This document shows, in pieces, positions 1-64,000 of a stretch of 64,000 nucleotides of DNA. How positions within the stretch are numbered: position 1 is the stretch's first letter; each line of letters starts with the position of its first letter. This DNA comes from Sphingopyxis sp. H115. Its GTDB lineage: Bacteria > Pseudomonadota > Alphaproteobacteria > Sphingomonadales > Sphingomonadaceae. The stretch spans positions 62,001 to 126,000 of the forward strand of contig NZ_LNSA01000009.1 in NCBI RefSeq assembly GCF_001468465.1. Direction: 5' to 3'. The notes beneath the pieces were generated by a model. The model searched no databases. It saw only the letters and a program-made list of their open reading frames with translations, and was not told where the DNA came from. The position numbers and the translations under genes were made by a program.

Positions 1-1102
1 CCAGCCATTCGGCGAGCTTCGCGACGCGCTCGACCTTGTCGGCAACGGTGCCGAGCTTTTCGTGGAAGGTGATGTTCGCGAGCTTTTCGGCGTGCTGCGC
101 GAGCGTCTTCTTCTGGTCCTGTTCCCAGAAGAAGCGTGCGTCGGACAGGCGCGCCGCCAGCACCTTGCGGTTGCCCGCGACGATCTCAGCGCCGCCGTCC
201 TTCGCGTCGATGTTCGCGGTGCAGACGAAGCCGTTCGCCAGCTTGCCGTCGGCGCCGTTCACGACGAAATATTTCTGGTTCACACGCGCGGTGAGCTGGA
301 TCACCTCGGGCGGCACTTCGAGGAACGCTTCGTCGAAGCGGCCGAGCAAGGGGACCGGCCATTCGGTCAGCCCGGCATTCTCGATCACCAGCCCCTCGTC
401 CTCGACCAGCGTCAGCCCGGCATCCGCCGCGGCTTTGGCGGCGCCGTCGCGGACGATTGCCTGCCGCTCCTCATGGTCGACGATGACGTGGCAGGCGCGG
501 AGCTTCTCGGCGTAGTCCGATACCGAGCCGATAGTGATCTCACCCGGGCAATGGAAGCGATGGCCGCGCGTCGCGAAACCGCTGGCGATGCCACCGACCT
601 CGCACGGCACCAGTTCCTCGCCGAAAATCGCGACGATCCCCGAGAGCGGACGCACCCAGCGCAGGCTTTCGCTGCTCGCGCTCGCCTTGCCCCAGCGCAT
701 CGACTTGGGCCAGGCGAAGGCGCGGACGATTGCGGGGATCGCTTCGGCCAATACCTCGGCGGTCGCGCGGCCGGGTTTGTCGATGACGGCGAAATACACG
801 CCGTCGCGATCTTCAAGCTGGTCCTGCGTCAGGCCGGTCTTGCGCAGGAAGCCTTCGAGTGCCTGCGGCGGCGCGTTGCTGCGCGGGCCTTTGAGCTCCT
901 CGCTGACCGCTGCGGTCGCCTCGGGAAGGCCCTTCGCGATCAGCGCAAGGCGGCGCGGGGTCGACCAGATGGTGAGGTCGCCCGCTTCGAGGCCGGCGGC
1001 GCTGAGTTGCGCGCGGAACAGCTTTTCGAGTTCGGCGCGTGCGGCGGCCTGCATCCGCGCCGGAATTTCCTCGCTGCGCAGTTCGAGAAGAAAGTCGGTC
1101 AC
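1..1102 (-). CDS. glyS: Glycyl-tRNA synthetase beta subunit (N-terminal part, runs off the left edge)
   Basis: Reading the minus strand from a GTG at 1102 gives a continuous frame to the window edge (about 367 codons) that begins [15 protein letters not shown], the characteristic N-terminus of the bacterial GlyRS beta subunit, and continues with the family's PRRLAL and VNQKYF stretches. With GlyQ it forms the alpha2beta2 enzyme that charges tRNA-Gly in the cytoplasm; the beta subunit mainly contributes tRNA recognition. The GTG overlaps the glyQ stop codon (GTGA, 1099-1102), so the two are translationally coupled in the usual glyQ-glyS order. About half of the expected protein (roughly 700 residues in the family) is present; the C-terminal tRNA-binding portion lies outside the window. 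Confidence 0.93.
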
Positions 1103-2022
1103 AGCGTCCACCCCGGATATTTTTCGGTCCAGCGCTCGGACTGGCTGTCGATCCACGCTTTGCAGCTGCCCTTCGCGAGGTCGCGGACGCGCGCCATATA
1201 ATTGGCGCGCTCCTGCACGCTGATCACGCCGCGCGCCTGGAGCAGGTTGAACAAATGGCTCGCCTCGATCGCCTGGTCATAGGCCGCGAGCGGCACGCCC
1301 GCTTCGATCGCACGCTGGCACTCATCTGCGGCCGCCTTGAAGCCCGCAAAGAGCGTGTCGGTATCGGCGACCTCGAAATTCCATTTCGAGAACTGGCGTT
1401 CATTCTCCAGAAACACGTCGCCATAGCTGACCGCCGCGACATCCCCGACCGCGTCGGAGAAGCGCAGGTCGTACACATTATCGACATTCTGGATATACAT
1501 CGCGAGGCGTTCGAGCCCGTAGGTCAGCTCGCCTGCGACGGGCTTGCAGTCGAAGCCGCCCATCTGCTGGAAATAGGTGAACTGGGTGACTTCCATCCCG
1601 TCGCACCAGACTTCCCAGCCCAGCCCCCACGCGCCGAGCGTCGGCGATTCCCAGTCGTCCTCGACGAAGCGGATGTCGTGGAGCAACGGATCGATGCCGA
1701 TTGCGGCAAGGCTTCCCAGATACTGCTCCTGCAGGTCGGCCGGCGACGGCTTCAGGATCACCTGATATTGGTAATAATGCTGGAGCCGGTTCGGGTTCTC
1801 GCCATAGCGACCATCCGTGGGCCGGCGGCTCGGCTGGACATAGGCGACGTTCCACGGCTCGGGACCAAGGCTGCGCAGCGTCGTCGCGGGGTGGAACGTC
1901 CCCGCCCCCACGCGCATGTCATAGGGCTGCAAAATGGCGCAGCCGCGTGCGCTCCAGTAATTGTGCAGCGTCAGGATCATGTCCTGAAAGCTGAGTGGTG
2001 TCTTGTCCGCCCCGTCGGCCAC
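1099..2022 (-). CDS. glyQ: Glycyl-tRNA synthetase alpha subunit
   Basis: This is the catalytic subunit that forms glycyl-adenylate and charges tRNA-Gly. Family signatures are plain: [18 protein letters not shown] near the start, [19 protein letters not shown] (the class II ATP-binding region), [20 protein letters not shown] and the [12 protein letters not shown] block. I chose the GTG at 2022 (307 aa) because an AAGGA lies 10 nt upstream and family members begin only a few residues before the SFQDM block. An in-frame ATG at 2088 also has a GGAG 7 nt upstream and would add 22 residues, so the start is not settled. The gene overlaps glyS by 4 bp. Confidence 0.95.
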
Positions 2023-2129
2023 GGCCGCAATATCCTTCGCAGGTGCAAAAATCGCCGCCGCATTGGCCCAGCGACGCCGCATGGTCAAGGCTCCGCGCCG
2101 TTCGCCACAGTGCGAAAAGTTGCGTCCTA

Positions 2130-2160
2130 GTCAGGTCTTCAGAACTTTTTGTCAGGTCTT
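2130..2160. repeat. Short direct repeat GTCAGGTCTT x2
   Basis: The 10-mer GTCAGGTCTT occurs at 2130-2139 and again at 2151-2160, 21 bp apart (two helical turns), in the divergent gap between glyQ and the UrcA-family gene and just upstream of a -35-like hexamer. The spacing suits binding of a regulator on one DNA face, but no regulator can be named. Confidence 0.4.
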
Positions 2161-2161
2161 A

Positions 2162-2192
2162 TTGACATAGTCAGCGAATCGCGACATATAGT
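2162..2192 (+). promoter_or_regulatory. Candidate sigma70-type promoter for the UrcA-family gene
   Basis: A perfect TTGACA (2162-2167) is followed by CATATAGT (2185-2192). The -10 could be CATATA at 17 bp spacing or TATAGT at 19 bp spacing. It is about 60 bp upstream of the start codon at 2253 and directly after the GTCAGGTCTT repeats. Confidence 0.45.
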
Positions 2193-2252
2193 CATGCATA
2201 CATGACACCAAGACAGGCAAACATGACGATCCGCAATCCAAGGAGACCAGAT

Positions 2253-2582
2253 ATGATCACCCGTACGCTCATCCTCACGTTGTCGCTCGCTGCTGCGGGC
2301 GCGCCCGCCGTCGCCGCCGAAACCGAGACGGTCGTCGCCAACGTGCGCACCGACGACCTCAACCTGACACGTACCGCGGGCCGCGAGCGCCTCGACTTGC
2401 GCATCAGGAATGCCGTGCGCCGCGCGTGTAATAGCGCGCATCGCGGTGCCGCCGCCCGCGCGGACGAGGCGGCCTGCGTCGCCACGGCGCTGGCCGATGC
2501 CGATCACAAGGCGGCCCGCGCGATCGCCCGCGCCCAGGACGGGACGCAGCTCGCGCTGTTGATCGTCGAGACCAGCCGCTGA
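2253..2582 (+). CDS. UrcA-family small secreted protein
   Basis: The protein is 109 aa. It has a clear signal peptide (MITRTLILTLSLAAAGAPAVAAE) and a mature part with the UrcA pattern: a V-x-DDLNL segment, a LDLRIRNAVRRAC helix and a second cysteine in EAACVATALADAD. The paired cysteines suggest a periplasmic disulfide. Start chosen at ATG 2253 because AAGGAG lies at 2240-2245 with 7 nt spacing; an upstream in-frame ATG at 2202 would put extra residues before the signal peptide. UrcA proteins are common in sphingomonads and caulobacters, and their biochemical function is not established. The gene is monocistronic, with a hairpin downstream. Confidence 0.8.
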   Translation: MITRTLILTLSLAAAGAPAVAAETETVVANVRTDDLNLTRTAGRERLDLRIRNAVRRACNSAHRGAAARADEAACVATALADADHKAARAIARAQDGTQLALLIVETSR

Positions 2583-2648
2583 ACCACCCGTGGCCAGCGC
2601 CAGCTTTCGTTTCGGCCGGGCCTCCCCGGTGACGGCCGGCGACCTGGG

Positions 2649-2677
2649 CTGGAGCGCGCGCGGCAGCGGCGCTCCAG
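2649..2677 (+). terminator. Hairpin downstream of the UrcA-family gene
   Basis: A perfect 9-bp stem, CTGGAGCGC (2649-2657) with GCGCTCCAG (2669-2677), has an 11-nt loop. There is no U-tract, so it is either a weak or factor-assisted terminator or a 3' stabilising stem. The rest of the 2583-2794 gap shows no gene. Confidence 0.4.
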
Positions 2678-2794
2678 TCCTTGCCCGGCGATCGGCTATT
2701 TCATTCGTCATCCGGATAAAGAGCTCCCCTCCCAAGACATTTCGATGTTTATAGGAGACGATGACCATCCGGGTGACATTCTGCCGAGGCGCCA

Positions 2795-2995
2795 ATGAAC
2801 AACAAATTGAAAGTGCTGCGCGCGATGCGGAACTGGAGTCAGGCCGAACTGGCGGACCGGCTCGACGTATCGCGGCAGGCGGTCAACGCGATCGAGACGG
2901 GGAAATACGACCCGTCGCTGCCGCTCGCCTTCAAGCTCGCGCGCCTGTTCGAAATGCCGATCGAGGAAATTTTCGATGACGGCCATGAAGGATAA
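2795..2995 (+). CDS. Small XRE-family (Cro/CI-type) transcriptional regulator
   Basis: The 66-aa protein is almost entirely a helix-turn-helix domain: LKVLRAMRNWSQAELADRL, then the recognition helix VSRQAVNAIETGK and LAFKLARLFEMPIEEIF. This is the compact Cro/CI type (YozG/YgzD-like) that binds DNA as a dimer. It ends with TAA at 2993-2995, four bases before the ATG of the next gene, so the two are almost certainly co-transcribed. Such small regulators are often paired with a membrane protein of unknown function, as here, and usually control their own operon. A GAGG lies about 6 nt before the start. Confidence 0.85.
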   Translation: MNNKLKVLRAMRNWSQAELADRLDVSRQAVNAIETGKYDPSLPLAFKLARLFEMPIEEIFDDGHEG

Positions 2996-2999
2996 GATA

Positions 3000-3611
3000 A
3001 TGACGAACGATCCGCAGCGCCGCCGCATTCCCGGGATGGGTTGGCCGATAGCCATCTTCGTGGGCACGGCGATGCTTGCCGGCGCCTTTGCCGGGTATAG
3101 CGAAACACGCGCCGAACTCGGCCACCCGGCGCTCGCCCCCTGGGCCGGCGCAATGATTGCCATCGGGCTCGGCGCAGCCGCTTTCGCCCTTTACGTGCGC
3201 CGTCACGCGGACTGGTTCCGGCAATGGTCGCCGCGCAAACGGCTTTATTGGATTGGCCTCGTCCTCGCCGGAACGCTCGGGCTGGTATCGGCGATCATGC
3301 TCCAAGCGAACGGAGACACCGATCTGATGAGCGACAGCGCAATGACGCCGACGCTGGCGATCGGGCTCTCTGCGCTGTGGTTGATCGGCCTGGTCTCCGC
3401 CTTGATTATCTACCACCGCACGATCGACGATCACGAGCGTATGGCCTATCAGATCGCCGGCCTCGCGGGCTTCTATGCCTTCGTTGTCCCGTGCCCAATG
3501 TGGTGGGTCCTCGCACGCGCCAGTCTTGCGCCACCGGTCGAAGCGATGCCGCTTTTCGTGCTCTCGCTTACCGTCAATGCACTGGTCTATTGCTGGTTCA
3601 AATTTCGGTAA
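3000..3611 (+). CDS. Integral membrane protein of unknown function, partner of the XRE regulator
   Basis: The protein is 203 aa with about six predicted membrane segments (for example WPIAIFVGTAMLAGAFAG, WAGAMIAIGLGAAAFALYV, LYWIGLVLAGTLGLVSAI, LAIGLSALWLIGLVSALII, LAGFYAFVVPCPMWWVLA and the C-terminal FVLSLTVNALVYCWF). The chosen ATG at 3000 has AAGGA 7 nt upstream; ATGs at 2976 and 2985 overlap the regulator and are less likely. I do not recognise the family. Its coupling to the small regulator suggests that the membrane protein is what the regulator controls. Confidence 0.7.
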   Translation: MTNDPQRRRIPGMGWPIAIFVGTAMLAGAFAGYSETRAELGHPALAPWAGAMIAIGLGAAAFALYVRRHADWFRQWSPRKRLYWIGLVLAGTLGLVSAIMLQANGDTDLMSDSAMTPTLAIGLSALWLIGLVSALIIYHRTIDDHERMAYQIAGLAGFYAFVVPCPMWWVLARASLAPPVEAMPLFVLSLTVNALVYCWFKFR

Positions 3612-3676
3612 TCCCCTGTTTCCCCTTCTCCTCCCATCCGGCCAAGAGCGCCGTCGAATCGAAAGGTAGTTTTCCC

Positions 3677-4624
3677 ATGAAGAGCTGGTTCAAGACGCTC
3701 GCCGCAACCTGCGCGATCATCCCCTTCGCCCAATGCGCGCTCCTCCCGAACAGCAATGCTGCCTTGGCCGCCGAGCCCGTTCCGGCAGCGACGCAGGAGG
3801 CACCGGCCACCACCGATGCCGACCCTGCGCTGTGGGTCGTAAAGGACGAAGATACGACCATTTATCTCTTCGGCACGGTGCATGTGCTCAAACCCGGCCT
3901 CGGCTGGTTCGACGAAGCCGTAAAGACGGCCTTCGATGAGTCCGACCAGTTGATGCTCGAAGTCGTCCTCCCCGAAGATCCGTCCGAAATGATGAGCACG
4001 ATGATGCCGCTCGCGATCGACCAGAGCGGCAAGACGCTGTCGTCGCGGCTCGACCCGGACCAGCTCAAGGCCTATCAGGCCGCGCTGGCCAGCGTCGGCA
4101 TCGCACCGGCCCAGTTCGACATGTTCGAACCCTGGTTCCCCGGCATCACCCTGTCGGTCCTTCCGCTCACCAAGCTCGGTTACGACCCCGAGCAGGGCGC
4201 AGAAAAGCGGCTCACCGGATTTGCCAAAACGGCGGGCAAGCCGATCGGGGGGCTTGAAACGCTGACCGAACAGCTCGGCTTTTTCGATACGCTGCCCGAA
4301 ACGCAGCAGGTCGCCTTCCTGAACGCGGTCGTCCGCGACCTCGACAAGCTCGGACCGCAGCTCGACAAGATGGTCGCGCTGTGGGCCAAGGGCGACCCCG
4401 ACGGCCTCGCTATCGCGATGAACGAGAGCCTGGCGGCGACGCCCGAACTCGCCAAGACATTGCTGTGGGATCGCAATGCGCGCTGGGCGGACCAGCTCAA
4501 GGCCCGAATGGACCAACCGGGGACGGTTTTCGTCGCGGTGGGCGCCGGACATCTCGCGGGCGCGCACAGCGTGCAAGACTATCTGAAGGAACGCGGCCTA
4601 ACGGCGACGCGGGTCGAATATTGA
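3677..4624 (+). CDS. TraB/GumN-family protein (secreted)
   Basis: The protein is 315 aa, with a signal peptide at the N-terminus and then the TraB/GumN fold: LWVVKDEDTTIYLFGTVHVLKPG near residue 50 and the C-terminal VAVGAGHLAG with the two glycine-histidine motifs (GTVH, GAGH) typical of the family. Members include GumN of xanthan clusters and the Tiki proteases; the activity of the bacterial group is not established, though the conserved His and Glu residues are compatible with a metal-dependent hydrolase. The start at ATG 3677 excludes a long upstream in-frame extension without signal sequence. It overlaps the next gene, a paralogue, by 4 bp. Confidence 0.85.
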   Translation: MKSWFKTLAATCAIIPFAQCALLPNSNAALAAEPVPAATQEAPATTDADPALWVVKDEDTTIYLFGTVHVLKPGLGWFDEAVKTAFDESDQLMLEVVLPEDPSEMMSTMMPLAIDQSGKTLSSRLDPDQLKAYQAALASVGIAPAQFDMFEPWFPGITLSVLPLTKLGYDPEQGAEKRLTGFAKTAGKPIGGLETLTEQLGFFDTLPETQQVAFLNAVVRDLDKLGPQLDKMVALWAKGDPDGLAIAMNESLAATPELAKTLLWDRNARWADQLKARMDQPGTVFVAVGAGHLAGAHSVQDYLKERGLTATRVEY

Positions 4625-5520
4625 GGCGCACGGCATATTTCCACCGACTTTGGGGTCGCCGCCTTGCGGCGGCCCTATTGCCTTTGCTGCTCGCCGCATG
4701 CGGCGCCGCGCCCGAACGTCAAGAGGCGCGCCCCGCGATGTGGCTGGTCTCCGATGCCGATACGAGCATCTATATACTTGGCACGATGCACGCTCTGCCG
4801 CGCGGTACCGATTGGGCCGGGGGCCGGGTGGCGCAAGCGATCGACGCCGCCGACGAACTGATGCTGGAATTGCCCCCCGCCGAGCTCGCTAGCGCGGGCG
4901 AGGTGTTCCGGACACTCGCTCCGCGCAACGGCCCGCTCGCGATCGAGGCGCGCCTGTCCGGCAAAGCCCTTACCGGCTTTCGCGCGCTCGAAGCGAGCGG
5001 CCGCAGCTTTGGCGAGGACGGACTGGACGATTGGGCGGTGATGGTCCTTATGGGCCAGCGCGTCGCGCAGAACGCCGGCCTGTCACCGAGCGACGGAGTC
5101 GAAGCGGGGCTGACCGCCAAGTTCGAAGCCGCGGGCAAGCCGATCGGCGGCTTCGAAACCGCCCGGGGTCAGCTCATGCTGTTCGAAAAGCTCGATCCGC
5201 AGACGCAGCGCGTCCTGCTCACACGCGCGGCCGAGGAAGCAAGCGATGCAGTGAAGCAGGTGCGCACCCTGACTGCAGCATGGGGCCGCGGCGACATCCA
5301 TGCGCTCGAAAAGGTGATCAACGAGGATATCGATAGCGTGCCCGCCGCGCGCGAGGCGATCATCACCGACCGCAACCGGCGCTGGAGTGCATGGGTGAGG
5401 CGCCGGATGGAACAGCCCGGGACCGTGTTGGTAGCGGTGGGCGCTGGGCATCTGGTAGGAAGCGATGGGGTCCCGGCGATGATCGAGGCCGGCGGGATGA
5501 CGGTGACACGAGCGCAGTGA
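4621..5520 (+). CDS. TraB/GumN-family lipoprotein (paralogue of the preceding gene)
   Basis: The protein is 299 aa if translated from the TTG at 4621, which overlaps the preceding stop codon (TTGA). This start gives a lipoprotein signal (LLPLLLAACGA, lipobox LAAC) followed by MWLVSDADTSIYILGTMHALPRG and a C-terminal VAVGAGHLVGSDGV, the same order of motifs as its neighbour. The two proteins are clear tandem duplicates that have been sorted differently: the first appears soluble or secreted, this one lipid-anchored. The use of TTG is inferred from the overlap and the position of the signal peptide; no ATG fits. Confidence 0.78.
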   Translation: MRRTAYFHRLWGRRLAAALLPLLLAACGAAPERQEARPAMWLVSDADTSIYILGTMHALPRGTDWAGGRVAQAIDAADELMLELPPAELASAGEVFRTLAPRNGPLAIEARLSGKALTGFRALEASGRSFGEDGLDDWAVMVLMGQRVAQNAGLSPSDGVEAGLTAKFEAAGKPIGGFETARGQLMLFEKLDPQTQRVLLTRAAEEASDAVKQVRTLTAAWGRGDIHALEKVINEDIDSVPAAREAIITDRNRRWSAWVRRRMEQPGTVLVAVGAGHLVGSDGVPAMIEAGGMTVTRAQ

Positions 5521-5593
5521 TCAAATGTTGGCGTTGGGACGGGAGCCGGCCATTGGCCATCCCGGACCGGTCCGCTCTTCGCGGGGGCAGCGA

Positions 5594-6121
5594 TCAGTTC
5601 TGGTTGCTTGCGCCGACGGTCGCGACGACCGGTTTCGGCACCAGCACTTCGGCGGCGACGACGCGTTTCGAGGCGCTGGCGGCGATCGTCTTTTCGAGGC
5701 TGGCCACCTGCGGGCAGCTTGCCTTGCACACGCGCTGTGCTTCGGCGAGCTTTTCGCGCGCAAGTTCAAGCGCGCCCTTGTCGGCCAGCGCCTCGCCCTG
5801 TCCGGTCAGCGCGACGATATCATTGGGTTCGAGGACCAGCGCCTCGCGATACAGGCCGATCGCCTTACCCGGCAGCCCTTGCGCGCGCGCGACCTGAGCC
5901 AGCGCGATGATCGCCGAGCGGTTGCGCGGATCGGCGGCCAGCGCCGATTCGTAAAGACCGATCGCAGAATCGAGTTCGCCGGCCTCTTGCGCCTTTTGCC
6001 CTTCGTGCTGGAGCGCAATCGAGCGGGGAAAAATATCGTTGTCGGCGCGTTGCGCATCGGACGCGGTGGGCAGGCTGGCGAGGATCGCCCCCGCAGTTAG
6101 AGCCAAAAAGCCGACGCGCAT
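5594..6121 (-). CDS. Tetratricopeptide-repeat periplasmic protein
   Basis: The protein is 175 aa, with a signal peptide (MRVGFLALTAGAILASLPTASDAQ) followed by two to three TPR units, visible as ALQHEGQKAQEAGELDSAIG, LAQVARAQGLPGKAIGLYRE and GQGEALADKGALELAREKL, then a short region with two cysteines (VCKASCPQV). TPRs are protein-protein scaffolds and the partner is unknown. The ATG at 6121 was chosen because GGGAG sits 6 nt upstream and it places the signal peptide at the N-terminus; in-frame ATGs at 6142 and 6160 are possible. Confidence 0.75.
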   Translation of the reverse strand: MRVGFLALTAGAILASLPTASDAQRADNDIFPRSIALQHEGQKAQEAGELDSAIGLYESALAADPRNRSAIIALAQVARAQGLPGKAIGLYREALVLEPNDIVALTGQGEALADKGALELAREKLAEAQRVCKASCPQVASLEKTIAASASKRVVAAEVLVPKPVVATVGASNQN

Positions 6122-6153
6122 CGCATTCTCCCATCGCTTCATTGCAGGCGATG

Positions 6154-7344
6154 CTAACATGGCGCGGTCAGCCGTGCGAGAAAAAATCCGTCACATCCGT
6201 CGTGCGCGGGGGTCAGCAGATAACCCGCCCCTGCCGCGCGGCCGATACCGTCCGGTAGATAGCCGGCGTCAGCCGTCCAGCCCGGATGCCGGTTCAGAAA
6301 TTCGTCCACCTGTGCCCGCCCCTCGCGCGTGATGATCGAGCAAACAGCATAAAGGAGTTTGCCGCCCGGCGCCACAAGATCGGCGCCGATGTCGATCAGC
6401 TTTGCCTGATCGGCGAGGTGGCGTTCGAGCCGCGCGGGAGTCAACCGCCAGCGCAGTTCGGGGCTGCGCCGCCAAGTGCCGCTGCCCGAGCAAGGGGCGT
6501 CGACGAACACGCGGTCGGCCTTGCCCTGCCAGTCCGACAGCATCGCCGGTTCCTGCCCGGGATTGAGAAGCCGCGTTTCGATGCCCGTGGCGCCGGCGCG
6601 TTCGGCGCGCGGCGGCAGTTGCTGAAGGCGTGCACGATTGGTGTCGCAAGCTAGGATATCGGCGTCGTTCCCGGTCAGCGAGGCGATCGCGAGCGTCTTG
6701 CCGCCGCCGCCCGCGCAGAGATCGACGATCGCCTGCCCCGGCGCGGCATCGAGCGCCGCCGACGCATATTGGCTCGCGGCGTCCTGCACCTCGAAACGCC
6801 CTTCGCCATAAGCGGGATGCTGGACTGCCGCCGTTTCGGGCGGCAGGCGCCAGCCGTCGGGGGCTCCGGAGATCGCCGCCCCTTCCGGATAGAGCGCCGC
6901 AAGGTCGTCGCGGCTCGCCGCGATACGATTGGCGCGCAGGTCGAGCGGCGCGCGCGTCAGCATCGCGTCATGCTCATCTTCGCCAACGAGCGGGTCGAAG
7001 AGACCGACCAGCGCCTCTGCGGCGAGCCCGGTTTCGGCGCGCGGTTCGTCGGCGACAATCGGCGCGGGGCCGTAAGGCGAGCCGTCGAACAGCGCCGCAA
7101 TTTCGCTCTGGGCATCGGCGAGCGCGAGCATCGCGGCACGCCCCGACGCGGGCGCCGAGCGCACGATGCGGATCGCATCATAGACATGCGCCCGGATCGC
7201 GCGCCGGTCCTTCGATCCCGCATAGCGACGCGCGCGCATCGCTTCGGCGAAGATCGCGTCGGCGGGTGCCCCGCCCTCGCGCGCGGCCGCCGCGATCGCA
7301 TCGAGGATCTCGATCGCGGCCTGGATGCGCGCTGCAGGCGTCAT
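6154..7344 (-). CDS. rsmB: RsmB/NOP-family RNA m5C methyltransferase
   Basis: The protein is 396 aa. An N-terminal NusB-like helical region (about 1-130) is followed by a class I SAM-dependent methyltransferase domain. Motifs visible are DAASQYASAALDA, the SAM-binding IVDLCAGGGGKTLAIA, motif IV FVDAPCSGSGTWRRSPE with its cysteine and motif VI LLYAVCSI with the second catalytic cysteine. Members methylate C967 of 16S rRNA (RsmB) or related sites. The gene sits 9 bp downstream of guaB on the same strand and may be co-transcribed with it. The exact target nucleotide cannot be read from sequence. Confidence 0.88.
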   Translation of the reverse strand: MTPAARIQAAIEILDAIAAAAREGGAPADAIFAEAMRARRYAGSKDRRAIRAHVYDAIRIVRSAPASGRAAMLALADAQSEIAALFDGSPYGPAPIVADEPRAETGLAAEALVGLFDPLVGEDEHDAMLTRAPLDLRANRIAASRDDLAALYPEGAAISGAPDGWRLPPETAAVQHPAYGEGRFEVQDAASQYASAALDAAPGQAIVDLCAGGGGKTLAIASLTGNDADILACDTNRARLQQLPPRAERAGATGIETRLLNPGQEPAMLSDWQGKADRVFVDAPCSGSGTWRRSPELRWRLTPARLERHLADQAKLIDIGADLVAPGGKLLYAVCSIITREGRAQVDEFLNRHPGWTADAGYLPDGIGRAAGAGYLLTPAHDGCDGFFLARLTAPC

Positions 7345-7353
7345 CGGCGGGCC

Positions 7354-8871
<1,518 letters not shown>

Positions 8872-8993
8872 TCATTTGGTGGCGGCCCATGTAACCAGTC
8901 GGGCCCGCGCGCGCCAGTGGGTGGCGAACGATTATTTCGCGCGATCACCGATCATTTGCGCTGGCACGGGAAAAGGCGGACACAGCCGCCAAT

Positions 8994-9007
8994 TGTAACC
9001 GGTTGCA
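8994..9007. promoter_or_regulatory. LacI-type operator O1 (before the sugar MFS gene)
   Basis: TGTAACCGGTTGCA is a near-palindrome centred on CCGG and shares TGTAACCGGTT with sites at 11563 and 23384. It lies about 60 bp upstream of the sugar transporter start and overlaps a TTGCAT that could be its -35 (9003-9008), the position expected for repression. Even-spaced CG-centred palindromes of this kind are typical for LacI-family proteins, and the gene for one is 2.6 kb downstream. Confidence 0.75.
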
Positions 9008-9069
9008 TTGCCTTCGGCGTCCCGTTAGACCGCAGGCATAACATAGTTTCGGCGAAGAGGATATTCCGG

Positions 9070-10440
9070 ATGAACGAGCCCAGCCAGGCGACCGCCCAAG
9101 GTGGCGGCCGGTCGACTGCCATGGCGGCTTTTGCTGCGGTAACCGTGCTTTTCTTCGCCTGGGGCTTCATCACCTCGCTGATCGATCCGCTCGTCGCCGC
9201 GGTGAAAGGGATTTTCACGCTGAGCGATGCCGAGGCACAATTATCGGCCTCGGCCTTTTTCATCGCTTATGGCCTGATGTCCTTTCCCGCCGCCGCGCTG
9301 ATCGCGCGTTTCCATTCGGTACCGTCGATCCTGACCGCGTTGTCGACGATGGTCGTCGGCTGCCTCGTGATGCTCGCCGCAGCCAACCTCGCGGTCTATC
9401 CGCTCGTGCTGGCGGGCCTGTTCATCCTCGCGAGCGGTATCACCATCTTGCAGGTCGCAGCGAACCCGCTCGCGGCGGCGCTGGGCGATCCGAAACGCAG
9501 TCATTTCCGGCTGACCTTCAGCCAGACTTTCAACAGCTTCGGCACCTTCCTCGGCCCGCTTATCGGCGCGCATCTGTTCCTCGAAGGCGTCGAAGTCAAA
9601 GAGGGCACGGTGGTCACCGAAGCGGTGCGCGCGCAGGCGCTGGCGGGTATTGACGCCGCCTATTTCTGGATCTGCGGCCTGATCGTCGCGCTGTTGCTCT
9701 TCTTCTGGGTCAGCCGCCGCATCGTCAACGAGGCGGTGCCGCCCGCCCCGATCGGCGCGCGCGCCGGGATGGGCGAGCTGATCCGCGAGGCCTTTTCCTC
9801 GCGTTGGGCGCTACTCGGCGGGCTCGCCATCTTCCTCTATGTCGGCGCCGAGGTCGCGATCGGGACGCAGATGGCACTGTTCCTCAACAGCGATGCGATC
9901 TGGGGCCAGTCCGACGCACCCTTCGGCGTCCCCCTACTCGGCTTGTTCATGGGCAGCGACGGTGTTTCCGGTGTATCGCTGCAGGAAGCGGGTAAGGCGG
10001 TCGCCTTTTACTGGGGGGGCGCGATGGTCGGCCGCGCGATCGGATCGGTCCTGCTCGCCCGCTTTTCGGCGTCGAAACTGCTGGCGATCTTTACCGCCAT
10101 CGCCGCGCTGCTCTGTCTTTATGTCGTCTTAGTAGGCGGGGTGAGTGCAGGCTTCGTCGCGCTGTCGATCGGCCTGTTCAATTCGATCATGTTCCCGGTG
10201 ATCTTCACGCTGACGCTCGAACGTTCGACCGCGCGCGCCGAGGCGACATCGGGGCTGCTGTGCACCGCGATCGTCGGCGGAGCGGTGATCCCCTATTTCA
10301 TTGGCTTGCTGTCAGGCGCGGTCGGATATGCCGCAGCGCTGATCCTGCCGACCGCCTGTTATGTCGCGCTTTGCGTTTTTGCCATCGCCGCCGGACGCGC
10401 GCCGGCGCAGCAGGCGAGCGCAGGCGTGACGGTTCACTGA
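9070..10440 (+). CDS. FucP-family sugar:proton symporter (MFS)
   Basis: The protein is 456 aa with 12 predicted membrane segments. The FucP/glucose-galactose transporter pattern is clear: FFAWGFITSLIDPLVAAVK, ILQVAANPLAAALG and LTFSQTFNSFGTFLGP. These carriers bring monosaccharides (fucose, glucose, galactose) across the inner membrane with protons. The ATG at 9070 follows GAGG. Context (beta-glucan hydrolases, LacI operator O1) suggests that it takes up glucose or a small glucoside released in the periplasm. The MalK-type ATPase gene begins 22 bp downstream and is probably in the same transcript. Confidence 0.88.
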   Translation: MNEPSQATAQGGGRSTAMAAFAAVTVLFFAWGFITSLIDPLVAAVKGIFTLSDAEAQLSASAFFIAYGLMSFPAAALIARFHSVPSILTALSTMVVGCLVMLAAANLAVYPLVLAGLFILASGITILQVAANPLAAALGDPKRSHFRLTFSQTFNSFGTFLGPLIGAHLFLEGVEVKEGTVVTEAVRAQALAGIDAAYFWICGLIVALLLFFWVSRRIVNEAVPPAPIGARAGMGELIREAFSSRWALLGGLAIFLYVGAEVAIGTQMALFLNSDAIWGQSDAPFGVPLLGLFMGSDGVSGVSLQEAGKAVAFYWGGAMVGRAIGSVLLARFSASKLLAIFTAIAALLCLYVVLVGGVSAGFVALSIGLFNSIMFPVIFTLTLERSTARAEATSGLLCTAIVGGAVIPYFIGLLSGAVGYAAALILPTACYVALCVFAIAAGRAPAQQASAGVTVH

Positions 10441-10462
10441 CGGCACCGGGGCCGAGGAGACC

Positions 10463-11545
10463 ATGACCGGACTGTCGATCCGCGACGCGCGCAAGAGCTT
10501 CGGTGCGACCGAAGTCCTGAAAGGTGTGTCGATCGACGTGGCTGACGGCGAATTCACGGTGATCGTCGGCCCGTCGGGGTGCGGCAAATCGACGCTGCTC
10601 CGTTCGGTCGCGGGGCTCGAGGAATTGACGAGCGGCCATATCGTCATCGGTGACCGCGACGTGACCGATCTTGCGCCGTCCGAGCGCGGGATCGCAATGG
10701 TGTTCCAGTCCTACGCGCTCTATCCGCATCTGTCGGTCTACGAAAATATGGCGTTCGGACTGCGCATCGCAAAGGCCGACAAGGACGCGATCGACACGGC
10801 GGTTCGCCGCGCCGCGACGATATTGAATATCGAAGCGCTGCTGGAGCGCAAACCTGCGGCGCTGTCGGGCGGCCAGCGGCAGCGTGTCGCCATCGGTCGC
10901 GCGATCGTGCGGCAACCGCAAATCTTCTTGTTCGACGAGCCGCTGTCGAACCTCGACGCCGACCTGCGGGTGCGGATGCGCTACGAGTTTGCTGAACTCC
11001 ACCGCAAGCTCGGGACGACAACGCTCTATGTCACGCACGATCAAGTCGAGGCGATGACGCTCGCCGACCGGATCGTCCTGTTGCGCGACGGGCGGATCGA
11101 GCAGACCGGATCGCCGCGCGAACTCTACGAACGGCCGGCGAACATCTTTGTCGCACAGTTTCTGGGCACGCCCCGGATGAACATCGTCGCGGCCACCGCC
11201 GCCGAGGACGGCCGCGCGGCGCTGGCCAACGGGCTCCGCATCGCGCTGCCTCCGCTCGCGAAGCCGCTTGCCGTGGGGACACCACTGTCGATCGGTATCC
11301 GCCCCGACGATATCGCGATCGGCGAGGCTCCGGACGCGCTGACCTTCTCCATTCGCTTTATTGAGCGCCTTGGAGGACTGGCGACGGTGCACCTCGGGGG
11401 CCGCGAAGGCGACGTGATGTTGGCGTGCCAACTGCGCGACGACGGGCGTTTCGATGAGGGCGACAGGATCCATGCCACCTTCCCTCCCGCGCTTTTGCAT
11501 CTGTTCGACGCCGACGACCAAAGACTGGGAAAGATAGGGGAATGA
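10463..11545 (+). CDS. Sugar ABC transporter ATP-binding protein (MalK/UgpC/MsmX type)
   Basis: The protein is 360 aa. Walker A GPSGCGKST, Q-loop MVFQSYALYPH, ABC signature LSGGQRQRVAIGRA, Walker B IFLFDEPLSNLDADLR and H-loop TLYVTHDQVEAMT are all intact, and a C-terminal TOBE/MalK regulatory domain (about 235-360) follows. This subfamily powers carbohydrate importers of the CUT1 class. Its membrane and binding-protein partners are encoded 1-4 kb downstream in a different transcription unit, on the far side of the lacI promoter. GAGGAG lies just upstream of the ATG. Confidence 0.93.
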   Translation: MTGLSIRDARKSFGATEVLKGVSIDVADGEFTVIVGPSGCGKSTLLRSVAGLEELTSGHIVIGDRDVTDLAPSERGIAMVFQSYALYPHLSVYENMAFGLRIAKADKDAIDTAVRRAATILNIEALLERKPAALSGGQRQRVAIGRAIVRQPQIFLFDEPLSNLDADLRVRMRYEFAELHRKLGTTTLYVTHDQVEAMTLADRIVLLRDGRIEQTGSPRELYERPANIFVAQFLGTPRMNIVAATAAEDGRAALANGLRIALPPLAKPLAVGTPLSIGIRPDDIAIGEAPDALTFSIRFIERLGGLATVHLGGREGDVMLACQLRDDGRFDEGDRIHATFPPALLHLFDADDQRLGKIGE

Positions 11546-11562
11546 CCTTGCATTTCGCCTGT

Positions 11563-11576
11563 GTAACCGGTTACGC
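11563..11576. promoter_or_regulatory. LacI-type operator O2 (before lacI and the ABC/GH1 operon)
   Basis: TGTAACCGGTTACG contains a perfect 12-bp palindrome, GTAACCGGTTAC. It lies in the 115-bp gap between the ATPase gene and the lacI-type gene, about 85 bp before the latter's start, which implies autoregulation of the regulator together with the operon behind it. It is the most symmetric of the three copies. Confidence 0.78.
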
Positions 11577-11660
11577 TGTGAACGTTTCCGCGCCCGGTAT
11601 TCGGAGGGACGGAGTCGCGAAAGCGACCCGGCGCCATAGGAGGGAAAGAGGCCCAGCGGC

Positions 11661-12677
11661 ATGGCTACATTGAGGGACGTCGCCCGCGAAGCGGGGGTTT
11701 CGGTGGCGACGGCATCGCGAGCGATCAACGGGCTCGGCAATGTCACCGCGCCGACGCGCGCCGCGGTGATGGCGGCAGTGAAAAAGCTGAACTTCGTGCC
11801 CCACAGCGGCGCGCGCAGCCTGACGCGCAAGAAGACCGACACCGTGGGTGTCATCCTGCCCGACCTGTTCGGGGAATTCTTCTCCGAAATCATTCGCGGC
11901 ATCGATCTTGTCGCGCATGAATCGGGCATGCACCTGCTGCTCGGCAACATGCACGGCAGCACGCACGAAACCGCGGCGGCGATCGCCGCCATGCGCGGGC
12001 GCGTCGACGGGCTGCTCGTCATGCCGCCCGATCTCAAGCCCGAACTGCTGTCCGACTATCTTGATCCAACCTTGCCAACGGTGCTGCTCAATTACGACGC
12101 GGGCTCGCTCGACCTGCCGTTCGTCGCGGTCGACAATTATCGCGGCGCCTATGCGATGACCGAGGCGTTGCTGGCGAGCGGCGCGCGGCAGGTCGTCCAT
12201 ATCGCGGGACCCAAGCACAACCGAGACGCGCGCGACCGCCAGCGCGGCTTCGTCGACGCCATGGCGAAGGTGGGCGGCGTCCGCAATCCGGCGATCCTGC
12301 CGGGCGATTTCTCGGAAGAAAGCGGCGCGAAGGCCGCGCGACTGCTCGTGGAGGGACAGCTCCCCGCCGATGCCGTGTTCGCCGCGAACGACCAGATGGC
12401 GGTCGGGCTGATCGCCGGCTTGGCCGAAGCCGGAAAGTCGGTTCCCGACGATATCATGGTCGCGGGCTTCGACGATATTCCGCTCGCGCGGCACCTCAAC
12501 CCCTCGCTGTCGACGATGCAGGTGCATATCGACCGGCTGGGATCGACCGCGATGATGCTGTTGCTGCGCATATTGCGCGGCGAGACGCTCGGCGCCGCAA
12601 GCGCGACGATCCTGACCCCGGCGCTGGTCGCGCGCGGTACCACGGGCGGGGTGGCGTCGGCCCACACACCGGCATGA
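11661..12677 (+). CDS. LacI-family transcriptional regulator of the glycan locus
   Basis: The protein is 338 aa. The N-terminal LacI HTH (TLRDVAREAGVSVATASRAI) and hinge helix (NFVPHSGARSL) are followed by a periplasmic-binding-protein-like sensor domain with VGVILPDLFGEFFSEIIRGI, VAVDNYRGAYAMTEALL and GFDDIPLARHLNPSLS. It should bind CG-centred palindromes as a dimer and release them on binding a sugar. Three matching sites (8994, 11563, 23384) make it the likely controller of the whole cluster. The stop is 17 bp before the binding-protein ATG, so it is first in an operon of seven genes ending at 18658. Confidence 0.92.
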   Translation: MATLRDVAREAGVSVATASRAINGLGNVTAPTRAAVMAAVKKLNFVPHSGARSLTRKKTDTVGVILPDLFGEFFSEIIRGIDLVAHESGMHLLLGNMHGSTHETAAAIAAMRGRVDGLLVMPPDLKPELLSDYLDPTLPTVLLNYDAGSLDLPFVAVDNYRGAYAMTEALLASGARQVVHIAGPKHNRDARDRQRGFVDAMAKVGGVRNPAILPGDFSEESGAKAARLLVEGQLPADAVFAANDQMAVGLIAGLAEAGKSVPDDIMVAGFDDIPLARHLNPSLSTMQVHIDRLGSTAMMLLLRILRGETLGAASATILTPALVARGTTGGVASAHTPA

Positions 12678-12693
12678 CGCCCGCTTGCGCCCG

Positions 12694-13962
12694 ATGCGGT
12701 TGACGCGGCGCCAGTTGACGGGCGCGCTTTCGGCGCTGCCCCTGTTCCCGGTCCTCGCGGGGTGCGGCGCGCGCGCAGACGGAACGCTCACCGTTTGGGC
12801 GATGGGCAATGAAGCCGCGGCGCTGCCCGCGCTGCTCCGGAATATCGACTGGCCCGCAAACGCACCGCCGATTTCGGTGCAACCCCTGCCCTGGACCGCG
12901 GCACACGAGAAATTGCTCACGGGCTTTGCCGGCGGCTCGCTACCGAGCGTCGGGCAGGTCGGCAACAGCTGGATCGCCGAGCTTGCCGCGATCGGCGCGA
13001 TCGCGCCGGTGCCGGCGCATGCCAAGGCGTTGCTGGCTGACCAGTTCGGGGCAGTAATCGACACCAACAGAATCGCAGGCAAGAGCTGGGGCGTACCCTG
13101 GTATGTCGACACGCGGTTGCAATTTTATCGCAAGGACCTGTTCGAACGCGCCGGCTATGCCGGGCCGCCGGCCGACTGGGCGGGATGGAAGGTCGCACTT
13201 CACAAGGTGAAAAAGGTCGCTGGGGACGGCAATTTCGCCCTCCTCTATCCGCTCAACGAATATGAGCAGCTGACGACGCTCGCGCTGTCGGCAGGCGCGC
13301 GGATGTTGCGCGATGACGGCGGACACGGCGCCTTTTCGGAACCCGAGTTCAAGGCCGCGCTCGCCTTCTACAAATCGCTCTTCGACGAAGGGCTCGCGCC
13401 CCGGATATCGATGGCGCAGATATCCAACGTCTGGACCGAATTCGGCCGCGGTTATTTCAGCCTGTTCCTGTCGGGTCCGTGGACGATCGGCGACATGAAG
13501 AGCCGCCTCGCGCCCGAATTGCAGGATGCGTGGGGCACCGCGCCGAACCCCGGTCCCGACGGCATCGGATCGGCGGCCCCCGGCGGGTCGAGCCTCGTCG
13601 TCTTCGCCGACGGCGCGCATAGCGATGCCGCGTGGGATCTGGTCGCGCGGCTGATGGCGCCGGGCGCGCAGCTCGCGCTGCACAAGGCGACGGGCGACTT
13701 GCCCGCGCGGCGCTCGGTGTGGGAGGCGGCCGGGCTGGCGAGCGACCCGGCGGTCGCGCCCTTCCGCACCCAGCTCGAGCATGCGACCGCACTGCCCAAG
13801 GTGCCCGAATGGGAACGCATCGTCACCGAGATGCAGATCGTCGCCGAACGCATGGTGCGCGGCCAATATGGTATCGACGAGGCAGCGAAGGAAATCGACG
13901 TGCGCGCCGACCGGCTGCTCGAAAAGCGGCGCTGGATGCTCGAGAAAGGGCGCGCGCTATGA
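12694..13962 (+). CDS. Sugar ABC transporter substrate-binding lipoprotein
   Basis: The protein is 422 aa from the ATG at 12694 (a TTG at 12685 is also in frame). Arginines and a hydrophobic stretch precede a lipobox (PVLAGC), so it is a membrane-anchored binding protein. The mature part has the type 1 solute-binding fold of the maltose-binding class, with LTVWAMGNEAAALPALL near the start and later SLFLSGPWTIGDMK and a glycine-rich PGGSSLVVFADG segment. It delivers oligosaccharide to the two permeases encoded immediately downstream (4-bp ATGA overlap with the first). The specific sugar cannot be read, but the context points to a glucan oligomer. Confidence 0.88.
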   Translation: MRLTRRQLTGALSALPLFPVLAGCGARADGTLTVWAMGNEAAALPALLRNIDWPANAPPISVQPLPWTAAHEKLLTGFAGGSLPSVGQVGNSWIAELAAIGAIAPVPAHAKALLADQFGAVIDTNRIAGKSWGVPWYVDTRLQFYRKDLFERAGYAGPPADWAGWKVALHKVKKVAGDGNFALLYPLNEYEQLTTLALSAGARMLRDDGGHGAFSEPEFKAALAFYKSLFDEGLAPRISMAQISNVWTEFGRGYFSLFLSGPWTIGDMKSRLAPELQDAWGTAPNPGPDGIGSAAPGGSSLVVFADGAHSDAAWDLVARLMAPGAQLALHKATGDLPARRSVWEAAGLASDPAVAPFRTQLEHATALPKVPEWERIVTEMQIVAERMVRGQYGIDEAAKEIDVRADRLLEKRRWMLEKGRAL

Positions 13963-14855
13963 CCGCCGCTGGCCGGGCGGGCGAAGCGCGCGCGGGCTGG
14001 GCGATGTCGTCGCCCGCGCTCGCGGCGATCCTGCTCTTCTTCGTCCTGCCCGCGCTCGCATCGCTGGCCCTGAGCTTCACCGATTTCGACATTTATGCGC
14101 TCGCCGACATCGGCAACCTGCGCTTCGTTGGCTTCGAGAATTATGAAAGGCTGACCCAGAACCCACTGTTCTGGAAAGCGATGACGAACACATTGATCTT
14201 CGTCGCGGTCGGTACGCCCTTCATCGTCGCGATGTCGCTGTTTGCCGCGATGCTTGTCAATTCACGCTGGCTGAAATGGCGCCCGATATGGCGCGTCGCG
14301 CTGTTCGCCCCCTATGTGACGACGCTCGTCGCAACCGCGGTCGTGTGGCGCTACCTGCTCCACACGCGCTACGGGCTGCTCAACTATCTCCTCTCCTTCT
14401 TCGGCGTGCCGCCGGTCGACTGGCTGGGGAGCCCGACCGCATCGTTGCCCGCGATCCTGATCTTCGTCGGGTGGAAGACCTTCGGCTATAACATGATCAT
14501 CTTCCTCGCCGCGCTCCAGACGGTGCCGCGCGAGCTCGACGAGACGGCGCGGATCGACGGTGCAGGCTGGTTCGCGCGGCTGCGTCACGTCACCCTGCCC
14601 GCGATCGCCCCGACCTTGCTGCTTGTGTCGGTGCTCACCGTCGCGGGCATGTTCCAGCTGTTCGCCGAACCCTATGTGATGACGCAGGGTGGTCCCGCGC
14701 AGTCGACCGTCACCATCCTCTATTTCATGTATGAGGAGGGGTTCAAATGGTGGAACCTCGGGTCAGGCGCGGCGGTCGCTTTCCTGCTCTTCCTCTGCAT
14801 TCTCGCCGTCACGCTGGTGCAATTGACGCTCGCGAAGCGGAGCGGCGCGATATGA
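13959..14855 (+). CDS. Sugar ABC transporter permease (MalF/UgpA type)
   Basis: The protein is 298 aa with about six membrane helices, from AAILLFFVLPALASLAL to the C-terminal AVAFLLFLCILAVTLVQL. The cytoplasmic EAA loop that contacts the ATPase is visible as DETARIDGAGWFARLRHVTLP. The start ATG overlaps the binding-protein stop (ATGA) and the stop overlaps the next permease start in the same way. Together with its neighbour it forms the channel of a CUT1-type importer. Confidence 0.9.
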   Translation: MTAAGRAGEARAGWAMSSPALAAILLFFVLPALASLALSFTDFDIYALADIGNLRFVGFENYERLTQNPLFWKAMTNTLIFVAVGTPFIVAMSLFAAMLVNSRWLKWRPIWRVALFAPYVTTLVATAVVWRYLLHTRYGLLNYLLSFFGVPPVDWLGSPTASLPAILIFVGWKTFGYNMIIFLAALQTVPRELDETARIDGAGWFARLRHVTLPAIAPTLLLVSVLTVAGMFQLFAEPYVMTQGGPAQSTVTILYFMYEEGFKWWNLGSGAAVAFLLFLCILAVTLVQLTLAKRSGAI

Positions 14856-15667
14856 TCCTGCGCCGCTGGTCCGTCACCTTGCTCGCCGCGCTTGTCGCGC
14901 TGCTCACGATCGCGCCCCTCCTTTGGATGGTCTCGGTCAGCTTGATGGCGCGCGGGGAGGCGGCGCAATTTCCGCCGCCGCTGTGGCCTGCAAGCCCGAC
15001 GCTGGAGAATTATCGCGAACTGTTCGGAAACTTCGGCGTCGGGCGCTTCCTCTTCAACAGCATCCTCGTCTCGACGCTCGCGACGGCGCTGGCGCTGCTT
15101 TTCACAATCCCCGCAGGCTATGCCTTTGCCAAGCTGCGCTTCAAGGGCCGCGACGCGATTTTCCGTATGCTCATCGCCGCACTCGTCGTGCCGGGGCAGA
15201 TCGGCATGCTGCCGCTGTTCCTCGAACTCAAGGCGATGGGGCTGGTCAACAGCTACGCCGGCGCGCTAGTGCCTTGGCTCGCGGGCATTTTCGGCATCTT
15301 CCTCGTCCGCCAATATTGCCTGTCGATCCCCGACGAGATGCTCGAGGCGGCGCGTATCGACGGCGCGACCGAAACGCAGATATTGCGCCGCATCGTGCTG
15401 CCGATCCTGACCCCGATCATCGTCACGCTGGCGCTCTATGTCTTCCTGTCGAGCTGGAACGATTTCATGTGGCCGCTGATCATCCTGGCTGATCAGCAGC
15501 TCTACACGCTGCCCGTCGCGCTCGCCGCGAACAGTCGCCAGAATGTGCAGGATTATGAGATCATGATGGCCGGCGCGGTCGTCACCACCCTGCCCGTCCT
15601 CATCCTCTTCCTCGCTCTCCAGCGCTACTATCTGAGCGGGCTCCTCACCGGGAGCGTGAAGGGATGA
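14852..15667 (+). CDS. Sugar ABC transporter permease (MalG/UgpE type)
   Basis: The protein is 271 aa with six membrane helices. It has the family's N-terminal single helix followed by a large periplasmic loop (PPPLWPASPTLENYRELF) and the EAA motif LEAARIDGATETQILRRIVLP. The sequence SSWNDFMWPLIIL is typical of the MalG group. It overlaps its partner permease by 4 bp. The two channel subunits, the upstream binding protein and the ATPase encoded at 10463 make a complete importer. Confidence 0.9.
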   Translation: MILRRWSVTLLAALVALLTIAPLLWMVSVSLMARGEAAQFPPPLWPASPTLENYRELFGNFGVGRFLFNSILVSTLATALALLFTIPAGYAFAKLRFKGRDAIFRMLIAALVVPGQIGMLPLFLELKAMGLVNSYAGALVPWLAGIFGIFLVRQYCLSIPDEMLEAARIDGATETQILRRIVLPILTPIIVTLALYVFLSSWNDFMWPLIILADQQLYTLPVALAANSRQNVQDYEIMMAGAVVTTLPVLILFLALQRYYLSGLLTGSVKG

Positions 15668-15690
15668 GGTGTTCAACCAAGGAAAAACGA

Positions 15691-16446
15691 ATGACATATT
15701 GGACCGCGGCGCTGCTGGGCCTCGCCCTCGCCACCTCTCCCGCCGCCGCAAGGACGACGACGCCCGTGCCGGTCGAAGGCCAGACGCCGCAGCAGCCCGT
15801 TGCGCCGGGCAATTATCCTTACCAGCTGTTCATCCCCAAAGGCTATCTGACCGATACGGCCAAGCAATATCCGCTGCTTATCTTCCTCCACGGCTCAGGC
15901 GAACGCGGCGACGATATCACGAAGGTCAAGGTGCACGGTCCACCGAAGATCGCCGATCGCGATCCCGATTTTCCCTTCCTCACCGTCTCGCCCCTGCTCG
16001 GCTCCGATCAGGACTGGGATATCGACAAGCTCGACGCGCTGGTCGACCGGATCGCGAAGACCTACCGCGTCGACGCCGCGCGTATCTATCTCACCGGGCT
16101 CAGCCGCGGCGGTCACGCGAGCTGGCGCTGGGCGATCGCCGAACCGAAGCGCTTCGCCGCCGTCGCAGCGGTAGCGGGGCGCGGCAATCCGGGCGAGGCG
16201 TGCCGCCTGATGGACCTCCCCGTCTGGGCCTTTCACGGCGACCGCGACGATGTCGTCGTCCCCGAAGGCAGCTTCGCCATGGCGCGCGCGATCCGCGCGT
16301 GCGGCGGGCGCAAGGTCCGCCTGACCATCTACCCCGACCTCGGCCACAATGCCTGGGACCCCGCCTATGATGATTCGGCGCTCTACGCATGGCTGCTCGA
16401 ACAAAAACTTCCCTCTCCCACGGATGGCGACAAGGACAAAAAATGA
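15691..16446 (+). CDS. Secreted alpha/beta hydrolase (esterase/PHB-depolymerase-like)
   Basis: The protein is 251 aa from the ATG at 15691, which has AAGGA 7 nt upstream; an ATG at 15664 overlaps the permease. A signal peptide (ALLGLALATSPAAA) is followed by an alpha/beta-hydrolase domain with oxyanion region LIFLHGSGERGDD, nucleophile elbow GLSRGG (Ser138), the acid in HGDRDDVVVP (Asp186/187) and the catalytic histidine in LGHNAW (His219). Homologues are annotated as prolyl oligopeptidase-family or dienelactone hydrolase-like esterases. In this operon it could remove acyl decorations from a glycan; this is inference. Confidence 0.8.
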   Translation: MTYWTAALLGLALATSPAAARTTTPVPVEGQTPQQPVAPGNYPYQLFIPKGYLTDTAKQYPLLIFLHGSGERGDDITKVKVHGPPKIADRDPDFPFLTVSPLLGSDQDWDIDKLDALVDRIAKTYRVDAARIYLTGLSRGGHASWRWAIAEPKRFAAVAAVAGRGNPGEACRLMDLPVWAFHGDRDDVVVPEGSFAMARAIRACGGRKVRLTIYPDLGHNAWDPAYDDSALYAWLLEQKLPSPTDGDKDKK

Positions 16447-17789
16447 CGCAGACGATTTTCCCCGACGATTTCCTGTGGGGCGCCGCGACTGCCGCCTATC
16501 AGATCGAGGGATCGCCGCTCGCCGATGGTGCGGGTGCAAGCATCTGGCAACGCTTCAGCCACGACCCGCGGCTGATGGCGGCGAAGGGCGACACCGGCGA
16601 TATCGCCTGCGATCATTATAACCGCATGCCCGCCGACGTCGCGCTGATGAAGGAGCTGGGGCTGAAAGCCTATCGCTTCAGCGTAAATTGGGGTCGCGTT
16701 TTACCCGAGGGGATCGGGCGCATCAACGAACCCGGCCTCGGTTTTTACGAGCGGCTCGTCGACGAACTGCTCAAGCATGATATCGAGCCCTTGCTGACGC
16801 TCCATCATTGGGACCTCCCCGCAGCGCTCGACGACAAGGGCGGCTGGCTCAATCGCGACAGTGCAGACTGGTTCGCCGAATATGGCTCGGTGATGTACCG
16901 CCGGCTCGACGGCCGCGTGAAGAAATGGGTGACGCTCAACGAACCCTGGGTGATCACCGATGGCGGCTATCTTCACGGCGCGCTTGCACCCGGACATCGC
17001 AACCTGTTCGAAACCCCGATCGCGAGTCACAATCTGATGCGCGCGCACGGCCGCGCGGTGCAGGTCTATCGCAGCGAAGGCGCGCACGAAATCGGCCTCG
17101 TCGTAAATATCGAGCCCAAATATCCGGCGAGCGACAGCGCCGAGGATGTCGCCGCGACCGCGCGTGCCCACGCCTATATGAACCGCCAATATCTCGATCC
17201 GGCGCTGAAGGGCAGCTACCCTGACGAACTCGCCGAGATATTCGGCGAAGCCTGGCCGCAGTGGCCGGCCGAAGACCTGAAGGACATCTGCCAGCCGCTC
17301 GATTTCATCGGGATCAATTATTACACGCGCAACGTCGTAAAGGCCGACCCGAACCAGTGGCCGGTCGGCGCGTCGCCGGTGCGGCAGAATGCGACGCATA
17401 CGACGACCGACTGGGAAGTCTATCCGCCCGCGCTCACCGACATGCTCGTCTGGTTCCGCGACACCTATGGCGATATCCCCGTCTATATCACCGAAAATGG
17501 CGCCGCCTTCTACGACCCGCCGAAGGCCGGGCCCGACGGGATCGACGATCCGCTCCGCTGCGATTACCTCCGCACCCATATTTCGGCGATCGGCGATGCG
17601 ATCCGCCAGGGCGTCGACGTGCGCGGCTATATGGCGTGGTCGCTGCTCGACAATCTCGAATGGTCGCTGGGTTTCTCGAAGCGCTTCGGAATCGTCCATG
17701 TCGATTATGAGACGCAGGTTCGCACGCCGAAACGCAGCGCGCGCTTCTACAGTCATGTCATCGCGGCGAACGGCGGGAATCTCGGATGA
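16443..17789 (+). CDS. GH1 beta-glucosidase
   Basis: The protein is 448 aa, normal GH1 length, with no signal peptide, so it is cytoplasmic. The start FPDDFLWGAATAAYQIEG is diagnostic. The acid/base glutamate sits in TLNEPW (Glu167) and the nucleophile in YITENGA (Glu351); the substrate-binding YRFSVNWGRVLPEG and the C-terminal WSLLDNLEWSLGF are conserved. It retains stereochemistry and hydrolyses beta-glucosides such as imported disaccharides. It is translationally coupled to the esterase upstream and the EEP protein downstream by ATGA overlaps. Placement after the ABC importer suggests that it splits the imported oligosaccharide. Confidence 0.95.
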   Translation: MTQTIFPDDFLWGAATAAYQIEGSPLADGAGASIWQRFSHDPRLMAAKGDTGDIACDHYNRMPADVALMKELGLKAYRFSVNWGRVLPEGIGRINEPGLGFYERLVDELLKHDIEPLLTLHHWDLPAALDDKGGWLNRDSADWFAEYGSVMYRRLDGRVKKWVTLNEPWVITDGGYLHGALAPGHRNLFETPIASHNLMRAHGRAVQVYRSEGAHEIGLVVNIEPKYPASDSAEDVAATARAHAYMNRQYLDPALKGSYPDELAEIFGEAWPQWPAEDLKDICQPLDFIGINYYTRNVVKADPNQWPVGASPVRQNATHTTTDWEVYPPALTDMLVWFRDTYGDIPVYITENGAAFYDPPKAGPDGIDDPLRCDYLRTHISAIGDAIRQGVDVRGYMAWSLLDNLEWSLGFSKRFGIVHVDYETQVRTPKRSARFYSHVIAANGGNLG

Positions 17790-18658
17790 CCCGCTGGCTG
17801 CTGATCCTTGTCGCGGCGCTGCTTGCGCAGCCCGCGACGGCGAAGGAACGCGCCGACCGCTACAGCGCGATGACCTATAATATCCGCCTCGACGTCGCGT
17901 CGGACGGCGACAATGCGTGGCCCCACCGGCGGAGCGCGCTGACCAGCCTCGTCGCTTATTATGCCCCCGATCTTGTCGGGATGCAGGAGGTGCTGCTGCA
18001 CCAGAAGCAGGCAGTCGAAGCCGACCTGGCCGCCTATCGCTTTATCGGCGCCGCGCGCGACGACGGGAAGGACAAGGGCGAGTTCTCACCGCTTGGTTTC
18101 CGCCGCGACCGCTTCGCGCTGATCGCGTCGGGGACCTTCTGGCTGTCGCCGACCCCCGACGTGCCCGGCAAGGGTTGGGATGCCGCTTACCCGCGTATTG
18201 CGAGTTGGGCGCGACTGGAGGACAAGGCCTCGCGGCGCCGGTTGCTGGTCGTGAACACCCATTTCGATCATGTCGGCACGGCGGCGCGCCTCGAAAGCGC
18301 GCGGCAAATCCGCCGCTGGATCGCCGAGCAGCGAAAGGCGCGCGAGACAGTGGTGCTGATGGGCGATTTCAACAGCCGCGCCGACAGCCCCGCGCACGCA
18401 GTGATCACCGCCCCCGCGCCTGGACCGGCCGCGCTGCACGATACGCTGACGATCAGCCGGAAGCCGCATTTCGGGCCTCTCGGTACCTTCACCGGCTTCG
18501 ATATCGGAAAGAACGAGCCGAGCCCGATCGACCATATTTTCGTGAGCGACGGTGTCGCGGTGCTGCGCCACGCAACGCTGACGCAACAGACGGGCGGCAA
18601 GCTCCCGTCGGACCATTACCCGGTGCTTGCCGACCTGTGCATCGGCAAGGGTTGCTGA
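17786..18658 (+). CDS. Secreted endonuclease/exonuclease/phosphatase (EEP)-family protein
   Basis: The protein is 290 aa with a signal peptide (LLILVAALLAQPATA). EEP-fold motifs are all present: MTYNIRLD, the metal-binding glutamate in VGMQEVL, NTHFDH, VLMGDFNSRADS and SDHYPVLADL. The superfamily includes nucleases, sphingomyelinases and phosphodiesterases. This short secreted type is often found with glycan-degradation genes, though its substrate there is unknown. It closes the seven-gene operon that begins with lacI, and its stop is 3 bp from the convergent stop of the GH144-type gene. Confidence 0.82.
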   Translation: MTRWLLILVAALLAQPATAKERADRYSAMTYNIRLDVASDGDNAWPHRRSALTSLVAYYAPDLVGMQEVLLHQKQAVEADLAAYRFIGAARDDGKDKGEFSPLGFRRDRFALIASGTFWLSPTPDVPGKGWDAAYPRIASWARLEDKASRRRLLVVNTHFDHVGTAARLESARQIRRWIAEQRKARETVVLMGDFNSRADSPAHAVITAPAPGPAALHDTLTISRKPHFGPLGTFTGFDIGKNEPSPIDHIFVSDGVAVLRHATLTQQTGGKLPSDHYPVLADLCIGKGC

Positions 18659-18661
18659 GCC

Positions 18662-20167
18662 CTATTCAGCCTTCGCCTGATCAAGCCAGCCACCGGTAAA
18701 GCCGATGCGCTTCAGCCCGCGGACGATATGCGGGTTCCCCCGCATCACCTTCCAGACCAGGCCGCTCCGATGATTTTCCATCATCGCGAGGATCGGCCCC
18801 TGATCGATGCCGAGATAGTCGTTCGCGACCCAGCCATGCACCGGATCGACCGTGCCGCTGCGCGAGCTCGCGTCGGTAAAGGTGAAGCTGGGGTTGAAGG
18901 CGTCCTTGAAGCCGTAGCGCGTATAGAGCCGTTCGCCATATTTCTGGCGCATCGCCATCAGCGCGGGGATTGTCACCTCGGGCGCGAAGGCGACCGAGCC
19001 GCCCGCCGCCGTGGGGACAATGGTTCCGTCGTCGACGACGCGGATCGCGCTGACCCCGCGCGCCATATAGCCGTTGAAATCGCGCTGCGTACCGTTGACG
19101 CTATATTGGCCTTGCGAATAGCCGGGCCCGTCGGACGCGGTCCATCCCCAGATATCCGCGCCATAGCCCACCCATTTGTTCGGATTATCGGCGCCATAGG
19201 CGCGCTGCGCCAGCGTCGCGCGGCGGCTGTTCTCGAAATAGTCGATGCCCTTGCCGCGCATGAAATCGTCCTGGATGCCGCGAAAGTCGACCCATACATG
19301 GCTGTACTGATGCCCGAACAGCGGTTCGAACTGGAGATGCGGCTGACCGTAATAGCTGCCCCAGTCCTTTTCGAGATCGGCCGCCCAGCCCTTGGCCCAC
19401 GCATCCTTGCCGACGGGGTGCGTCGGCGAACCCATCGCGAGGATATAGACGAGCATGCCCTCGTTATAGCCGACCCAGTCGTGTGTGCCGAAATCGCCGC
19501 CATCGCCGCGTTCGGGATACCAGCCCATCGCGATCGCCTTGCGCCCGCCGCCATTGGCCGACGGAATCCGGCTGTTCTCGCGCTGGACGAAAGTCCAGTC
19601 GACGCGGCGGTAGATCTTCTCTGCAAGGTCGCGAATCTCGGCCTCGACCGGGGTGTCGCGGTCATAATAGCTTTGGGCGAACAATATGCCGCCGAGCAGC
19701 AGCGACGTATCGACGGTCGAAAGCTCGGTCTTGCCGCGCCGCGTTCCATCTTCATTGTTGAGGAAATGATAGAAAAAGCCTTTATGGCCGGCCATGCCGG
19801 TCGCGGCAGGGCCCTGCGGCGCAGTCCAATAGAAGCGCAGGCAATCGCGCGTACGCTCCGCCGCCTCGGCGCGCGTCACATAACCGCGCTCGGCACCGAT
19901 GCCATAGGCAGTGAGCGCAAAGCCCGTCGACGCGATCGAGGAAAAGGGATTGCTCGGCCAGCGGTCGGGCGCAAGGCAGCGCTCGGTATCGGTCGTGTCC
20001 CAGAAATAGCGGAAGGTGCGCTGGGTCAGCTCTTCGGAAAAGGCGGCCTTCGTCATCGGCGCAATGGACGCCGGCGGAGGAACGGCTGCGCTCGGTGCGG
20101 GCGCGGCGGTGCAAGCGGCGGCGAGCGCCACGAGGGGCAACAGCAAAGCCCCGGTCCGGAACGACAT
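18662..20167 (-). CDS. GH144/glycoamylase-domain glucanase (likely endo-beta-1,2-glucanase), lipoprotein
   Basis: The protein is 501 aa. A lipoprotein signal (LLLPLVALAAAC) is followed by an all-alpha glycoamylase domain (the Pfam glycoamylase family, GH144). Recognisable blocks are SIASTGFALTAYGIGAERGY, GFFYHFLN, ELSTVDTSLLLGGILFAQSY, the glycine-tryptophan rich GYGADIWGWTASDGP and PEVTIPALMAMRQKYG. Characterised GH144 members are endo-beta-1,2-glucanases that release sophoro-oligosaccharides. The ATG at 20167 has GGAG 6 nt upstream; a TTG at 20179 is less likely. It lies downstream of the TonB receptor on the same strand, separated by a hairpin. The glycoamylase call is firm; the beta-1,2 specificity is inferred from family. 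Confidence 0.85.
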   Translation of the reverse strand: MSFRTGALLLPLVALAAACTAAPAPSAAVPPPASIAPMTKAAFSEELTQRTFRYFWDTTDTERCLAPDRWPSNPFSSIASTGFALTAYGIGAERGYVTRAEAAERTRDCLRFYWTAPQGPAATGMAGHKGFFYHFLNNEDGTRRGKTELSTVDTSLLLGGILFAQSYYDRDTPVEAEIRDLAEKIYRRVDWTFVQRENSRIPSANGGGRKAIAMGWYPERGDGGDFGTHDWVGYNEGMLVYILAMGSPTHPVGKDAWAKGWAADLEKDWGSYYGQPHLQFEPLFGHQYSHVWVDFRGIQDDFMRGKGIDYFENSRRATLAQRAYGADNPNKWVGYGADIWGWTASDGPGYSQGQYSVNGTQRDFNGYMARGVSAIRVVDDGTIVPTAAGGSVAFAPEVTIPALMAMRQKYGERLYTRYGFKDAFNPSFTFTDASSRSGTVDPVHGWVANDYLGIDQGPILAMMENHRSGLVWKVMRGNPHIVRGLKRIGFTGGWLDQAKAE

Positions 20168-20186
20168 TCGATACTCCAAAATTTTG

Positions 20187-20224
20187 GGCGCCCGGCCGCG
20201 GGAGGGGGGATGCAGCCGGGCGCC
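20187..20224 (-). terminator. Intercistronic hairpin between TonB receptor and GH144 genes
   Basis: GGCGCCCGGC (20187-20196) and GCCGGGCGCC (20215-20224) form a perfect 10-bp stem with an 18-nt loop. On the minus strand it follows the receptor stop by about 11 nt and precedes the GH144 start by about 20 nt. Without a U-tract it could attenuate read-through or protect the receptor mRNA, giving more receptor than enzyme. A CCAAAATTTTGG palindrome follows directly. Confidence 0.5.
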
Positions 20225-20235
20225 TTGTCAGCCGG

Positions 20236-23200
20236 TCAGAAAGAGAAGCCGGCCGAAAGCTTTACAGTGCGGGGCGGATTCCCGCCAACGCCGTTGCCCG
20301 AAATATTCAGGTAGTTGGGGGACGACGGGTCATTATTGTAATCGACATAGTTCCGGTCGTTGAACAGGTTCAGAATGTCGACGCGCAGCCGCAAGCGCGA
20401 TTCCTCGCTGATGAAGCGGAACGGGACATATTTGGTGATGGCGATGTCCATCTGGCGAAAACCCCAGCGATCGCCGTTCCCGTCGGCTTCGTTCGAAATC
20501 ACCTCGCGGATCGGATTTGCCCCGCCGACGCTGCGGAACGCCTTCAGATAGGGCGGCGATGCGATCTGGAACTTGCCCGAGAGCGTCACCCCAATCGGAA
20601 GATCGACCGACCCCGTAGCGACTAGCCGGTGCTTGCGCACCCCGCTCGACCGCGTGATCGGATAATCCTCCAGCGACGGGAAATCCAAGCTGAAAACCTC
20701 GCCGAAGTTCCGGTTCTCCTCGGCCTCGGTATAGGTGTAGGTCGCCGAAAAGGTCCACGGCGAGGATGCCGAGTAATTTTTGACCAACTTCAGATACCCG
20801 GAATCGGCACTCGTCTCGAGCCCGTTGGTCCCGATGATGATCGAACCGAAGCCCGGAGGTGCGAAACCGAACGGCGAATCGGGTACTGCCGGTGCCGGCG
20901 GGAAGAAGCTGCCGTCGGGCCGACGATTGCCGAGCAGATAGGCAAAGCCGTCCTTGCTCTCAATATGGCTATACCCGACTTCGGCTTCGAACAGCGGCGT
21001 CACGCGGGCGCGGAAACCAAGGCTGAACTGGTCCGAATAGGGAACCTTCAGATCATTGTCGATAAAGCGCAGTTCACGCCCGCCGCCAGGGCCGGCCTGA
21101 GTCAGCAACTGAGCGCGACCGGCTTCGGTCAGATAGACGGGATCAAATGGAACGCAGGTCGGTCCTGCGACGCATGTGTTGTTCGGATCGCCCGTGATGA
21201 AGTTGAACGTCCGGGTCGTGTACGAACCGACGCTGATTTCCTGTTGCAGGAAGTCGAACTGGTTGCGGTCGTACGATCGGCCGAAACCGCCGAACAGCAC
21301 ATAGCGTGCCTCGTCGTCGAGTTCGTAGCTGAAGCCAATGCGTGGTTGCCACGCCCCAGTGAACGCCTTGCGCTCCGAACCCGTCGATATGAAGTCGTTA
21401 ATGTCGTAGTCGGCATTGACCAGGTTCGGATAATTGGCCGGCGACACCGCATTCACTGCGTCGGCGGGGTGGACGAAGTCAAGATAGGCCGGAGTCCGCT
21501 CATAATCCCATCGCACGCCGAGGTTCAACGTCAACCGGTCGGTGACCTCCCAATCGTCCTGGACGTAGATGCCGAACTGAAAATTCTTCGAGTTGACGAT
21601 CGGGCTGCCGTTGCCGGTCTGTGCGCCGAACTGGACGCGATAGGGAATATCGTCGTTGAAGCTGCCGCCACCCGGATTGAATGCGGGATTATAGGTATAG
21701 ACCGGGTTGAAATTGCCGAGTTGCAACGTGTTCAACTCGACCCATTTCGCCTTCGCGCCGACCTTGATCGTGTGGCCTTCGAACCCGGTCCAGGTGAAGT
21801 CATTCTGGACACCCCAGCCCTTCTGACCCTTTTCCTGATAGTTGCCGCCGCCGCCAATGCGCAGGATCTCCTCACGCACGACCACGCCGGGTTGCGGATT
21901 TGTCGGCGACGGTCCGGCATAGGCGAAGAGCCGCGCATCTTCGAAAACGACGGGTGTAGGCGCCCATTTGACGTCCTCGTATGTCACCTTGAAATCGTTG
22001 ATCCAACTGTCGGCCGTGTGCTCCCAGCGCCCGGTGACACGCAGTTCCTCGACATCCTGCGAACTGATCGTGCTGCGGGCATTGATCCCGGAGCCGAGGA
22101 ATTCACCGCTTTCCTTGCGATATTTGCCCGACACTTCGATAAGATCGCTGTTGGAAGGCTGGAAACTGAGTTTGCCGAAATAGAGATCTTCGTTGAAGGT
22201 CGCGTTCGTCGGCCCGAACACGCCCTGATATTCGGACGGGAAATAGGTAACGGGCAGGCTGAGCCCCGGGCGGATATCAACCGGATTTTCTTGCCGCTTG
22301 CCTTCGTAGGTTACGAAGAAGTGCAGCATGTCCTTGATGATCGGTCCGCCGAGCGCGCCGCCGAACTGGAAATCCCTGGTCTTGACCTTGGACGTCCTGA
22401 GTTCGTTGGGCCGCGCATCGCGAAGGCCTTGATCGGTATAATCGATGAAGGCTTCGCCGTGGAACTCATTGGTACCCGACTTGGTTACCGCCGTGATCGC
22501 GACGGAGCTCACCTGATCGAACTCGGCCTTATAGTTCGACGACAGGACGCGATATTCGCCGACCGCCAACTGCGGGAACGGATTGCCCTGCGTCGAATCC
22601 TGACCGGTGACGCCGTTTTTCAGGACATAATCCTTCTGTCCCACGCCATCGATGAAGATGTTGACGCTGCGGCTGTCCTGCGCGCCGCCTTGCAGGCGCG
22701 ATTGACCGTTGCCGCCGGTTACGAATTGGACGCCCGGAGCAAGGTCGGCGAAGGCCAGGAAGTTGCGGTTGTTCTGCGGCAGCACCTCGATCTGACGCTG
22801 AGTGATGTTTGAGCCGACTTCGCCGCCCTCCATCGACCGTATCCGCGAACCGGTGACGATGATCGCATCGTCGCCGGCCGAAGCAATGTCCGGCTGCGAA
22901 AAGTCGAAGTCCAGAACCGCACTCTGCCCGACCGAGAGGGTGAATTCGTCAGTGCGACGCACCCCGCCAGGGGTGGTCAGCTCGAGGCGATAGGTGCCGA
23001 CGGGAAGCGACGCGATATTGTAGCTGCCATTTTCACCGACGGTGACGCTACGCGTCAGGCCCGTATCGACGTTGATCGCGGTGACCTGCGACACCCCGCC
23101 ATCGGCCTTCACCGTCCCGCGAAGCGAAGCGTTCGACACCTGGGCATGCGCGGGGACCGCAACCGCGACGGCCAGCGCAGCTGCCGCGCTGCTCCACGCG

Positions 23201-23271
23201 AGCGCCACCGCGAGCGAACGTGCGCGCGACCGGCGTGCGGAAACAGTTTGAAAATCATGCGAAAACTTCAC
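20236..23271 (-). CDS. TonB-dependent receptor with N-terminal carboxypeptidase-like domain (Oar type)
   Basis: The protein is 1011 aa. A signal peptide ends near AVPAHAQ (about residue 44). It is followed by a carboxypeptidase-regulatory-like beta-sandwich (about 46-130, with GSYNIASLPVGTYRLEL), a TonB-box-like DDAIIVTGSRIR, the plug (about 137-260, LAPGVQFVTGG and INIFIDGVGQ-like segment) and a long beta-barrel ending in the aromatic KLSAGFSF. These receptors import large ligands across the outer membrane with energy from TonB-ExbBD. Its position between the GH144 and GH3 genes, with operator O3 in the shared upstream gap, makes it the likely outer-membrane porter for the glucan oligosaccharide. 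No SusD-like partner is present. Confidence 0.92.
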   Translation of the reverse strand: MKFSHDFQTVSARRSRARSLAVALAWSSAAAALAVAVAVPAHAQVSNASLRGTVKADGGVSQVTAINVDTGLTRSVTVGENGSYNIASLPVGTYRLELTTPGGVRRTDEFTLSVGQSAVLDFDFSQPDIASAGDDAIIVTGSRIRSMEGGEVGSNITQRQIEVLPQNNRNFLAFADLAPGVQFVTGGNGQSRLQGGAQDSRSVNIFIDGVGQKDYVLKNGVTGQDSTQGNPFPQLAVGEYRVLSSNYKAEFDQVSSVAITAVTKSGTNEFHGEAFIDYTDQGLRDARPNELRTSKVKTRDFQFGGALGGPIIKDMLHFFVTYEGKRQENPVDIRPGLSLPVTYFPSEYQGVFGPTNATFNEDLYFGKLSFQPSNSDLIEVSGKYRKESGEFLGSGINARSTISSQDVEELRVTGRWEHTADSWINDFKVTYEDVKWAPTPVVFEDARLFAYAGPSPTNPQPGVVVREEILRIGGGGNYQEKGQKGWGVQNDFTWTGFEGHTIKVGAKAKWVELNTLQLGNFNPVYTYNPAFNPGGGSFNDDIPYRVQFGAQTGNGSPIVNSKNFQFGIYVQDDWEVTDRLTLNLGVRWDYERTPAYLDFVHPADAVNAVSPANYPNLVNADYDINDFISTGSERKAFTGAWQPRIGFSYELDDEARYVLFGGFGRSYDRNQFDFLQQEISVGSYTTRTFNFITGDPNNTCVAGPTCVPFDPVYLTEAGRAQLLTQAGPGGGRELRFIDNDLKVPYSDQFSLGFRARVTPLFEAEVGYSHIESKDGFAYLLGNRRPDGSFFPPAPAVPDSPFGFAPPGFGSIIIGTNGLETSADSGYLKLVKNYSASSPWTFSATYTYTEAEENRNFGEVFSLDFPSLEDYPITRSSGVRKHRLVATGSVDLPIGVTLSGKFQIASPPYLKAFRSVGGANPIREVISNEADGNGDRWGFRQMDIAITKYVPFRFISEESRLRLRVDILNLFNDRNYVDYNNDPSSPNYLNISGNGVGGNPPRTVKLSAGFSF

Positions 23272-23382
23272 AGCATCCTCCCTTTTTTGTGCCCCGACAT
23301 CTCCCGCCCTCGCTCCTTTCGCCGATCGGCCTTGCCACCGCTCAACGACGAGTCGCGGGAAACCGCGTCGTGTTTTTTTGAT

Positions 23383-23412
23383 TTGTAACCGGTTTCACGA
23401 TGACTGTATAGA
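23383..23412 (+). promoter_or_regulatory. LacI-type operator O3 overlapping a candidate promoter for the GH3 gene
   Basis: TGTAACCGGTTTCA (23384-23397) is the third copy of the shared box, in the 247-bp gap between the divergent TonB receptor and GH3 genes. It overlaps TTGTAA (23383-23388), which with TATAGA (23407-23412, 18 bp spacing) resembles a promoter reading towards GH3. The same site may also control the receptor on the other strand. Confidence 0.72.
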
Positions 23413-23518
23413 GAGAAGCGACGCAGATGGATGCAATCGGGGGCCAGCCGGTTTTCCGCCGAAATTCGGCCAATCCGCGTGACAATGTATAAGCAAACCC
23501 GACCGGGAAGGACGAATC

Positions 23519-25837
23519 ATGCCGCCGATGAAGCGCAATCTCACATGCCTGACACTGGCCACCTTGATGGTGGCAGGACAGCTCGCCCCAACCCCGCTGC
23601 TCGCGAAGCCAGCGTCGAGCGCGACTGAAAGGGCGCCGGTGGATTCGGCGGGCTGGACGCGCGCCGATCCGAAAATGGACCGCTTCGTCGCCGACTTGAT
23701 GGCAAAGATGACGCTGGACGAGAAAATCGGGCAATTGTCGCTCCTGACGAGCGACTGGGATTCGACCGGCCCCACGATGCGCCAAGGCTATCAGGACGAT
23801 ATCCGCAAGGGCCGCATCGGATCGATCTTCAACGCCTTCACAGCCAAATATACGCGCGACCTGCAGCGGCTCGCGGTCGAAGAAACGCGGCTGAAAATCC
23901 CCCTGCTCTTCGGCTATGACGTCGTCCATGGCCACCGCACCATCTTTCCTATCTCGCTGGGCGAATCGGCGAGCTGGGACCTGGATGCCATTGAAAAGTC
24001 AGCGCGAATCTCCGCAACCGAAGCCGCAGCCGAAGGCATCCACTGGACCTTCGCGCCAATGGTCGACGTCGCGCGCGACCCGCGCTGGGGCCGCATGTCC
24101 GAAGGCGCCGGCGAAGATGTCTTCCTTGGCAGCAAGATCGCTGCCGCGCGCGTGCGGGGGTTCCAGGGCGACGACCTGAAACGCGTCGATACGGTGCTCG
24201 CGACCGCCAAGCATTTCGCCGCCTATGGCGCGGCGCAAGCGGGCCGCGATTACCATACCGTCGATATTTCGGAGCGCACGCTGCGCGACGTCTATCTGCC
24301 GCCGTTCAAGGCGGCGGCCGATGCCGGCGCAGCAACCTTCATGACCTCGTTCAACGAATATGACGGCGTGCCGGCGTCGGGCAGCCACTATCTGCTGACC
24401 GACGTGCTGCGCAAGAAATGGGGCTTCAAGGGCTTCATCGTAACCGATTACACGTCGATCAACGAAATGGTCTCGCACGGCTATTCGAAGGATCTGGAGC
24501 AGGCCGGCGAACAGGCGATCAACGCCGGTGTCGACATGGATCTGCAAGGCGCGGTGTTCATGGACCACCTCGCGCGGTCGGTTGCCGAGGGCAAGGTCGA
24601 CGTGAAACGCGTCGATGCCGCGGTAAAAGCGATCCTCGAGATGAAGTACCGCCTCGGCCTATTCGAGGATCCCTATCGCTATTCGGACGAGGCGCGCGAA
24701 AAGGCGACCGTCTATCGCGCCGATTTCTTCGAAGCGGCGCGCGACGTTGCGCGCAAGTCGATTGTGCTGCTGAAAAACAAGGACGGCGCCCTTCCGCTCG
24801 CCGCATCTGCAAAGTCGATCGCGCTGATTGGGCCGCTCGGCGACAGCAAGGAGGATATGATCGGCAGCTGGGCCGCAGCAGGCGACCGCAAGACGCGGCC
24901 GGTCACCCTGCTCGAAGGCCTGCAGGCGCGCGCACCCAAGGGAACGACGGTCGCTTATGCCAAGGGTGCGGGCTATCAGTTCACCGACGCGGGTAAGACC
25001 GACGGCTTCGCCGAAGCGATCGCGCTCGCGCAGAAATCCGATGTAATCGTCGCCGCGATGGGCGAGCATTGGAACATGACCGGCGAAGCAGCGAGCCGCA
25101 CCTCGCTCGACCTGCCGGGTAACCAGCAGGCTTTGCTGGAGGAACTCAAGAAAACCGGCAAGCCGATCATCCTCGTTCTGATGAGCGGACGACCGAACAG
25201 CATCGAATGGGCCGACGCCAATGTCGATGCGATCCTTGAGGCCTGGTATCCCGGGACGATGGGCGGCCATGCCGTCGCGGATGTCCTTTATGGCGACTAT
25301 AATCCGTCGGGCAAATTGCCCGTCACCTTCCCCCGCAACGTCGGACAGGTGCCGATCTATTACGACATGAAAAACACCGGGCGGCCGATCAAGCCAGAGG
25401 AACCCAACGCGAAATATGTCTCGCGCTATCTCGATACGCCGAACACGCCGCTTTATCCCTTCGGCTACGGCCTCAGCTACACCAGCTTCGCCTATTCGCC
25501 GGTGACGCTCGACAAGACGAAAATTCGCCCAGGCGAGCCGCTGACCGCCAGCGTCACCGTGACCAATAGCGGCGCGCGCGACGGCGAGGAAGTCGTCCAG
25601 CTGTACGTCCGCGACCTTGTCGGATCGGTGACGCGCCCGGTCAAGGAGCTCAAGGGCTTTGAAAAGCTGATGCTGAAGAAGGGCGAGAAACGAACGGTCC
25701 GCTTCACCCTGACCGACGCCGATTTGGCCTTCACGCGGCAGGATATGAGCTGGGGCAGCGAACCCGGGCAGTTCAAGCTGTGGGTCGGCCCCTCCTCGGC
25801 CGAAGGGCAGGAAGCCGGCTTCGAGCTGACCGAGTGA
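23519..25837 (+). CDS. bglX: GH3 beta-glucosidase (BglX-like), periplasmic
   Basis: The protein is 772 aa, with a signal peptide, a GH3 N-terminal TIM barrel (about 50-370), a C-terminal alpha/beta sandwich and a final fibronectin III-like domain (about 660-765, ASVTVTNSGARDGEEVVQLYV). The catalytic nucleophile is the aspartate in GFIVTDYTSI (Asp310), and KHF (231-233) and the ARDPRWGR block are intact. It releases terminal glucose from beta-glucans or oligosaccharides in the periplasm. AAGGA is 6 nt before the ATG at 23519. It stands under operator O3 and is followed 2 nt later by the sulfatase start. Confidence 0.95.
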   Translation: MPPMKRNLTCLTLATLMVAGQLAPTPLLAKPASSATERAPVDSAGWTRADPKMDRFVADLMAKMTLDEKIGQLSLLTSDWDSTGPTMRQGYQDDIRKGRIGSIFNAFTAKYTRDLQRLAVEETRLKIPLLFGYDVVHGHRTIFPISLGESASWDLDAIEKSARISATEAAAEGIHWTFAPMVDVARDPRWGRMSEGAGEDVFLGSKIAAARVRGFQGDDLKRVDTVLATAKHFAAYGAAQAGRDYHTVDISERTLRDVYLPPFKAAADAGAATFMTSFNEYDGVPASGSHYLLTDVLRKKWGFKGFIVTDYTSINEMVSHGYSKDLEQAGEQAINAGVDMDLQGAVFMDHLARSVAEGKVDVKRVDAAVKAILEMKYRLGLFEDPYRYSDEAREKATVYRADFFEAARDVARKSIVLLKNKDGALPLAASAKSIALIGPLGDSKEDMIGSWAAAGDRKTRPVTLLEGLQARAPKGTTVAYAKGAGYQFTDAGKTDGFAEAIALAQKSDVIVAAMGEHWNMTGEAASRTSLDLPGNQQALLEELKKTGKPIILVLMSGRPNSIEWADANVDAILEAWYPGTMGGHAVADVLYGDYNPSGKLPVTFPRNVGQVPIYYDMKNTGRPIKPEEPNAKYVSRYLDTPNTPLYPFGYGLSYTSFAYSPVTLDKTKIRPGEPLTASVTVTNSGARDGEEVVQLYVRDLVGSVTRPVKELKGFEKLMLKKGEKRTVRFTLTDADLAFTRQDMSWGSEPGQFKLWVGPSSAEGQEAGFELTE

Positions 25838-25839
25838 CG

Positions 25840-27399
25840 ATGCGGTTTCGCCTTCCGGTTGCCCTCGCCCTCCCGCTCGCTTTCGTTTCCGCGGTGGGAG
25901 CGCAGCCGGAGCGGCGACCGAACATCGTCTATATTATGTCCGATGATCACGCCTATCAGGCGATTTCGGCCTATGGGTCGCCGCTATCGAAGCTGGCGCC
26001 GACGCCCAATATCGACCGGATTGCCAAGAATGGCGCGATCTTCACGCAGAGCTTCGTCGGCAATTCGCTTTGCGGCCCCAGCCGCGCGACGCTGCTCACA
26101 GGGCGTCAGAGCAACGCTCACGGTTTCACGCAGAACGGCCAGCGCTTCGACAACCATGTCTGGGTGTGGCCGCGCGCGCTGAGCCAGGCGGGCTATGCCA
26201 CCGCAATGTTCGGCAAATGGCACATCAACTACTCACCCGACGGCATCGGCTTCGACGACTGGAAGGTGCTCGACGACCAGGGCGAATATTATAATCCCGA
26301 CATCATCACGCCCAAGGGGCGCAGCATCGTAGAAGGCTATGCCACCGACCTCATCACGCAATACAGCCTCGACTGGCTGAAAAACGGGCGCGACAAATCC
26401 AAGCCCTTCGCGATCCTTATCCACCACAAGGCGCCGCACCGCAATTTCATGCCAGCCCTGCGCCATGTACAGAAATATCAGGGCGTGACCTTCCCCGTGC
26501 CCGGCAATTATTTCGACGATTATGCGGGCCGCACCGCCGCGGGCACGCAGGAAATGAACATCTATCGCGACATGTATGAGGGGCACGACCTCAAGATGAC
26601 CGTCGCAAAGGGATCGGCGCAGCTCCGCTACAATCGCTGGCCCGGCGCATTCGACCGGATGACGCACGCCCAGCAGGCCGAATGGGACGCGGCGATGCAG
26701 GCCGACAACGACCGGCTCAACGCCGCGCCGCTGTCGAACCGCGACCTCGCGCTGTGGAAATATCAGCGTTACATGCAGCAATATCTGGGCACGATCGCGG
26801 CGGTCGACGAAGGCGTCGGTGCGGTGCTCGACTATCTCGGTGAAAGCGGCCTCGATCGGAACACCATCGTCGTCTACACCTCCGACCAGGGCTTCTATCT
26901 TGGCGAGCATGGCTGGTTCGACAAGCGCTTCATCTATGAAGAATCGATGCGCACGCCCTTCTTGATCCAGTATCCGGGGCATATCCGCCCGGGCACCCGC
27001 ATCGCGGCACCGATCCAGAATATCGACTATGCGCCGACTTTCCTCGACTATGCCGGGGTCAAGGGTCCGGCGACGATCCAGGGTCGGTCGATGATGCCGC
27101 TACTGACGGGCGGCACCCCGCGCGACTGGCGCAAGGACGTCTATTATCATTATTACGAGTTTCCGGGATTTCATGCGGTACGCGCTCATTATGGCGTGCG
27201 CGGCGAGCGATATAAGCTCGTGCGCTTCTATGGCGAAGGCCTCGACGCGTGGGAGTTTTACGACCTCAGGACCGACCCGCACGAAATGGACAACCGGATC
27301 GCCGATCCCGCGATGAAGGGCGCGATCGCGCGCATGAAGCGGCGGCTGATCGAACTGCGCCGCGAATATCAAGATACCAGCGGCCCCGCCATTTCCTGA
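25840..27399 (+). CDS. Secreted sulfatase (S1 family, Cys-type)
   Basis: The protein is 519 aa with a signal peptide (LPVALALPLAFVSAVGAQ). The formylglycine signature is NSLCGPSRATLLTG, so Cys78 in C-x-P-x-R should be converted to formylglycine by a maturation enzyme not seen in this window. The metal-binding MSDDHAYQ (Asp35-Asp36) and later TSDQGFYLGEHGWFDKR are conserved. It resembles glycan sulfatases of the type acting on N-acetylglucosamine-6-sulfate or related sugars rather than aryl-sulfatases; the precise S1 subfamily is a guess. It is directly downstream of GH3 (2-nt gap), implying co-transcription and a sulfated or contaminating sulfated substrate. Confidence 0.88.
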   Translation: MRFRLPVALALPLAFVSAVGAQPERRPNIVYIMSDDHAYQAISAYGSPLSKLAPTPNIDRIAKNGAIFTQSFVGNSLCGPSRATLLTGRQSNAHGFTQNGQRFDNHVWVWPRALSQAGYATAMFGKWHINYSPDGIGFDDWKVLDDQGEYYNPDIITPKGRSIVEGYATDLITQYSLDWLKNGRDKSKPFAILIHHKAPHRNFMPALRHVQKYQGVTFPVPGNYFDDYAGRTAAGTQEMNIYRDMYEGHDLKMTVAKGSAQLRYNRWPGAFDRMTHAQQAEWDAAMQADNDRLNAAPLSNRDLALWKYQRYMQQYLGTIAAVDEGVGAVLDYLGESGLDRNTIVVYTSDQGFYLGEHGWFDKRFIYEESMRTPFLIQYPGHIRPGTRIAAPIQNIDYAPTFLDYAGVKGPATIQGRSMMPLLTGGTPRDWRKDVYYHYYEFPGFHAVRAHYGVRGERYKLVRFYGEGLDAWEFYDLRTDPHEMDNRIADPAMKGAIARMKRRLIELRREYQDTSGPAIS

Positions 27400-27440
27400 A
27401 CGGGTTGCGATGACCGCGAGCGAGCGGTAGGCGCAATGGT

Positions 27441-28670
27441 GTGAGCCCTGAATCTCCCTCCGCGTTCGCGCCCTTCCGTTACCCCGCCTTCCGTGCGATC
27501 TGGATCGCGAACCTCGCGTCGAACATGGGGTCGATGATCCAGTCGGTCGCAGCGGCGTGGCTGATGACCGAGTTGACCAGTTCGCACCTGCTGATCGCAT
27601 TGGTGGCGGCGAGCACGACGATTCCCGTCATGCTTCTCGGAATCTTCGCCGGGGCGATCGCCGACAATTTCGACCGGCGGCGCGTGATGCTTGCGGCGCA
27701 GACGGGGATGCTGATCGTTTCGGCCGCGCTGACGCTGATCACCTATATGGGCGCGATTACGCCACTGACCTTGCTGTTCTTCACCCTCGCGGTCGGATGC
27801 GGCACCGCGCTCAACGGCCCCGCATGGCAGGCGTCAGTGCGATTGCAGGTCGGGCCGAAGGATCTGCCGCAGGCGATCGCGCTCAACACCATCGCATTCA
27901 ACCTTGCGCGCAGCGTCGGCCCCGCGCTCGGGGGCCTGTTGATCTCGATCGTCGGCACCGCCGCCGCCTTCGGGCTCAATGCGCTGAGCTATATCGCGCT
28001 GATCGTCGTGCTGCTGCGTTGGCATCCCGAGACGGTTCCGCCGCGTCGCATCCCGATGCTGGCCGCCATCGCGGTAGGCCTTCGCTTCTGTGCGCAGTCG
28101 GACCCGGTACGCCGCGTCCTGATCCGCGGGTTCGCCTTCGGCTTCGGCGCGGCGGGGTTTCAGGCGCTTCTCCCGTCGCTCGTCCGCGACCGGCTGCACG
28201 GCACCGAAATCATCTATGGCCTGTGCCTTGCCGCCTTCGGAGCTGGATCGATTTTCGCGGCGCTGTGGATCGGCGCCGCACGCCGGCGCTGGGGCAGCGA
28301 CCGCGTCGTGACCGCCGCATCGCTCGTCTTTGCTACCGCGATGCTCCCCGTCGCGCTGACCGCCAGCCTGCCGCCGACGATGATTGCGGCCTTCGTTGCC
28401 GGCGGCGCGTGGGTCTCGACCTTGACGACGCTCAACGTCGCGATGCAATTGCGCTCGCCCGAGGATATCCTTGGCCGCTGCCTGTCGATCTACCAGGCGG
28501 TGACCTTCGGCGCGATGGCGCTCGGTGCCTATACGCTCGGGCTGGTCGCCGACCTCACCTCGCTTCCCTCCGCAATCCTCGGCTCGGCGGGCTGGCTACT
28601 GCTCTCGGCGCTGGTCCTGCGCTTCGTCGCGCCGATGCCGCGGCGCGACGAAGGCAGGCTGCTTCCCTAG
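27441..28670 (+). CDS. MFS transporter (EntS/DHA3-type exporter)
   Basis: The protein is 409 aa starting at a GTG, with 12 predicted membrane helices. It opens PFRYPAFRAIWIANLASNMGSMIQSVAAAWLM in the form typical of the MFS_3/EntS group, which includes siderophore and drug exporters, and carries the A-motif-like GAIADNFDRRRVM between helices 2 and 3. The substrate is unknown. It begins 41 bp after the sulfatase and may be read from the same transcript. Its TAG stop shares a CTAG palindrome with the stop of czcA on the other strand. Confidence 0.83.
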   Translation: MSPESPSAFAPFRYPAFRAIWIANLASNMGSMIQSVAAAWLMTELTSSHLLIALVAASTTIPVMLLGIFAGAIADNFDRRRVMLAAQTGMLIVSAALTLITYMGAITPLTLLFFTLAVGCGTALNGPAWQASVRLQVGPKDLPQAIALNTIAFNLARSVGPALGGLLISIVGTAAAFGLNALSYIALIVVLLRWHPETVPPRRIPMLAAIAVGLRFCAQSDPVRRVLIRGFAFGFGAAGFQALLPSLVRDRLHGTEIIYGLCLAAFGAGSIFAALWIGAARRRWGSDRVVTAASLVFATAMLPVALTASLPPTMIAAFVAGGAWVSTLTTLNVAMQLRSPEDILGRCLSIYQAVTFGAMALGAYTLGLVADLTSLPSAILGSAGWLLLSALVLRFVAPMPRRDEGRLLP

Positions 28671-31600
28671 GCCCGCCGGCCTCCATGGCGCGCATAAAGC
28701 GTCGGCAGCACGAACAGCGTCAGCAGCGTCGCCGTAACCAGCCCGCCGATGACCACCGTCGCGAGCGGCTTCTGCACCTCCGCCCCCGCGCCCGTTGCGA
28801 GCGCCATCGGCACGAAACCGAGCGAGGCGACGAGCGCGGTCATCACGACCGGCCGCAGCCTTGCAAGCGCCCCCGCCCTTGCCGCTTCGGCGCGCGCCCT
28901 GCCTTCGGCGATCAATTGTTGGATCGACGTCACCATCACCAGCCCGTTGAGCACCGCGATCCCCGACAGCGCGATGAAGCCCACCGCCGCAGAGATCGAA
29001 AAGGGCATGCCGCGGAGCGCCAGCGCCAGCGTTCCGCCGACGAGCGCGAGCGGGACACCGGTGAAGACGATCGCCGCGTCGCGTACGCTGCCGAGCGCGC
29101 CGTAAAGGAGCAGCAGGATCAGCGCGAAGCACGCCGGAATGACGAGCGCGAGACGAGCGCGAGCCGAGGCAAGATTTTCGAACTGCCCGCCCCATTCGAC
29201 ATATTGCCCCGCGGGCAGGCGCACCTGTTCGCGGATCGCACCCTGTGCATCCTCGACCACGCTCGCGACGTCACGGCCGCGAACATTCGCCTGAACGACC
29301 ATCCGCCTTTTGCCATTCTCGCGGCTGATCTGGTTCGGCCCGTCGGCGACGGTCAACTCGGCGATGCTTTCGAGCGGCACGAAACTGCCCCCGGGCGTCG
29401 GCACGGGGATCTGCCCGAGCGCCGCGAAGTCGGCGCGCGCGGCGTCGGACAAGCGGATGGTGACCGCAAAACGCCGGTCGCCTTCGAAGATCACCCCGGC
29501 ATCGCGCCCGCCGACCGCCGCGGCGACCGTTTCCTGCAGCGCCGCCGCGGTGATGCCAAGGCCAGCCATCGCATCGCGCTTCGGCCGGATATCGAGCATC
29601 GGCAGCCCTTCGCTCTGTTCGACGCGGACGTCGGTCGCCCCCTCGGTCTTCCGCAGCACCCCCGCGATCCGGTCCGCGGTCGCCGCCATCGCATCGCTAT
29701 CGTCGCCGAAGACCTTGACCGCGACGTCGCCGCGAACCCCGGCGATCAGCTCGTTGAAGCGCATCTGGATCGGCTGGCTGATCTCGAATGCGTTTCCGGG
29801 CAGGCCGGCGAGCGTCTTTTCGACCTTTGCCGTCAGATCGGCCCTCGAAAGCCGTGGGTCGGGCCAGTCCTGCCGGTTCTTCATGATGATGAAGGTATCG
29901 GAGATGTTCGTCGGCATCGGGTCCGACGCAAGTTCGGCGGTGCCGGTCTTCGAAAAGACGAACTTCACCTCTGGAAGTGCGGCAAGCGCGCGTTCGGCGC
30001 GAAGCTGCATCGCCTGACTCTGATCGACCGATGTCCCGGGAACACGCAGCAATTGCGCGGTGAGATCGCCCTCGTCGAGTTGCGGCAGGAATTCCTGCCC
30101 CAGCGTGGCATAGGCGACCGCCCCGACGACAAGCGCCGCGACCGCAGCCAGCATCGTCTTCCGTGGCTGCCCCATCGCCCGGTCGAGCCCGGGTTCATAG
30201 CGCGCGCCGAGCCAGCGCATGATCCGCCCTTCCTTTTCCTCGACCGGCTTCGACAGCCAGATGGCGAGCATTGCCGGGACGAAGGTGAGCGAAAGGACAA
30301 ATGCCGCGACGAGCGCGACGATCACGGTCATCGCCATCGGAGTGAAGGTCTTTCCTTCGACGCCCGTCAGCGTAAGCAGCGGAACATAGACGAGGATGAT
30401 GATCGCCTGCCCATAGACCGAGGGCCGGATCATCTCGCGCGCCGCCGCAGCGACGACGCCGAGACGTTCGTCGCGGTCGAGCGTGCGCCCGAGCCGATGT
30501 TGCCGTTCGCCGATGCGCCGCAGCGCATTTTCGACGATGATCACCGCGCCGTCGACGATCAGCCCGAAATCGAGCGCGCCAAGGCTCATCAGGTTCGCCG
30601 ACACGCCACCCTTTAGCATACCGAAGCTCGTCAGCAGCATCGTGATCGGAATAACGAGCGCCGCGATCAGTGCTGCGCGGAAATTGCCGAGCAACAAAAA
30701 GAGGATGACGATGACGAGCAGCGCACCCTCGGTGAGGTTTTTCGCGACCGTCTTGACCGTCGCCTCGACGAGCCTGGTCCGGTCGAGTACCGGCTGGATG
30801 ACGATATCGGTCGGCAGCGACGCGTTGATTTCGTCTAGGCGCCCGGCCACCCGGCTTGCGACGTCACGGCTGTTCTCGCCGATCCGCATGATCGCGGTGC
30901 CCACGACCACCTCGCGGCCGTTTTCGGATGCCGATCCCATACGGATCGCCTGTCCGGTGCGCACGCTCGCGACCTGATCGAGCCGGATCGGAACCCCGCC
31001 GCGCGACGAAATCACCGTCTGCGCGAGCTCTGCCGCGCCACCGATTCGCGCATCGGAACGCACCGCGAGCCCCTCGCCGTTGCGGTCGACGACCCCGGCG
31101 CCGATCGCGCGGTTGTTCGCCTCGAGCGCAGTCGCGAGATCGCCGAGATTAAGGCCGAGCGCCGCCAGCCGCTGCGTATCGGGGACGACCTGATATTGCT
31201 TCACATAGCCGCCGATCGTATCGACGCCCGCCAGCCCGGCGACGGGCTTGAGCAAAGGCGTGACGATCCAGTCCTGCGCGGTGCGCAGATAGGTCGCCTT
31301 TTCGGCATCGCCGACCAGCCGGTCGCCCTCGGGCGTGATATAGCTGCCGTCGGGCTGCATTCCCGGTTCGCCGGGCTTGTGCCGGTCGTCCTTGCGATGC
31401 GCCATGTGGACCGTCCACATAAAGACTTCGCCCAGCCCGGTCGCGATCGGGCCCATCTCGGGATCGACACCGTCGGGCAGCGCGCGTCCGGCGTCGCGCA
31501 GCCGCTCGGCGACCTGCGCGCGCGCGAAATAGATGTCGGTCGCGTCGGTGAACACCGCGGTGACCTGCGCGAAGCCGTTGCGGCTCAGCGAGCGCGTGCT

Positions 31601-31840
31601 TTCGAGCCCCGGGATGCCGGCGAGCGCGGTTTCGATCGGAAAGGCGACCTGCCGTTCGACCTGTTCGGGGGACAGCGCGGGGGCGCGCGCACTGACCTGC
31701 ACCTGATTGTTGGTGATGTCGGGGACGGCATCGATCGGCAGGCGGCTAAGGGCCCAGGCGCCGATCAGCGCCGCGATCGCGGTGAGGAGCAGGACGAGCC
31801 AGCGGCGCGCGACAGCGAAATTGACGATAGAGGCGATCAT
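28667..31840 (-). CDS. czcA: Heavy-metal efflux RND pump, CzcA type
   Basis: The protein is 1057 aa, the inner-membrane proton-driven pump of a tripartite metal exporter. The N-terminus (VARRWLVLLLTAIAALIG) and the helix-4 motif DFGLIVDGAVIIVEN match the divalent-cation (Co/Zn/Cd/Ni) subgroup rather than the copper/silver CusA subgroup. The ATG at 31840 lies 1 nt after the czcB stop; an upstream in-frame start at 31867 would overlap czcB. The C-terminus FVLPTLYARHGG is typical. It completes the czcC-czcB-czcA operon. Metal specificity is inferred from the motif only. Confidence 0.92.
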   Translation of the reverse strand: MIASIVNFAVARRWLVLLLTAIAALIGAWALSRLPIDAVPDITNNQVQVSARAPALSPEQVERQVAFPIETALAGIPGLESTRSLSRNGFAQVTAVFTDATDIYFARAQVAERLRDAGRALPDGVDPEMGPIATGLGEVFMWTVHMAHRKDDRHKPGEPGMQPDGSYITPEGDRLVGDAEKATYLRTAQDWIVTPLLKPVAGLAGVDTIGGYVKQYQVVPDTQRLAALGLNLGDLATALEANNRAIGAGVVDRNGEGLAVRSDARIGGAAELAQTVISSRGGVPIRLDQVASVRTGQAIRMGSASENGREVVVGTAIMRIGENSRDVASRVAGRLDEINASLPTDIVIQPVLDRTRLVEATVKTVAKNLTEGALLVIVILFLLLGNFRAALIAALVIPITMLLTSFGMLKGGVSANLMSLGALDFGLIVDGAVIIVENALRRIGERQHRLGRTLDRDERLGVVAAAAREMIRPSVYGQAIIILVYVPLLTLTGVEGKTFTPMAMTVIVALVAAFVLSLTFVPAMLAIWLSKPVEEKEGRIMRWLGARYEPGLDRAMGQPRKTMLAAVAALVVGAVAYATLGQEFLPQLDEGDLTAQLLRVPGTSVDQSQAMQLRAERALAALPEVKFVFSKTGTAELASDPMPTNISDTFIIMKNRQDWPDPRLSRADLTAKVEKTLAGLPGNAFEISQPIQMRFNELIAGVRGDVAVKVFGDDSDAMAATADRIAGVLRKTEGATDVRVEQSEGLPMLDIRPKRDAMAGLGITAAALQETVAAAVGGRDAGVIFEGDRRFAVTIRLSDAARADFAALGQIPVPTPGGSFVPLESIAELTVADGPNQISRENGKRRMVVQANVRGRDVASVVEDAQGAIREQVRLPAGQYVEWGGQFENLASARARLALVIPACFALILLLLYGALGSVRDAAIVFTGVPLALVGGTLALALRGMPFSISAAVGFIALSGIAVLNGLVMVTSIQQLIAEGRARAEAARAGALARLRPVVMTALVASLGFVPMALATGAGAEVQKPLATVVIGGLVTATLLTLFVLPTLYARHGGRRA

Positions 31841-31841
31841 G

Positions 31842-32972
31842 TCAGTGCCCCCCATGTTCGGCTTCACCCTTGGCGAGTTCCGCCTTCAGGGTAAAACTGC
31901 CCTCGCCCGCGACGCTCTCGCGGCCCGACAGGCCGGTGACCGTGGCCATGCCGCCGACGCGCGAGATGACGGTCACGCGGACAGCGCGGAATCCCTCCTT
32001 CGTGCGGACGAATACGCTCGTGCGGCCCTCGACGGTCTGGATCGCGCTGTCGGGCACGCTCACGGCGTCACCCGCAGCAACGATCCGCAAGTTTGCGGTG
32101 ACCGGTTCGCCGGGGCGCCAAGTGCCGTCCGCATTGTCAACCAGCGCGACTGCGGGGACAAGTCGTGTTGCACTGTCGAGCACGGGCGACACGAAATGGA
32201 TGCGCGCAGCGGCCGTGCGCGACCCCGACCTGACCTCGACGGGCGTGCCCACGCGGACGCGTCCGGCGTCGGCCGGGGACAGCGACAGGTTGATCGCGAC
32301 GCGGTCGAGATTGGCGACGCGGAACAATTCGGCATCGGGCGCGACGGTCTGCCCAAGTATGACGTTGCGCGCGGTCACCTGCCCGCCGATCGGCGCGACG
32401 ACGCCGATGCGGTTGAGCGCCCCGCCCCCGACACCCGCCGCCGAAAGCTGCTGTCCGGCAAGGCGCGCCGCGATATTCGCCTCGGTCATCGCGGTGCGCG
32501 CCGCGATCAGGTCGCGTTCGGGCGAGACCCTGAGCGCGAACAGCCTTTCCTCGCGCGCGAGGTTCGAGCGCGCCAGATTGGCGCGCGCCTGCGCCGCCTC
32601 GACCTCGGCGCGCAATCCAGCGGCGTCGCGGCTTTCGATCACCGCAACGACTTCGCCGCGCCCGACGCCCTCACCCAGATTGCGATTGAGCGCGACAACG
32701 CGGCCGCCGATCGCTGCCGACACGACCTGCGTCGCCTGCGGGTCGCTTTCGATCGTCGCGGGCAGGCTGAGCACCCCAGCGCCGGGAGTCGAGCTTACGA
32801 GGACGATCCCCGCCGCCTTTATCTGTTCGGCAGTCAGATGGACGACGCCTTCGGCTTCGATCTCTTTCGCTTCGGTCTTTGCGGCGGGCGCCTCCGTCTG
32901 CTGGCCGCAACCGGCCAGAATGAGCGTCAGCGCGAGCGGCAGCGCCGCCCGATATCGGAACAGGATGGTCAT
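31842..32972 (-). CDS. czcB: RND efflux periplasmic adaptor (CzcB-like lipoprotein)
   Basis: The protein is 376 aa. A lipobox (LALTLILAGC) anchors it to the inner membrane. It has membrane-fusion-protein architecture: a barrel-sandwich lipoyl half (VSAAIGGRVVALNRNLGEGVGRGEVVAVIES), a long alpha-helical hairpin rich in Ala/Arg/Glu (about 115-185), the second lipoyl half (VVAPIGGQVTARNVILGQTV) and beta-barrel plus membrane-proximal domains. It joins CzcA to the outer-membrane channel. The ATG overlaps the czcC stop by 4 bp. Confidence 0.9.
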   Translation of the reverse strand: MTILFRYRAALPLALTLILAGCGQQTEAPAAKTEAKEIEAEGVVHLTAEQIKAAGIVLVSSTPGAGVLSLPATIESDPQATQVVSAAIGGRVVALNRNLGEGVGRGEVVAVIESRDAAGLRAEVEAAQARANLARSNLAREERLFALRVSPERDLIAARTAMTEANIAARLAGQQLSAAGVGGGALNRIGVVAPIGGQVTARNVILGQTVAPDAELFRVANLDRVAINLSLSPADAGRVRVGTPVEVRSGSRTAAARIHFVSPVLDSATRLVPAVALVDNADGTWRPGEPVTANLRIVAAGDAVSVPDSAIQTVEGRTSVFVRTKEGFRAVRVTVISRVGGMATVTGLSGRESVAGEGSFTLKAELAKGEAEHGGH

Positions 32973-34234
32973 TGATTGTCTCCCTCGGCAGGCAGCCGGG
33001 CCGTCAGCCGCGCAAGGCGGGCCACGGCATTATGATAAGCGGCGCGCGCGTCGATGCCGGCCCGGCGTGTGTCGAGCAGCGTCCGTTCGGCGTCGAGCAG
33101 GATGAGTTGGTCGAACTTGCCCTCAGCATAGCCGAGTCGCGCGATCCGTGCGGCTTCGGTCGCGGCGGCCAGCGCCGGTTCGGACGCCCGTACCGCGGTG
33201 GCCGCACGATCGCGCTCCGCCTCCGCCGCCGTGATCGCACGTTCAGCTTCGAACAGTGCGATCCGGCCTTGCGCGTCGGCGCGGTCGCGCTCGCGCGCGG
33301 CCTGTATCACGACCGCCCTGCCGCCGTTGAACAGCGGCAGCGGCACCGATACGCCGAACACCATCGCCTGATCATTGCTCGCCTCCAGCCTACGCGTCCC
33401 GGCGATCAAGGTCAGGTCGGGCGCGCGCTGGCTGCGCGCGAGCCGCAATTCGGCTGCGGCCGTGGCGGCATCGGCGGATGCGGCGGCGAGCGTTAGCGTT
33501 CCGCGGACATCAACGGGCGCGGCAGGGCCCTGTCCACTCGCCGCCGCCATGTCGAACCAGCGCTGGTCGAGCCCCGCGCGAGCGCTGTCGCCGACATATT
33601 GCGTCAGCGTTACGCGCGCCGCGATGGCGGTCCGCAACGCGGTTTCGGCCTGGGCGGTCGCGCGCACCTGCTCCAACGCGGCGCGCTGTTCGTCGATCGG
33701 CGAATTGGCGCCGACCATCACCCGGTCGCGGGCGATGCGCAGATTTTCGGTCGTGACCGCAACCTGCGCTTCGGCAACGGCAGCATTTCTTTCCGACGCG
33801 ATTGCGGTGATATAAGCCTCGGTGACCGCGAGGCGCCGGTCGGCTTCGGCGACCGCAAGGTCGATATAGGCACGCCGGATCCGCACGTCGGCGACCGCGA
33901 CGCGCGCCGATCGTTTCCCGCCGAGCTCGATCGGCATAGCGAACGTCACGGTCGTCTCCGACTCGTCGAACCGGCGGTAGGGCCCGGTCCCAAGCGCATT
34001 TTCGGTGTCCACGCTGACCGACGGATTGGGACGGAGCCGCGCGACGCCACGCGCGGCCTGCGCGGCCCAGACGCTCGCTTCGGCCGCCTGTGTCAGCGGG
34101 GTCGTCACGCCGGCGTCTGCCAGCGCTTCGTCAAGGGTGAGTATGTCGCCGCCCGCAGACGGGGGCGCGACTTGCGCCTGCGCCGGCCAGGCACAGAGCG
34201 GCGCGGCCAGCATGGCCGCCCATAATGATTTCAT
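32969..34234 (-). CDS. czcC: Outer-membrane efflux channel (CzcC/TolC family)
   Basis: The protein is 421 aa with a signal peptide (MLAAPLCAWPAQA) followed by two repeated OEP units. The first starts LTLDEALADA, and both have long heptad-rich helices (EADRRLAVTEAYITAIASERNA; AERDRAATAVRASEPALAAA) and RLRPNPSVSVDTEN-type strands. It is the outer-membrane duct of the metal exporter and the first gene of czcCBA. The small His/Cys-rich protein gene lies 59 bp upstream. Confidence 0.9.
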   Translation of the reverse strand: MKSLWAAMLAAPLCAWPAQAQVAPPSAGGDILTLDEALADAGVTTPLTQAAEASVWAAQAARGVARLRPNPSVSVDTENALGTGPYRRFDESETTVTFAMPIELGGKRSARVAVADVRIRRAYIDLAVAEADRRLAVTEAYITAIASERNAAVAEAQVAVTTENLRIARDRVMVGANSPIDEQRAALEQVRATAQAETALRTAIAARVTLTQYVGDSARAGLDQRWFDMAAASGQGPAAPVDVRGTLTLAAASADAATAAAELRLARSQRAPDLTLIAGTRRLEASNDQAMVFGVSVPLPLFNGGRAVVIQAARERDRADAQGRIALFEAERAITAAEAERDRAATAVRASEPALAAATEAARIARLGYAEGKFDQLILLDAERTLLDTRRAGIDARAAYHNAVARLARLTARLPAEGDNQ

Positions 34235-34293
34235 CGTGATTTATCCTGAACAAGCCAAAATCAGCCGCCGGATATCCGGCAGCGCGGGCAGGG

Positions 34294-34620
34294 TCAGGCG
34301 ATCGGGGGCCGCAGGTTGGCGCCGGGAATCAGTTGCGGCACGAAATCATGGCCGGCGGCATAATTGACACGATGAAGCGGCAGGTGCGCGACGACACCAC
34401 CGTCCGCCGGACTGCCGACCTGATGATGCCCATGGCAGCCGTGGCCGTGCAGTCCCATCTTGTCGGAATCGTTTGCGGGTTCACCATCGCTATGCCCGGC
34501 ATCTTCGGCGCAAGCCTCCGCAGCGACCGGCACCGGCGCCTCGGCGGCATGCGCGATGCTCCCCAACCCGATGGACAGGGTCATCAGCAAACCGGTCAGG
34601 AGGCGCATCAGCGACCGCAT
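34294..34620 (-). CDS. Small secreted His/Cys-rich protein upstream of czcCBA
   Basis: The protein is about 108 aa from the ATG at 34620. A signal peptide (LLTGLLMTLSIGLGSIAHA) is followed by a short mature region with a cysteine, acidic stretch and the metal-ligand cluster LHGHGCHGHHQVG. I do not recognise a family. Position before czcC recalls CzcI, a small secreted His-rich protein of some czc operons, but similarity cannot be claimed from sequence alone. It may bind or sense metal in the periplasm. The start is uncertain: an ATG at 34608 is also in frame and a longer version from 34674 overlaps the regulator upstream. Confidence 0.62.
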   Translation of the reverse strand: MRSLMRLLTGLLMTLSIGLGSIAHAAEAPVPVAAEACAEDAGHSDGEPANDSDKMGLHGHGCHGHHQVGSPADGGVVAHLPLHRVNYAAGHDFVPQLIPGANLRPPIA

Positions 34621-34636
34621 GCCGCGCCTATAGGGG

Positions 34637-34655
34637 GTGACGCGATTAATGTCAC
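34637..34655. promoter_or_regulatory. Candidate operator GTGAC-N9-GTCAC before the czc operon
   Basis: The inverted repeat GTGAC (34637-34641) / GTCAC (34651-34655) with an AT-containing centre (GATTAAT) lies 17 bp before the start of the small His-rich protein gene and touches the stop codon of the regulator gene upstream. It could be a metal-regulator site. No regulator is assigned. Confidence 0.3.
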
Positions 34656-35602
34656 GCGCCGCCCGCGCCATCATCGGCCGTTTCGATCGTGAAGCGGCTG
34701 TTCGCCAATTGCAGTTCGTCGCCGCAATGACTGCATGCCGCGATCATGTGCAGGTCATGGCCGCAAGTGCGGTGCGTGAGCAGCAGCGGCGGCCCGCGCT
34801 CGTCGGCGAACCAGCGATCGCCCCACTGTAGCAGCGCGAGCAGCACGGGATAGAGGTCGCGCCCCTTGGCGGTCAGGCGATATTCGACGCGGTCCGCGTG
34901 GCTCGAATAGGGCACGGTTTTCAAAATGCCCTGCCGAACCAGCCGTTCGAGCCGGCCGGTCAATATGTTCGTCGCCATCAGCGTGTCGCGCTGGATATCG
35001 TCGAAGCGGTTTATGCTGGTAAACATCGCGCGGACGACGAGCGTCGCCCAGCGGTCACCGAACAATTCGATCATCGTGTCGACAAGCGGACGACCACCCG
35101 GCCGCCGCGCGCCGACTTCGCCGTTGAAGCGCCGCCGCTCGTAATGCGGGACGACTTGCGCGAGCCCCGGCCCCTCGCACCAGTCGACGTCACGCGGGTC
35201 GATTTCGGCCCGGCAGTGCGCGCACACCGGAACCGGCTCGGACGCATGGCCGCAACTCTTATGGTTCAGGCGAACCTGAAAATCGCGGCCGTCGGCCTCC
35301 CAGCGATGCTGCCAGCGCAGCATCATCAACGCATTGGGGAATTGGTCCCGCCCCTTTTGAGTCAAAACATAGTGAAAACCGCGCCCGCCCTTCTTGGGGA
35401 TTTTGGCGAGGCAATCCTCTTCAACCAGCTTCTTGAGGCGACCGTTGACGACCGACCGCGCAAGACCGGTGCGCGCGACAAATTCGTCGAAACTGTGGGT
35501 ACCGAGGAAGGCCTGTTCCATCAACAGCAAGACGGGGACGTCGCCGACAACATCGAGCGCGCGCCAGATCGAACAGGCCCTGATCGTGCGATCGTGTTTC
35601 AA
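34652..35602 (-). CDS. Tandem HxlR-type winged-helix regulator with two Cys-rich tails
   Basis: The protein is 316 aa and is an internal duplication. The first HxlR winged helix (about 8-100: LARSVVNGRLKKLVEEDCL, YVLTQKGRDQFP) is followed by C117-G-H and C127-x2-C130. The second winged helix (about 172-265: TNILTGRLERLVRQGIL, YRLTAKGRDLYPVLLALLQWGDRW) is followed by C280-G-H and C290-x2-C293. Both tails have the identical spacing C-x9-C-x2-C and look like small zinc ribbons. HxlR proteins normally work as dimers of one such unit, so this may be a covalent dimer. It lies beside the TonB receptor/oxygenase cluster and is the best candidate for its regulator. Confidence 0.85.
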   Translation of the reverse strand: MKHDRTIRACSIWRALDVVGDVPVLLLMEQAFLGTHSFDEFVARTGLARSVVNGRLKKLVEEDCLAKIPKKGGRGFHYVLTQKGRDQFPNALMMLRWQHRWEADGRDFQVRLNHKSCGHASEPVPVCAHCRAEIDPRDVDWCEGPGLAQVVPHYERRRFNGEVGARRPGGRPLVDTMIELFGDRWATLVVRAMFTSINRFDDIQRDTLMATNILTGRLERLVRQGILKTVPYSSHADRVEYRLTAKGRDLYPVLLALLQWGDRWFADERGPPLLLTHRTCGHDLHMIAACSHCGDELQLANSRFTIETADDGAGGA

Positions 35603-35673
35603 ATAAGCCGTCCTTACCCTTTCCCGCCCCTAAACCACGACGGTTGGATCGACAAGGCTGGCACCTGCGACAG

Positions 35674-35700
35674 GGGAGAGCGGCGCCGAACCGCCCTCCC
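35674..35700 (-). terminator. Hairpin after the TonB receptor gene
   Basis: On the minus strand GGGAGGGCGG pairs with CCGCTCTCCC (10 bp with one G-U pair) around a 7-nt loop, 7 bp after the receptor stop. No U-tract follows. It separates the receptor transcript from the regulator gene downstream. Confidence 0.5.
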
Positions 35701-35707
35701 TGCTGGA

Positions 35708-37996
35708 TCAGAAACGCCCGGTCAGTTGCACCGCGATCGTCCGCGGCCGGTCGACGATGCCGTTATACGCGTTGCCTGCCCCTCCGGTGATCGTCGTCGC
35801 CAGCGGCATCGAGCTTGCGGTCTGCAAAATCCGCTGGTTGGTGAGATTGCGGCCAATCAGTGCCACCTCCCAGCGATCGTCGATCTGGGCGAGCGCAAGC
35901 CGTGCGCCCAGCTTCACATAGCCGTCCTGATGCGTGCGCGGGTCGAGGTTCGCCGCCGCGATATAGGAGGAGGAGAAGTCGGCGTTGAGGTTGAACGCCA
36001 CCTTTATGTCGCTCGTCACCGGCGTCGTGTAATCGAGGTTCAAATTCCCCGACCATTTCGGGCTCAAGGCGTTGCGCTTGCCCGAATAGTCGCAAAAGCC
36101 GTTCGCGTCCGGCGTCTGCAGATAATAGCATTGCCCGTCGGTAAAGTTCGAAAATTTGAAATCGAGATAGGCGACCGCGCCGCTGATCGTCAGCCCGGGT
36201 GCAACCGCCGCGCGGAAATCGGCCTCGACGCCCTGCGTGCGCGCTTCGGCGGCGTTGCGAACGTTGAAGTTCAGTGTGCCGTCGAAGATGTTTACCTGAA
36301 GATCCTTGTAGTCGGTGCGATAGACCGAGAGATTGAAGGCGATATTCCGCCCCTTGTACTTCAGGCCCGCCTCGAAATTGTCGGCACTTTCGTCCTCGAA
36401 TTCAAATGCGCCGGGCTTGGCTACGGTGGTCGAACCCGGCAGCGAGTTGGACCGAATATCGAAACCGCCTGCCTTGGTGCCCTTGGCATAGGACGCGTAG
36501 AGCATCAGATCATCGGTCGCGTCATACTGGACGTTGACCATGGGGTTGAAGCTGTCTTCACTGAGCTTGCCCGACACGCTGTGCGCTTCGATATTGAGCG
36601 CACGGAACACCGCCGCGACGACGGGCGCCGGCGCGGTGCTGAGTGGTCCCTGCACGATGGCGAGGCTGCGGCTGCCGCTCTTCTTTTCATGGTTGAACCG
36701 CGCGCCCGCGGTGATGCGAAGCTGGTCGGTGACCGACAATTCGCCTTGCGCAAAGGCGGAGATCAGGTCCGATTTCTGCGTATAATCGCGGTCGTTGCTG
36801 GTGTCGCCCAGCGCGTTGAACGGCGCGCCGAGCGCGAGGAAGGTCGGGTTGAACAGGGTGAAATCCTGCACGTCGAGCTTGGCGTGCTGGTAATAGACGC
36901 CCGCGATATAGTTGAATGCCTGCGTGCCCGGCGAGGTCAGGCGCAGTTCCTGGCTGAACTGGCGGTAATCCTCGCGCAAATTGGTGCCGTCGAGGAAGCT
37001 GATGCCCGAAAAATCGACATCGACAATCTCGCGCGTCTTGTAATCGAGCAACGACGAAACCGACGTCAGCGTATGCTCGCCAAGTTCCAGGTCGGCGTTA
37101 AGTGTCGCGCCGAACACCTTGTTCTTGCTCTCATACCCATTGTCCTCGCGGACATAGTCAGGGTCGGTGCTGACAAAAAACGGTCCTTGGAACACCGTGT
37201 TGTAAATGCCCACCGCGCCGAAAACGTCGCGCGGCTGCCCCTTCATCTCGAAATCGGCATATTCGAGCTTGAGCTCGGCCGCGAACGGCCCGCCCTTGTC
37301 GAACTCAAGCTTGCCACGCACATAATATTCATCGACGTTCGGCTCTTCGCGGTCGAGTTTCTGATTGTAGAAATAACCGTCCATCGAGCGGTGATAGCCG
37401 ACGACGCGCGCCTCGATCCCGTCGCTCAGCGGGCCCGACAGGACACCGGTGAGCTGCACCTCCTTATGGTTGAATTCGTATAGGCCGCTGACCGAGCCTT
37501 CGAATTCGTCGGTCGGGCTCCGCGTCGTGATGTTCACCGCGCCCGCGATCGCATTCTTGCCGAACAAGGTCGGCTGCGGCCCGCGCAGCACCTCGACGCG
37601 CTCCATGTCGACCAGCGGCAGGCGCGAGAGCTGGTCGCGGCCGTAATAGACGCCGTCGACGAACATCGCGACCGACTGTTCGAACCCCTTGTTGTCGCCC
37701 GATGCGATGCCGCGGATCGCGATGCGGTTGGCGATCGCGGTCTGGGTAATTTTCAGGTTCGGGACCGACGAGCTGATCTGTTCGAGGTTGGTCTGTCCGT
37801 AATTTTCAACCTGCTTGCCGCTGACCGCCGAGATCGAGATCGGCACGTCGGACAGGCCTTCGGCGCGCTTTTGCGCGGTGACGATGATTTCCTCAAGCCC
37901 GCCCTGATCGTCGGCGGCGGGCGCTTCCTGGGCAAAAGCGGCGACAGGACTGACAAGTGCGGATGCGGCAAACAGCGCGACCAAATGCGTTTTCAT
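35708..37996 (-). CDS. TonB-dependent receptor (substrate probably a hydrophobic aromatic or terpenoid compound)
   Basis: The protein is 762 aa from the ATG at 37996 (GGAG about 7 nt upstream; a start at 38017 would precede the signal peptide). It contains a signal peptide (LVALFAASALVSPVAAFA), a TonB box GLEEIIVTAQKR, a plug (about 45-165, with IRGIASGDNKG, VDGVYYGRD and VERVEVLRGPQPTLFGKNAIAGAVNITTR), and a barrel ending in TIAVQLTGRF. It belongs to the large sphingomonad receptor group that often accompanies aromatic or steroid degradation genes. It is divergent from the nitronate monooxygenase/oxygenase operon, with a shared 108-bp control region, so it probably imports that pathway's substrate. 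Confidence 0.9.
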   Translation of the reverse strand: MKTHLVALFAASALVSPVAAFAQEAPAADDQGGLEEIIVTAQKRAEGLSDVPISISAVSGKQVENYGQTNLEQISSSVPNLKITQTAIANRIAIRGIASGDNKGFEQSVAMFVDGVYYGRDQLSRLPLVDMERVEVLRGPQPTLFGKNAIAGAVNITTRSPTDEFEGSVSGLYEFNHKEVQLTGVLSGPLSDGIEARVVGYHRSMDGYFYNQKLDREEPNVDEYYVRGKLEFDKGGPFAAELKLEYADFEMKGQPRDVFGAVGIYNTVFQGPFFVSTDPDYVREDNGYESKNKVFGATLNADLELGEHTLTSVSSLLDYKTREIVDVDFSGISFLDGTNLREDYRQFSQELRLTSPGTQAFNYIAGVYYQHAKLDVQDFTLFNPTFLALGAPFNALGDTSNDRDYTQKSDLISAFAQGELSVTDQLRITAGARFNHEKKSGSRSLAIVQGPLSTAPAPVVAAVFRALNIEAHSVSGKLSEDSFNPMVNVQYDATDDLMLYASYAKGTKAGGFDIRSNSLPGSTTVAKPGAFEFEDESADNFEAGLKYKGRNIAFNLSVYRTDYKDLQVNIFDGTLNFNVRNAAEARTQGVEADFRAAVAPGLTISGAVAYLDFKFSNFTDGQCYYLQTPDANGFCDYSGKRNALSPKWSGNLNLDYTTPVTSDIKVAFNLNADFSSSYIAAANLDPRTHQDGYVKLGARLALAQIDDRWEVALIGRNLTNQRILQTASSMPLATTITGGAGNAYNGIVDRPRTIAVQLTGRF

Positions 37997-38050
37997 GAAC
38001 ACTCTCCCTCCCACCATCGTCGAGCTGGCCCCGCGATGTTTTTCTGGTCT

Positions 38051-38087
38051 TGCGAGTCTTATCGTCTTTAAGTATCGTTATGCAAGT
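38051..38087. promoter_or_regulatory. Repeats in the divergent control region of the oxygenase cluster
   Basis: TGCGAGT (38051-38057) and TGCAAGT (38081-38087) are 30 bp apart, and ATCGT occurs at 38061-38065 and 38074-38078 between them. The region is AT-richer than its surroundings and lies between divergent receptor and monooxygenase genes, a suitable place for the tandem HxlR regulator to bind. The regulator-site link is a guess. Confidence 0.3.
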
Positions 38088-38104
38088 AAGATAATTGGGA
38101 GAGC

Positions 38105-39079
38105 ATGACAGTGCCGAAAAACGGCCTTCCACCCGCCTTGACGCGCAATTTGCGGCTGCCCGCGATCGCGGCGCCGATGTTCCTCGTCTCGGGGCCCGAG
38201 ATGGTGATCGCCGCGTCGCGCGCGGGCATGATCGGCAGCTTCCCTGCCCCCAACGCGCGCACCTCGGCCGATCTTGAGGATTGGGTCAGCCGCATCGACG
38301 CGGCGTTGTCGAACGATCCCGACGCCGCGCCTTGGGCGGTCAATCTGGTCGTCCATCCGTCGAACAGCCGCCTGCCCGAAGACCTCGCCTGTGTCGTGCG
38401 CCACAAGGTACCGTTGGTCATCACCGCGCTCGGCAGCCCGGCGCGGGTGGTCGAGGAAATCCACAGCTATGGCGGGCTGGTGTTCGCCGACGTCAATTCG
38501 GTCGGCTTCGCGCGCAAGGCCGCTGCTGCCGGAGTCGACGGACTGGTGCTCGTCGCGGCGGGCGCCGGCGGGCATACCGGCGCGACTGCGGGCTTCGCCT
38601 TTGTCGAGGAGGTGCGGCAGTTCTGGGACGGCCCGCTCGTGCTTGGCGGCGCGATTTCGACGGGCCATGCAGTGCGCGCAGCAGAGATTTTGGGCGCCGA
38701 CCTCGCCTATCTCGGCACGTCGCTGATCGCTTGTGCCGAGAGCATGGCGGCGCCCGGATACAAGGATATGATTGTCGCCGCGGGGGCCGAAGACATTGTG
38801 CCGTCGAAGGGCATCACCGGCGTCACCGCCAACTGGCTGAAGCCCAGCCTGATCGCCGCGGGATATGACCCCGCAAACATGCCCGAGGACAAGCGCCCAA
38901 ACTTCTCCGACGCGCAGGACGACGCGAAGGCGTGGAAGAATGTCTGGTCCGCCGGGCAAGGCGTCGGGGCGGTGCGCGGCGTCGAACCCGTCGCGGCCAT
39001 CGTCGATCGCCTCGTTTCCGAATATGATGCCGCCGCCGCAAGGCCGCGCTTTGCCCCTGTTGAAGGAGTCCCCGCATGA
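38105..39079 (+). CDS. Nitronate monooxygenase-like FMN enzyme
   Basis: The protein is 324 aa with the TIM-barrel of the 2-nitropropane dioxygenase/nitronate monooxygenase family: LRLPAIAAPMFLVSGPEMV at the start, the FMN-phosphate region LVLVAAGAGGHTGA, and LVLGGAISTGHAVRAAEILGADLAYLGT. Relatives include nitronate monooxygenases and FabK-type enoyl reductases, so in a catabolic operon it may be a flavin-dependent oxidase or reductase rather than a nitronate enzyme. The ATG is preceded by GGAGA and the stop overlaps the next gene (ATGA). Confidence 0.85.
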   Translation: MTVPKNGLPPALTRNLRLPAIAAPMFLVSGPEMVIAASRAGMIGSFPAPNARTSADLEDWVSRIDAALSNDPDAAPWAVNLVVHPSNSRLPEDLACVVRHKVPLVITALGSPARVVEEIHSYGGLVFADVNSVGFARKAAAAGVDGLVLVAAGAGGHTGATAGFAFVEEVRQFWDGPLVLGGAISTGHAVRAAEILGADLAYLGTSLIACAESMAAPGYKDMIVAAGAEDIVPSKGITGVTANWLKPSLIAAGYDPANMPEDKRPNFSDAQDDAKAWKNVWSAGQGVGAVRGVEPVAAIVDRLVSEYDAAAARPRFAPVEGVPA

Positions 39080-40572
39080 CCGCCGAGCTCGTCGAGACGA
39101 TCGAAACCACGATCCAGCCGAACGACCATCCGTATATGAAGGGCGCGTGGCGCCCGACCTATAATGAATGGAATGCGATCTTTGCCAGTGGCGATGCCGA
39201 GGTGATCGGCAATATCCCGACCGACATCGACGGCGTCTATGTCCGCACCGGCGAGAACCAGATCCACGAGCCGATCGGACGGTACCACCCGTTCGACGGC
39301 GACGGTTTCATCCATGCAATCTCGTTCAAGGACGGCCGCGCGAGCTATCGCAGCCGCTTCGTGCGCACAAAAGGCTTTCAGGCCGAAAAGGAAGCCGGGC
39401 GGTCGCTATGGGCGGGGCTGATGGAACCGCCGCACAAGTCGACGCGCCACGGCTGGGGCGCGCAGGAGTGGCTCAAGGATTCGTCCTCGACCGACGTCGC
39501 GATCCACGCGGGGAAGATCATCTCGACCTTCTACCAGTGCGGCGAAGCCTATCGGCTCGATCCGTTCACGCTCGAACAATATGGCACCGAAAGCTGGGTG
39601 CCGCTCGATGGCATTTCGGCGCATTGCAAGGTCGACCTTGCGACCGGAGAATTGATGTTTTTCAATTACTCCAAACACGCACCTTATATGCATTATGGCG
39701 TCGTCGACGCCGACAACAAGCTCAAGCATTATATCCCGGTGCCGCTCGCCGGGCCGCGCTTGCCGCACGATATGGCGTTCACCGAAAATTACACGATCCT
39801 CAACGACATGCCGCTCTATTGGAACGAGGAATTGCTCGAAAAGAACCTGCACGTCGTGCAGTTCCACCCCGACCAGAAGACGCGCTTTGCGATCATCCCG
39901 CGCCACGGCCAGCCCGAGGACATTCGCTGGTTCGAAGCCGAACCGACCTACACGCTGCATTGGCTGAACGCGTGGGAGGAAGGCGACGAAATCATCCTCG
40001 ACGGCTATTATCAGGAAGAGCCGATGCCGAAGTCCTATCCGAACGCGCCCGAGGGGCTCGAGCGGATGATGGCCTATCTAGATCAAGGATTGCTCAAGCC
40101 GCGGCTCCATCGCTGGCGCTTCAACCTCAAGACCGGCGAGACCAAGGAAGAGCGGCTCGACGAGCGCGACCTCGAATTCGGGATGTTCAACCACCGCTAT
40201 GCGGGCAAGCCGTACCGCTACGCCTATAGCGCGATCCCAGAACCCGGCTGGTTCCTGTTCCGCGGCCTCGTCAAACACGACCTGAACGCCGGAACGAGCG
40301 AGGAATATGAATTCGGCCCCGGCCGCTTCGGCAGCGAGGCGCCCTTTGCGCCGCGAATCAACGCGAAGGACGAGGACGACGGCTATCTCGTCTCTTTCAT
40401 CGCCGACCTTGAAACCGACAAGTCCGAATGCGTCCTGATCGACGCCAAGAATATCGCGGCGGGACCGGTGTGCCGGATCATCCTGCCCGAACGCATCTGT
40501 TCGGGAACCCACAGCGTCTGGGCGAGCGGCGACGACATCGGCATGGGTCCGAACAGCGTCCTGGCTGCCTGA
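39076..40572 (+). CDS. Carotenoid-cleavage/lignostilbene-type dioxygenase
   Basis: The protein is 498 aa, normal for the family, with no signal peptide. The four iron-binding histidines of the seven-bladed propeller can be seen: His144 in VAIHAGK, His183 in SAHCK, His231 in LPHDMAFT and His479 in SGTHSVW; HPFDGDGFIH near residue 71-80 is also diagnostic. These Fe(II) enzymes cleave a C=C bond to two carbonyl products, in carotenoids, apocarotenoids or stilbenes such as lignostilbene. Within an operon encoding an acyl-CoA ligase and thiolases, cleavage of a phenylpropanoid- or terpenoid-like substrate seems more likely than carotenoid metabolism. The substrate is not determined. Confidence 0.92.
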   Translation: MTAELVETIETTIQPNDHPYMKGAWRPTYNEWNAIFASGDAEVIGNIPTDIDGVYVRTGENQIHEPIGRYHPFDGDGFIHAISFKDGRASYRSRFVRTKGFQAEKEAGRSLWAGLMEPPHKSTRHGWGAQEWLKDSSSTDVAIHAGKIISTFYQCGEAYRLDPFTLEQYGTESWVPLDGISAHCKVDLATGELMFFNYSKHAPYMHYGVVDADNKLKHYIPVPLAGPRLPHDMAFTENYTILNDMPLYWNEELLEKNLHVVQFHPDQKTRFAIIPRHGQPEDIRWFEAEPTYTLHWLNAWEEGDEIILDGYYQEEPMPKSYPNAPEGLERMMAYLDQGLLKPRLHRWRFNLKTGETKEERLDERDLEFGMFNHRYAGKPYRYAYSAIPEPGWFLFRGLVKHDLNAGTSEEYEFGPGRFGSEAPFAPRINAKDEDDGYLVSFIADLETDKSECVLIDAKNIAAGPVCRIILPERICSGTHSVWASGDDIGMGPNSVLAA

Positions 40573-40573
40573 G

Positions 40574-42265
40574 ATGATCGTCGCGGGAGAGGAAAAGCGG
40601 CGACAATATCGGACAAGCGGCTGGTGGGGCGACCAGACCTTTGCCGATCTGTTCGCCGCCAATGCGGCGGCGCATCCTGAGCGGCTTGCGCTGGTCGATG
40701 CACCGAACCGCGCCGACTTCGCGTTCGGTGAGCCGCGGCGGCTGAGCTATGCCGAGCTGGCGGCCGAGATCGACCGGATCGCGGGCGCGCTCGTCAAGGC
40801 CGGGATCGGCAAGGACGACGTGCTGCTCGTCCAGCTTCCGAACATCAGCGAGTTCGTCGCGCTCTATTTTGCAGCGGCAAAGATCGGCGCGATCGTCAGT
40901 CCGGCGGCGGTGCAATATCGCAGCCATGAGCTGAAGGGCATGATGGGGGTCGTTGCGCCCAAGGCCTTCGTCTGCGCCACGCAGGTCAAGGGCTGCGACC
41001 ATGTTGGCGTTGCAGCACCTCTGCTCGACGGCATCCGTTTTATGACCTTCGGCCCCAACCCGCCAACGGGCGCGCTCGACCTTTCGACCGCCGACGGCGA
41101 CGCCGCAGCCCTCGCCGCGCATGTCGCGGCGAACCCGATCGATGCCGACGACATCTTCACCATCTGCTGGACCTCGGGCACCACTGGCGTCCCCAAGGGC
41201 GTGCCGCGCAGCCACAACCACTGGATTGCGGTCGCAGCCGCGGGTTATGAGGCGATGAAGGTCGGGCCGGGAGACGTCCTGCTCAACCCCTTCCCGCTCA
41301 TCAACATGGCGAGCATCGGCGGCATCACCATGTGTTGGCTGACCAGCGCGGGGACGATGGTGCTGCACCATCCCTTCGACCCCGGCGTGTATCTGAAACA
41401 GATCGCGACCGAGCGGCCGAGCCTGACGATCGCGCCGCCGGCGGTGCTCAACATGCTGCTCCAGAATGAGGCCCTGCTCGCATCGGTCGATCTCTCCAGC
41501 CTGCGCGTCATCGCCTCGGGCTCGGCGCCGCTCGCGCCAGCAATGGTCCGCGGCTTTCAGGAAAAGCTCGGCATCATCATCGTCAATGTGTTTGGGTCGA
41601 ACGAGGGGATGAGCTTCATCACCGGCGAAGGCGACATGCCCGACCCCGACAAGCGTGCCAGCCTGTTTCCCCGACGCGGCACCTATCAGCCTCCCTATGG
41701 CGAGGGACGCGCGTCCAATATCGAGAGCCGCCTCGTGCCGCCGGGCGGCGGCAATCCGATCGAGGAGGATGGCATCGCGGGCGAGCTCCAGATTCGCGGG
41801 CCATCGCTGTTCGAAGGCTATCACAACGCACCCGACCGCACCGCCGAAGCCTTTACCAACGACGGCTGGTTCCGCACCGGCGACCTGTTCGAGATTGCCG
41901 AGGGCGGCGACTTCTACCGCTTCGTCGGGCGCTGCAAGGATCTGATCATCCGCGGCGGCGTCAATATCTGGCCCGAGGAAATCGATCAGCTCTTGGGCGG
42001 CCATCCTTTGCTCGCCGAAGCCTGCTCCTTCTCGCTACCGTGCGCGAAGATGGGCGAGCGGATCGGGCTCGCCTATGTCCCGCGCGGCGGCGAGGATGTT
42101 AGCCTGTCCGATGTCACCGATTATCTGCGCGAAAAGGATCTCGCGGTCTTCAAACTGCCCGAACGGCTGTTCCTATTCGACGCTTTGCCGCGCAACGTCA
42201 CCAACAAGGTGATGCGCAGCGAAGTGCGCGAACGGGCGCTCGCCACTCTCGAAAAGGAAGCCTGA
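40574..42265 (+). CDS. Acyl-CoA synthetase (AMP-forming, class I adenylate ligase)
   Basis: The protein is 563 aa. It has ATP-binding P-loop CWTSGTTGVPKGVPRSHNH, a VNVFGSNEGMSF A5-type motif, the hinge region GWFRTGDLFEIAEGG and the C-terminal FVGRCKDLIIRGGVNIWPEEID; the catalytic lysine region near LPRNVTNKVMRSEV is present. It activates a carboxylic acid to its CoA thioester. The start is 1 nt after the preceding stop. Its place between the oxygenase and thiolases suggests a ring-side-chain or fatty-acid-like substrate produced by cleavage. Confidence 0.92.
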   Translation: MIVAGEEKRRQYRTSGWWGDQTFADLFAANAAAHPERLALVDAPNRADFAFGEPRRLSYAELAAEIDRIAGALVKAGIGKDDVLLVQLPNISEFVALYFAAAKIGAIVSPAAVQYRSHELKGMMGVVAPKAFVCATQVKGCDHVGVAAPLLDGIRFMTFGPNPPTGALDLSTADGDAAALAAHVAANPIDADDIFTICWTSGTTGVPKGVPRSHNHWIAVAAAGYEAMKVGPGDVLLNPFPLINMASIGGITMCWLTSAGTMVLHHPFDPGVYLKQIATERPSLTIAPPAVLNMLLQNEALLASVDLSSLRVIASGSAPLAPAMVRGFQEKLGIIIVNVFGSNEGMSFITGEGDMPDPDKRASLFPRRGTYQPPYGEGRASNIESRLVPPGGGNPIEEDGIAGELQIRGPSLFEGYHNAPDRTAEAFTNDGWFRTGDLFEIAEGGDFYRFVGRCKDLIIRGGVNIWPEEIDQLLGGHPLLAEACSFSLPCAKMGERIGLAYVPRGGEDVSLSDVTDYLREKDLAVFKLPERLFLFDALPRNVTNKVMRSEVRERALATLEKEA

Positions 42266-42266
42266 C

Positions 42267-43496
42267 ATGGCGAAAGATGTCTTCATCCTAGGCGGCGCGC
42301 AGACCGACTTTTCGCGCAACCTCGAACGCGAAGGCGGCGGGCTGTTCGAGCTTTTCCGCGAGGTTGCCGAAGCGGCGTTCGTCGCGACGGGCATCGAACC
42401 GAAGGAAGTCGAAACCGCGCACGTCGGCAATTTCGTCGGCGAGCTGTTCGCAGGACAAGGCCAGCTCGGCGGTTTCTTCGGCCATGTCCACCCCGATCTC
42501 GCGGGTATCCCCGCGTCGCGCCACGAGGCCGCCTGCGCCTCGGGCAGCATCGCGATCCTCGCCGCCGCCGCCGAAATCGAGGCTGAACGCTATGGCCTCG
42601 CGCTGGTGCTCGGGATCGAGCTGATGCGCAACGTCCCCGGCCAGCGCGCGGCCGAATATCTGGGCGCCGCCGCCTGGGCGGGCCGCGAGGCGCAGGGGGC
42701 GCGTTACCTGTGGCCCTGGATGTTCGCACGCGTCGCCGAGGAATATGAGGAACGCTTCGGGCTCGACCGCGCGCATCTGCGCGGCATTTCGGCGAACAAT
42801 TTTGCCAATGCGAAGAAGAATCCGAACTCGCAGACGCGCGGCTGGGCGGTCACCGACGATCATCTCGGCGAGAATGACGAGGTCAATCCGCTGATCGAGG
42901 GGTCCTTGCGCAAGTCCGATTGCGGACAAGTGACCGATGGTGCCGCCGCGATCTTCCTCGCGTCACGCGAGGTCGCCGAGGCTTATGCAAAACGGCGCGG
43001 GATTTCGATCGACAGCATCCCGCGCATCAAGGGCTGGGGTCATTCGACCGCCCCTCTGCTCTATTCGACCAAGGTCGCTGGCAGCCGCGGCGAGCCCTAT
43101 GTCTTCCCCAGCGTGCGCAAGGCGATGATGGACGCGCTCCGCCGCGCCGAGATGCCCGACATTTACGCGTGCGACGGGGTCGAGGTGCATGACTGCTTCT
43201 CGATCACCGAATATATGGCGATCGACCATTTCGGTATCACCCCGCCGGGCGAAAGCTGGCGCGCGGTCGAGGATGGCACGATTGCGCTTGGCGGGAAACT
43301 GCCGGTCAATCCGTCGGGCGGGCTGATCGGGCTCGGCCACCCGGTCGGTGCCACCGGCGTCCGTATGCTGCTCGACAGCTGGCGACAAGTCACCGGCAAT
43401 GCGGGAGACTATCAGGTCGAGGGCGCACGCAACTTCGCGACCTTCAACGTCGGCGGCAGCGCGACCACCGCGGTCAGTTTCGTCGTCGGCACCTGA
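42267..43496 (+). CDS. SCP-x-type thiolase
   Basis: The protein is 409 aa. The nucleophilic cysteine is in HEAACASGS (Cys90) and the histidine in GLIGLGHPVGATG. The C-terminal NVGGSATTAVSFVV takes the place of the usual CxG motif, as is normal for the sterol-carrier-protein-x/lipid-transfer thiolase group. Such enzymes cleave branched or bulky beta-keto-acyl-CoAs, for example steroid side chains. It is 1 nt downstream of the ligase and 1 nt upstream of the second thiolase start. Confidence 0.88.
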   Translation: MAKDVFILGGAQTDFSRNLEREGGGLFELFREVAEAAFVATGIEPKEVETAHVGNFVGELFAGQGQLGGFFGHVHPDLAGIPASRHEAACASGSIAILAAAAEIEAERYGLALVLGIELMRNVPGQRAAEYLGAAAWAGREAQGARYLWPWMFARVAEEYEERFGLDRAHLRGISANNFANAKKNPNSQTRGWAVTDDHLGENDEVNPLIEGSLRKSDCGQVTDGAAAIFLASREVAEAYAKRRGISIDSIPRIKGWGHSTAPLLYSTKVAGSRGEPYVFPSVRKAMMDALRRAEMPDIYACDGVEVHDCFSITEYMAIDHFGITPPGESWRAVEDGTIALGGKLPVNPSGGLIGLGHPVGATGVRMLLDSWRQVTGNAGDYQVEGARNFATFNVGGSATTAVSFVVGT

Positions 43497-43497
43497 T

Positions 43498-44661
43498 TTG
43501 ACCGACGTCTATCTGTACGATGCAGTCCGCACCCCGCGCGGCAAGGCGCGGCCCGACGGCGGACTGGCGGCGCTGAGTCCGCAGGAACTGGTGCGTCAGC
43601 AGGCGGCGGCGCTAGCGGCGCGGTGCGGCGATATCGCGACGACGCCCGATGCCCTGCTACTCGGCTGCGTCACGCAGACCGGAGCACAGGGCGGGCATAT
43701 CGCACTGGTGTCTAAGCTACACGCCGGGCTGCCCGACCAGACCGCCGCGCACAGCATCAATAATTATTGCGCATCGGGATTGTCGGCGATCGGCCAGGCG
43801 GTCGCGAAGGTCGCGAGCGGCGAAATGACGCACATTCTGGCGGGCGGCCTCGAATCGATGAGCGCCACCCAGTTTTTGAGCGATCGCGCGACTTTTTATA
43901 CCAACAACGAACTGCCGCCGCGCGCGCGCTTCGTGCCGCCGGTACTCGGCGCCGACCGGCTCGCGCACGCCGAGGGCATCACGCGCGCCGAGCTCGACGC
44001 GGTTACGCTCGCCTCGCAGCAAAAGGCCGCAGCGGCGGAGCAGGATGCGGCATTGCAAGCCTCCCGCATCGCGACCGGATCGCTTAACGGCGAGGAATGT
44101 ATCCGGCCGCAAACGAGCGCCGAATCACTCGCTGCCGCTCCGGCGGCGTTCGGCGAATTGCAGGCGCAATATGCGGGCGCGCTCGAGGGCGCGAGCTTCG
44201 AGCCCCTTCACAGCATCGCGCACGCACCGCCGATCTGCGACGGCGCGGGGCTGGCGCTGGTCGGCGGCGAAGGGTTAGGCATCGCGCCGCGCGCGCGCGT
44301 GATCGCCTTTGCCGAGAGCGGCGGCGACCCTGCCGCCTCGCTGACCGCGGGGTTCGCGGCGATGGACAAGGTCCTGACGCGCGCCGGGCTGACGCTGGTC
44401 GACATCGACAGGATCGAGTTCATGGAAGCCTTTGCCGTCACCATCGCCAAATTCCTGCGCGACCGCGATGCCGATCCAGCGCGGGCCAATGTGTCGGGCG
44501 GGCATCTCGCCAAGGGCCACCCGATGGGCGCGAGCGGCGCGATCCTGACCTCGACCCTGCTCGACGCGCTCGATGCGTGCACCGGGCGCTACGGGCTGGT
44601 TGTGCTGACCGGCGCGATGGGGGTCGGCGCGGCGATGGTGGTCGAGCGGGTAGGAAGCTGA
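43498..44661 (+). CDS. Thiolase-family acetyl-CoA acyltransferase with altered active site
   Basis: The protein is 387 aa if started at the TTG at 43498, one base after the previous stop; no in-frame ATG or GTG fits near it. DVYLYDAVRTPRGKARPDGGLA and NNYCASGLSA (nucleophile Cys91), and HLAKGHPMGASGA are typical of degradative thiolases. Two conserved positions are changed: the usual NEAFA reads MEAFA, and the C-terminal cysteine motif (C-x-G) reads LTGAMGVGAAM, so the second catalytic cysteine is replaced by threonine. It may cleave or condense poorly, or have a different acid/base. It probably works with the SCP-x-like protein before it. Confidence 0.85.
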   Translation: MTDVYLYDAVRTPRGKARPDGGLAALSPQELVRQQAAALAARCGDIATTPDALLLGCVTQTGAQGGHIALVSKLHAGLPDQTAAHSINNYCASGLSAIGQAVAKVASGEMTHILAGGLESMSATQFLSDRATFYTNNELPPRARFVPPVLGADRLAHAEGITRAELDAVTLASQQKAAAAEQDAALQASRIATGSLNGEECIRPQTSAESLAAAPAAFGELQAQYAGALEGASFEPLHSIAHAPPICDGAGLALVGGEGLGIAPRARVIAFAESGGDPAASLTAGFAAMDKVLTRAGLTLVDIDRIEFMEAFAVTIAKFLRDRDADPARANVSGGHLAKGHPMGASGAILTSTLLDALDACTGRYGLVVLTGAMGVGAAMVVERVGS

Positions 44662-44673
44662 CCCAAGGTTCGC

Positions 44674-44689
44674 CATCCCGGCGAAGGCC
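44674..44689. repeat. Remnant of a dispersed GC-rich repeat
   Basis: CATCCCGGCGAAGGCC in the intergenic stretch after the thiolase operon resembles the arm of the GCGAAGGC-type hairpin repeat seen in full at 56516-56593. It is only half an element. Between 44662 and the riboswitch nothing else is recognisable. Confidence 0.35.
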
Positions 44690-44775
44690 AGGACCTGCCG
44701 CACAGCAAATCTCCATTGCACCTGCACCGCATTGCGCTATGGGCGGCGCGTGCGGGCTTGCCCTGCACATGATCG

Positions 44776-44965
44776 CGCCGGTGCCCGAGAGGGCTTAATA
44801 GGGAACGCGGTAGGCGCGCCGAACGGCGCACCGAAACCGAGGCTGTCCCTGCAACTGTAAGCGGCGAGCGAGATGCACCGGTTCGAGGCTTTCGGACCAG
44901 CCACTGGGATCACCTGGGAAGGCGTGCATCAAGCCCTGACCCGCGAGCCAGGAGACCTGCCGGCG
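44776..44965 (+). ncRNA. Cobalamin (B12) riboswitch aptamer
   Basis: The leader carries the conserved elements in order: GGTGCC...GGGAA at the 5' end, GCTGTCCCTGCAACTGTAAG in the core (about 44842-44861), GCCACTGG (44900-44907), then GGGAAGGCG and the closing B12-box AGCCAGGAGACCTGCC (about 44947-44962). Binding of adenosylcobalamin or a relative should shut off the downstream uptake operon. It sits directly upstream of btuB, which is the expected arrangement. Exact ends are approximate. Confidence 0.95.
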
Positions 44966-45156
44966 TGGGTCGCTCAATGCCAAGGTCCAGGGAAAGGCCG
45001 CGGCACGGAGGTTTCCGTCGAGCGACAACCAGGCGGCCGGAGCCGCCTCGGTGACGGGGTCGCAGGCCATGACGCCACTTGCGCCGCCGGCACTGGTCGA
45101 TCGCTTGCGCGCATCGGCAGGCTCCGCCTTCGTTGTCGGCGTGCGGGGGCCTTCTC
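44966..45156 (+). promoter_or_regulatory. Long btuB leader after the aptamer, with a hairpin
   Basis: About 190 nt separate the riboswitch from the btuB ATG. The stretch holds a 7-bp stem AGGCGGC/GCCGCCT with the tetraloop CGGA at 45031-45048, a candidate expression-platform hairpin, and a G-rich ribosome-binding region (GCGGGGG) about 8 nt before the ATG. No coding potential was accepted here. Confidence 0.45.
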
Positions 45157-47007
45157 ATGTTGAAGTTTGCAAGCATTTCCTTGTTGGCACTGGCTACGGC
45201 GACGCCAGCGTTCGCCGAAACCGCCGATAGCGACGAGATCGTCGTTACCGCGTCGGGCATCGAACAGCCGCGCGACCAAGTCGGTCAGGCAATCACGATC
45301 ATCGACGCCGACACGATCGAAAAGCGGCAGACGGTCGATATCGTCGACCTGCTCGCGACCACGCCCGGCATCCGCTTCAACCGCACCGGCAGCACCGGTT
45401 CGGTCGCCAGCGTGTCGATCCGCGGCGCCGAAACGACGCAGACGCTGGTGCTGATCGACGGGGTCAAGGTCAACGATCCCAGCGGCATCGGCGACGGTTA
45501 TGATTTCGGTCACCTGCTGACTAGCAATATCCGCCGGATCGAAGTGCTGCGCGGATCGAACTCGGTCGTGCATGGTAGCCAGGCGATCGGCGGTGTCGTG
45601 AACCTGATGACCGCAACGCCTGCCGAGGGTTTCTCCGCCAATGCCTCCGCCGAATATGGTTATAGCGACACACTCTCCGCCAAGGCCGACGTGTCGGGTA
45701 CAGCCGGGCCCATTTCGGGCGGTATCGGCGCCGCATATTTCCGCACCGACGGCATTTCGTCTGCCGCGGTCGGCACCGAGCGTGACGGATATGAAAATTT
45801 CTCCGGTAATGCGAGGATCAAGGTCGCGCTGGGCGATGCGCTCAGCCTTGATCTTCGTGGTTACTACATCACCTCCGACCTCGATTATGACAGCTTTTTC
45901 GGGGCGCCCGCCGACAGCGGCGATGTCGCGAAGCTCGACCAATATGTGGGCTATGCAGGGCTGAACCTGGGCCTGTTCGACGGCCGCTTCAACAGCCGCG
46001 CGGCGGTGACGTGGATGCGCAACGAGCGCGACTATTTCTTCGTGCGCGGTACCGACCCCGATTATGGGTACAAGGGCACGAACCTGCGCTTTGAATATCA
46101 AGGCGTCGTCACGCCTGCCGACTCCGCAAAACTGGTGTTCGGTTATGAGCATGAGCGCCCCGATTACGACTTCTTCGGTTTCGGTTCGACCGACAGCCAG
46201 AAGGCCAATATCGACAGCGTTTACGCGCTGGGCATCGTCCAGCCGCTGGCCGGGCTATCGCTGACCGGCGGCGTTCGTCATGACGATCATAGCCAGTTCG
46301 GCGGCGCGACGACCTTTGGCGCCAACGCCAATTATTCGCCCAACGATGGCGAAACCAATATCCGCCTGAGCTATGGCGAAGGGTTCAAGGCGCCTTCGCT
46401 TTATCAGCTCTACGACAGCTTCAGCGGCAATGCGGCGCTGCGTCCCGAGCAGTCGAAAAGCTATGACATCGGGCTCGACCAGCGCCTGGCCGACGGCCGC
46501 GCATTGGTTTCGGTGACCGCCTTCCTGCGCAACACGACCGACCAGATCAATTACGACAATGCGACCTTCACCTATGGCAATATCGACCGCACGCGCACCA
46601 AGGGGGTCGAGGCGACGCTGGCGCTACGCCCGGTCGATGCGCTGAACGTCACCGCATCGTACAGCTATATCGACGCGCGCGACCGGTCGGGACGCCCCGC
46701 GTTCGACGGCAAGCGCCTGCCGCGCCGCGCCGCGCATGCGGTCAGCCTGTCAGCCGATTATGACTGGTCGTTCGGCCTGTCGACCGGCGCGACGATCACA
46801 ATGGTCGGCGACAGTTTCGACGATGCGGCGAACGCGGTGCCGCTCGACGGCGATGCGCTCGCCGGGATCCGCGCCTCCTTCCCAGTGGGTGGCCATTTCG
46901 AGATTTACGGCCGCGTCGACAATCTGTTCGACGCCGATTATGCGACCGCCTTTCATTACGGCACATACGGCCGCGCGGCCTATGGCGGCGTGCGGGCGCG
47001 CTTCTGA
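45157..47007 (+). CDS. btuB: TonB-dependent vitamin B12 receptor
   Basis: The protein is 616 aa, the usual size for BtuB. A signal peptide (ISLLALATATPAFA) is followed by a TonB box SDEIVVTASGIEQ, a plug with SVSIRGAETTQTLVLIDGVKVND and RRIEVLRGSNSVVHGSQAIGGVVN, and a 22-strand barrel ending in AYGGVRARF. It imports cobalamin across the outer membrane. The riboswitch upstream and cobO/btuFCD downstream strongly support the assignment. The stop shares one base with the cobO start (TGATG). Confidence 0.95.
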   Translation: MLKFASISLLALATATPAFAETADSDEIVVTASGIEQPRDQVGQAITIIDADTIEKRQTVDIVDLLATTPGIRFNRTGSTGSVASVSIRGAETTQTLVLIDGVKVNDPSGIGDGYDFGHLLTSNIRRIEVLRGSNSVVHGSQAIGGVVNLMTATPAEGFSANASAEYGYSDTLSAKADVSGTAGPISGGIGAAYFRTDGISSAAVGTERDGYENFSGNARIKVALGDALSLDLRGYYITSDLDYDSFFGAPADSGDVAKLDQYVGYAGLNLGLFDGRFNSRAAVTWMRNERDYFFVRGTDPDYGYKGTNLRFEYQGVVTPADSAKLVFGYEHERPDYDFFGFGSTDSQKANIDSVYALGIVQPLAGLSLTGGVRHDDHSQFGGATTFGANANYSPNDGETNIRLSYGEGFKAPSLYQLYDSFSGNAALRPEQSKSYDIGLDQRLADGRALVSVTAFLRNTTDQINYDNATFTYGNIDRTRTKGVEATLALRPVDALNVTASYSYIDARDRSGRPAFDGKRLPRRAAHAVSLSADYDWSFGLSTGATITMVGDSFDDAANAVPLDGDALAGIRASFPVGGHFEIYGRVDNLFDADYATAFHYGTYGRAAYGGVRARF

Positions 47008-47615
47008 TGAAAGCGCGGAGCGACGCCGAGCACACGGCGAAGATGAAGAAGATTCAGGCCGCGCAGAATAAAAGGGTCGCAGCGAAGACAGTCGAAAAAG
47101 GGCTGGTCATCGTCCACACCGGTCCCGGCAAGGGCAAGACTTCGGCGGCGTTCGGCATGGCGGTGCGCGCGATCGGCCACGGGATGAAGGTCGGCGTGAT
47201 CCAGTTCGTAAAGGGCGCCATGGCGACCGGCGAGAAGGCGGTGTTCGACCGCTTCCCTGACCTCATCGAATTCAAGCCGATGGGCGAAGGCTTTACCTGG
47301 GATACGCAGGACCGGACGCGCGACATCGCAGTGGCGCGCGAGGCTTGGGAGGAGGTTAAGCGCATGATCGCCGATCCATCCTATACGATGGTGATCGCCG
47401 ACGAGCTCAACATCGTGCTGCGCTACGACTATCTGCCGGTGGGTGAAGTTCTCGAAGCCATCGAGGGCAAACCGCATATGACGCATGTCATCATTACCGG
47501 GCGCAACGCGCCGCAGGAATTGATCGACGCCGCCGACCTCGTCACCGAGATGGCGCAGGTGAAGCATCCGTTCCGCGAGCAGAATGTGAAAGCGCAGAAG
47601 GGGATCGAGTTCTGA
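47007..47615 (+). CDS. cobO: Cob(I)yrinic acid a,c-diamide adenosyltransferase
   Basis: The protein is 202 aa of the CobA/CobO/BtuR family. It has Walker-A-like HTGPGKGKTSAAFG (about 37-50), ADELNIVLRYDYLP and VIITGRNAPQELIDAADLVTEM. It transfers the adenosyl group of ATP to reduced corrinoid, making the coenzyme form from imported cobalamin or intermediates. It lies within the B12-uptake operon, overlapping btuB by one base and btuF by one base. Confidence 0.95.
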   Translation: MKARSDAEHTAKMKKIQAAQNKRVAAKTVEKGLVIVHTGPGKGKTSAAFGMAVRAIGHGMKVGVIQFVKGAMATGEKAVFDRFPDLIEFKPMGEGFTWDTQDRTRDIAVAREAWEEVKRMIADPSYTMVIADELNIVLRYDYLPVGEVLEAIEGKPHMTHVIITGRNAPQELIDAADLVTEMAQVKHPFREQNVKAQKGIEF

Positions 47616-48472
47616 TGCGGCGGCGCAGCCTTTTGGCGGCGGCCGCGCTGCTCGCAGGTAGCGCGGGGTTGCTGTGGGCGGCCTCCCCCGCCCCGCGCGC
47701 CAAGGCTCCGGCGGTGCCGCAGCGCATCGTTTCGATCAACCTGTGCGCCGACCAGCTCGTGCTCGCGCTCGCCGACCGGAAGCAGATCGCCGGGCTGACG
47801 AAGAACGCCACCGACGCCGAAATGTCGGGCGAGGCGGCGAAGGCGCGCGGCATCCCGCTGCTCAGCAATTCGGCCGAGCAGATTTTGGCGATCGAGCCCG
47901 ATTTGATCGTCGGCATGCCCGCGAGCCGCAGCGCGGCGCTCCGCGCGCTGCCCGAGCGGACCTACCCCCTGCTTGATCTGGATACGGCGAATACGCTCGG
48001 TGAAATCTATACGTCGATCCGCCAGACTGCGGTCGCCGTCGGCCATCCGGCGCGCGGCGACGCGCTGATTGCGCGGATGGAGGGCGAAATGGCTGGGCTT
48101 CCCCAGCCGGGCAAGGGCCGCGTTGCCGCCTATTATCAGCGGCGCGGCTATATGACCGGCACGGGGACGCTGATCGACGAACTGATGACGCGCGTCGGGC
48201 TGGTCAATCTCGCGGGCAAGCTCGGCAAGCCGCCGCTGTCGCAGCTCAGCATCGAGGAGATGGTTGCTGCAAAGCCGGATTATCTGATCGTTGAAAGCGC
48301 GACCAACAAGGTAACCGATCAGGGCAGCGAGATGCTGCACCATCCAGCACTGAAAGACATTCCGCGGATCAGCGTGCCGCAGGCGTGGACCGTGTGTGGC
48401 AGTCCCGCCTACACGCAGGCGGCGCGCAGCATGGCGGCGCAAATCCTGCGCCTCGACGGAAAGCGCTCATGA
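47615..48472 (+). CDS. btuF: Cobalamin ABC transporter substrate-binding protein
   Basis: The protein is 285 aa with a signal peptide (LLAAAALLAGSAGLLWA). The class III binding-protein fold is marked by RIVSINLCADQLVLALADR near the start, AIEPDLIVGM in the first lobe and a long linking helix, then AAKPDYLIVESA. It captures B12 delivered by BtuB and passes it to BtuCD. The ATG overlaps the cobO stop and its TGA overlaps the btuC ATG. Confidence 0.9.
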   Translation: MRRRSLLAAAALLAGSAGLLWAASPAPRAKAPAVPQRIVSINLCADQLVLALADRKQIAGLTKNATDAEMSGEAAKARGIPLLSNSAEQILAIEPDLIVGMPASRSAALRALPERTYPLLDLDTANTLGEIYTSIRQTAVAVGHPARGDALIARMEGEMAGLPQPGKGRVAAYYQRRGYMTGTGTLIDELMTRVGLVNLAGKLGKPPLSQLSIEEMVAAKPDYLIVESATNKVTDQGSEMLHHPALKDIPRISVPQAWTVCGSPAYTQAARSMAAQILRLDGKRS

Positions 48473-49470
48473 GCCGCGTCGCCCTGCCCCGCTGGTCGTT
48501 GATCGCCGTGCTGGCGGCGCTGACGCTGGCGGCTGGGGTCGCCTCGCTGTTGTTCGGCGCAGTCGATCTGTCGGTCGCGCGGCTCGTCGATGCTGCGATG
48601 GGCAGCAACGACAAGGTCGCGTCGATCATCCTCTTTGACCTTCGTCTGCCGCGGATGCTGCTCGCGCTGGCGGTGGGCGCGATGCTCGGGCTCGCGGGAG
48701 CGGCTTTGCAAGGCTATCTGCGCAATCCGCTTGCCGAACCATCGGTGCTCGGCACATCGAACGCCGCGGCACTCGGTGGTGTGGCGGCGATCTATTTCGG
48801 CCTCGCCGACGTCCACCCGATCGTGCTGCCGCTGCTCGCCACCGGCGGCGCGCTCGTTTCGCTCGCGCTGCTTTTTGTCCTCGCGGGCCGCGCCGAAAGC
48901 CCGCTGACGCTGATCCTCGCGGGGATCGCGGTGGGCACGCTCGCAGTCGCGGGGACAAGCCTCGCGCTCAACCTGTCGCGCAATCCGTTCGCGGCGATGG
49001 AGATTATGACGTGGCTGCTCGGCAGCCTCGAGAACCGGTCGTTCGATCATGTGTGGATCGCGCTGCCGTGCGTCGCGATCGGGGTCATGATGCTGCTGTG
49101 GAACGGGCGCGCGCTCGATGCGCTGACGCTAGGCGAGGATGCGGCGCAGGCATTGGGCACCGACCTTCGGCGGACAAGGCTCAGGCTGTTGCTCGGCACC
49201 GCGATCGGGGTCGGCGGCGCGGTTGCGGTATCGGGCTCGATCGGTTTCGTCGGGCTGATCGTCCCCCACCTGATCCGGCCGCTGACCGACCGCAGTCCGT
49301 CAGCAATCCTGCTGCCCTCGGCGATCGGCGGCGCGGCGCTGCTGACGCTCGCCGATCTTGGCGTCCGCATCATTCCGACGACGAACGAGCTGAAGCTGGG
49401 CGTCGTCACCGCCTTTCTGGGGGTACCGATCTTCCTCCTCCACCTGATACGGGAGCGGCGGCTATGGTGA
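48469..49470 (+). CDS. btuC: Cobalamin ABC transporter permease (FecCD family)
   Basis: The protein is 333 aa with about 10 membrane helices, in the iron-siderophore/B12 permease family. Conserved stretches are LRLPRMLLALAVGAMLGLAGAALQGYLRNPLAEPSVLG and GFVGLIVPHLIRPLTD, the latter close to the ATPase-coupling region. Start chosen at ATG 48469, overlapping the btuF stop (ATGA). It forms the channel with BtuD. Confidence 0.93.
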   Translation: MSRVALPRWSLIAVLAALTLAAGVASLLFGAVDLSVARLVDAAMGSNDKVASIILFDLRLPRMLLALAVGAMLGLAGAALQGYLRNPLAEPSVLGTSNAAALGGVAAIYFGLADVHPIVLPLLATGGALVSLALLFVLAGRAESPLTLILAGIAVGTLAVAGTSLALNLSRNPFAAMEIMTWLLGSLENRSFDHVWIALPCVAIGVMMLLWNGRALDALTLGEDAAQALGTDLRRTRLRLLLGTAIGVGGAVAVSGSIGFVGLIVPHLIRPLTDRSPSAILLPSAIGGAALLTLADLGVRIIPTTNELKLGVVTAFLGVPIFLLHLIRERRLW

Positions 49471-50237
49471 GTCTGGTCCTGGATCATGTCGGCGTCACGC
49501 TCGGCCGCCGTGCGGTGGTCCACGATGTCGGCGCCGCGTTCGGCGCGGGCACGCTGACCGGGATCGTCGGGCCCAATGGCGCGGGCAAGTCGACGCTGGC
49601 GCGCGCGATGCTCGCGCTGGTGTCGGCGAGCGGAAAGGTCGAGATCGACGGGATCGAAGCGGCGGCGATGCCGCGCGGCGAACTCGCGCGGCGGATCGCC
49701 TATGTGCCGCAGGGGCAGACCTTGCATTGGCCGTTGACGGTCGAGCGGCTGGTCGGGCTGGGACGGTTGCCGCACCTCGCCCCCATGTCGCGCATATCTG
49801 ATACCGACACCGCGGCGATCGAGCGCGCGATGGCGCGCGCCGACGTGCTGGACCTTCGCGACCGGATCGCAACCGAGCTGTCGGGCGGCGAGCGAGCGCG
49901 GGTGCTGTTCGCGCGCGCGCTGGCGGTCGAGGCGCCCGCGCTGATCGCCGACGAGCCGCTCGCGAGCCTCGACCCCGGGCACCAGATCGACGTGATGGAG
50001 TTGCTGCGCGCCGAAGCGGATAGCGGCGGGCTCGTCATCGCGGTGCTCCACGACCTCACCATGGCGGCGCGCTACTGCGACCGGCTGCTGCTGATCGACG
50101 GTGGGCGGATCGTCGCCGACAGCACGCCCGCCGAGGTGCTGACCGCCGAACGGCTGCGCGCGGTCTATGGCATCGACGCGCGCGTCGAGACCGGCGGCGA
50201 ATGGCCGACGATCACGACCTTCCGGCGTGCGCGGTGA
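49464..50237 (+). CDS. btuD: Cobalamin ABC transporter ATP-binding protein
   Basis: The protein is 257 aa. Walker A GPNGAGKST, Q-loop YVPQGQ, signature LSGGERARVLFARAL, Walker B ALIADEPLASLDP and H-loop LHDLTM are complete. It energises BtuC. The ATG at 49464 overlaps the end of btuC by 7 bp. FecE/HmuV proteins are close relatives, but riboswitch context favours B12. Confidence 0.93.
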   Translation: MVSLVLDHVGVTLGRRAVVHDVGAAFGAGTLTGIVGPNGAGKSTLARAMLALVSASGKVEIDGIEAAAMPRGELARRIAYVPQGQTLHWPLTVERLVGLGRLPHLAPMSRISDTDTAAIERAMARADVLDLRDRIATELSGGERARVLFARALAVEAPALIADEPLASLDPGHQIDVMELLRAEADSGGLVIAVLHDLTMAARYCDRLLLIDGGRIVADSTPAEVLTAERLRAVYGIDARVETGGEWPTITTFRRAR

Positions 50238-50923
50238 GCGCGGCGCAGTTCGCCGAGGAAGGCTATGCAGCGGTGCCGATCTTCGACCCCGCGCTGGTCC
50301 GCGCGGCGGCGGGCGATATCGCCAAGCATATCGACCGCGTAGCGCGCGCGCTCTACCTTCCGTTCGAGCAGAGTTGCCCCGACGCGCCGCTGGGCGAAAG
50401 GATCGACCAAGTCTATGTCAAAGAACGCAGCGTCGCGAACCTGCTGCGCGTCGCGGTCTGCACCGATGCGCACCGCGGCGAACGATTGCAGGCGCTGGCG
50501 AACGATCCCCGGCTGATCGAGGCTGCCGAAGAATTGAGCGGGCGGGCGCTGACGGGCAAGATCGTGCGGGTGCGCGCGAGCATTGCCTGCTTTCCCGAGC
50601 ATCGCCATGCTTGGCACAGCGACGTTGCGCGCGACGATGGGACCGGATGCGGTAAGGTCGTCGTGACTGCGTGGATTCCGCTGAGCGATGCGGGGCCGGA
50701 GAGTGGCGGGCTCGAGGTCGCCGCGGGGCGCCAGCCAGCACCGCTCGCGAGCGAAGGCGACGACGGCTATGAAATTCCCGAATGGCGGCTCGCCGGACTG
50801 CCGCGCGTGCAGCCCGCGTGTCCGGCGGGGACGGCTTTGCTCCTCGACCGTTTCACCCCGCACCGCACGCTGCCGACGAAGGCGACGCGCTTTGCGCTCG
50901 TCGTGTGGATGAAGGCGGCCTAA
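50234..50923 (+). CDS. PhyH-like Fe(II)/2-oxoglutarate dioxygenase
   Basis: The protein is 229 aa from the GTG at 50234, which overlaps the btuD stop as GTGA; an ATG at 50201 inside btuD would add 11 residues. It resembles phytanoyl-CoA dioxygenase: FAEEGYAAVPIF at the start, metal-binding H-x-D at His128/Asp130 (AWHSD), distal His210 in FTPHRTLP and Arg219 for 2-oxoglutarate. The substrate is unknown. It is the last gene in the B12 operon by overlap, although a role in corrinoid metabolism is not established. Its TAA overlaps the convergent stop of the cupin-like gene. Confidence 0.8.
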   Translation: MSAAQFAEEGYAAVPIFDPALVRAAAGDIAKHIDRVARALYLPFEQSCPDAPLGERIDQVYVKERSVANLLRVAVCTDAHRGERLQALANDPRLIEAAEELSGRALTGKIVRVRASIACFPEHRHAWHSDVARDDGTGCGKVVVTAWIPLSDAGPESGGLEVAAGRQPAPLASEGDDGYEIPEWRLAGLPRVQPACPAGTALLLDRFTPHRTLPTKATRFALVVWMKAA

Positions 50924-51930
50924 CCGCTCCCGCCGCTACGGCAGAAGCCGACGACATAGTCGATGATCATCCGGTCGCGCTGCGGCGACGGCGGGCCGAG
51001 CACACCCTGCGCGTGCGGCGGGAGGTGGTCGACGGCGTTCGTCGCGCCCTCGCCAAAGACATAATGGTCGAACCAGCTTTTCCAGGCGGCACGCTCGGCG
51101 TCTGGCAATTCGCGGATCGAGTGCATCGCCAGCATCAGCGCAGCGAAGGGGAAGCGGTCCTGCCGCTGGCCGAACCAGTAATTGACGAGGACATTGAGCG
51201 CGCCCTCGCTGCGGACGTGGTGCCACCACATCGGCGGCATGTAGATCGCGTCGCCGGGAGCGAGTTCGGCGACAAGCTTATGGCGCTCGGCCTCGGCATA
51301 AAGCGGGTAGCGCGCGTGGTCGGGGTGGTCGGGGTCGACCATGCTCGTCGGCTGGCCCGCGATCGTGCGCTCGACGGGGCCAACGTAGAGGTTCGTTATC
51401 TGATCGGGCGGGAAAAGCGTGAAACGCCTGCGGCCCGCGACGACGACCGCGATATTCGCCGCCATGTCGTAATGCGGCGCGATGCGGCTAGCGTTGCCGA
51501 CCCAGATGCGGGGATCGACGCCGGTATCGACGGGGAGCGGGTTTTCGGCGGCGAAGCTCGCGACGCTTTCTTGGGTCGGGGTCGATCCGGCGTAGAGGGT
51601 CGGCGCGTCGGCCGCACCGCGCAGCGCCAGCAATTGCTCGACGAGCGCCTTCATCGGCATTTTTTCGCTGCGGAAATTCACGCCGCGCATGTCGTCCGAA
51701 TAGAAATAGCGTCCGCCGGTCTCGGGCGGTCCCACGAGCACAGTGAGCGGCTTGCCATTGTCGCGCGCGGCGAGATAGGCGGCGATCCCTTCGTCGCTCT
51801 CGCGCGCCGCGGCGACCGCGGGCCAGTCGTTCGCGATGCGGCGGATGATGACGGGCTGGTCGGCCGCCGCGACCGCGCGCGCGACCGCGGCGCGGTCGCG
51901 GCCCGATATCTCTTCCAACACTTCTCTCAC
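50920..51930 (-). CDS. Cupin-like/JmjC-type protein (Fe(II)/2-oxoglutarate oxygenase fold)
   Basis: The protein is 336 aa from the GTG at 51930, which has GGGGAG 5 nt upstream; a longer frame continuing into GH20 is not credible. The metal ligands are visible as H-x-D in RIAPHYDMAANIAVVVAG (His153/Asp155) and a distal histidine in MPPMWWHHVR (His237 or 238). JmjC/cupin_8 proteins hydroxylate proteins or small molecules. This sequence type is often seen next to tryptophan-halogenase-like genes and TonB receptors in alphaproteobacterial glycan loci, as here. It follows GH20 by 16 bp on the same strand. Confidence 0.83.
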   Translation of the reverse strand: MREVLEEISGRDRAAVARAVAAADQPVIIRRIANDWPAVAAARESDEGIAAYLAARDNGKPLTVLVGPPETGGRYFYSDDMRGVNFRSEKMPMKALVEQLLALRGAADAPTLYAGSTPTQESVASFAAENPLPVDTGVDPRIWVGNASRIAPHYDMAANIAVVVAGRRRFTLFPPDQITNLYVGPVERTIAGQPTSMVDPDHPDHARYPLYAEAERHKLVAELAPGDAIYMPPMWWHHVRSEGALNVLVNYWFGQRQDRFPFAALMLAMHSIRELPDAERAAWKSWFDHYVFGEGATNAVDHLPPHAQGVLGPPSPQRDRMIIDYVVGFCRSGGSG

Positions 51931-51946
51931 TCCGTCTCCCCTGCCC

Positions 51947-54505
51947 TCAACGGGTGGGTTCGACCCGCACCGTCCGGCTGGCGCGCTTGCCGTCGGCCGA
52001 ACGGCTGCGCAGTTCGACCGCGCCGCCGACCGCGACGGGTCCGGCATAGCGCGTCCACGCGCCGCCCTCGACCCGATATTCGATTGTCGTGCCGGGAAAC
52101 ATGCTGTTCGCCTCGAGCTTTCCGTTCGCGATGCGCGCGCCCGGTGGTGCGACGCGATAGGCGACGCCGATCTTCTCCAGCATTGGCCATTGCACCGCAA
52201 CGCGTCCGGCGAAATCCTGCCAGCCGGCCTTCAGCTTCGCGGCATCGACCCGGCGGTCGCCCCATTCGTAGCTGGCACCCGCCCGATAGGCGGGCGTCCA
52301 CGGCGCCGGCGCCCACGCCCGCTCGGCGAGCGCGAGCAGCCGCGGAAAGAGCATATAGTCGACCTGCCCATCGGTGCGGATCGTCTCGCTCCAGAGCTGC
52401 GCCTGCAATCCCGCGACGCGGCGGCCGGGTTCGAGGACCGGCTTGTCCTCGATCGGCTGGCCTTCGGCATGGATGTTGCGGATCGTCGCGGCGTTGGCGG
52501 GCAGATTGTCGGGCATGAAGCCGAAGACCTGATACGGATCGACACCGCGCGACGCCCAGTCGTAACCGCCCTCGTCGGGATGCGGCGCATAAGGCATGTC
52601 GAAATAACCGAGGTCGGGGATCGACAGCACGACGTCCCAGCCGCGACCCAGTTGATCGTGCGCCTCGCGGATCGCGCCGCTGTGGAGTACGCCCCAGATG
52701 TTGGTCTGTACCAGATGCGGTTGCTTGGGCATGGCAGCGGTTTCGGTATGCCCCATGCCGTCGCTCCAGCCGCCGGTGCGCAGACCTTTCGCCGCGAGGC
52801 TGGCGGTCACGCGTTCGATAAAGCGCGGGGTCAGCTTGCCCGCATCGCCGCCATTTTCGGCAATCATCGCCTGGCACGCGGGCGATTTGACCCACGCGCC
52901 CGCGGTCTCGTCGGCGCCGAGGTGGAAGGTCTTGAGCGGCACGCCCGCTTGGCGGTGCATCGCGGCAAGCGCATCGACGACGGTGTCGACGAAGCGATAG
53001 GTCGCAGGAATGCAGACGTTGAGCGTATTGTCGTCGTAATTCTGGATGCTGCGATATTCGGTCGTGTCGGCGGGATCGATCAGGCGATAAGCGTCGGCCT
53101 CCTCCTGTTTGCCCGCGGCGGTAAGGCGCGCGTGGCGCACCTCCATCGCCTTGATCGCCGCCCGGCTGTGGCCGGGCATGTCGATCGACGGTATCACCTC
53201 GATCTGGCGCGCCGCCGCGGCCCGAACGATCGCGACATAATCGGCGGCCGTCAGATAGCCGTTGACGCTGCCTGCGCCGTCGGGGCCGGCGCCGAGTTGA
53301 GGGAGCAGGCACCTCGTCTCGGACGGGTCATGACAGCGCTTCGAGCCGATTTCGGCGAGTTCGGGCAGCGCCGGGATTTCGATCCGCCAGCCTTCGTCCT
53401 CGGCGAGATGGAGGTGGAGCTTGTTGAGCTTGTACGTCGCCATCGCTTCGACCAGCTTCAAAATCTCGTCGCGGCTGTGGAAATTGCGCCCGAGGTCGAT
53501 GTGAAGACCGCGAAAGCCATATTCGGGCGCATCGGCAACATGGAGCGGCATCAGCCTGCCCTTTTCGAACGCCGCCTGCTGCGCAAGCGAGCGCAGGGCA
53601 TGGCCCGCGCCCGCGGCGTCGTGCGCGGTGATCGCAATGCCCGACGCCTTGGCGTCGATGATATAGGATTCGGGCTTTGCGGCGGCAGCGCGATCGATAC
53701 GGATCGTCAGCGGCAACGCGCCTTCCTTGGCGCCGAGCGCCGCGAGCGCGGGTGCGATCGCGCTGCGCTCGACGCCGTCCAGCGTCAGCGCGACGCCATG
53801 GCGAAGATCGACCGGCTTGCCCTTGCCCTGCACCGCCTTTGCGGGCTTGGGGAGGATCACGATGCCGGTGGCTTCGGGCGCGAGCCGGCCGGCTTGCAGG
53901 TCGAAGGCGCGCTCGGCGGTGAGCCAGCGCGTCTTGTCGGCCTCGCTCTTGGTCGCAAGCTTCGCCTCGTCGGTCATCGGCGCGATGAAAGGCAAGGTTT
54001 CGAGGCCCGTTTCGGCGTCGATCACGGGCCGCGTCGCGGCGATCGTGCGCGGCTCGAGCCCGTCGGCGACGAGATAGGCGTTGGGCATGCCGAACGCCTT
54101 GGAGAAATGGGAGCCGACGCCCCACAGCTTGATTTCATGCGTCGAACCGGGGCGCAGCGTCGCGCCGGGCTTCAGCGTCAGTTGCTGGACGTCGCCGTTG
54201 ATCAGTCGGTGCGCGAAGATGTCGCTTTCGACAAGCGGCAGCCGATTGACGAAGCTGAAATAGAGCGCGAGCCCTGTGTTCGGCAGGTCGGCAGGCAGGG
54301 TTTCGGGTACGGTCAGCGTGATCGTGGTGAGGAAACAGCCGTCGATCCCCGTTGGGCACGCCGGACCGTTGTCGACCATCGTGAGGCGGTAGCCGAGTGT
54401 ATCGGCGAGGCGGTCGAGCGACGCTTGCGATCCTGTCTCGGCCGCCAGTGCCTGAGGCGCGGCCAGCGTCGCCATTGCCATTATGATCCACCCCGCAGCC
54501 CGCAT
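51947..54505 (-). CDS. GH20 beta-N-acetylhexosaminidase (chitobiase type)
   Basis: The protein is 852 aa. A signal peptide (GWIIMAMATLAAPQALAA) is followed by an N-terminal carbohydrate-binding chitobiase domain (about 25-180, with a Cys pair in GPACPTGIDGCFLT), the GH20b alpha/beta domain (about 200-315), the catalytic barrel (about 325-720) and a C-terminal Ig-like domain. The catalytic Asp-Glu pair is in FHLGADETAGAW near residue 533, and RGLHIDLGRNFHSRDEI and LHLHLAEDEGWRIEI are conserved. It removes terminal GlcNAc from chitobiose in the periplasm. The ATG at 54505 has GGAG 7 nt upstream (a TTG at 54526 is also in frame). It is divergent from GH18. Confidence 0.94.
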   Translation of the reverse strand: MRAAGWIIMAMATLAAPQALAAETGSQASLDRLADTLGYRLTMVDNGPACPTGIDGCFLTTITLTVPETLPADLPNTGLALYFSFVNRLPLVESDIFAHRLINGDVQQLTLKPGATLRPGSTHEIKLWGVGSHFSKAFGMPNAYLVADGLEPRTIAATRPVIDAETGLETLPFIAPMTDEAKLATKSEADKTRWLTAERAFDLQAGRLAPEATGIVILPKPAKAVQGKGKPVDLRHGVALTLDGVERSAIAPALAALGAKEGALPLTIRIDRAAAAKPESYIIDAKASGIAITAHDAAGAGHALRSLAQQAAFEKGRLMPLHVADAPEYGFRGLHIDLGRNFHSRDEILKLVEAMATYKLNKLHLHLAEDEGWRIEIPALPELAEIGSKRCHDPSETRCLLPQLGAGPDGAGSVNGYLTAADYVAIVRAAAARQIEVIPSIDMPGHSRAAIKAMEVRHARLTAAGKQEEADAYRLIDPADTTEYRSIQNYDDNTLNVCIPATYRFVDTVVDALAAMHRQAGVPLKTFHLGADETAGAWVKSPACQAMIAENGGDAGKLTPRFIERVTASLAAKGLRTGGWSDGMGHTETAAMPKQPHLVQTNIWGVLHSGAIREAHDQLGRGWDVVLSIPDLGYFDMPYAPHPDEGGYDWASRGVDPYQVFGFMPDNLPANAATIRNIHAEGQPIEDKPVLEPGRRVAGLQAQLWSETIRTDGQVDYMLFPRLLALAERAWAPAPWTPAYRAGASYEWGDRRVDAAKLKAGWQDFAGRVAVQWPMLEKIGVAYRVAPPGARIANGKLEANSMFPGTTIEYRVEGGAWTRYAGPVAVGGAVELRSRSADGKRASRTVRVEPTR

Positions 54506-54524
54506 CAATTTTCTCCCGCTCGAC

Positions 54525-54542
54525 AATTTGTATCTAATTTGT
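54525..54542. promoter_or_regulatory. Repeat AATTTGT x2 in the GH20/GH18 divergent control region
   Basis: AATTTGT occurs at 54525-54531 and 54536-54542, 11 bp apart, one helical turn, in a 99-bp AT-rich gap between the divergent GH20 and GH18 genes. It is a candidate operator for shared control. I could not match it to a known GlcNAc-regulator consensus. Confidence 0.35.
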
Positions 54543-54604
54543 CATGTAGTCGTGAGCGGGTCAACGCCTTTTGCAGCGAGCGGATTAGTTAGGGAATTGA
54601 TAAA

Positions 54605-55648
54605 ATGACGAATATTCGCGCTTTGCGCCTCATCACTTCAATCCTAATTGGTTTTACATTAGTATTGTCGTTGTCGGCACCCGCCAAAGAGCGACGGCCC
54701 GTTGTGGTCGGCTATCTCGCGGCGTTCAAGGGGCTCGACCTGTCGATCGCGCGCACCGACCTTGCGGCCTTCACCCATTTCAACCTCTCCTTTGCCAACC
54801 CCGATGCCGAGGGACGCTTCGTCAAAGACGGACGCATGACGTGCATGGACGACGAAACCGGCGCCAACCTGTCGGTTGAAGCGTTGCGCGGAACCGTCGC
54901 GCGGTTGCAGACGAGCGGGGCGAAGGTGCTGATCTCCACCGCGGGCGGCGTGATCCCCGGCTGCTCGGGCGACTGGAAGGCCCTGCTCGCGCCCGAACGC
55001 CGCGCGGCAACCGTGGCGGCACTGATTGACCTTGCCGATACGCTGGAGCTCGACGGGGTGGATATCGACATCGAGGGGGCGCTGCTCACCGAAATCGACC
55101 GCGCCGGCAACTATACGCCCTTCATCGCGGCGCTGTCCAAAGCAATGAAGGCGCGCGGCAAGCTGCTGACCTGCGCCACGGCATCCTACGAGGGCGGGAT
55201 GATCCCGGTGAGCTCGATCCCATATTTCGACCTCGTCAACGTCATGTCCTATGATGCGATCGGGCCGAGTTGGGGCGAAGCGGGCGCCGAGCACAGCAGC
55301 TATGCGATGGCCGCGCGCGATCTCGATCTGTGGCTTGCGCGCGGTGTGAAGCCCGAACGACTCGTCCTTGGCGTGCCCTTTTACGGTTATGGATTCGGCG
55401 GCGCGAAGGCGAATTGGTCCTATCGCGACCTCACCGCCGCACATGGCCTAAATGCGACCAAAGCCGATGTGATCGGAGAACGATGCGCGGGATGCCGCTA
55501 CATCACCCACAACAGCCCGACGACAATCGAGAAGAAAGCGCGACTTGCTGCAGAAAAGGCAGGCGGCGTGATGGTCTGGGAATTGTCGCAGGACACCCCC
55601 GATCACGCCCTGACCAGGGCGATCGCGCGCGGCCTTTCACGCGAATAA
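54605..55648 (+). CDS. GH18 chitinase-like enzyme, secreted
   Basis: The protein is 347 aa with a signal peptide (ITSILIGFTLVLSLSAPA). The GH18 catalytic motif D-G-x-D-x-D-x-E is present as LDGVDIDIEGAL (Asp150, Asp153, Asp155, Glu157), with the upstream KVLISTAGG strand and later NVMSYDAIGPSWG and the GVPFYGYGFG strand. It should hydrolyse chitin oligosaccharides or related beta-1,4-GlcNAc linkages by substrate-assisted catalysis. Compact size and no chitin-binding module suggest a preference for soluble oligomers. It is divergent from GH20 and followed by the GntR regulator. Confidence 0.9.
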   Translation: MTNIRALRLITSILIGFTLVLSLSAPAKERRPVVVGYLAAFKGLDLSIARTDLAAFTHFNLSFANPDAEGRFVKDGRMTCMDDETGANLSVEALRGTVARLQTSGAKVLISTAGGVIPGCSGDWKALLAPERRAATVAALIDLADTLELDGVDIDIEGALLTEIDRAGNYTPFIAALSKAMKARGKLLTCATASYEGGMIPVSSIPYFDLVNVMSYDAIGPSWGEAGAEHSSYAMAARDLDLWLARGVKPERLVLGVPFYGYGFGGAKANWSYRDLTAAHGLNATKADVIGERCAGCRYITHNSPTTIEKKARLAAEKAGGVMVWELSQDTPDHALTRAIARGLSRE

Positions 55649-55699
55649 TTCGCAACAAGCTTGACGTAAGGATACCAATGCAACACATGCTGCGCTAAG

Positions 55700-55718
55700 G
55701 CTGGTCTTATCGACCGGC
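55700..55718. promoter_or_regulatory. dre-like inverted repeat before the GntR regulator gene
   Basis: GCTGGTC-TTATC-GACCGGC is a 7-bp inverted repeat with one mismatch, 31 bp before the regulator start. Its half-sites TGGTC/GACC match the half-sites of the known DasR/NagR-type operator (TGGTCTAGACCA) with a longer spacer. This suggests autoregulation by the GntR/UTRA protein encoded next. Confidence 0.5.
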
Positions 55719-55749
55719 TTTGCCGGGGCTATCGGGTGGAGCATCGTCC

Positions 55750-56487
55750 TTGTCATTGATCGAACGCGTGGGCCCGCTCCAGAAGGACGACCCGACACCG
55801 CTTTACCTGCAGCTGCAGAAAATCCTGCGCGACGCGATCGAGGGGCAAGTCGTCAAGGCCGAGGAAGCGATCCCGACCGAGCGCGACCTCGCCGAGGAAT
55901 TCGAAGTGTCGCGCATCACGGTGCGCAAGGCGATCGACGGGCTGGTCGGCGACGGCATCGTCACGCGCCGCCGCGGCGCGGGCACCTTCGTCACCCGGCC
56001 GCGCGTCGAGAAAAGCTTCTCGAAACTCACCTCCTTTTCGGAAGACATGGTCTCGCGCGGGCGCAAGCCGCACAGCAAATGGGTAAGCAAGACCGCGGGC
56101 GCGGTGACGCCCGAGGAAGCCTTGTCGCTCGGCCTGTCGCCGGGATCGCTCGTCTATCGTTTCCATCGCATCCGCTACGCCGACGACACGTCGATGGCGC
56201 TCGAGGTCGCGACGATCCCCGCCTATTGCCTGCCGTCGGTCGATGCGGTGGGTGCGTCGCTTTACGAGGCACTCGAGGCGGCGGGACATCTGCCCGTCCG
56301 CGCGCTCCAGCGGCTTCGCGCGATCGCGGCGACCGCCGAACAGGCCGAAATGCTCGAGATCGAACCCGGCACGCCCGGCCTGTTCATCGAACGGCGCGGC
56401 TTCCTGGCCGACGGGCGCACCGCCGAATTCACCCAGAGCTTCTATCGCGGCGACGCGTACGACGTGGTGGCGGAGCTGAACGGCTGA
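55750..56487 (+). CDS. GntR-family (HutC/UTRA type) regulator of the chitin/GlcNAc genes
   Basis: The protein is 245 aa from the TTG at 55750, with GGTGGAG 8 nt upstream; a TTG at 55720 is also possible. A winged helix-turn-helix (about 15-83, PTERDLAEEFEVSRITVRKAIDGLVGDGIV) is followed by a UTRA effector domain (about 100-240, with SLGLSPGSLVYRFHRIR and TAEFTQSFYRGDAY). Relatives include NagR/DasR, which sense GlcNAc phosphates. Placement between GH18 and the halogenase genes supports that role. The ligand is inferred. Confidence 0.85.
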   Translation: MSLIERVGPLQKDDPTPLYLQLQKILRDAIEGQVVKAEEAIPTERDLAEEFEVSRITVRKAIDGLVGDGIVTRRRGAGTFVTRPRVEKSFSKLTSFSEDMVSRGRKPHSKWVSKTAGAVTPEEALSLGLSPGSLVYRFHRIRYADDTSMALEVATIPAYCLPSVDAVGASLYEALEAAGHLPVRALQRLRAIAATAEQAEMLEIEPGTPGLFIERRGFLADGRTAEFTQSFYRGDAYDVVAELNG

Positions 56488-56515
56488 GCCGAACGACTCG
56501 AGATCAATCACCGTG

Positions 56516-56593
56516 TCCCCGCGAAGGCGGGGATCCATCTCCGGTTGGTGCAAGATAGCGCGATCGGGTGATGGGCTCCCGCCTTCGCGGGAG
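56516..56593. repeat. Paired inverted hairpin repeats between convergent genes
   Basis: Two 18-bp hairpins face each other: TCCCCGC-GAAG-GCGGGGA (56516-56533) and CTCCCGC-CTTC-GCGGGAG (56576-56593). Each has a 7-bp stem and a tetraloop; the second is nearly the reverse complement of the first. They lie between convergent GntR and halogenase-like genes and look like a REP-type dispersed element of sphingomonads, probably also working as a bidirectional terminator. Confidence 0.65.
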
Positions 56594-56605
56594 CACGGCG
56601 GTAAA

Positions 56606-58093
56606 TTAATTCGACCTTCGCAGAAATTCCACATGCGGCGGCAGCTCGGCGAGCTGTTCGGCGACGCGGCCGCGCAATGTCGCGAGGCGCGCGGCGAGTT
56701 CAGCATCAGGCAGGCCATCGGCGATCGGGTGCCAGCTTTGCGGTCGTACTCCCTGCCCCGTCAGGACGGCGTACCAGTTCGTCGGACCGAACAGATCACC
56801 GGGTTCGAAGAGGATATTGCCCGTGGCGCGAAACGCCTCGATCCGCTCGGCGAGCGTGTCGGGAATGCCTGCCGCCGCGACGTCGCGCCAGAAGGGCGTA
56901 TCGTCGCGGCCCGCCAGCGCATAATGCGCGATCACGAAGTCGCGGATCGTCCGATATTCGTGGAGCGCGTCGCGATTGAAGCGTGCGACGACATGGGGAT
57001 CGATCGCGTCGCGCGGCAGCAACGACAGCAGCCGGATGATCGTCGTCTGGATGAGGTGGATCGACGTCGATTCGAGCGGTTCGAGGAAACCGCCGGCGAG
57101 CCCGATCGCGACGCAATTGCGGTTCCAGATCGCCTTGCGATGCCCCGCGACGAAGCGCAGCCGGTTGGCGTCGGCGAGCGGCGCGCCGGGCAGGCGCGAA
57201 CGCAGCAACGCCTCGGCCTCGTCATGGCCGAGATGCGCGCTCGAATAGACATAGCCATTGCCGTCGCGGTGCTGGAGCGGGATGCGCCATTGCCATCCCG
57301 CCTCGCGCGCGGTCGAACGCGTGAACGGCGCTGGGTCGCCCTCACTCTCGGACGGCATTGCGACCGCGCTGTCGCACGGCAGCCAGTGGCCCCATTGTTC
57401 GTAACCCGTTGCCAGCGCGCCTTCGATGAGGAGGCCGCGAAAGCCCGAGCAGTCGACGAAGAAATCGCCGTCGACGGCGCGGCCGTCGTCCAGCACGAGC
57501 GCGGTGATAAAGCCGTCCTCGCCATCGAGGCGGACGTCGGCGACCTTGCCTTCGATCCGCACGACGCCCTTGTCCTCGGCATAGGCACGCAGGAAGCGGG
57601 CATAAGCAGCGGCGTCGAAATGGACAGCATGGTGCACCGGGCCATGGCGCGTCGCGGGCGCAAAGCGGCTTTCGCGTGCCGCCATCGTTTCGAGATTATA
57701 GGGGCTGTGATCGGGGTCGCCGCCGGCGGCGAGATGTCGCAGCCAATAGTGATGGAAGTGGATCCCCGACATTTCGATGCCGAGATAGCCGAAGGGATGA
57801 AAATAGCGGTGGCCGACCCCGCCCCAGCCTTCGAACTCGATACCGAGCTTGATCGTACCGTGCGTTGCACACAGGAATTCGGCCTGGTCGAGCCGCAGGT
57901 AGCGGTTGAATTCGTGGATCGGCGGCACCGTTGCCTCGCCGACGCCCACGGTGCCGATCATCTCGGATTCGACGAGAGTGATGCTGTGCGGCTGTCCCGC
58001 CAGCGCGCGGCCGAGTGCCGCTGCGGTCATCCAGCCCGCGCTGCCGCCGCCGACGATGACGATGCGCCGTACCGGGCGCTCCCGCGCGCTCAT
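56606..58093 (-). CDS. Tryptophan-halogenase-like flavoprotein 1
   Basis: The protein is 495 aa. FAD-binding VIVGGGSAGWMTAAALG at the N-terminus, GTVGVGEATVPP, the catalytic-lysine strand TIKLGIEFEGW (Lys82), the WxWxIP motif GWQWRIPLQ (267-272) and GFLEPLEST (about 335-343) are all intact, so it could in principle be a flavin-dependent halogenase. Proteins of this class in glycan loci of Caulobacterales and Sphingomonadales have no proven substrate. It is the last of three overlapping genes (ATGA with the previous one). Confidence 0.9.
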   Translation of the reverse strand: MSARERPVRRIVIVGGGSAGWMTAAALGRALAGQPHSITLVESEMIGTVGVGEATVPPIHEFNRYLRLDQAEFLCATHGTIKLGIEFEGWGGVGHRYFHPFGYLGIEMSGIHFHHYWLRHLAAGGDPDHSPYNLETMAARESRFAPATRHGPVHHAVHFDAAAYARFLRAYAEDKGVVRIEGKVADVRLDGEDGFITALVLDDGRAVDGDFFVDCSGFRGLLIEGALATGYEQWGHWLPCDSAVAMPSESEGDPAPFTRSTAREAGWQWRIPLQHRDGNGYVYSSAHLGHDEAEALLRSRLPGAPLADANRLRFVAGHRKAIWNRNCVAIGLAGGFLEPLESTSIHLIQTTIIRLLSLLPRDAIDPHVVARFNRDALHEYRTIRDFVIAHYALAGRDDTPFWRDVAAAGIPDTLAERIEAFRATGNILFEPGDLFGPTNWYAVLTGQGVRPQSWHPIADGLPDAELAARLATLRGRVAEQLAELPPHVEFLRRSN

Positions 58094-59556
58094 CCGCGCA
58101 TCCGCCGCAGCGCGTCGACGTGCGTTTCCATCGCATGGACGTCGCTCGCGACGGCGCGCAGCTGGCGCTGGAATTCGGTCATCAGTGCCTGGTCTTCGGT
58201 CAAGAGCGCCTGCGGGTCGAAGCTGCGCGGGGTCACGCCGTGCCCTGCCATGACGAGCGCCCAGCTGTCCTCGACATGCGCCTCATGGTTGAAATGCGCG
58301 AACATGCCGCGCGCGGCGAACAGGTCGATCTTCGATGCAAGTTCGGCCGAGATCGGCGTGGTGCGGGCGTCGTCCCAGAAGGGCTCGCCGATGCGCGCGT
58401 TGAGACGGAAATGCTGCGCAGTGAAATCGGCGACACGCGCGCGTGTGCCGGCCAGCTCCTCATTGTAAATATCGGCCTCGACCATCGCGGCGCGATCGAT
58501 CGGCCAGAGCAGCACCATCTGCGCGATGCCAAGCTGGAGCAGGAGCAGTTCGGCACCATCGAGCGGCGGGGCGGCGCCCGCCGCAGGGCCGACCGCAACG
58601 ACATTGCCGACCCACGCCCGCGCGCGCGCGGAGTTGGCGAGCGGCGCGGGCGGCGCGGTGTCGACGGAGCGCCCCAGTACCGTTGCCAGCGCGGCGGGGG
58701 CGTCGGCATCGGACAAGGTCTTGCTGTCGTAGGCGAACTCGATCGCGGTGCGGCCTGAAAGCGGGATTAACGTCAGCCACCCGGCGGCGTGCGCGGCGAC
58801 GCGGCTGTAGAGCGGCAGCGGATCGAAAGCGGGCGCCGAAGCACGGATAATCCGGTCGCAAAAACCGGGACGCTCGGAAGTCGCGTCGGGATCGAGCGAT
58901 GCGACCAGCGCGCCATGGGTGTCGATAAACAGGTCCGCATCGACCGGCGCACCATCGGCAAGGACGATACGCCCGATGCGATCGCCTCCTGTCCGAACCG
59001 CCGCGCTCGTACAGGAAACGATCCGCACATCGGCCCGCTTACACGCCGCCCGAAGCAGTTTCGCATAGCGGGCGGCGTCGAGGTGCCAGCCCTGCTTTAC
59101 CGCCTGCCGCGTCGCCGCCTCACGCGGCGCGCCGGTGCGGCCCTGCTTGGCGGCGGCGGCGGCGAGGCAGAAATCCTCGAGCGCAACGCCCAGCCCCGCC
59201 TGGCGCGCACGCGTCCAATGCTGGACGAAGGGTAAGGATGCGAAGGGGCTTCCTGCGTCACCATAGGCGTGGAGGAAGGCATGGTCGCCACCCGACCATC
59301 CGGCGAACTGCTGGCCCATGTTGACCGTCGCGGCGGCGTGGCGAACTAGCGCAGCCTCGTCGATGCCGAGCAGCCGATGGAAGGTTGCAAGGTCGGGCGG
59401 CGCGATCAGCGCGGCGTGCGGCGCCGGCGCTTCGCCGGTGTCGATCCAGGTCACGTCGGTGCCGAGCCGGGCATAGGCGCGGCCGACCGCGAGCGCCGCC
59501 ATCGCCGCCGCGACCCCGCCGCCGAAGACAACAACCCGTTGCACCGCGTTGCTCAC
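58090..59556 (-). CDS. Tryptophan-halogenase-like flavoprotein 2 (degenerate catalytic motifs)
   Basis: The protein is 488 aa from the GTG at 59556 (GTGA overlap with the preceding gene). It keeps the overall fold pattern, but the FAD motif reads VVVFGGGVAAAMAALAVG instead of GGGxAGW. The catalytic lysine position reads ATVNMGQQFAGW (Asn79), and the WxWxIP motif reads AGWLTLIPL, with its second Trp lost. The FLEPLES segment is replaced by PPLDGAELL. Halogenase activity is therefore unlikely; a regulatory, scaffolding or different oxidase role is possible. All three genes are read as one operon. Confidence 0.85.
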   Translation of the reverse strand: MSNAVQRVVVFGGGVAAAMAALAVGRAYARLGTDVTWIDTGEAPAPHAALIAPPDLATFHRLLGIDEAALVRHAAATVNMGQQFAGWSGGDHAFLHAYGDAGSPFASLPFVQHWTRARQAGLGVALEDFCLAAAAAKQGRTGAPREAATRQAVKQGWHLDAARYAKLLRAACKRADVRIVSCTSAAVRTGGDRIGRIVLADGAPVDADLFIDTHGALVASLDPDATSERPGFCDRIIRASAPAFDPLPLYSRVAAHAAGWLTLIPLSGRTAIEFAYDSKTLSDADAPAALATVLGRSVDTAPPAPLANSARARAWVGNVVAVGPAAGAAPPLDGAELLLLQLGIAQMVLLWPIDRAAMVEADIYNEELAGTRARVADFTAQHFRLNARIGEPFWDDARTTPISAELASKIDLFAARGMFAHFNHEAHVEDSWALVMAGHGVTPRSFDPQALLTEDQALMTEFQRQLRAVASDVHAMETHVDALRRMRG

Positions 59557-61058
59557 GGCGCAGGCGCCGGGCAATAGCGGGCGATGAAATCGGCGTGCGA
59601 AGGCAGGGTCGCGGCCGCATCGGCGATCGTCGCGGCGAGGTTCGCGAGGCGCTCGTTCACCGTCGCGGCGGGCAGCACGTCGGCAAGCCGGTCGGCGGCG
59701 GCTGGCTCGACTCCCTGCCCGACGAACACCGCCTGCCAGCTCGGCGGGCCGAACAGGCCGTCGCGATAGGCCTCGATATAGCCGCGATGTCGGAACCGTT
59801 CGATCTTGCCCGCGAGCGTATCGGGCAGGTCGATCGCGGTCACCCGTTCCCACAGCGGTGCATCGGCCTCGTTCGCGACATAATGGAGGATCAGGAAATC
59901 GCGGATGCGGTCATATTCGACATCCATCACGCGGTTGAACTCGGAAGGCAATGCCGGGTCGGTGGCACGCTCGGACGGCATCAGCGTCAGCATGTGCATG
60001 ATCGCCATCTGCACAAGATAAATGCTCGTCGATTCGAGCGGTTCGAGAAAGCCGCCCGCGAGCCCCATGCCGACGCAATTTTTCGCCCACGCCTGTTCGC
60101 GCTTGCCCGCCTTGAAGCGCAGTACGCGCGGGTCGGCGAGCGCCTCGCCGTCCAGATTGGCTAGCAGGGTCGCCGCCGCCTCGTCGTCCGAAATATCGGC
60201 GCTCGAATAGACATAGCCATTGCCGGTGCGGTGCTGGAGCGGGATGCGCCATTGCCATCCCGCAGTGCGCCGCGTCGAGCGCGTATAGGGTGTGAAGTCG
60301 GCCGAGCGCACCGACGGCACCGCCTGCGCGCTGTCGCACGGCAACCAGTGCGACCAGTCCTCGATCTCGACGCCTAGCGTCTGGCCGAGCAGCAATGAGC
60401 GAAAGCCCGAGCAATCGACGAACATATCGCCCGCGACGTGCGTGCCGGACGCGAGCTTGACCGCGGCAATGTCGCCGCTTTCGTTGTCCTGCTCGACTTC
60501 GACGATCCGGCCCTCGACGCGTTCGATACCGCGCGCCTCGGCCCAGCCGCGCAGGTATCGCGCGTAGAGGAAGGCGTCGAGATGATAGGCATAGGCGAAG
60601 GCGCTTCGCACATCATTGCCGTCGCCAACGGGCAGCATGAAGCGGTTCTGGAGCGCTGTGACGATCGGGAAACAATAGTCGAAGAGCGGCGCCGCTGTTC
60701 CGGCGCGGTTCGCGCGAATCCAGTAACTGAAGAAGTCGGCCTCGCCGATCGGGCGGCCGAAAGTGCCGAAGGGGTGGATGTAGCGATCGCCCTCGCACCC
60801 CCAGTTCACAAACTCGATACCAAGCTTGAAGCTCGCCTGCGTCGCCTTCATGAACTCGACTTCGTCGAGCCCGAGGAAGTCGTTGAAATCCTTCATCTGC
60901 GGCAGCGTCGCTTCGCCGACACCGACGGTCCCGATCTCCTCGGATTCGACCAGGCGGACGCGGAAACGTACGGGGTCCAGCTTGGCGGCGCACGCCGCGG
61001 CGCACATCCACCCCGCGGTCCCGCCGCCGACGATTACCAGTTCGAACCTATCCCCCAT
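59553..61058 (-). CDS. Tryptophan-halogenase-like flavoprotein 3
   Basis: The protein is 501 aa. It has all the diagnostic residues: VIVGGGTAGWMCAAAC, GTVGVGEATLP, catalytic-lysine strand ASFKLGIEFVNW (Lys78), GWQWRIPLQHR and GFLEPLEST. It is closely related to copy 1 and first of the three in the operon. The upstream gap to the TonB receptor is 73 bp, so it may be co-transcribed with the receptor. The substrate is unknown. Confidence 0.9.
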   Translation of the reverse strand: MGDRFELVIVGGGTAGWMCAAACAAKLDPVRFRVRLVESEEIGTVGVGEATLPQMKDFNDFLGLDEVEFMKATQASFKLGIEFVNWGCEGDRYIHPFGTFGRPIGEADFFSYWIRANRAGTAAPLFDYCFPIVTALQNRFMLPVGDGNDVRSAFAYAYHLDAFLYARYLRGWAEARGIERVEGRIVEVEQDNESGDIAAVKLASGTHVAGDMFVDCSGFRSLLLGQTLGVEIEDWSHWLPCDSAQAVPSVRSADFTPYTRSTRRTAGWQWRIPLQHRTGNGYVYSSADISDDEAAATLLANLDGEALADPRVLRFKAGKREQAWAKNCVGMGLAGGFLEPLESTSIYLVQMAIMHMLTLMPSERATDPALPSEFNRVMDVEYDRIRDFLILHYVANEADAPLWERVTAIDLPDTLAGKIERFRHRGYIEAYRDGLFGPPSWQAVFVGQGVEPAAADRLADVLPAATVNERLANLAATIADAAATLPSHADFIARYCPAPAP

Positions 61059-61131
61059 GACGGGCGCAGCTTAACGCGGAAGAAAGAGGGCGCCAGCCCG
61101 ATTTGGACACGGCCGACGCCCCTTCCCCCTT

Positions 61132-64000
61132 TTAGAAATTGAGCCGCACCCCGAGCTGGTAGCGCCGGTCATTCTTGAACCAGGCGTTGGGTTTCAGCGT
61201 GCCGTCGCCATCGACTTGCTGCATCAGCACGGTATCGGTGCCGAGCAGATTGGTGCCTTCCAGCACGAACTCGATATTCGCGGTCGCCCGGAGGCGAAGC
61301 GATGCGTCGAGATAGCCGGTGCTTTTCTGCCAGATCGGGAAACCCACGCAGCAATCGATCGCGGTCACCAGATATTTGGAACGCCAGTTGTAGGCGACAC
61401 GCGCCGATACCGGGCCCTTTTCATACATGCCGACGAGGTTGTAGCTGTGCTTCGAAATGCCTTCGAGCGCATTGGCCTTTACCGTGCTGTCCTCATAGGT
61501 CAGGCCGCCGCCCGCCGTTCCGCCCGCGGTCTCGTTGGTCAAATTGACCGTCTCGATCCCGTCGTTCTTCACATAAGTGTAGTTCGCCTGCACCCCGAAG
61601 CCGTCGAACGGCGCCGGCAGGAAGTCGAAGAAGGTCTGGAAGGCGAATTCGGCGCCATAGATGCTCGCGCCATCGCCGTTGACTGGCCGGTTGACACGGA
61701 CGTCTTCGGTCACCCCGTTGTTGGTCACTTCGAGGTTGAATTGGCCCGCCTGGATATAATCGTAGAATTTCTTGTAGAAGCCCGTCGCGGTGAACGAACT
61801 CGACCGGCCGAAATAATATTCGAGCGTCAGGTCGAACTGGTCGGCGGTCATCGGTTTGAGCCCCGGATTGCCCGACTGGCCGGTATATTGCCAGTCATAG
61901 GCGATCGCCCTGCCGTTTTCGTCGCGCGTGACATTCGGGTCCGAAAAATCATTGAGGTTCGGTGTGAGGCGATTCACCGTCAGGAAATTGCGGAGCAGCC
62001 CGAAATCGGGGCGCGACATCGCCCGCGAATAGGCGAAACGCGACACCAGCCTGTCGGTCAGGTCGAACTTGATGTTGAAGCTGGGCAGCGCGTGGAAATG
62101 GTTGACCTTGGTCGTGCCGGCAACGGTCGCGCCATTGCCGAAATCAATCTCCCGCTGCGTGACGACGCAGCCCGACGAGGCTGTCGGGCGCGGCGGCGGG
62201 CCGGGATCGATCCCTTCCTCGCAAAGGAGCCCGGTCGGCGTGAAGGGAACGGGCAAGGTGGTCGCACCCACCGTATCGTCACGCGTCCAGACGAGGCGGA
62301 CGCCGATGTTGCCCGAGACCGGCACGCCGCCGATGGCGAGGCTGTCGCCGCCGAACTTCGCCATCGCATAGGCGGCGATGGTGCGCTCGCTGACCCGGTG
62401 GACTTCGCTCGGGAAATAGCAGCCGAAGGCCTTCTCGATCGTCTCCGCGCCGCGATACCCCTCGCCCGAACAGACGGGATAATAATCGCCCACGCCGATC
62501 GACGGCCGCCCGAGCGCCGCCGCAAGCTGTTCGCGGTTCGACAACATGTCCATGTTGAAGAAGGCGAAGCTGTTGTGGTTGATCTGGTTGCCGGCGAAGA
62601 AATCGCCGCTGAAGGCGTGGAGCCCGTTGGTGCCGGGCGCATAGGCGGGGCTATCGATGTTGAAATAGGGCGCCTGCGTATAGGTCCAGGTGTTCGAGAT
62701 ATTCGCCCAGTTATAGGCGCCCCAGCGCACCGTCTGATCGCGATCGGCATAGCGCGCGCCGACCTTGATGGCGTCGAGCCAACCCGAATCGACATCATAT
62801 TCGACGTCGGCGCGGAACGCGACTTCCTCGCCGTCGCTGTCCTCGGTGTGATCGGTGATCGCGTAATAGAAATAATTGTTCGGGTTGTTCAGCCCGCCGC
62901 TCGACAAATTGATATTCTCGGCCTGGTTGGGCAGGAATTCGAGGCGCGGGTATTTCCCGGTCAGGTCGACGAACGTGTCGGCGAAGGTCCGCGCGGTGAC
63001 CGACGCGTTATAGTTTTTGACGCTGGCATCGACATATTGGCCGTCGAGCGTGACGCGCAGCCGGTCCGAAACATCCCAGCGGAAATTGAGGCCGAAATCC
63101 TGGGTGATCTGCTTGTTCTTGAGCGCGTTCGCCGCGGTGTCGACCTGCGGCGCGCGCTGGGCGACACAGGATTCCCAGCCGTAGCAGCGGTTGAAAAAGG
63201 CTTCGCCATCTTCGTTCAGCCCCAGACCGCGTTCGTCGCCGGGATTGTCGCCGACATAGCCCGCCGGCGACGACCACCAGCCGCTGAGAAAATTGCCGTC
63301 GTCGTCGAACTGGAACGGCGCGGTGCCGGTGAGCGGGTTCACCAGCGTCGGATCGGTAACCTGATAGTCGCTCGGCTGCCCGTAGACGCTGAACGCGCTC
63401 GAGTAGATCGCATGCTCGCGCCAGCTGTTGTTGTACTGCGAGCGCAGATACTGGCCGGTCAGTTCCATGTCGCCGTCGTTCGAGCGCCACTGGAAAGCCG
63501 CCGAGATACCGTAGCGTTTGCGGTCATATTCATTGTCGCGCATGTAGATGCCGCTGGGAATATATTGCTTCCCGGGACCGAACACGCCGTCGAAGATCGC
63601 CATACGGTCGAACTGGATGCCCTGGCTCGCGGTGATCGCATGCGAATAGGCGCCGTTGAGCATCAGCCCGAGTTCACCGATTCCGGTCTGCCAGCGATCC
63701 GAAACGATGCCCGAGATTTCGGGCGTCGATTTCTGCGCAATGTCGCCATAGGTATTCTTGATCGAAATCGAGACGAGCCGGCCGTCCTGATCGAACGGCA
63801 CGCGCGTGCGCAGATTGACCGTGCCCGCGATGCCACCCTCGATCAAATCGGCGGTCTGATTCTTGTAGGTGTCGATGCCGCCGAGAAGTTCGGGCGAGAT
63901 GTCCTGCCAGCTGAGGCCGCGCGAGCTGTTCGCGCTGAAGGTATCGCGGCCGTTGAATTCGGATCGGACCTGATTGAGGCCGCGGATGATCACGCCAGAG
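61132..64000 (-). CDS. TonB-dependent receptor of the chitin/GlcNAc locus (N-terminus beyond the window)
   Basis: More than 950 residues are visible. The frame enters from the right edge within the plug (GVIIRGLNQVRSEFNGRD), followed by ELLGGIDTYKNQTADLIEGGIAGTVNLRT and a very long barrel ending in YQLGVRLNF. This matches the large Xanthomonas/Caulobacter-type receptors used for chito-oligosaccharides and other sugars; the signal peptide and TonB box are outside the window. It is the upstream neighbour of three halogenase-like genes on the same strand. Substrate inferred from GH18/GH20 nearby. Confidence 0.92.
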   Translation of the reverse strand, partial: SGVIIRGLNQVRSEFNGRDTFSANSSRGLSWQDISPELLGGIDTYKNQTADLIEGGIAGTVNLRTRVPFDQDGRLVSISIKNTYGDIAQKSTPEISGIVSDRWQTGIGELGLMLNGAYSHAITASQGIQFDRMAIFDGVFGPGKQYIPSGIYMRDNEYDRKRYGISAAFQWRSNDGDMELTGQYLRSQYNNSWREHAIYSSAFSVYGQPSDYQVTDPTLVNPLTGTAPFQFDDDGNFLSGWWSSPAGYVGDNPGDERGLGLNEDGEAFFNRCYGWESCVAQRAPQVDTAANALKNKQITQDFGLNFRWDVSDRLRVTLDGQYVDASVKNYNASVTARTFADTFVDLTGKYPRLEFLPNQAENINLSSGGLNNPNNYFYYAITDHTEDSDGEEVAFRADVEYDVDSGWLDAIKVGARYADRDQTVRWGAYNWANISNTWTYTQAPYFNIDSPAYAPGTNGLHAFSGDFFAGNQINHNSFAFFNMDMLSNREQLAAALGRPSIGVGDYYPVCSGEGYRGAETIEKAFGCYFPSEVHRVSERTIAAYAMAKFGGDSLAIGGVPVSGNIGVRLVWTRDDTVGATTLPVPFTPTGLLCEEGIDPGPPPRPTASSGCVVTQREIDFGNGATVAGTTKVNHFHALPSFNIKFDLTDRLVSRFAYSRAMSRPDFGLLRNFLTVNRLTPNLNDFSDPNVTRDENGRAIAYDWQYTGQSGNPGLKPMTADQFDLTLEYYFGRSSSFTATGFYKKFYDYIQAGQFNLEVTNNGVTEDVRVNRPVNGDGASIYGAEFAFQTFFDFLPAPFDGFGVQANYTYVKNDGIETVNLTNETAGGTAGGGLTYEDSTVKANALEGISKHSYNLVGMYEKGPVSARVAYNWRSKYLVTAIDCCVGFPIWQKSTGYLDASLRLRATANIEFVLEGTNLLGTDTVLMQQVDGDGTLKPNAWFKNDRRYQLGVRLNF

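What the first reader, a model, noticed from the sequence alone, without database searches (positions are those of the whole stretch)
9070..27399. Possible beta-1,2-glucan utilisation locus with two inner-membrane import routes
A GH144-type glucanase, GH3 and GH1 beta-glucosidases, an Oar-like TonB receptor, a complete CUT1 ABC importer and a FucP-type symporter are encoded together. Full sugar ABC importers of this kind are, to my knowledge, uncommon in sphingomonad glycan loci, which more often use MFS carriers. The combination suggests that oligosaccharides (ABC, then cytoplasmic GH1) and free glucose (after periplasmic GH3) are both taken up.
Basis: partly seen in the sequence, partly recalled or inferred. 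Interest (0 to 1): 0.7.

Follow-up and report, generated by a model that had tools for sequence, protein, structure and literature searches.

The report
Bacterial beta-1,2-glucan scavenging gene cluster
This stretch of DNA looks like a complete, jointly controlled set of genes for taking up and digesting beta-1,2-linked glucose chains made by other bacteria; its core is shared by many Gram-negative bacteria and resembles gene clusters already described, so it is a well-supported new example rather than a new kind of system.

Summary
The glucanase is closest to XCC2207 (XcSGL), reported in print as specific for beta-1,2-glucan, and keeps four landmark residues. The binding protein is closest to the X. 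citri protein called MalE (ligand listed as unknown in print) and then to Lin1841, which binds sophoro-oligosaccharides. In the window's genus the same 26 of 60 genomes carry both. A 13-base LacI-type operator occurs exactly three times in the 4.49 Mb genome, once at each of three promoter regions of the locus. Searches of the own genome for opgG and for a cyclic-glucan-synthase-like protein found none, so the substrate is probably foreign. CUT1-type ATPases are uncommon in the family (14 of 199 genomes above cut-off), but GH144 is the usual neighbour of this importer. The dual import route rests on linkage and co-regulation. Esterase, EEP and sulfatase hint at decorated glucans; untested. No activity or ligand was measured.

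The parts
8994..9006 (+). LacI-type operator 1, TGTAACCGGTTGC, 64 bp before the MFS start codon
   Evidence: one of only three exact matches in the 4.49 Mb genome
9070..10440 (+). FHS-family MFS carrier (GluP/FucP-like), inferred glucose symporter; second inner-membrane route
   Evidence: linked in 22 of 25 relatives
10463..11545 (+). MalK/UgpC-type ATPase of the CUT1 importer; only OB_MalK match in the genome
11562..11574 (+). LacI-type operator 2, TGTAACCGGTTAC, before lacI
11661..12677 (+). LacI-family regulator, inferred repressor of the locus
12685..13962 (+). solute-binding protein with lipobox LAGC, inferred sophoro-oligosaccharide binder (ATG at 12694 is the likelier start)
13959..14855 (+). 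ABC permease 1
14852..15667 (+). ABC permease 2
15664..16446 (+). exported alpha/beta-hydrolase (esterase-like)
16443..17789 (+). GH1 beta-glucosidase without signal peptide, inferred cytoplasmic
17786..18658 (+). exported endonuclease/exonuclease/phosphatase (EEP) family protein; one of four solved relatives is named mannosyl-6-phosphatase
18662..20167 (-). GH144 endo-beta-1,2-glucanase, exported; E240, D157 and the clan F and Y conserved
20236..23271 (-). Oar-like TonB-dependent receptor, inferred operon with GH144
23384..23396 (+). LacI-type operator 3, TGTAACCGGTTTC, in the divergent TBDT/GH3 promoter region
23519..25837 (+). GH3 beta-glucosidase (BglX-like) with signal peptide, inferred periplasmic (ATG at 23528 possible)
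25840..27399 (+). S1-type sulfatase with formylglycine motif CGPSR; accessory gene, in 11 of the 18 relatives whose stretch reaches this place

Best explanation
The locus is a LacI-controlled utilisation system for beta-1,2-glucans (linear or cyclic) made by other bacteria. Inferred route: the Oar-like TonB receptor brings glucan or long fragments across the outer membrane; the exported GH144 cuts them into sophoro-oligosaccharides; the binding protein hands these to the CUT1 importer; cytoplasmic GH1 hydrolyses them to glucose. In parallel, periplasmic GH3 releases glucose that the FHS carrier can import. LacI sits on one operator motif at all three promoter regions and releases it when inducer enters. 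The exported esterase, EEP protein and sulfatase probably strip substituents from natural glucans. Shown here: gene content, homology, conserved linkage, co-occurrence, operator placement. Inferred: all transport and enzyme specificities, the regulator-operator match, and the order of steps.
For: GH144: phmmer best hit XCC2207/8XUL, E 5.5e-161. That enzyme (XcSGL) is described as narrowly specific for beta-1,2-glucans (PMC12102758, passages); residues equivalent to CpSGL E211, E142 (D here), F268 and Y330 are present. Binding protein: phmmer ranks 3uor first, then Lin1841 at E 4.6e-49 against 4.4e-30 for the next; Foldseek ranks 1-2 are 3uor, ranks 3-9 seven Lin1841 chains, five with sophoro-oligosaccharides and two ligand-free. 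Linkage: GH144 with the binding protein and both permeases in 39 of 39 unnamed-genome stretches; GH144 in 74 of 80 named loci and GH1 at 61-78% identity in 42 of 80. Co-occurrence: the same 26 of 60 genomes of the genus carry both. Operator: three exact genome-wide matches, all here; its 11-base core is kept at 24 of 24 TBDT/GH3 regions and 23 of 25 lacI regions, and before the MFS in 20 of the 22 relatives with MFS (17 of 19, 3 of 3). Foreign substrate: no MdoG/OpgG match and a single PF10091 match in the genome.
Against: No activity, binding or expression data. Lin1841 is only 28% identical. The closest solved binding protein, 3uor, is titled MalE, and one paper calls it a putative maltose/trehalose binder. 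The GH3 is of the broad BglX kind. The residues said to set GH1 specificity in SGR_2426 could not be compared. Sulfatase and EEP are not explained by plain beta-1,2-glucan. The 80 named loci are the best 80 of 569 relatives, ranked against one query. Six of 80 lack GH144: L111 and L146, where almost no upstream sequence is held, and four with flanks present (L124, L139, L142 Nitrospirota; L155 Massilia). Operator 2 was not seen in L057 and L065; the core is missing before the MFS in L045 and L066 and before the ATPase in L062. The motif is absent at the corresponding places of nearly all stretches outside the genus (L067 is the clear exception). With one mismatch the reversed control pattern gives 7 strand-hits against 9 for the motif in the genome, so only the exact matches and their placement carry weight.
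Confidence: 0.85

Rival explanations
1. The locus serves another beta-glucan or a plant or fungal glucoside (laminarin, cello-oligosaccharides), with GH144 a side activity.
For: GH1 and GH3 are broad families; solved relatives of the binding protein further down the list bind cello- and laminari-oligosaccharides.
Against: No endo-glucanase family of another linkage was found in the locus. GH144 is the usual neighbour of the importer, and XcSGL showed no activity on CM-cellulose, barley beta-glucan or glucomannan in the table rows that I saw whole.
Confidence: 0.06
2. The importer is a maltose/trehalose transporter, as the name MalE of the X. citri homologue suggests.
For: Entry 3uor is titled MalE; [quoted passage not shown] A GH97 (alpha-glucosidase-type) gene lies in the operon of 3 of 25 relatives.
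Against: The same paper lists its binding specificity as unknown, and PMC13084667 lists the structure as apo. Maltose binders rank below Lin1841 by sequence and by fold. No alpha-glucosidase family was found in the window locus.
Confidence: 0.04
3. The locus recycles the cell's own periplasmic glucans.
For: An exported GH144 could act on self glucans.
Against: No OpgG family match in the own genome (E. coli control positive) and only one PF10091 match; PF10091 does detect 2,820-2,869 aa proteins of the size of cyclic glucan synthases in three other genomes of the genus, none of them among the 26 importer carriers. The assembly has 63 contigs, so absence is not proof.
Confidence: 0.03
4. Only the ABC route matters; the MFS carrier is an incidental neighbour.
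For: The MFS is missing from 3 of 25 relatives (L057, L059, L062) and a homologue was found in 1 of 80 named loci.
Against: It is linked in 22 of 25 relatives and has the locus operator upstream in 20 of those 22; GH3 with a signal peptide would release periplasmic glucose. I first put this rival at 0.25, when I counted 19 of 25; the mended count lowered it.
Confidence: 0.2

Closest known systems
Ignavibacterium album beta-1,2-glucan cluster (PMC8861115, passages seen)
   Same: GH144, a putative GH3, a Lin1841-like binding protein of an ABC importer; TonB-dependent entry was already speculated there.
   Different: That cluster has two GH144, GH94 and GH35; the passages I saw name no GH1, LacI operator, MFS route, EEP or sulfatase.
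Streptomyces griseus SGR_2422-2427 (PMC12369401, abstract, passages and section 2.6 seen)
   Same: Lin1841-like binding protein, permeases, a GH1 acting on sophoro-oligosaccharides, a beta-1,2-glucanase family member and an esterase-like gene.
   Different: Gram-positive; GH193 instead of GH144; no TonB receptor or GH3 named in the passages seen.
Listeria innocua lin1839-1841 (known from passages in PMC12369401 and PMC8861115)
   Same: Sophoro-oligosaccharide binding protein and a GH3 beta-glucosidase.
   Different: A phosphorylase (SOGP) instead of GH144 in those passages; binding protein 28% identical.
Xanthomonas/Stenotrophomonas LacI-TBDT-GH144-SBP-permease-permease locus (L084, L107, L130)
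   Same: Same core; XCC2207 of X. campestris, the best relative of the window GH144, is biochemically characterised.
   Different: Core genes in one direction; a protein of about 1,050 aa of unknown function follows the permeases (L107, L130); in L084 ugpC lies about 10 kb downstream. EEP proteins of another type occur in L073-L075 and L169.

Membership tests
GH144 beta-1,2-glucanase | PF10091 domain with general acid (CpSGL E211), candidate base (CpSGL E142) and clan residues F268 and Y330 | tested here: met
   298 bits; E240, D157, F and Y aligned; residues named in PMC12102758
GH144 beta-1,2-glucanase | hydrolysis specific for beta-1,2-glucan | not testable with these tools
   needs recombinant enzyme; nearest assayed relative XcSGL
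CUT1 sugar ABC importer | binding protein, two permeases, and a MalK-type ATPase with OB/TOBE domains | tested here: met
   ATPase motifs recalled from memory found
Lin1841-type sophoro-oligosaccharide binding protein | closest to Lin1841 among solved proteins of known ligand, by sequence and fold | tested here: met
Lin1841-type sophoro-oligosaccharide binding protein | ligand contact residues | not tested
   the 2018 paper was not held
SGR_2426-type GH1 beta-1,2-glucosidase | Gln229 and Trp291 at subsite +1 | tested here: inconclusive
   reference sequence not available; two actinobacterial loci tried held no GH1 match
beta-1,2-glucan utilisation locus | beta-1,2-glucanase linked to an oligosaccharide importer and a beta-glucosidase, with signs of common control | tested here: met
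S1 sulfatase | CxPxR formylglycine motif and a candidate maturation protein in the genome | tested here: met
   CGPSR; PF03781 matches in two open frames of the own genome, a family that is not limited to maturation enzymes (recalled); substrate unknown

The most novel reading that the evidence does not exclude
The locus is built for natural, decorated periplasmic or cyclic glucans: the exported esterase, the EEP phosphohydrolase and the sulfatase remove acyl, phosphate-linked and sulfate groups so that GH144 products fit the importer. Variants with GH97 in the operon (3 of 25 relatives) or, elsewhere, the unknown C1 family (58 of 80 named loci) deal with alpha-linked ring closures. This would be a decorated-glucan scavenging system with several enzyme activities not yet assigned.
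Probability: 0.3. Interest if true: 0.65.

Novelty: new member of a known kind. Interest (0 to 1): 0.45.

Why it matters
Beta-1,2-glucans matter in symbiosis and infection, and who eats them is little known. This locus and its relatives indicate that many Gram-negative bacteria carry a dedicated sophoro-oligosaccharide ABC importer, and suggest that the X. citri binding protein called MalE, whose ligand is listed as unknown, belongs to it. The locus gives candidate enzymes for removing glucan decorations and an exact operator to test.

Tried and rejected
The Lin1841 structure paper was not held. A literature search for a sulfated glucan as substrate of the sulfatase gave only noise (listing seen). 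Searches with XCC2207, XAC2309-2311, XCC2206 and beta-1,2-glucan/TonB/Sphingomonas terms (listings seen) showed no paper on this locus type in Xanthomonas or sphingomonads; the held library lacks most subscription journals, and I opened only the papers cited. Self-recycling of glucan was considered and set aside. I first took the GH97 gene of L061, L063 and L065 to stand in place of the MFS, because the stretches ended there; fetching more upstream DNA showed MFS, then GH97, then the ATPase in 3 of 3, and the counts were mended. A search for the C1 family in the own genome was negative but had no positive control in the same call. The profile of C1 hit only its F5/8- and CBM-like parts in the PDB; its model resembles GH94 and GH15 proteins among others at about 12% identity, too weak to name an activity.
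Full report
What is there. The window lies at G000:C9:62001-126000 of a 4.49 Mb assembly in 63 contigs. By layout there are three units: MFS-ATPase-LacI-SBP-permease-permease-EST-GH1-EEP on the plus strand, with 4-base overlaps at five joints from SBP to EEP; TBDT-GH144 on the minus strand; and GH3-sulfatase on the plus strand, divergent from TBDT. Operon membership is inferred from spacing. Signal sequences were judged by eye: GH144, GH3, EST, EEP and sulfatase look exported; the SBP has a lipobox (LAGC); GH1 has no signal.

Glucanase. The PF10091 protein scores 298 bits. Its best solved relative is 8XUL, XCC2207 (E 5.5e-161), the XcSGL of PMC12102758. I saw passages and section 3.2 of that paper; it describes XcSGL as narrowly specific for beta-1,2-glucans. 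In the alignment CpSGL E211 (general acid) pairs with E240 here, E142 (candidate base) with D157, and F268 and Y330 are matched. It is the only PF10091 match in the genome.

Binding protein. phmmer ranks 3uor first (E 3.1e-114), Lin1841 second (4.6e-49) and CbpB third (4.4e-30). An AlphaFold2 model from 24 sequences (mean pLDDT 88.7) searched with Foldseek gives 3uor at ranks 1-2, then seven Lin1841 chains at ranks 3-9 (five with sophoro-oligosaccharides, two ligand-free), then CbpB and a beta-glycoside binder; maltose binders come lower. 3uor is called MalE in its title; PMC7676653 lists its specificity as unknown and calls it a putative maltose/trehalose binder, and PMC13084667 lists it as apo (passages).

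Conserved linkage. With the binding protein as query, 26 of 99 genomes matched at E 1e-30, all of the window's genus: 25 and the own one. In a phylum sample, 15 of 398 matched at E 1e-40: the own one and 14 outside the genus. I fetched 39 stretches of up to 20 kb around these 25 and 14. In 39 of 39 the binding protein, both permeases and GH144 are present; a TBDT homologue in 37 of 39 and LacI in 38 of 39. GH144 is found in 74 of 80, C1 in 58, TBDT in 52, LacI in 52, GH1 in 42, ATPase in 25; some stretches are cut by contig ends. The six without GH144 are L111 and L146 (108 and 7 bases upstream held), L124, L139 and L142 (Nitrospirota) and L155 (Massilia). Three places occur in both sets (L080 = L094, L076 = L130, and L079 matching L112 at 99.3%), so the counts should not be summed. 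The 80 include Xanthomonas, Stenotrophomonas, Dyella, Duganella, Massilia, Sphingomonas koreensis, Hyalangium and MAGs assigned to other phyla.

Co-occurrence. In the 60 genomes of the window's genus, GH144 at E 1.7e-86 or better occurs in exactly the 26 genomes that have the binding protein (set comparison). Since the genes are linked and the genomes related, this is not an independent statistical test. Three further genomes of the genus have a weak PF10091 match inside frames of 2,820-2,869 aa, probably cyclic glucan synthases (inferred from length). Two of the 39 genomes of other families in the order have a strong PF10091 match without the importer (G081, G082).

Regulation. TGTAACCGGTTNC occurs exactly at 8994-9006, 11562-11574 and 23384-23396 and nowhere else in the genome. 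With one mismatch there are nine strand-hits, seven of them at four places in this locus (the fourth inside GH3), against seven for the reversed control pattern. In the window a shorter pattern with one mismatch gives 9 strand-hits, 8 of them in the locus, against 0.48 expected; 0 of 100 shuffles reach 9. In the same-genus stretches the 11-base core is present in 24 of 24 examinable TBDT/GH3 regions and 23 of 25 lacI regions, and before the MFS in 20 of 22 loci with MFS (17 of 19; 3 of 3 in the extended stretches). Of the three loci without MFS, two have it before the ATPase. The motif is absent from the matching places of nearly all stretches outside the genus; L067 is the clear exception. 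That LacI binds this motif is inferred.

How common is the importer. PF17912 (OB_MalK) was found in 15 of 199 genomes of the family, 14 above the cut-off; the own genome has one, this ATPase. The domain marks only ATPases of this type, so importers with other ATPases would be missed.

Accessory genes. In the 25 relatives EEP is present in 25, EST in 24 and MFS in 22 (19 whole in the first stretches, 3 more upstream of a GH97). The sulfatase is present in 11 of 18 stretches that reach its place; in the other 7 an MFS_3-type gene (family scanned on one of the seven) follows GH3 directly, as one follows the sulfatase in the window. GH97 lies between MFS and ATPase in 3 of 25 (Pfam on one), and a GH2 between EEP and GH144 in 7 of 25 (Pfam on one). 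In the 80 named loci no match to the window's EEP or sulfatase was found, and EST in 5, GH3 in 3, MFS in 1. The four solved relatives of EEP include a mannosyl-6-phosphatase; those of the sulfatase begin with 9s03, 7p24 and a GlcNAc-6-sulfatase. PF03781 proteins exist in the genome. That these enzymes strip substituents from glucans is my inference; that such glucans carry succinate, phosphoglycerol and phosphoethanolamine is stated in PMC11842490 (passage), but sulfate is not in that list.

Prior art. PMC8861115 (passages) describes an Ignavibacterium cluster with two GH144, a putative GH3, GH94, GH35 and a Lin1841-like binding protein, and speculates on TonB entry and ABC import. PMC12369401 (abstract, passages, section 2.6) describes the Streptomyces GH1/ABC/GH193 cluster. 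The present locus is therefore a new member of a known kind, with a two-route layout and accessory enzymes that I did not see described in the searches named.

Verdict. Function as beta-1,2-glucan utilisation: 0.85. Two inner-membrane routes in use: about 0.7, raised slightly from 0.65 because the mended count links the MFS in 22 rather than 19 of 25 relatives. Decorated-glucan handling: about 0.3.

Noticed in passing
window 20236-23271 and L042-L066: The TonB receptor has two allele classes in the genus: 84-94% identity to the window (15 loci) and 67-71% (9 loci), with L064 alone at 68%. The closest relative L042 is 95% (SBP) and 97% (GH144) identical but 70% in the receptor; its first ~280 residues are 88-100% identical per 40-residue block and most of the rest 35-78%, suggesting barrel exchange.
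   Followed up: partly
L130:13067-16222 and homologues in 58 of 80 named loci: A conserved protein of about 1,050 aa, mostly following the permeases, in loci outside the genus. Pfam sees only F5/8-type domains (on the L069 homologue); its model resembles GH94 and GH15 enzymes, among others, at about 12% identity. Possibly an undescribed glycosidase family of the beta-1,2-glucan pathway.
   Followed up: partly
[quoted passage not shown] they are not among the importer carriers.
   Followed up: no
window 50920-63993: Cupin/JmjC protein, GH20, GH18, three tryptophan-halogenase-like proteins and a TonB receptor lie close together, like a chitin or amino-sugar locus.
   Followed up: no
window 35708-43496: TonB receptor, NMO-like protein, RPE65-type carotenoid oxygenase, AMP-binding (ligase-like) and thiolase-like genes in a row: perhaps catabolism of an aromatic or apocarotenoid compound.
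   Followed up: no
L061, L063, L065 (extended as L176, L178, L177): A GH97-type gene lies between the MFS and ATPase genes of the operon, hinting at an alpha-linkage in the natural substrate.
   Followed up: partly
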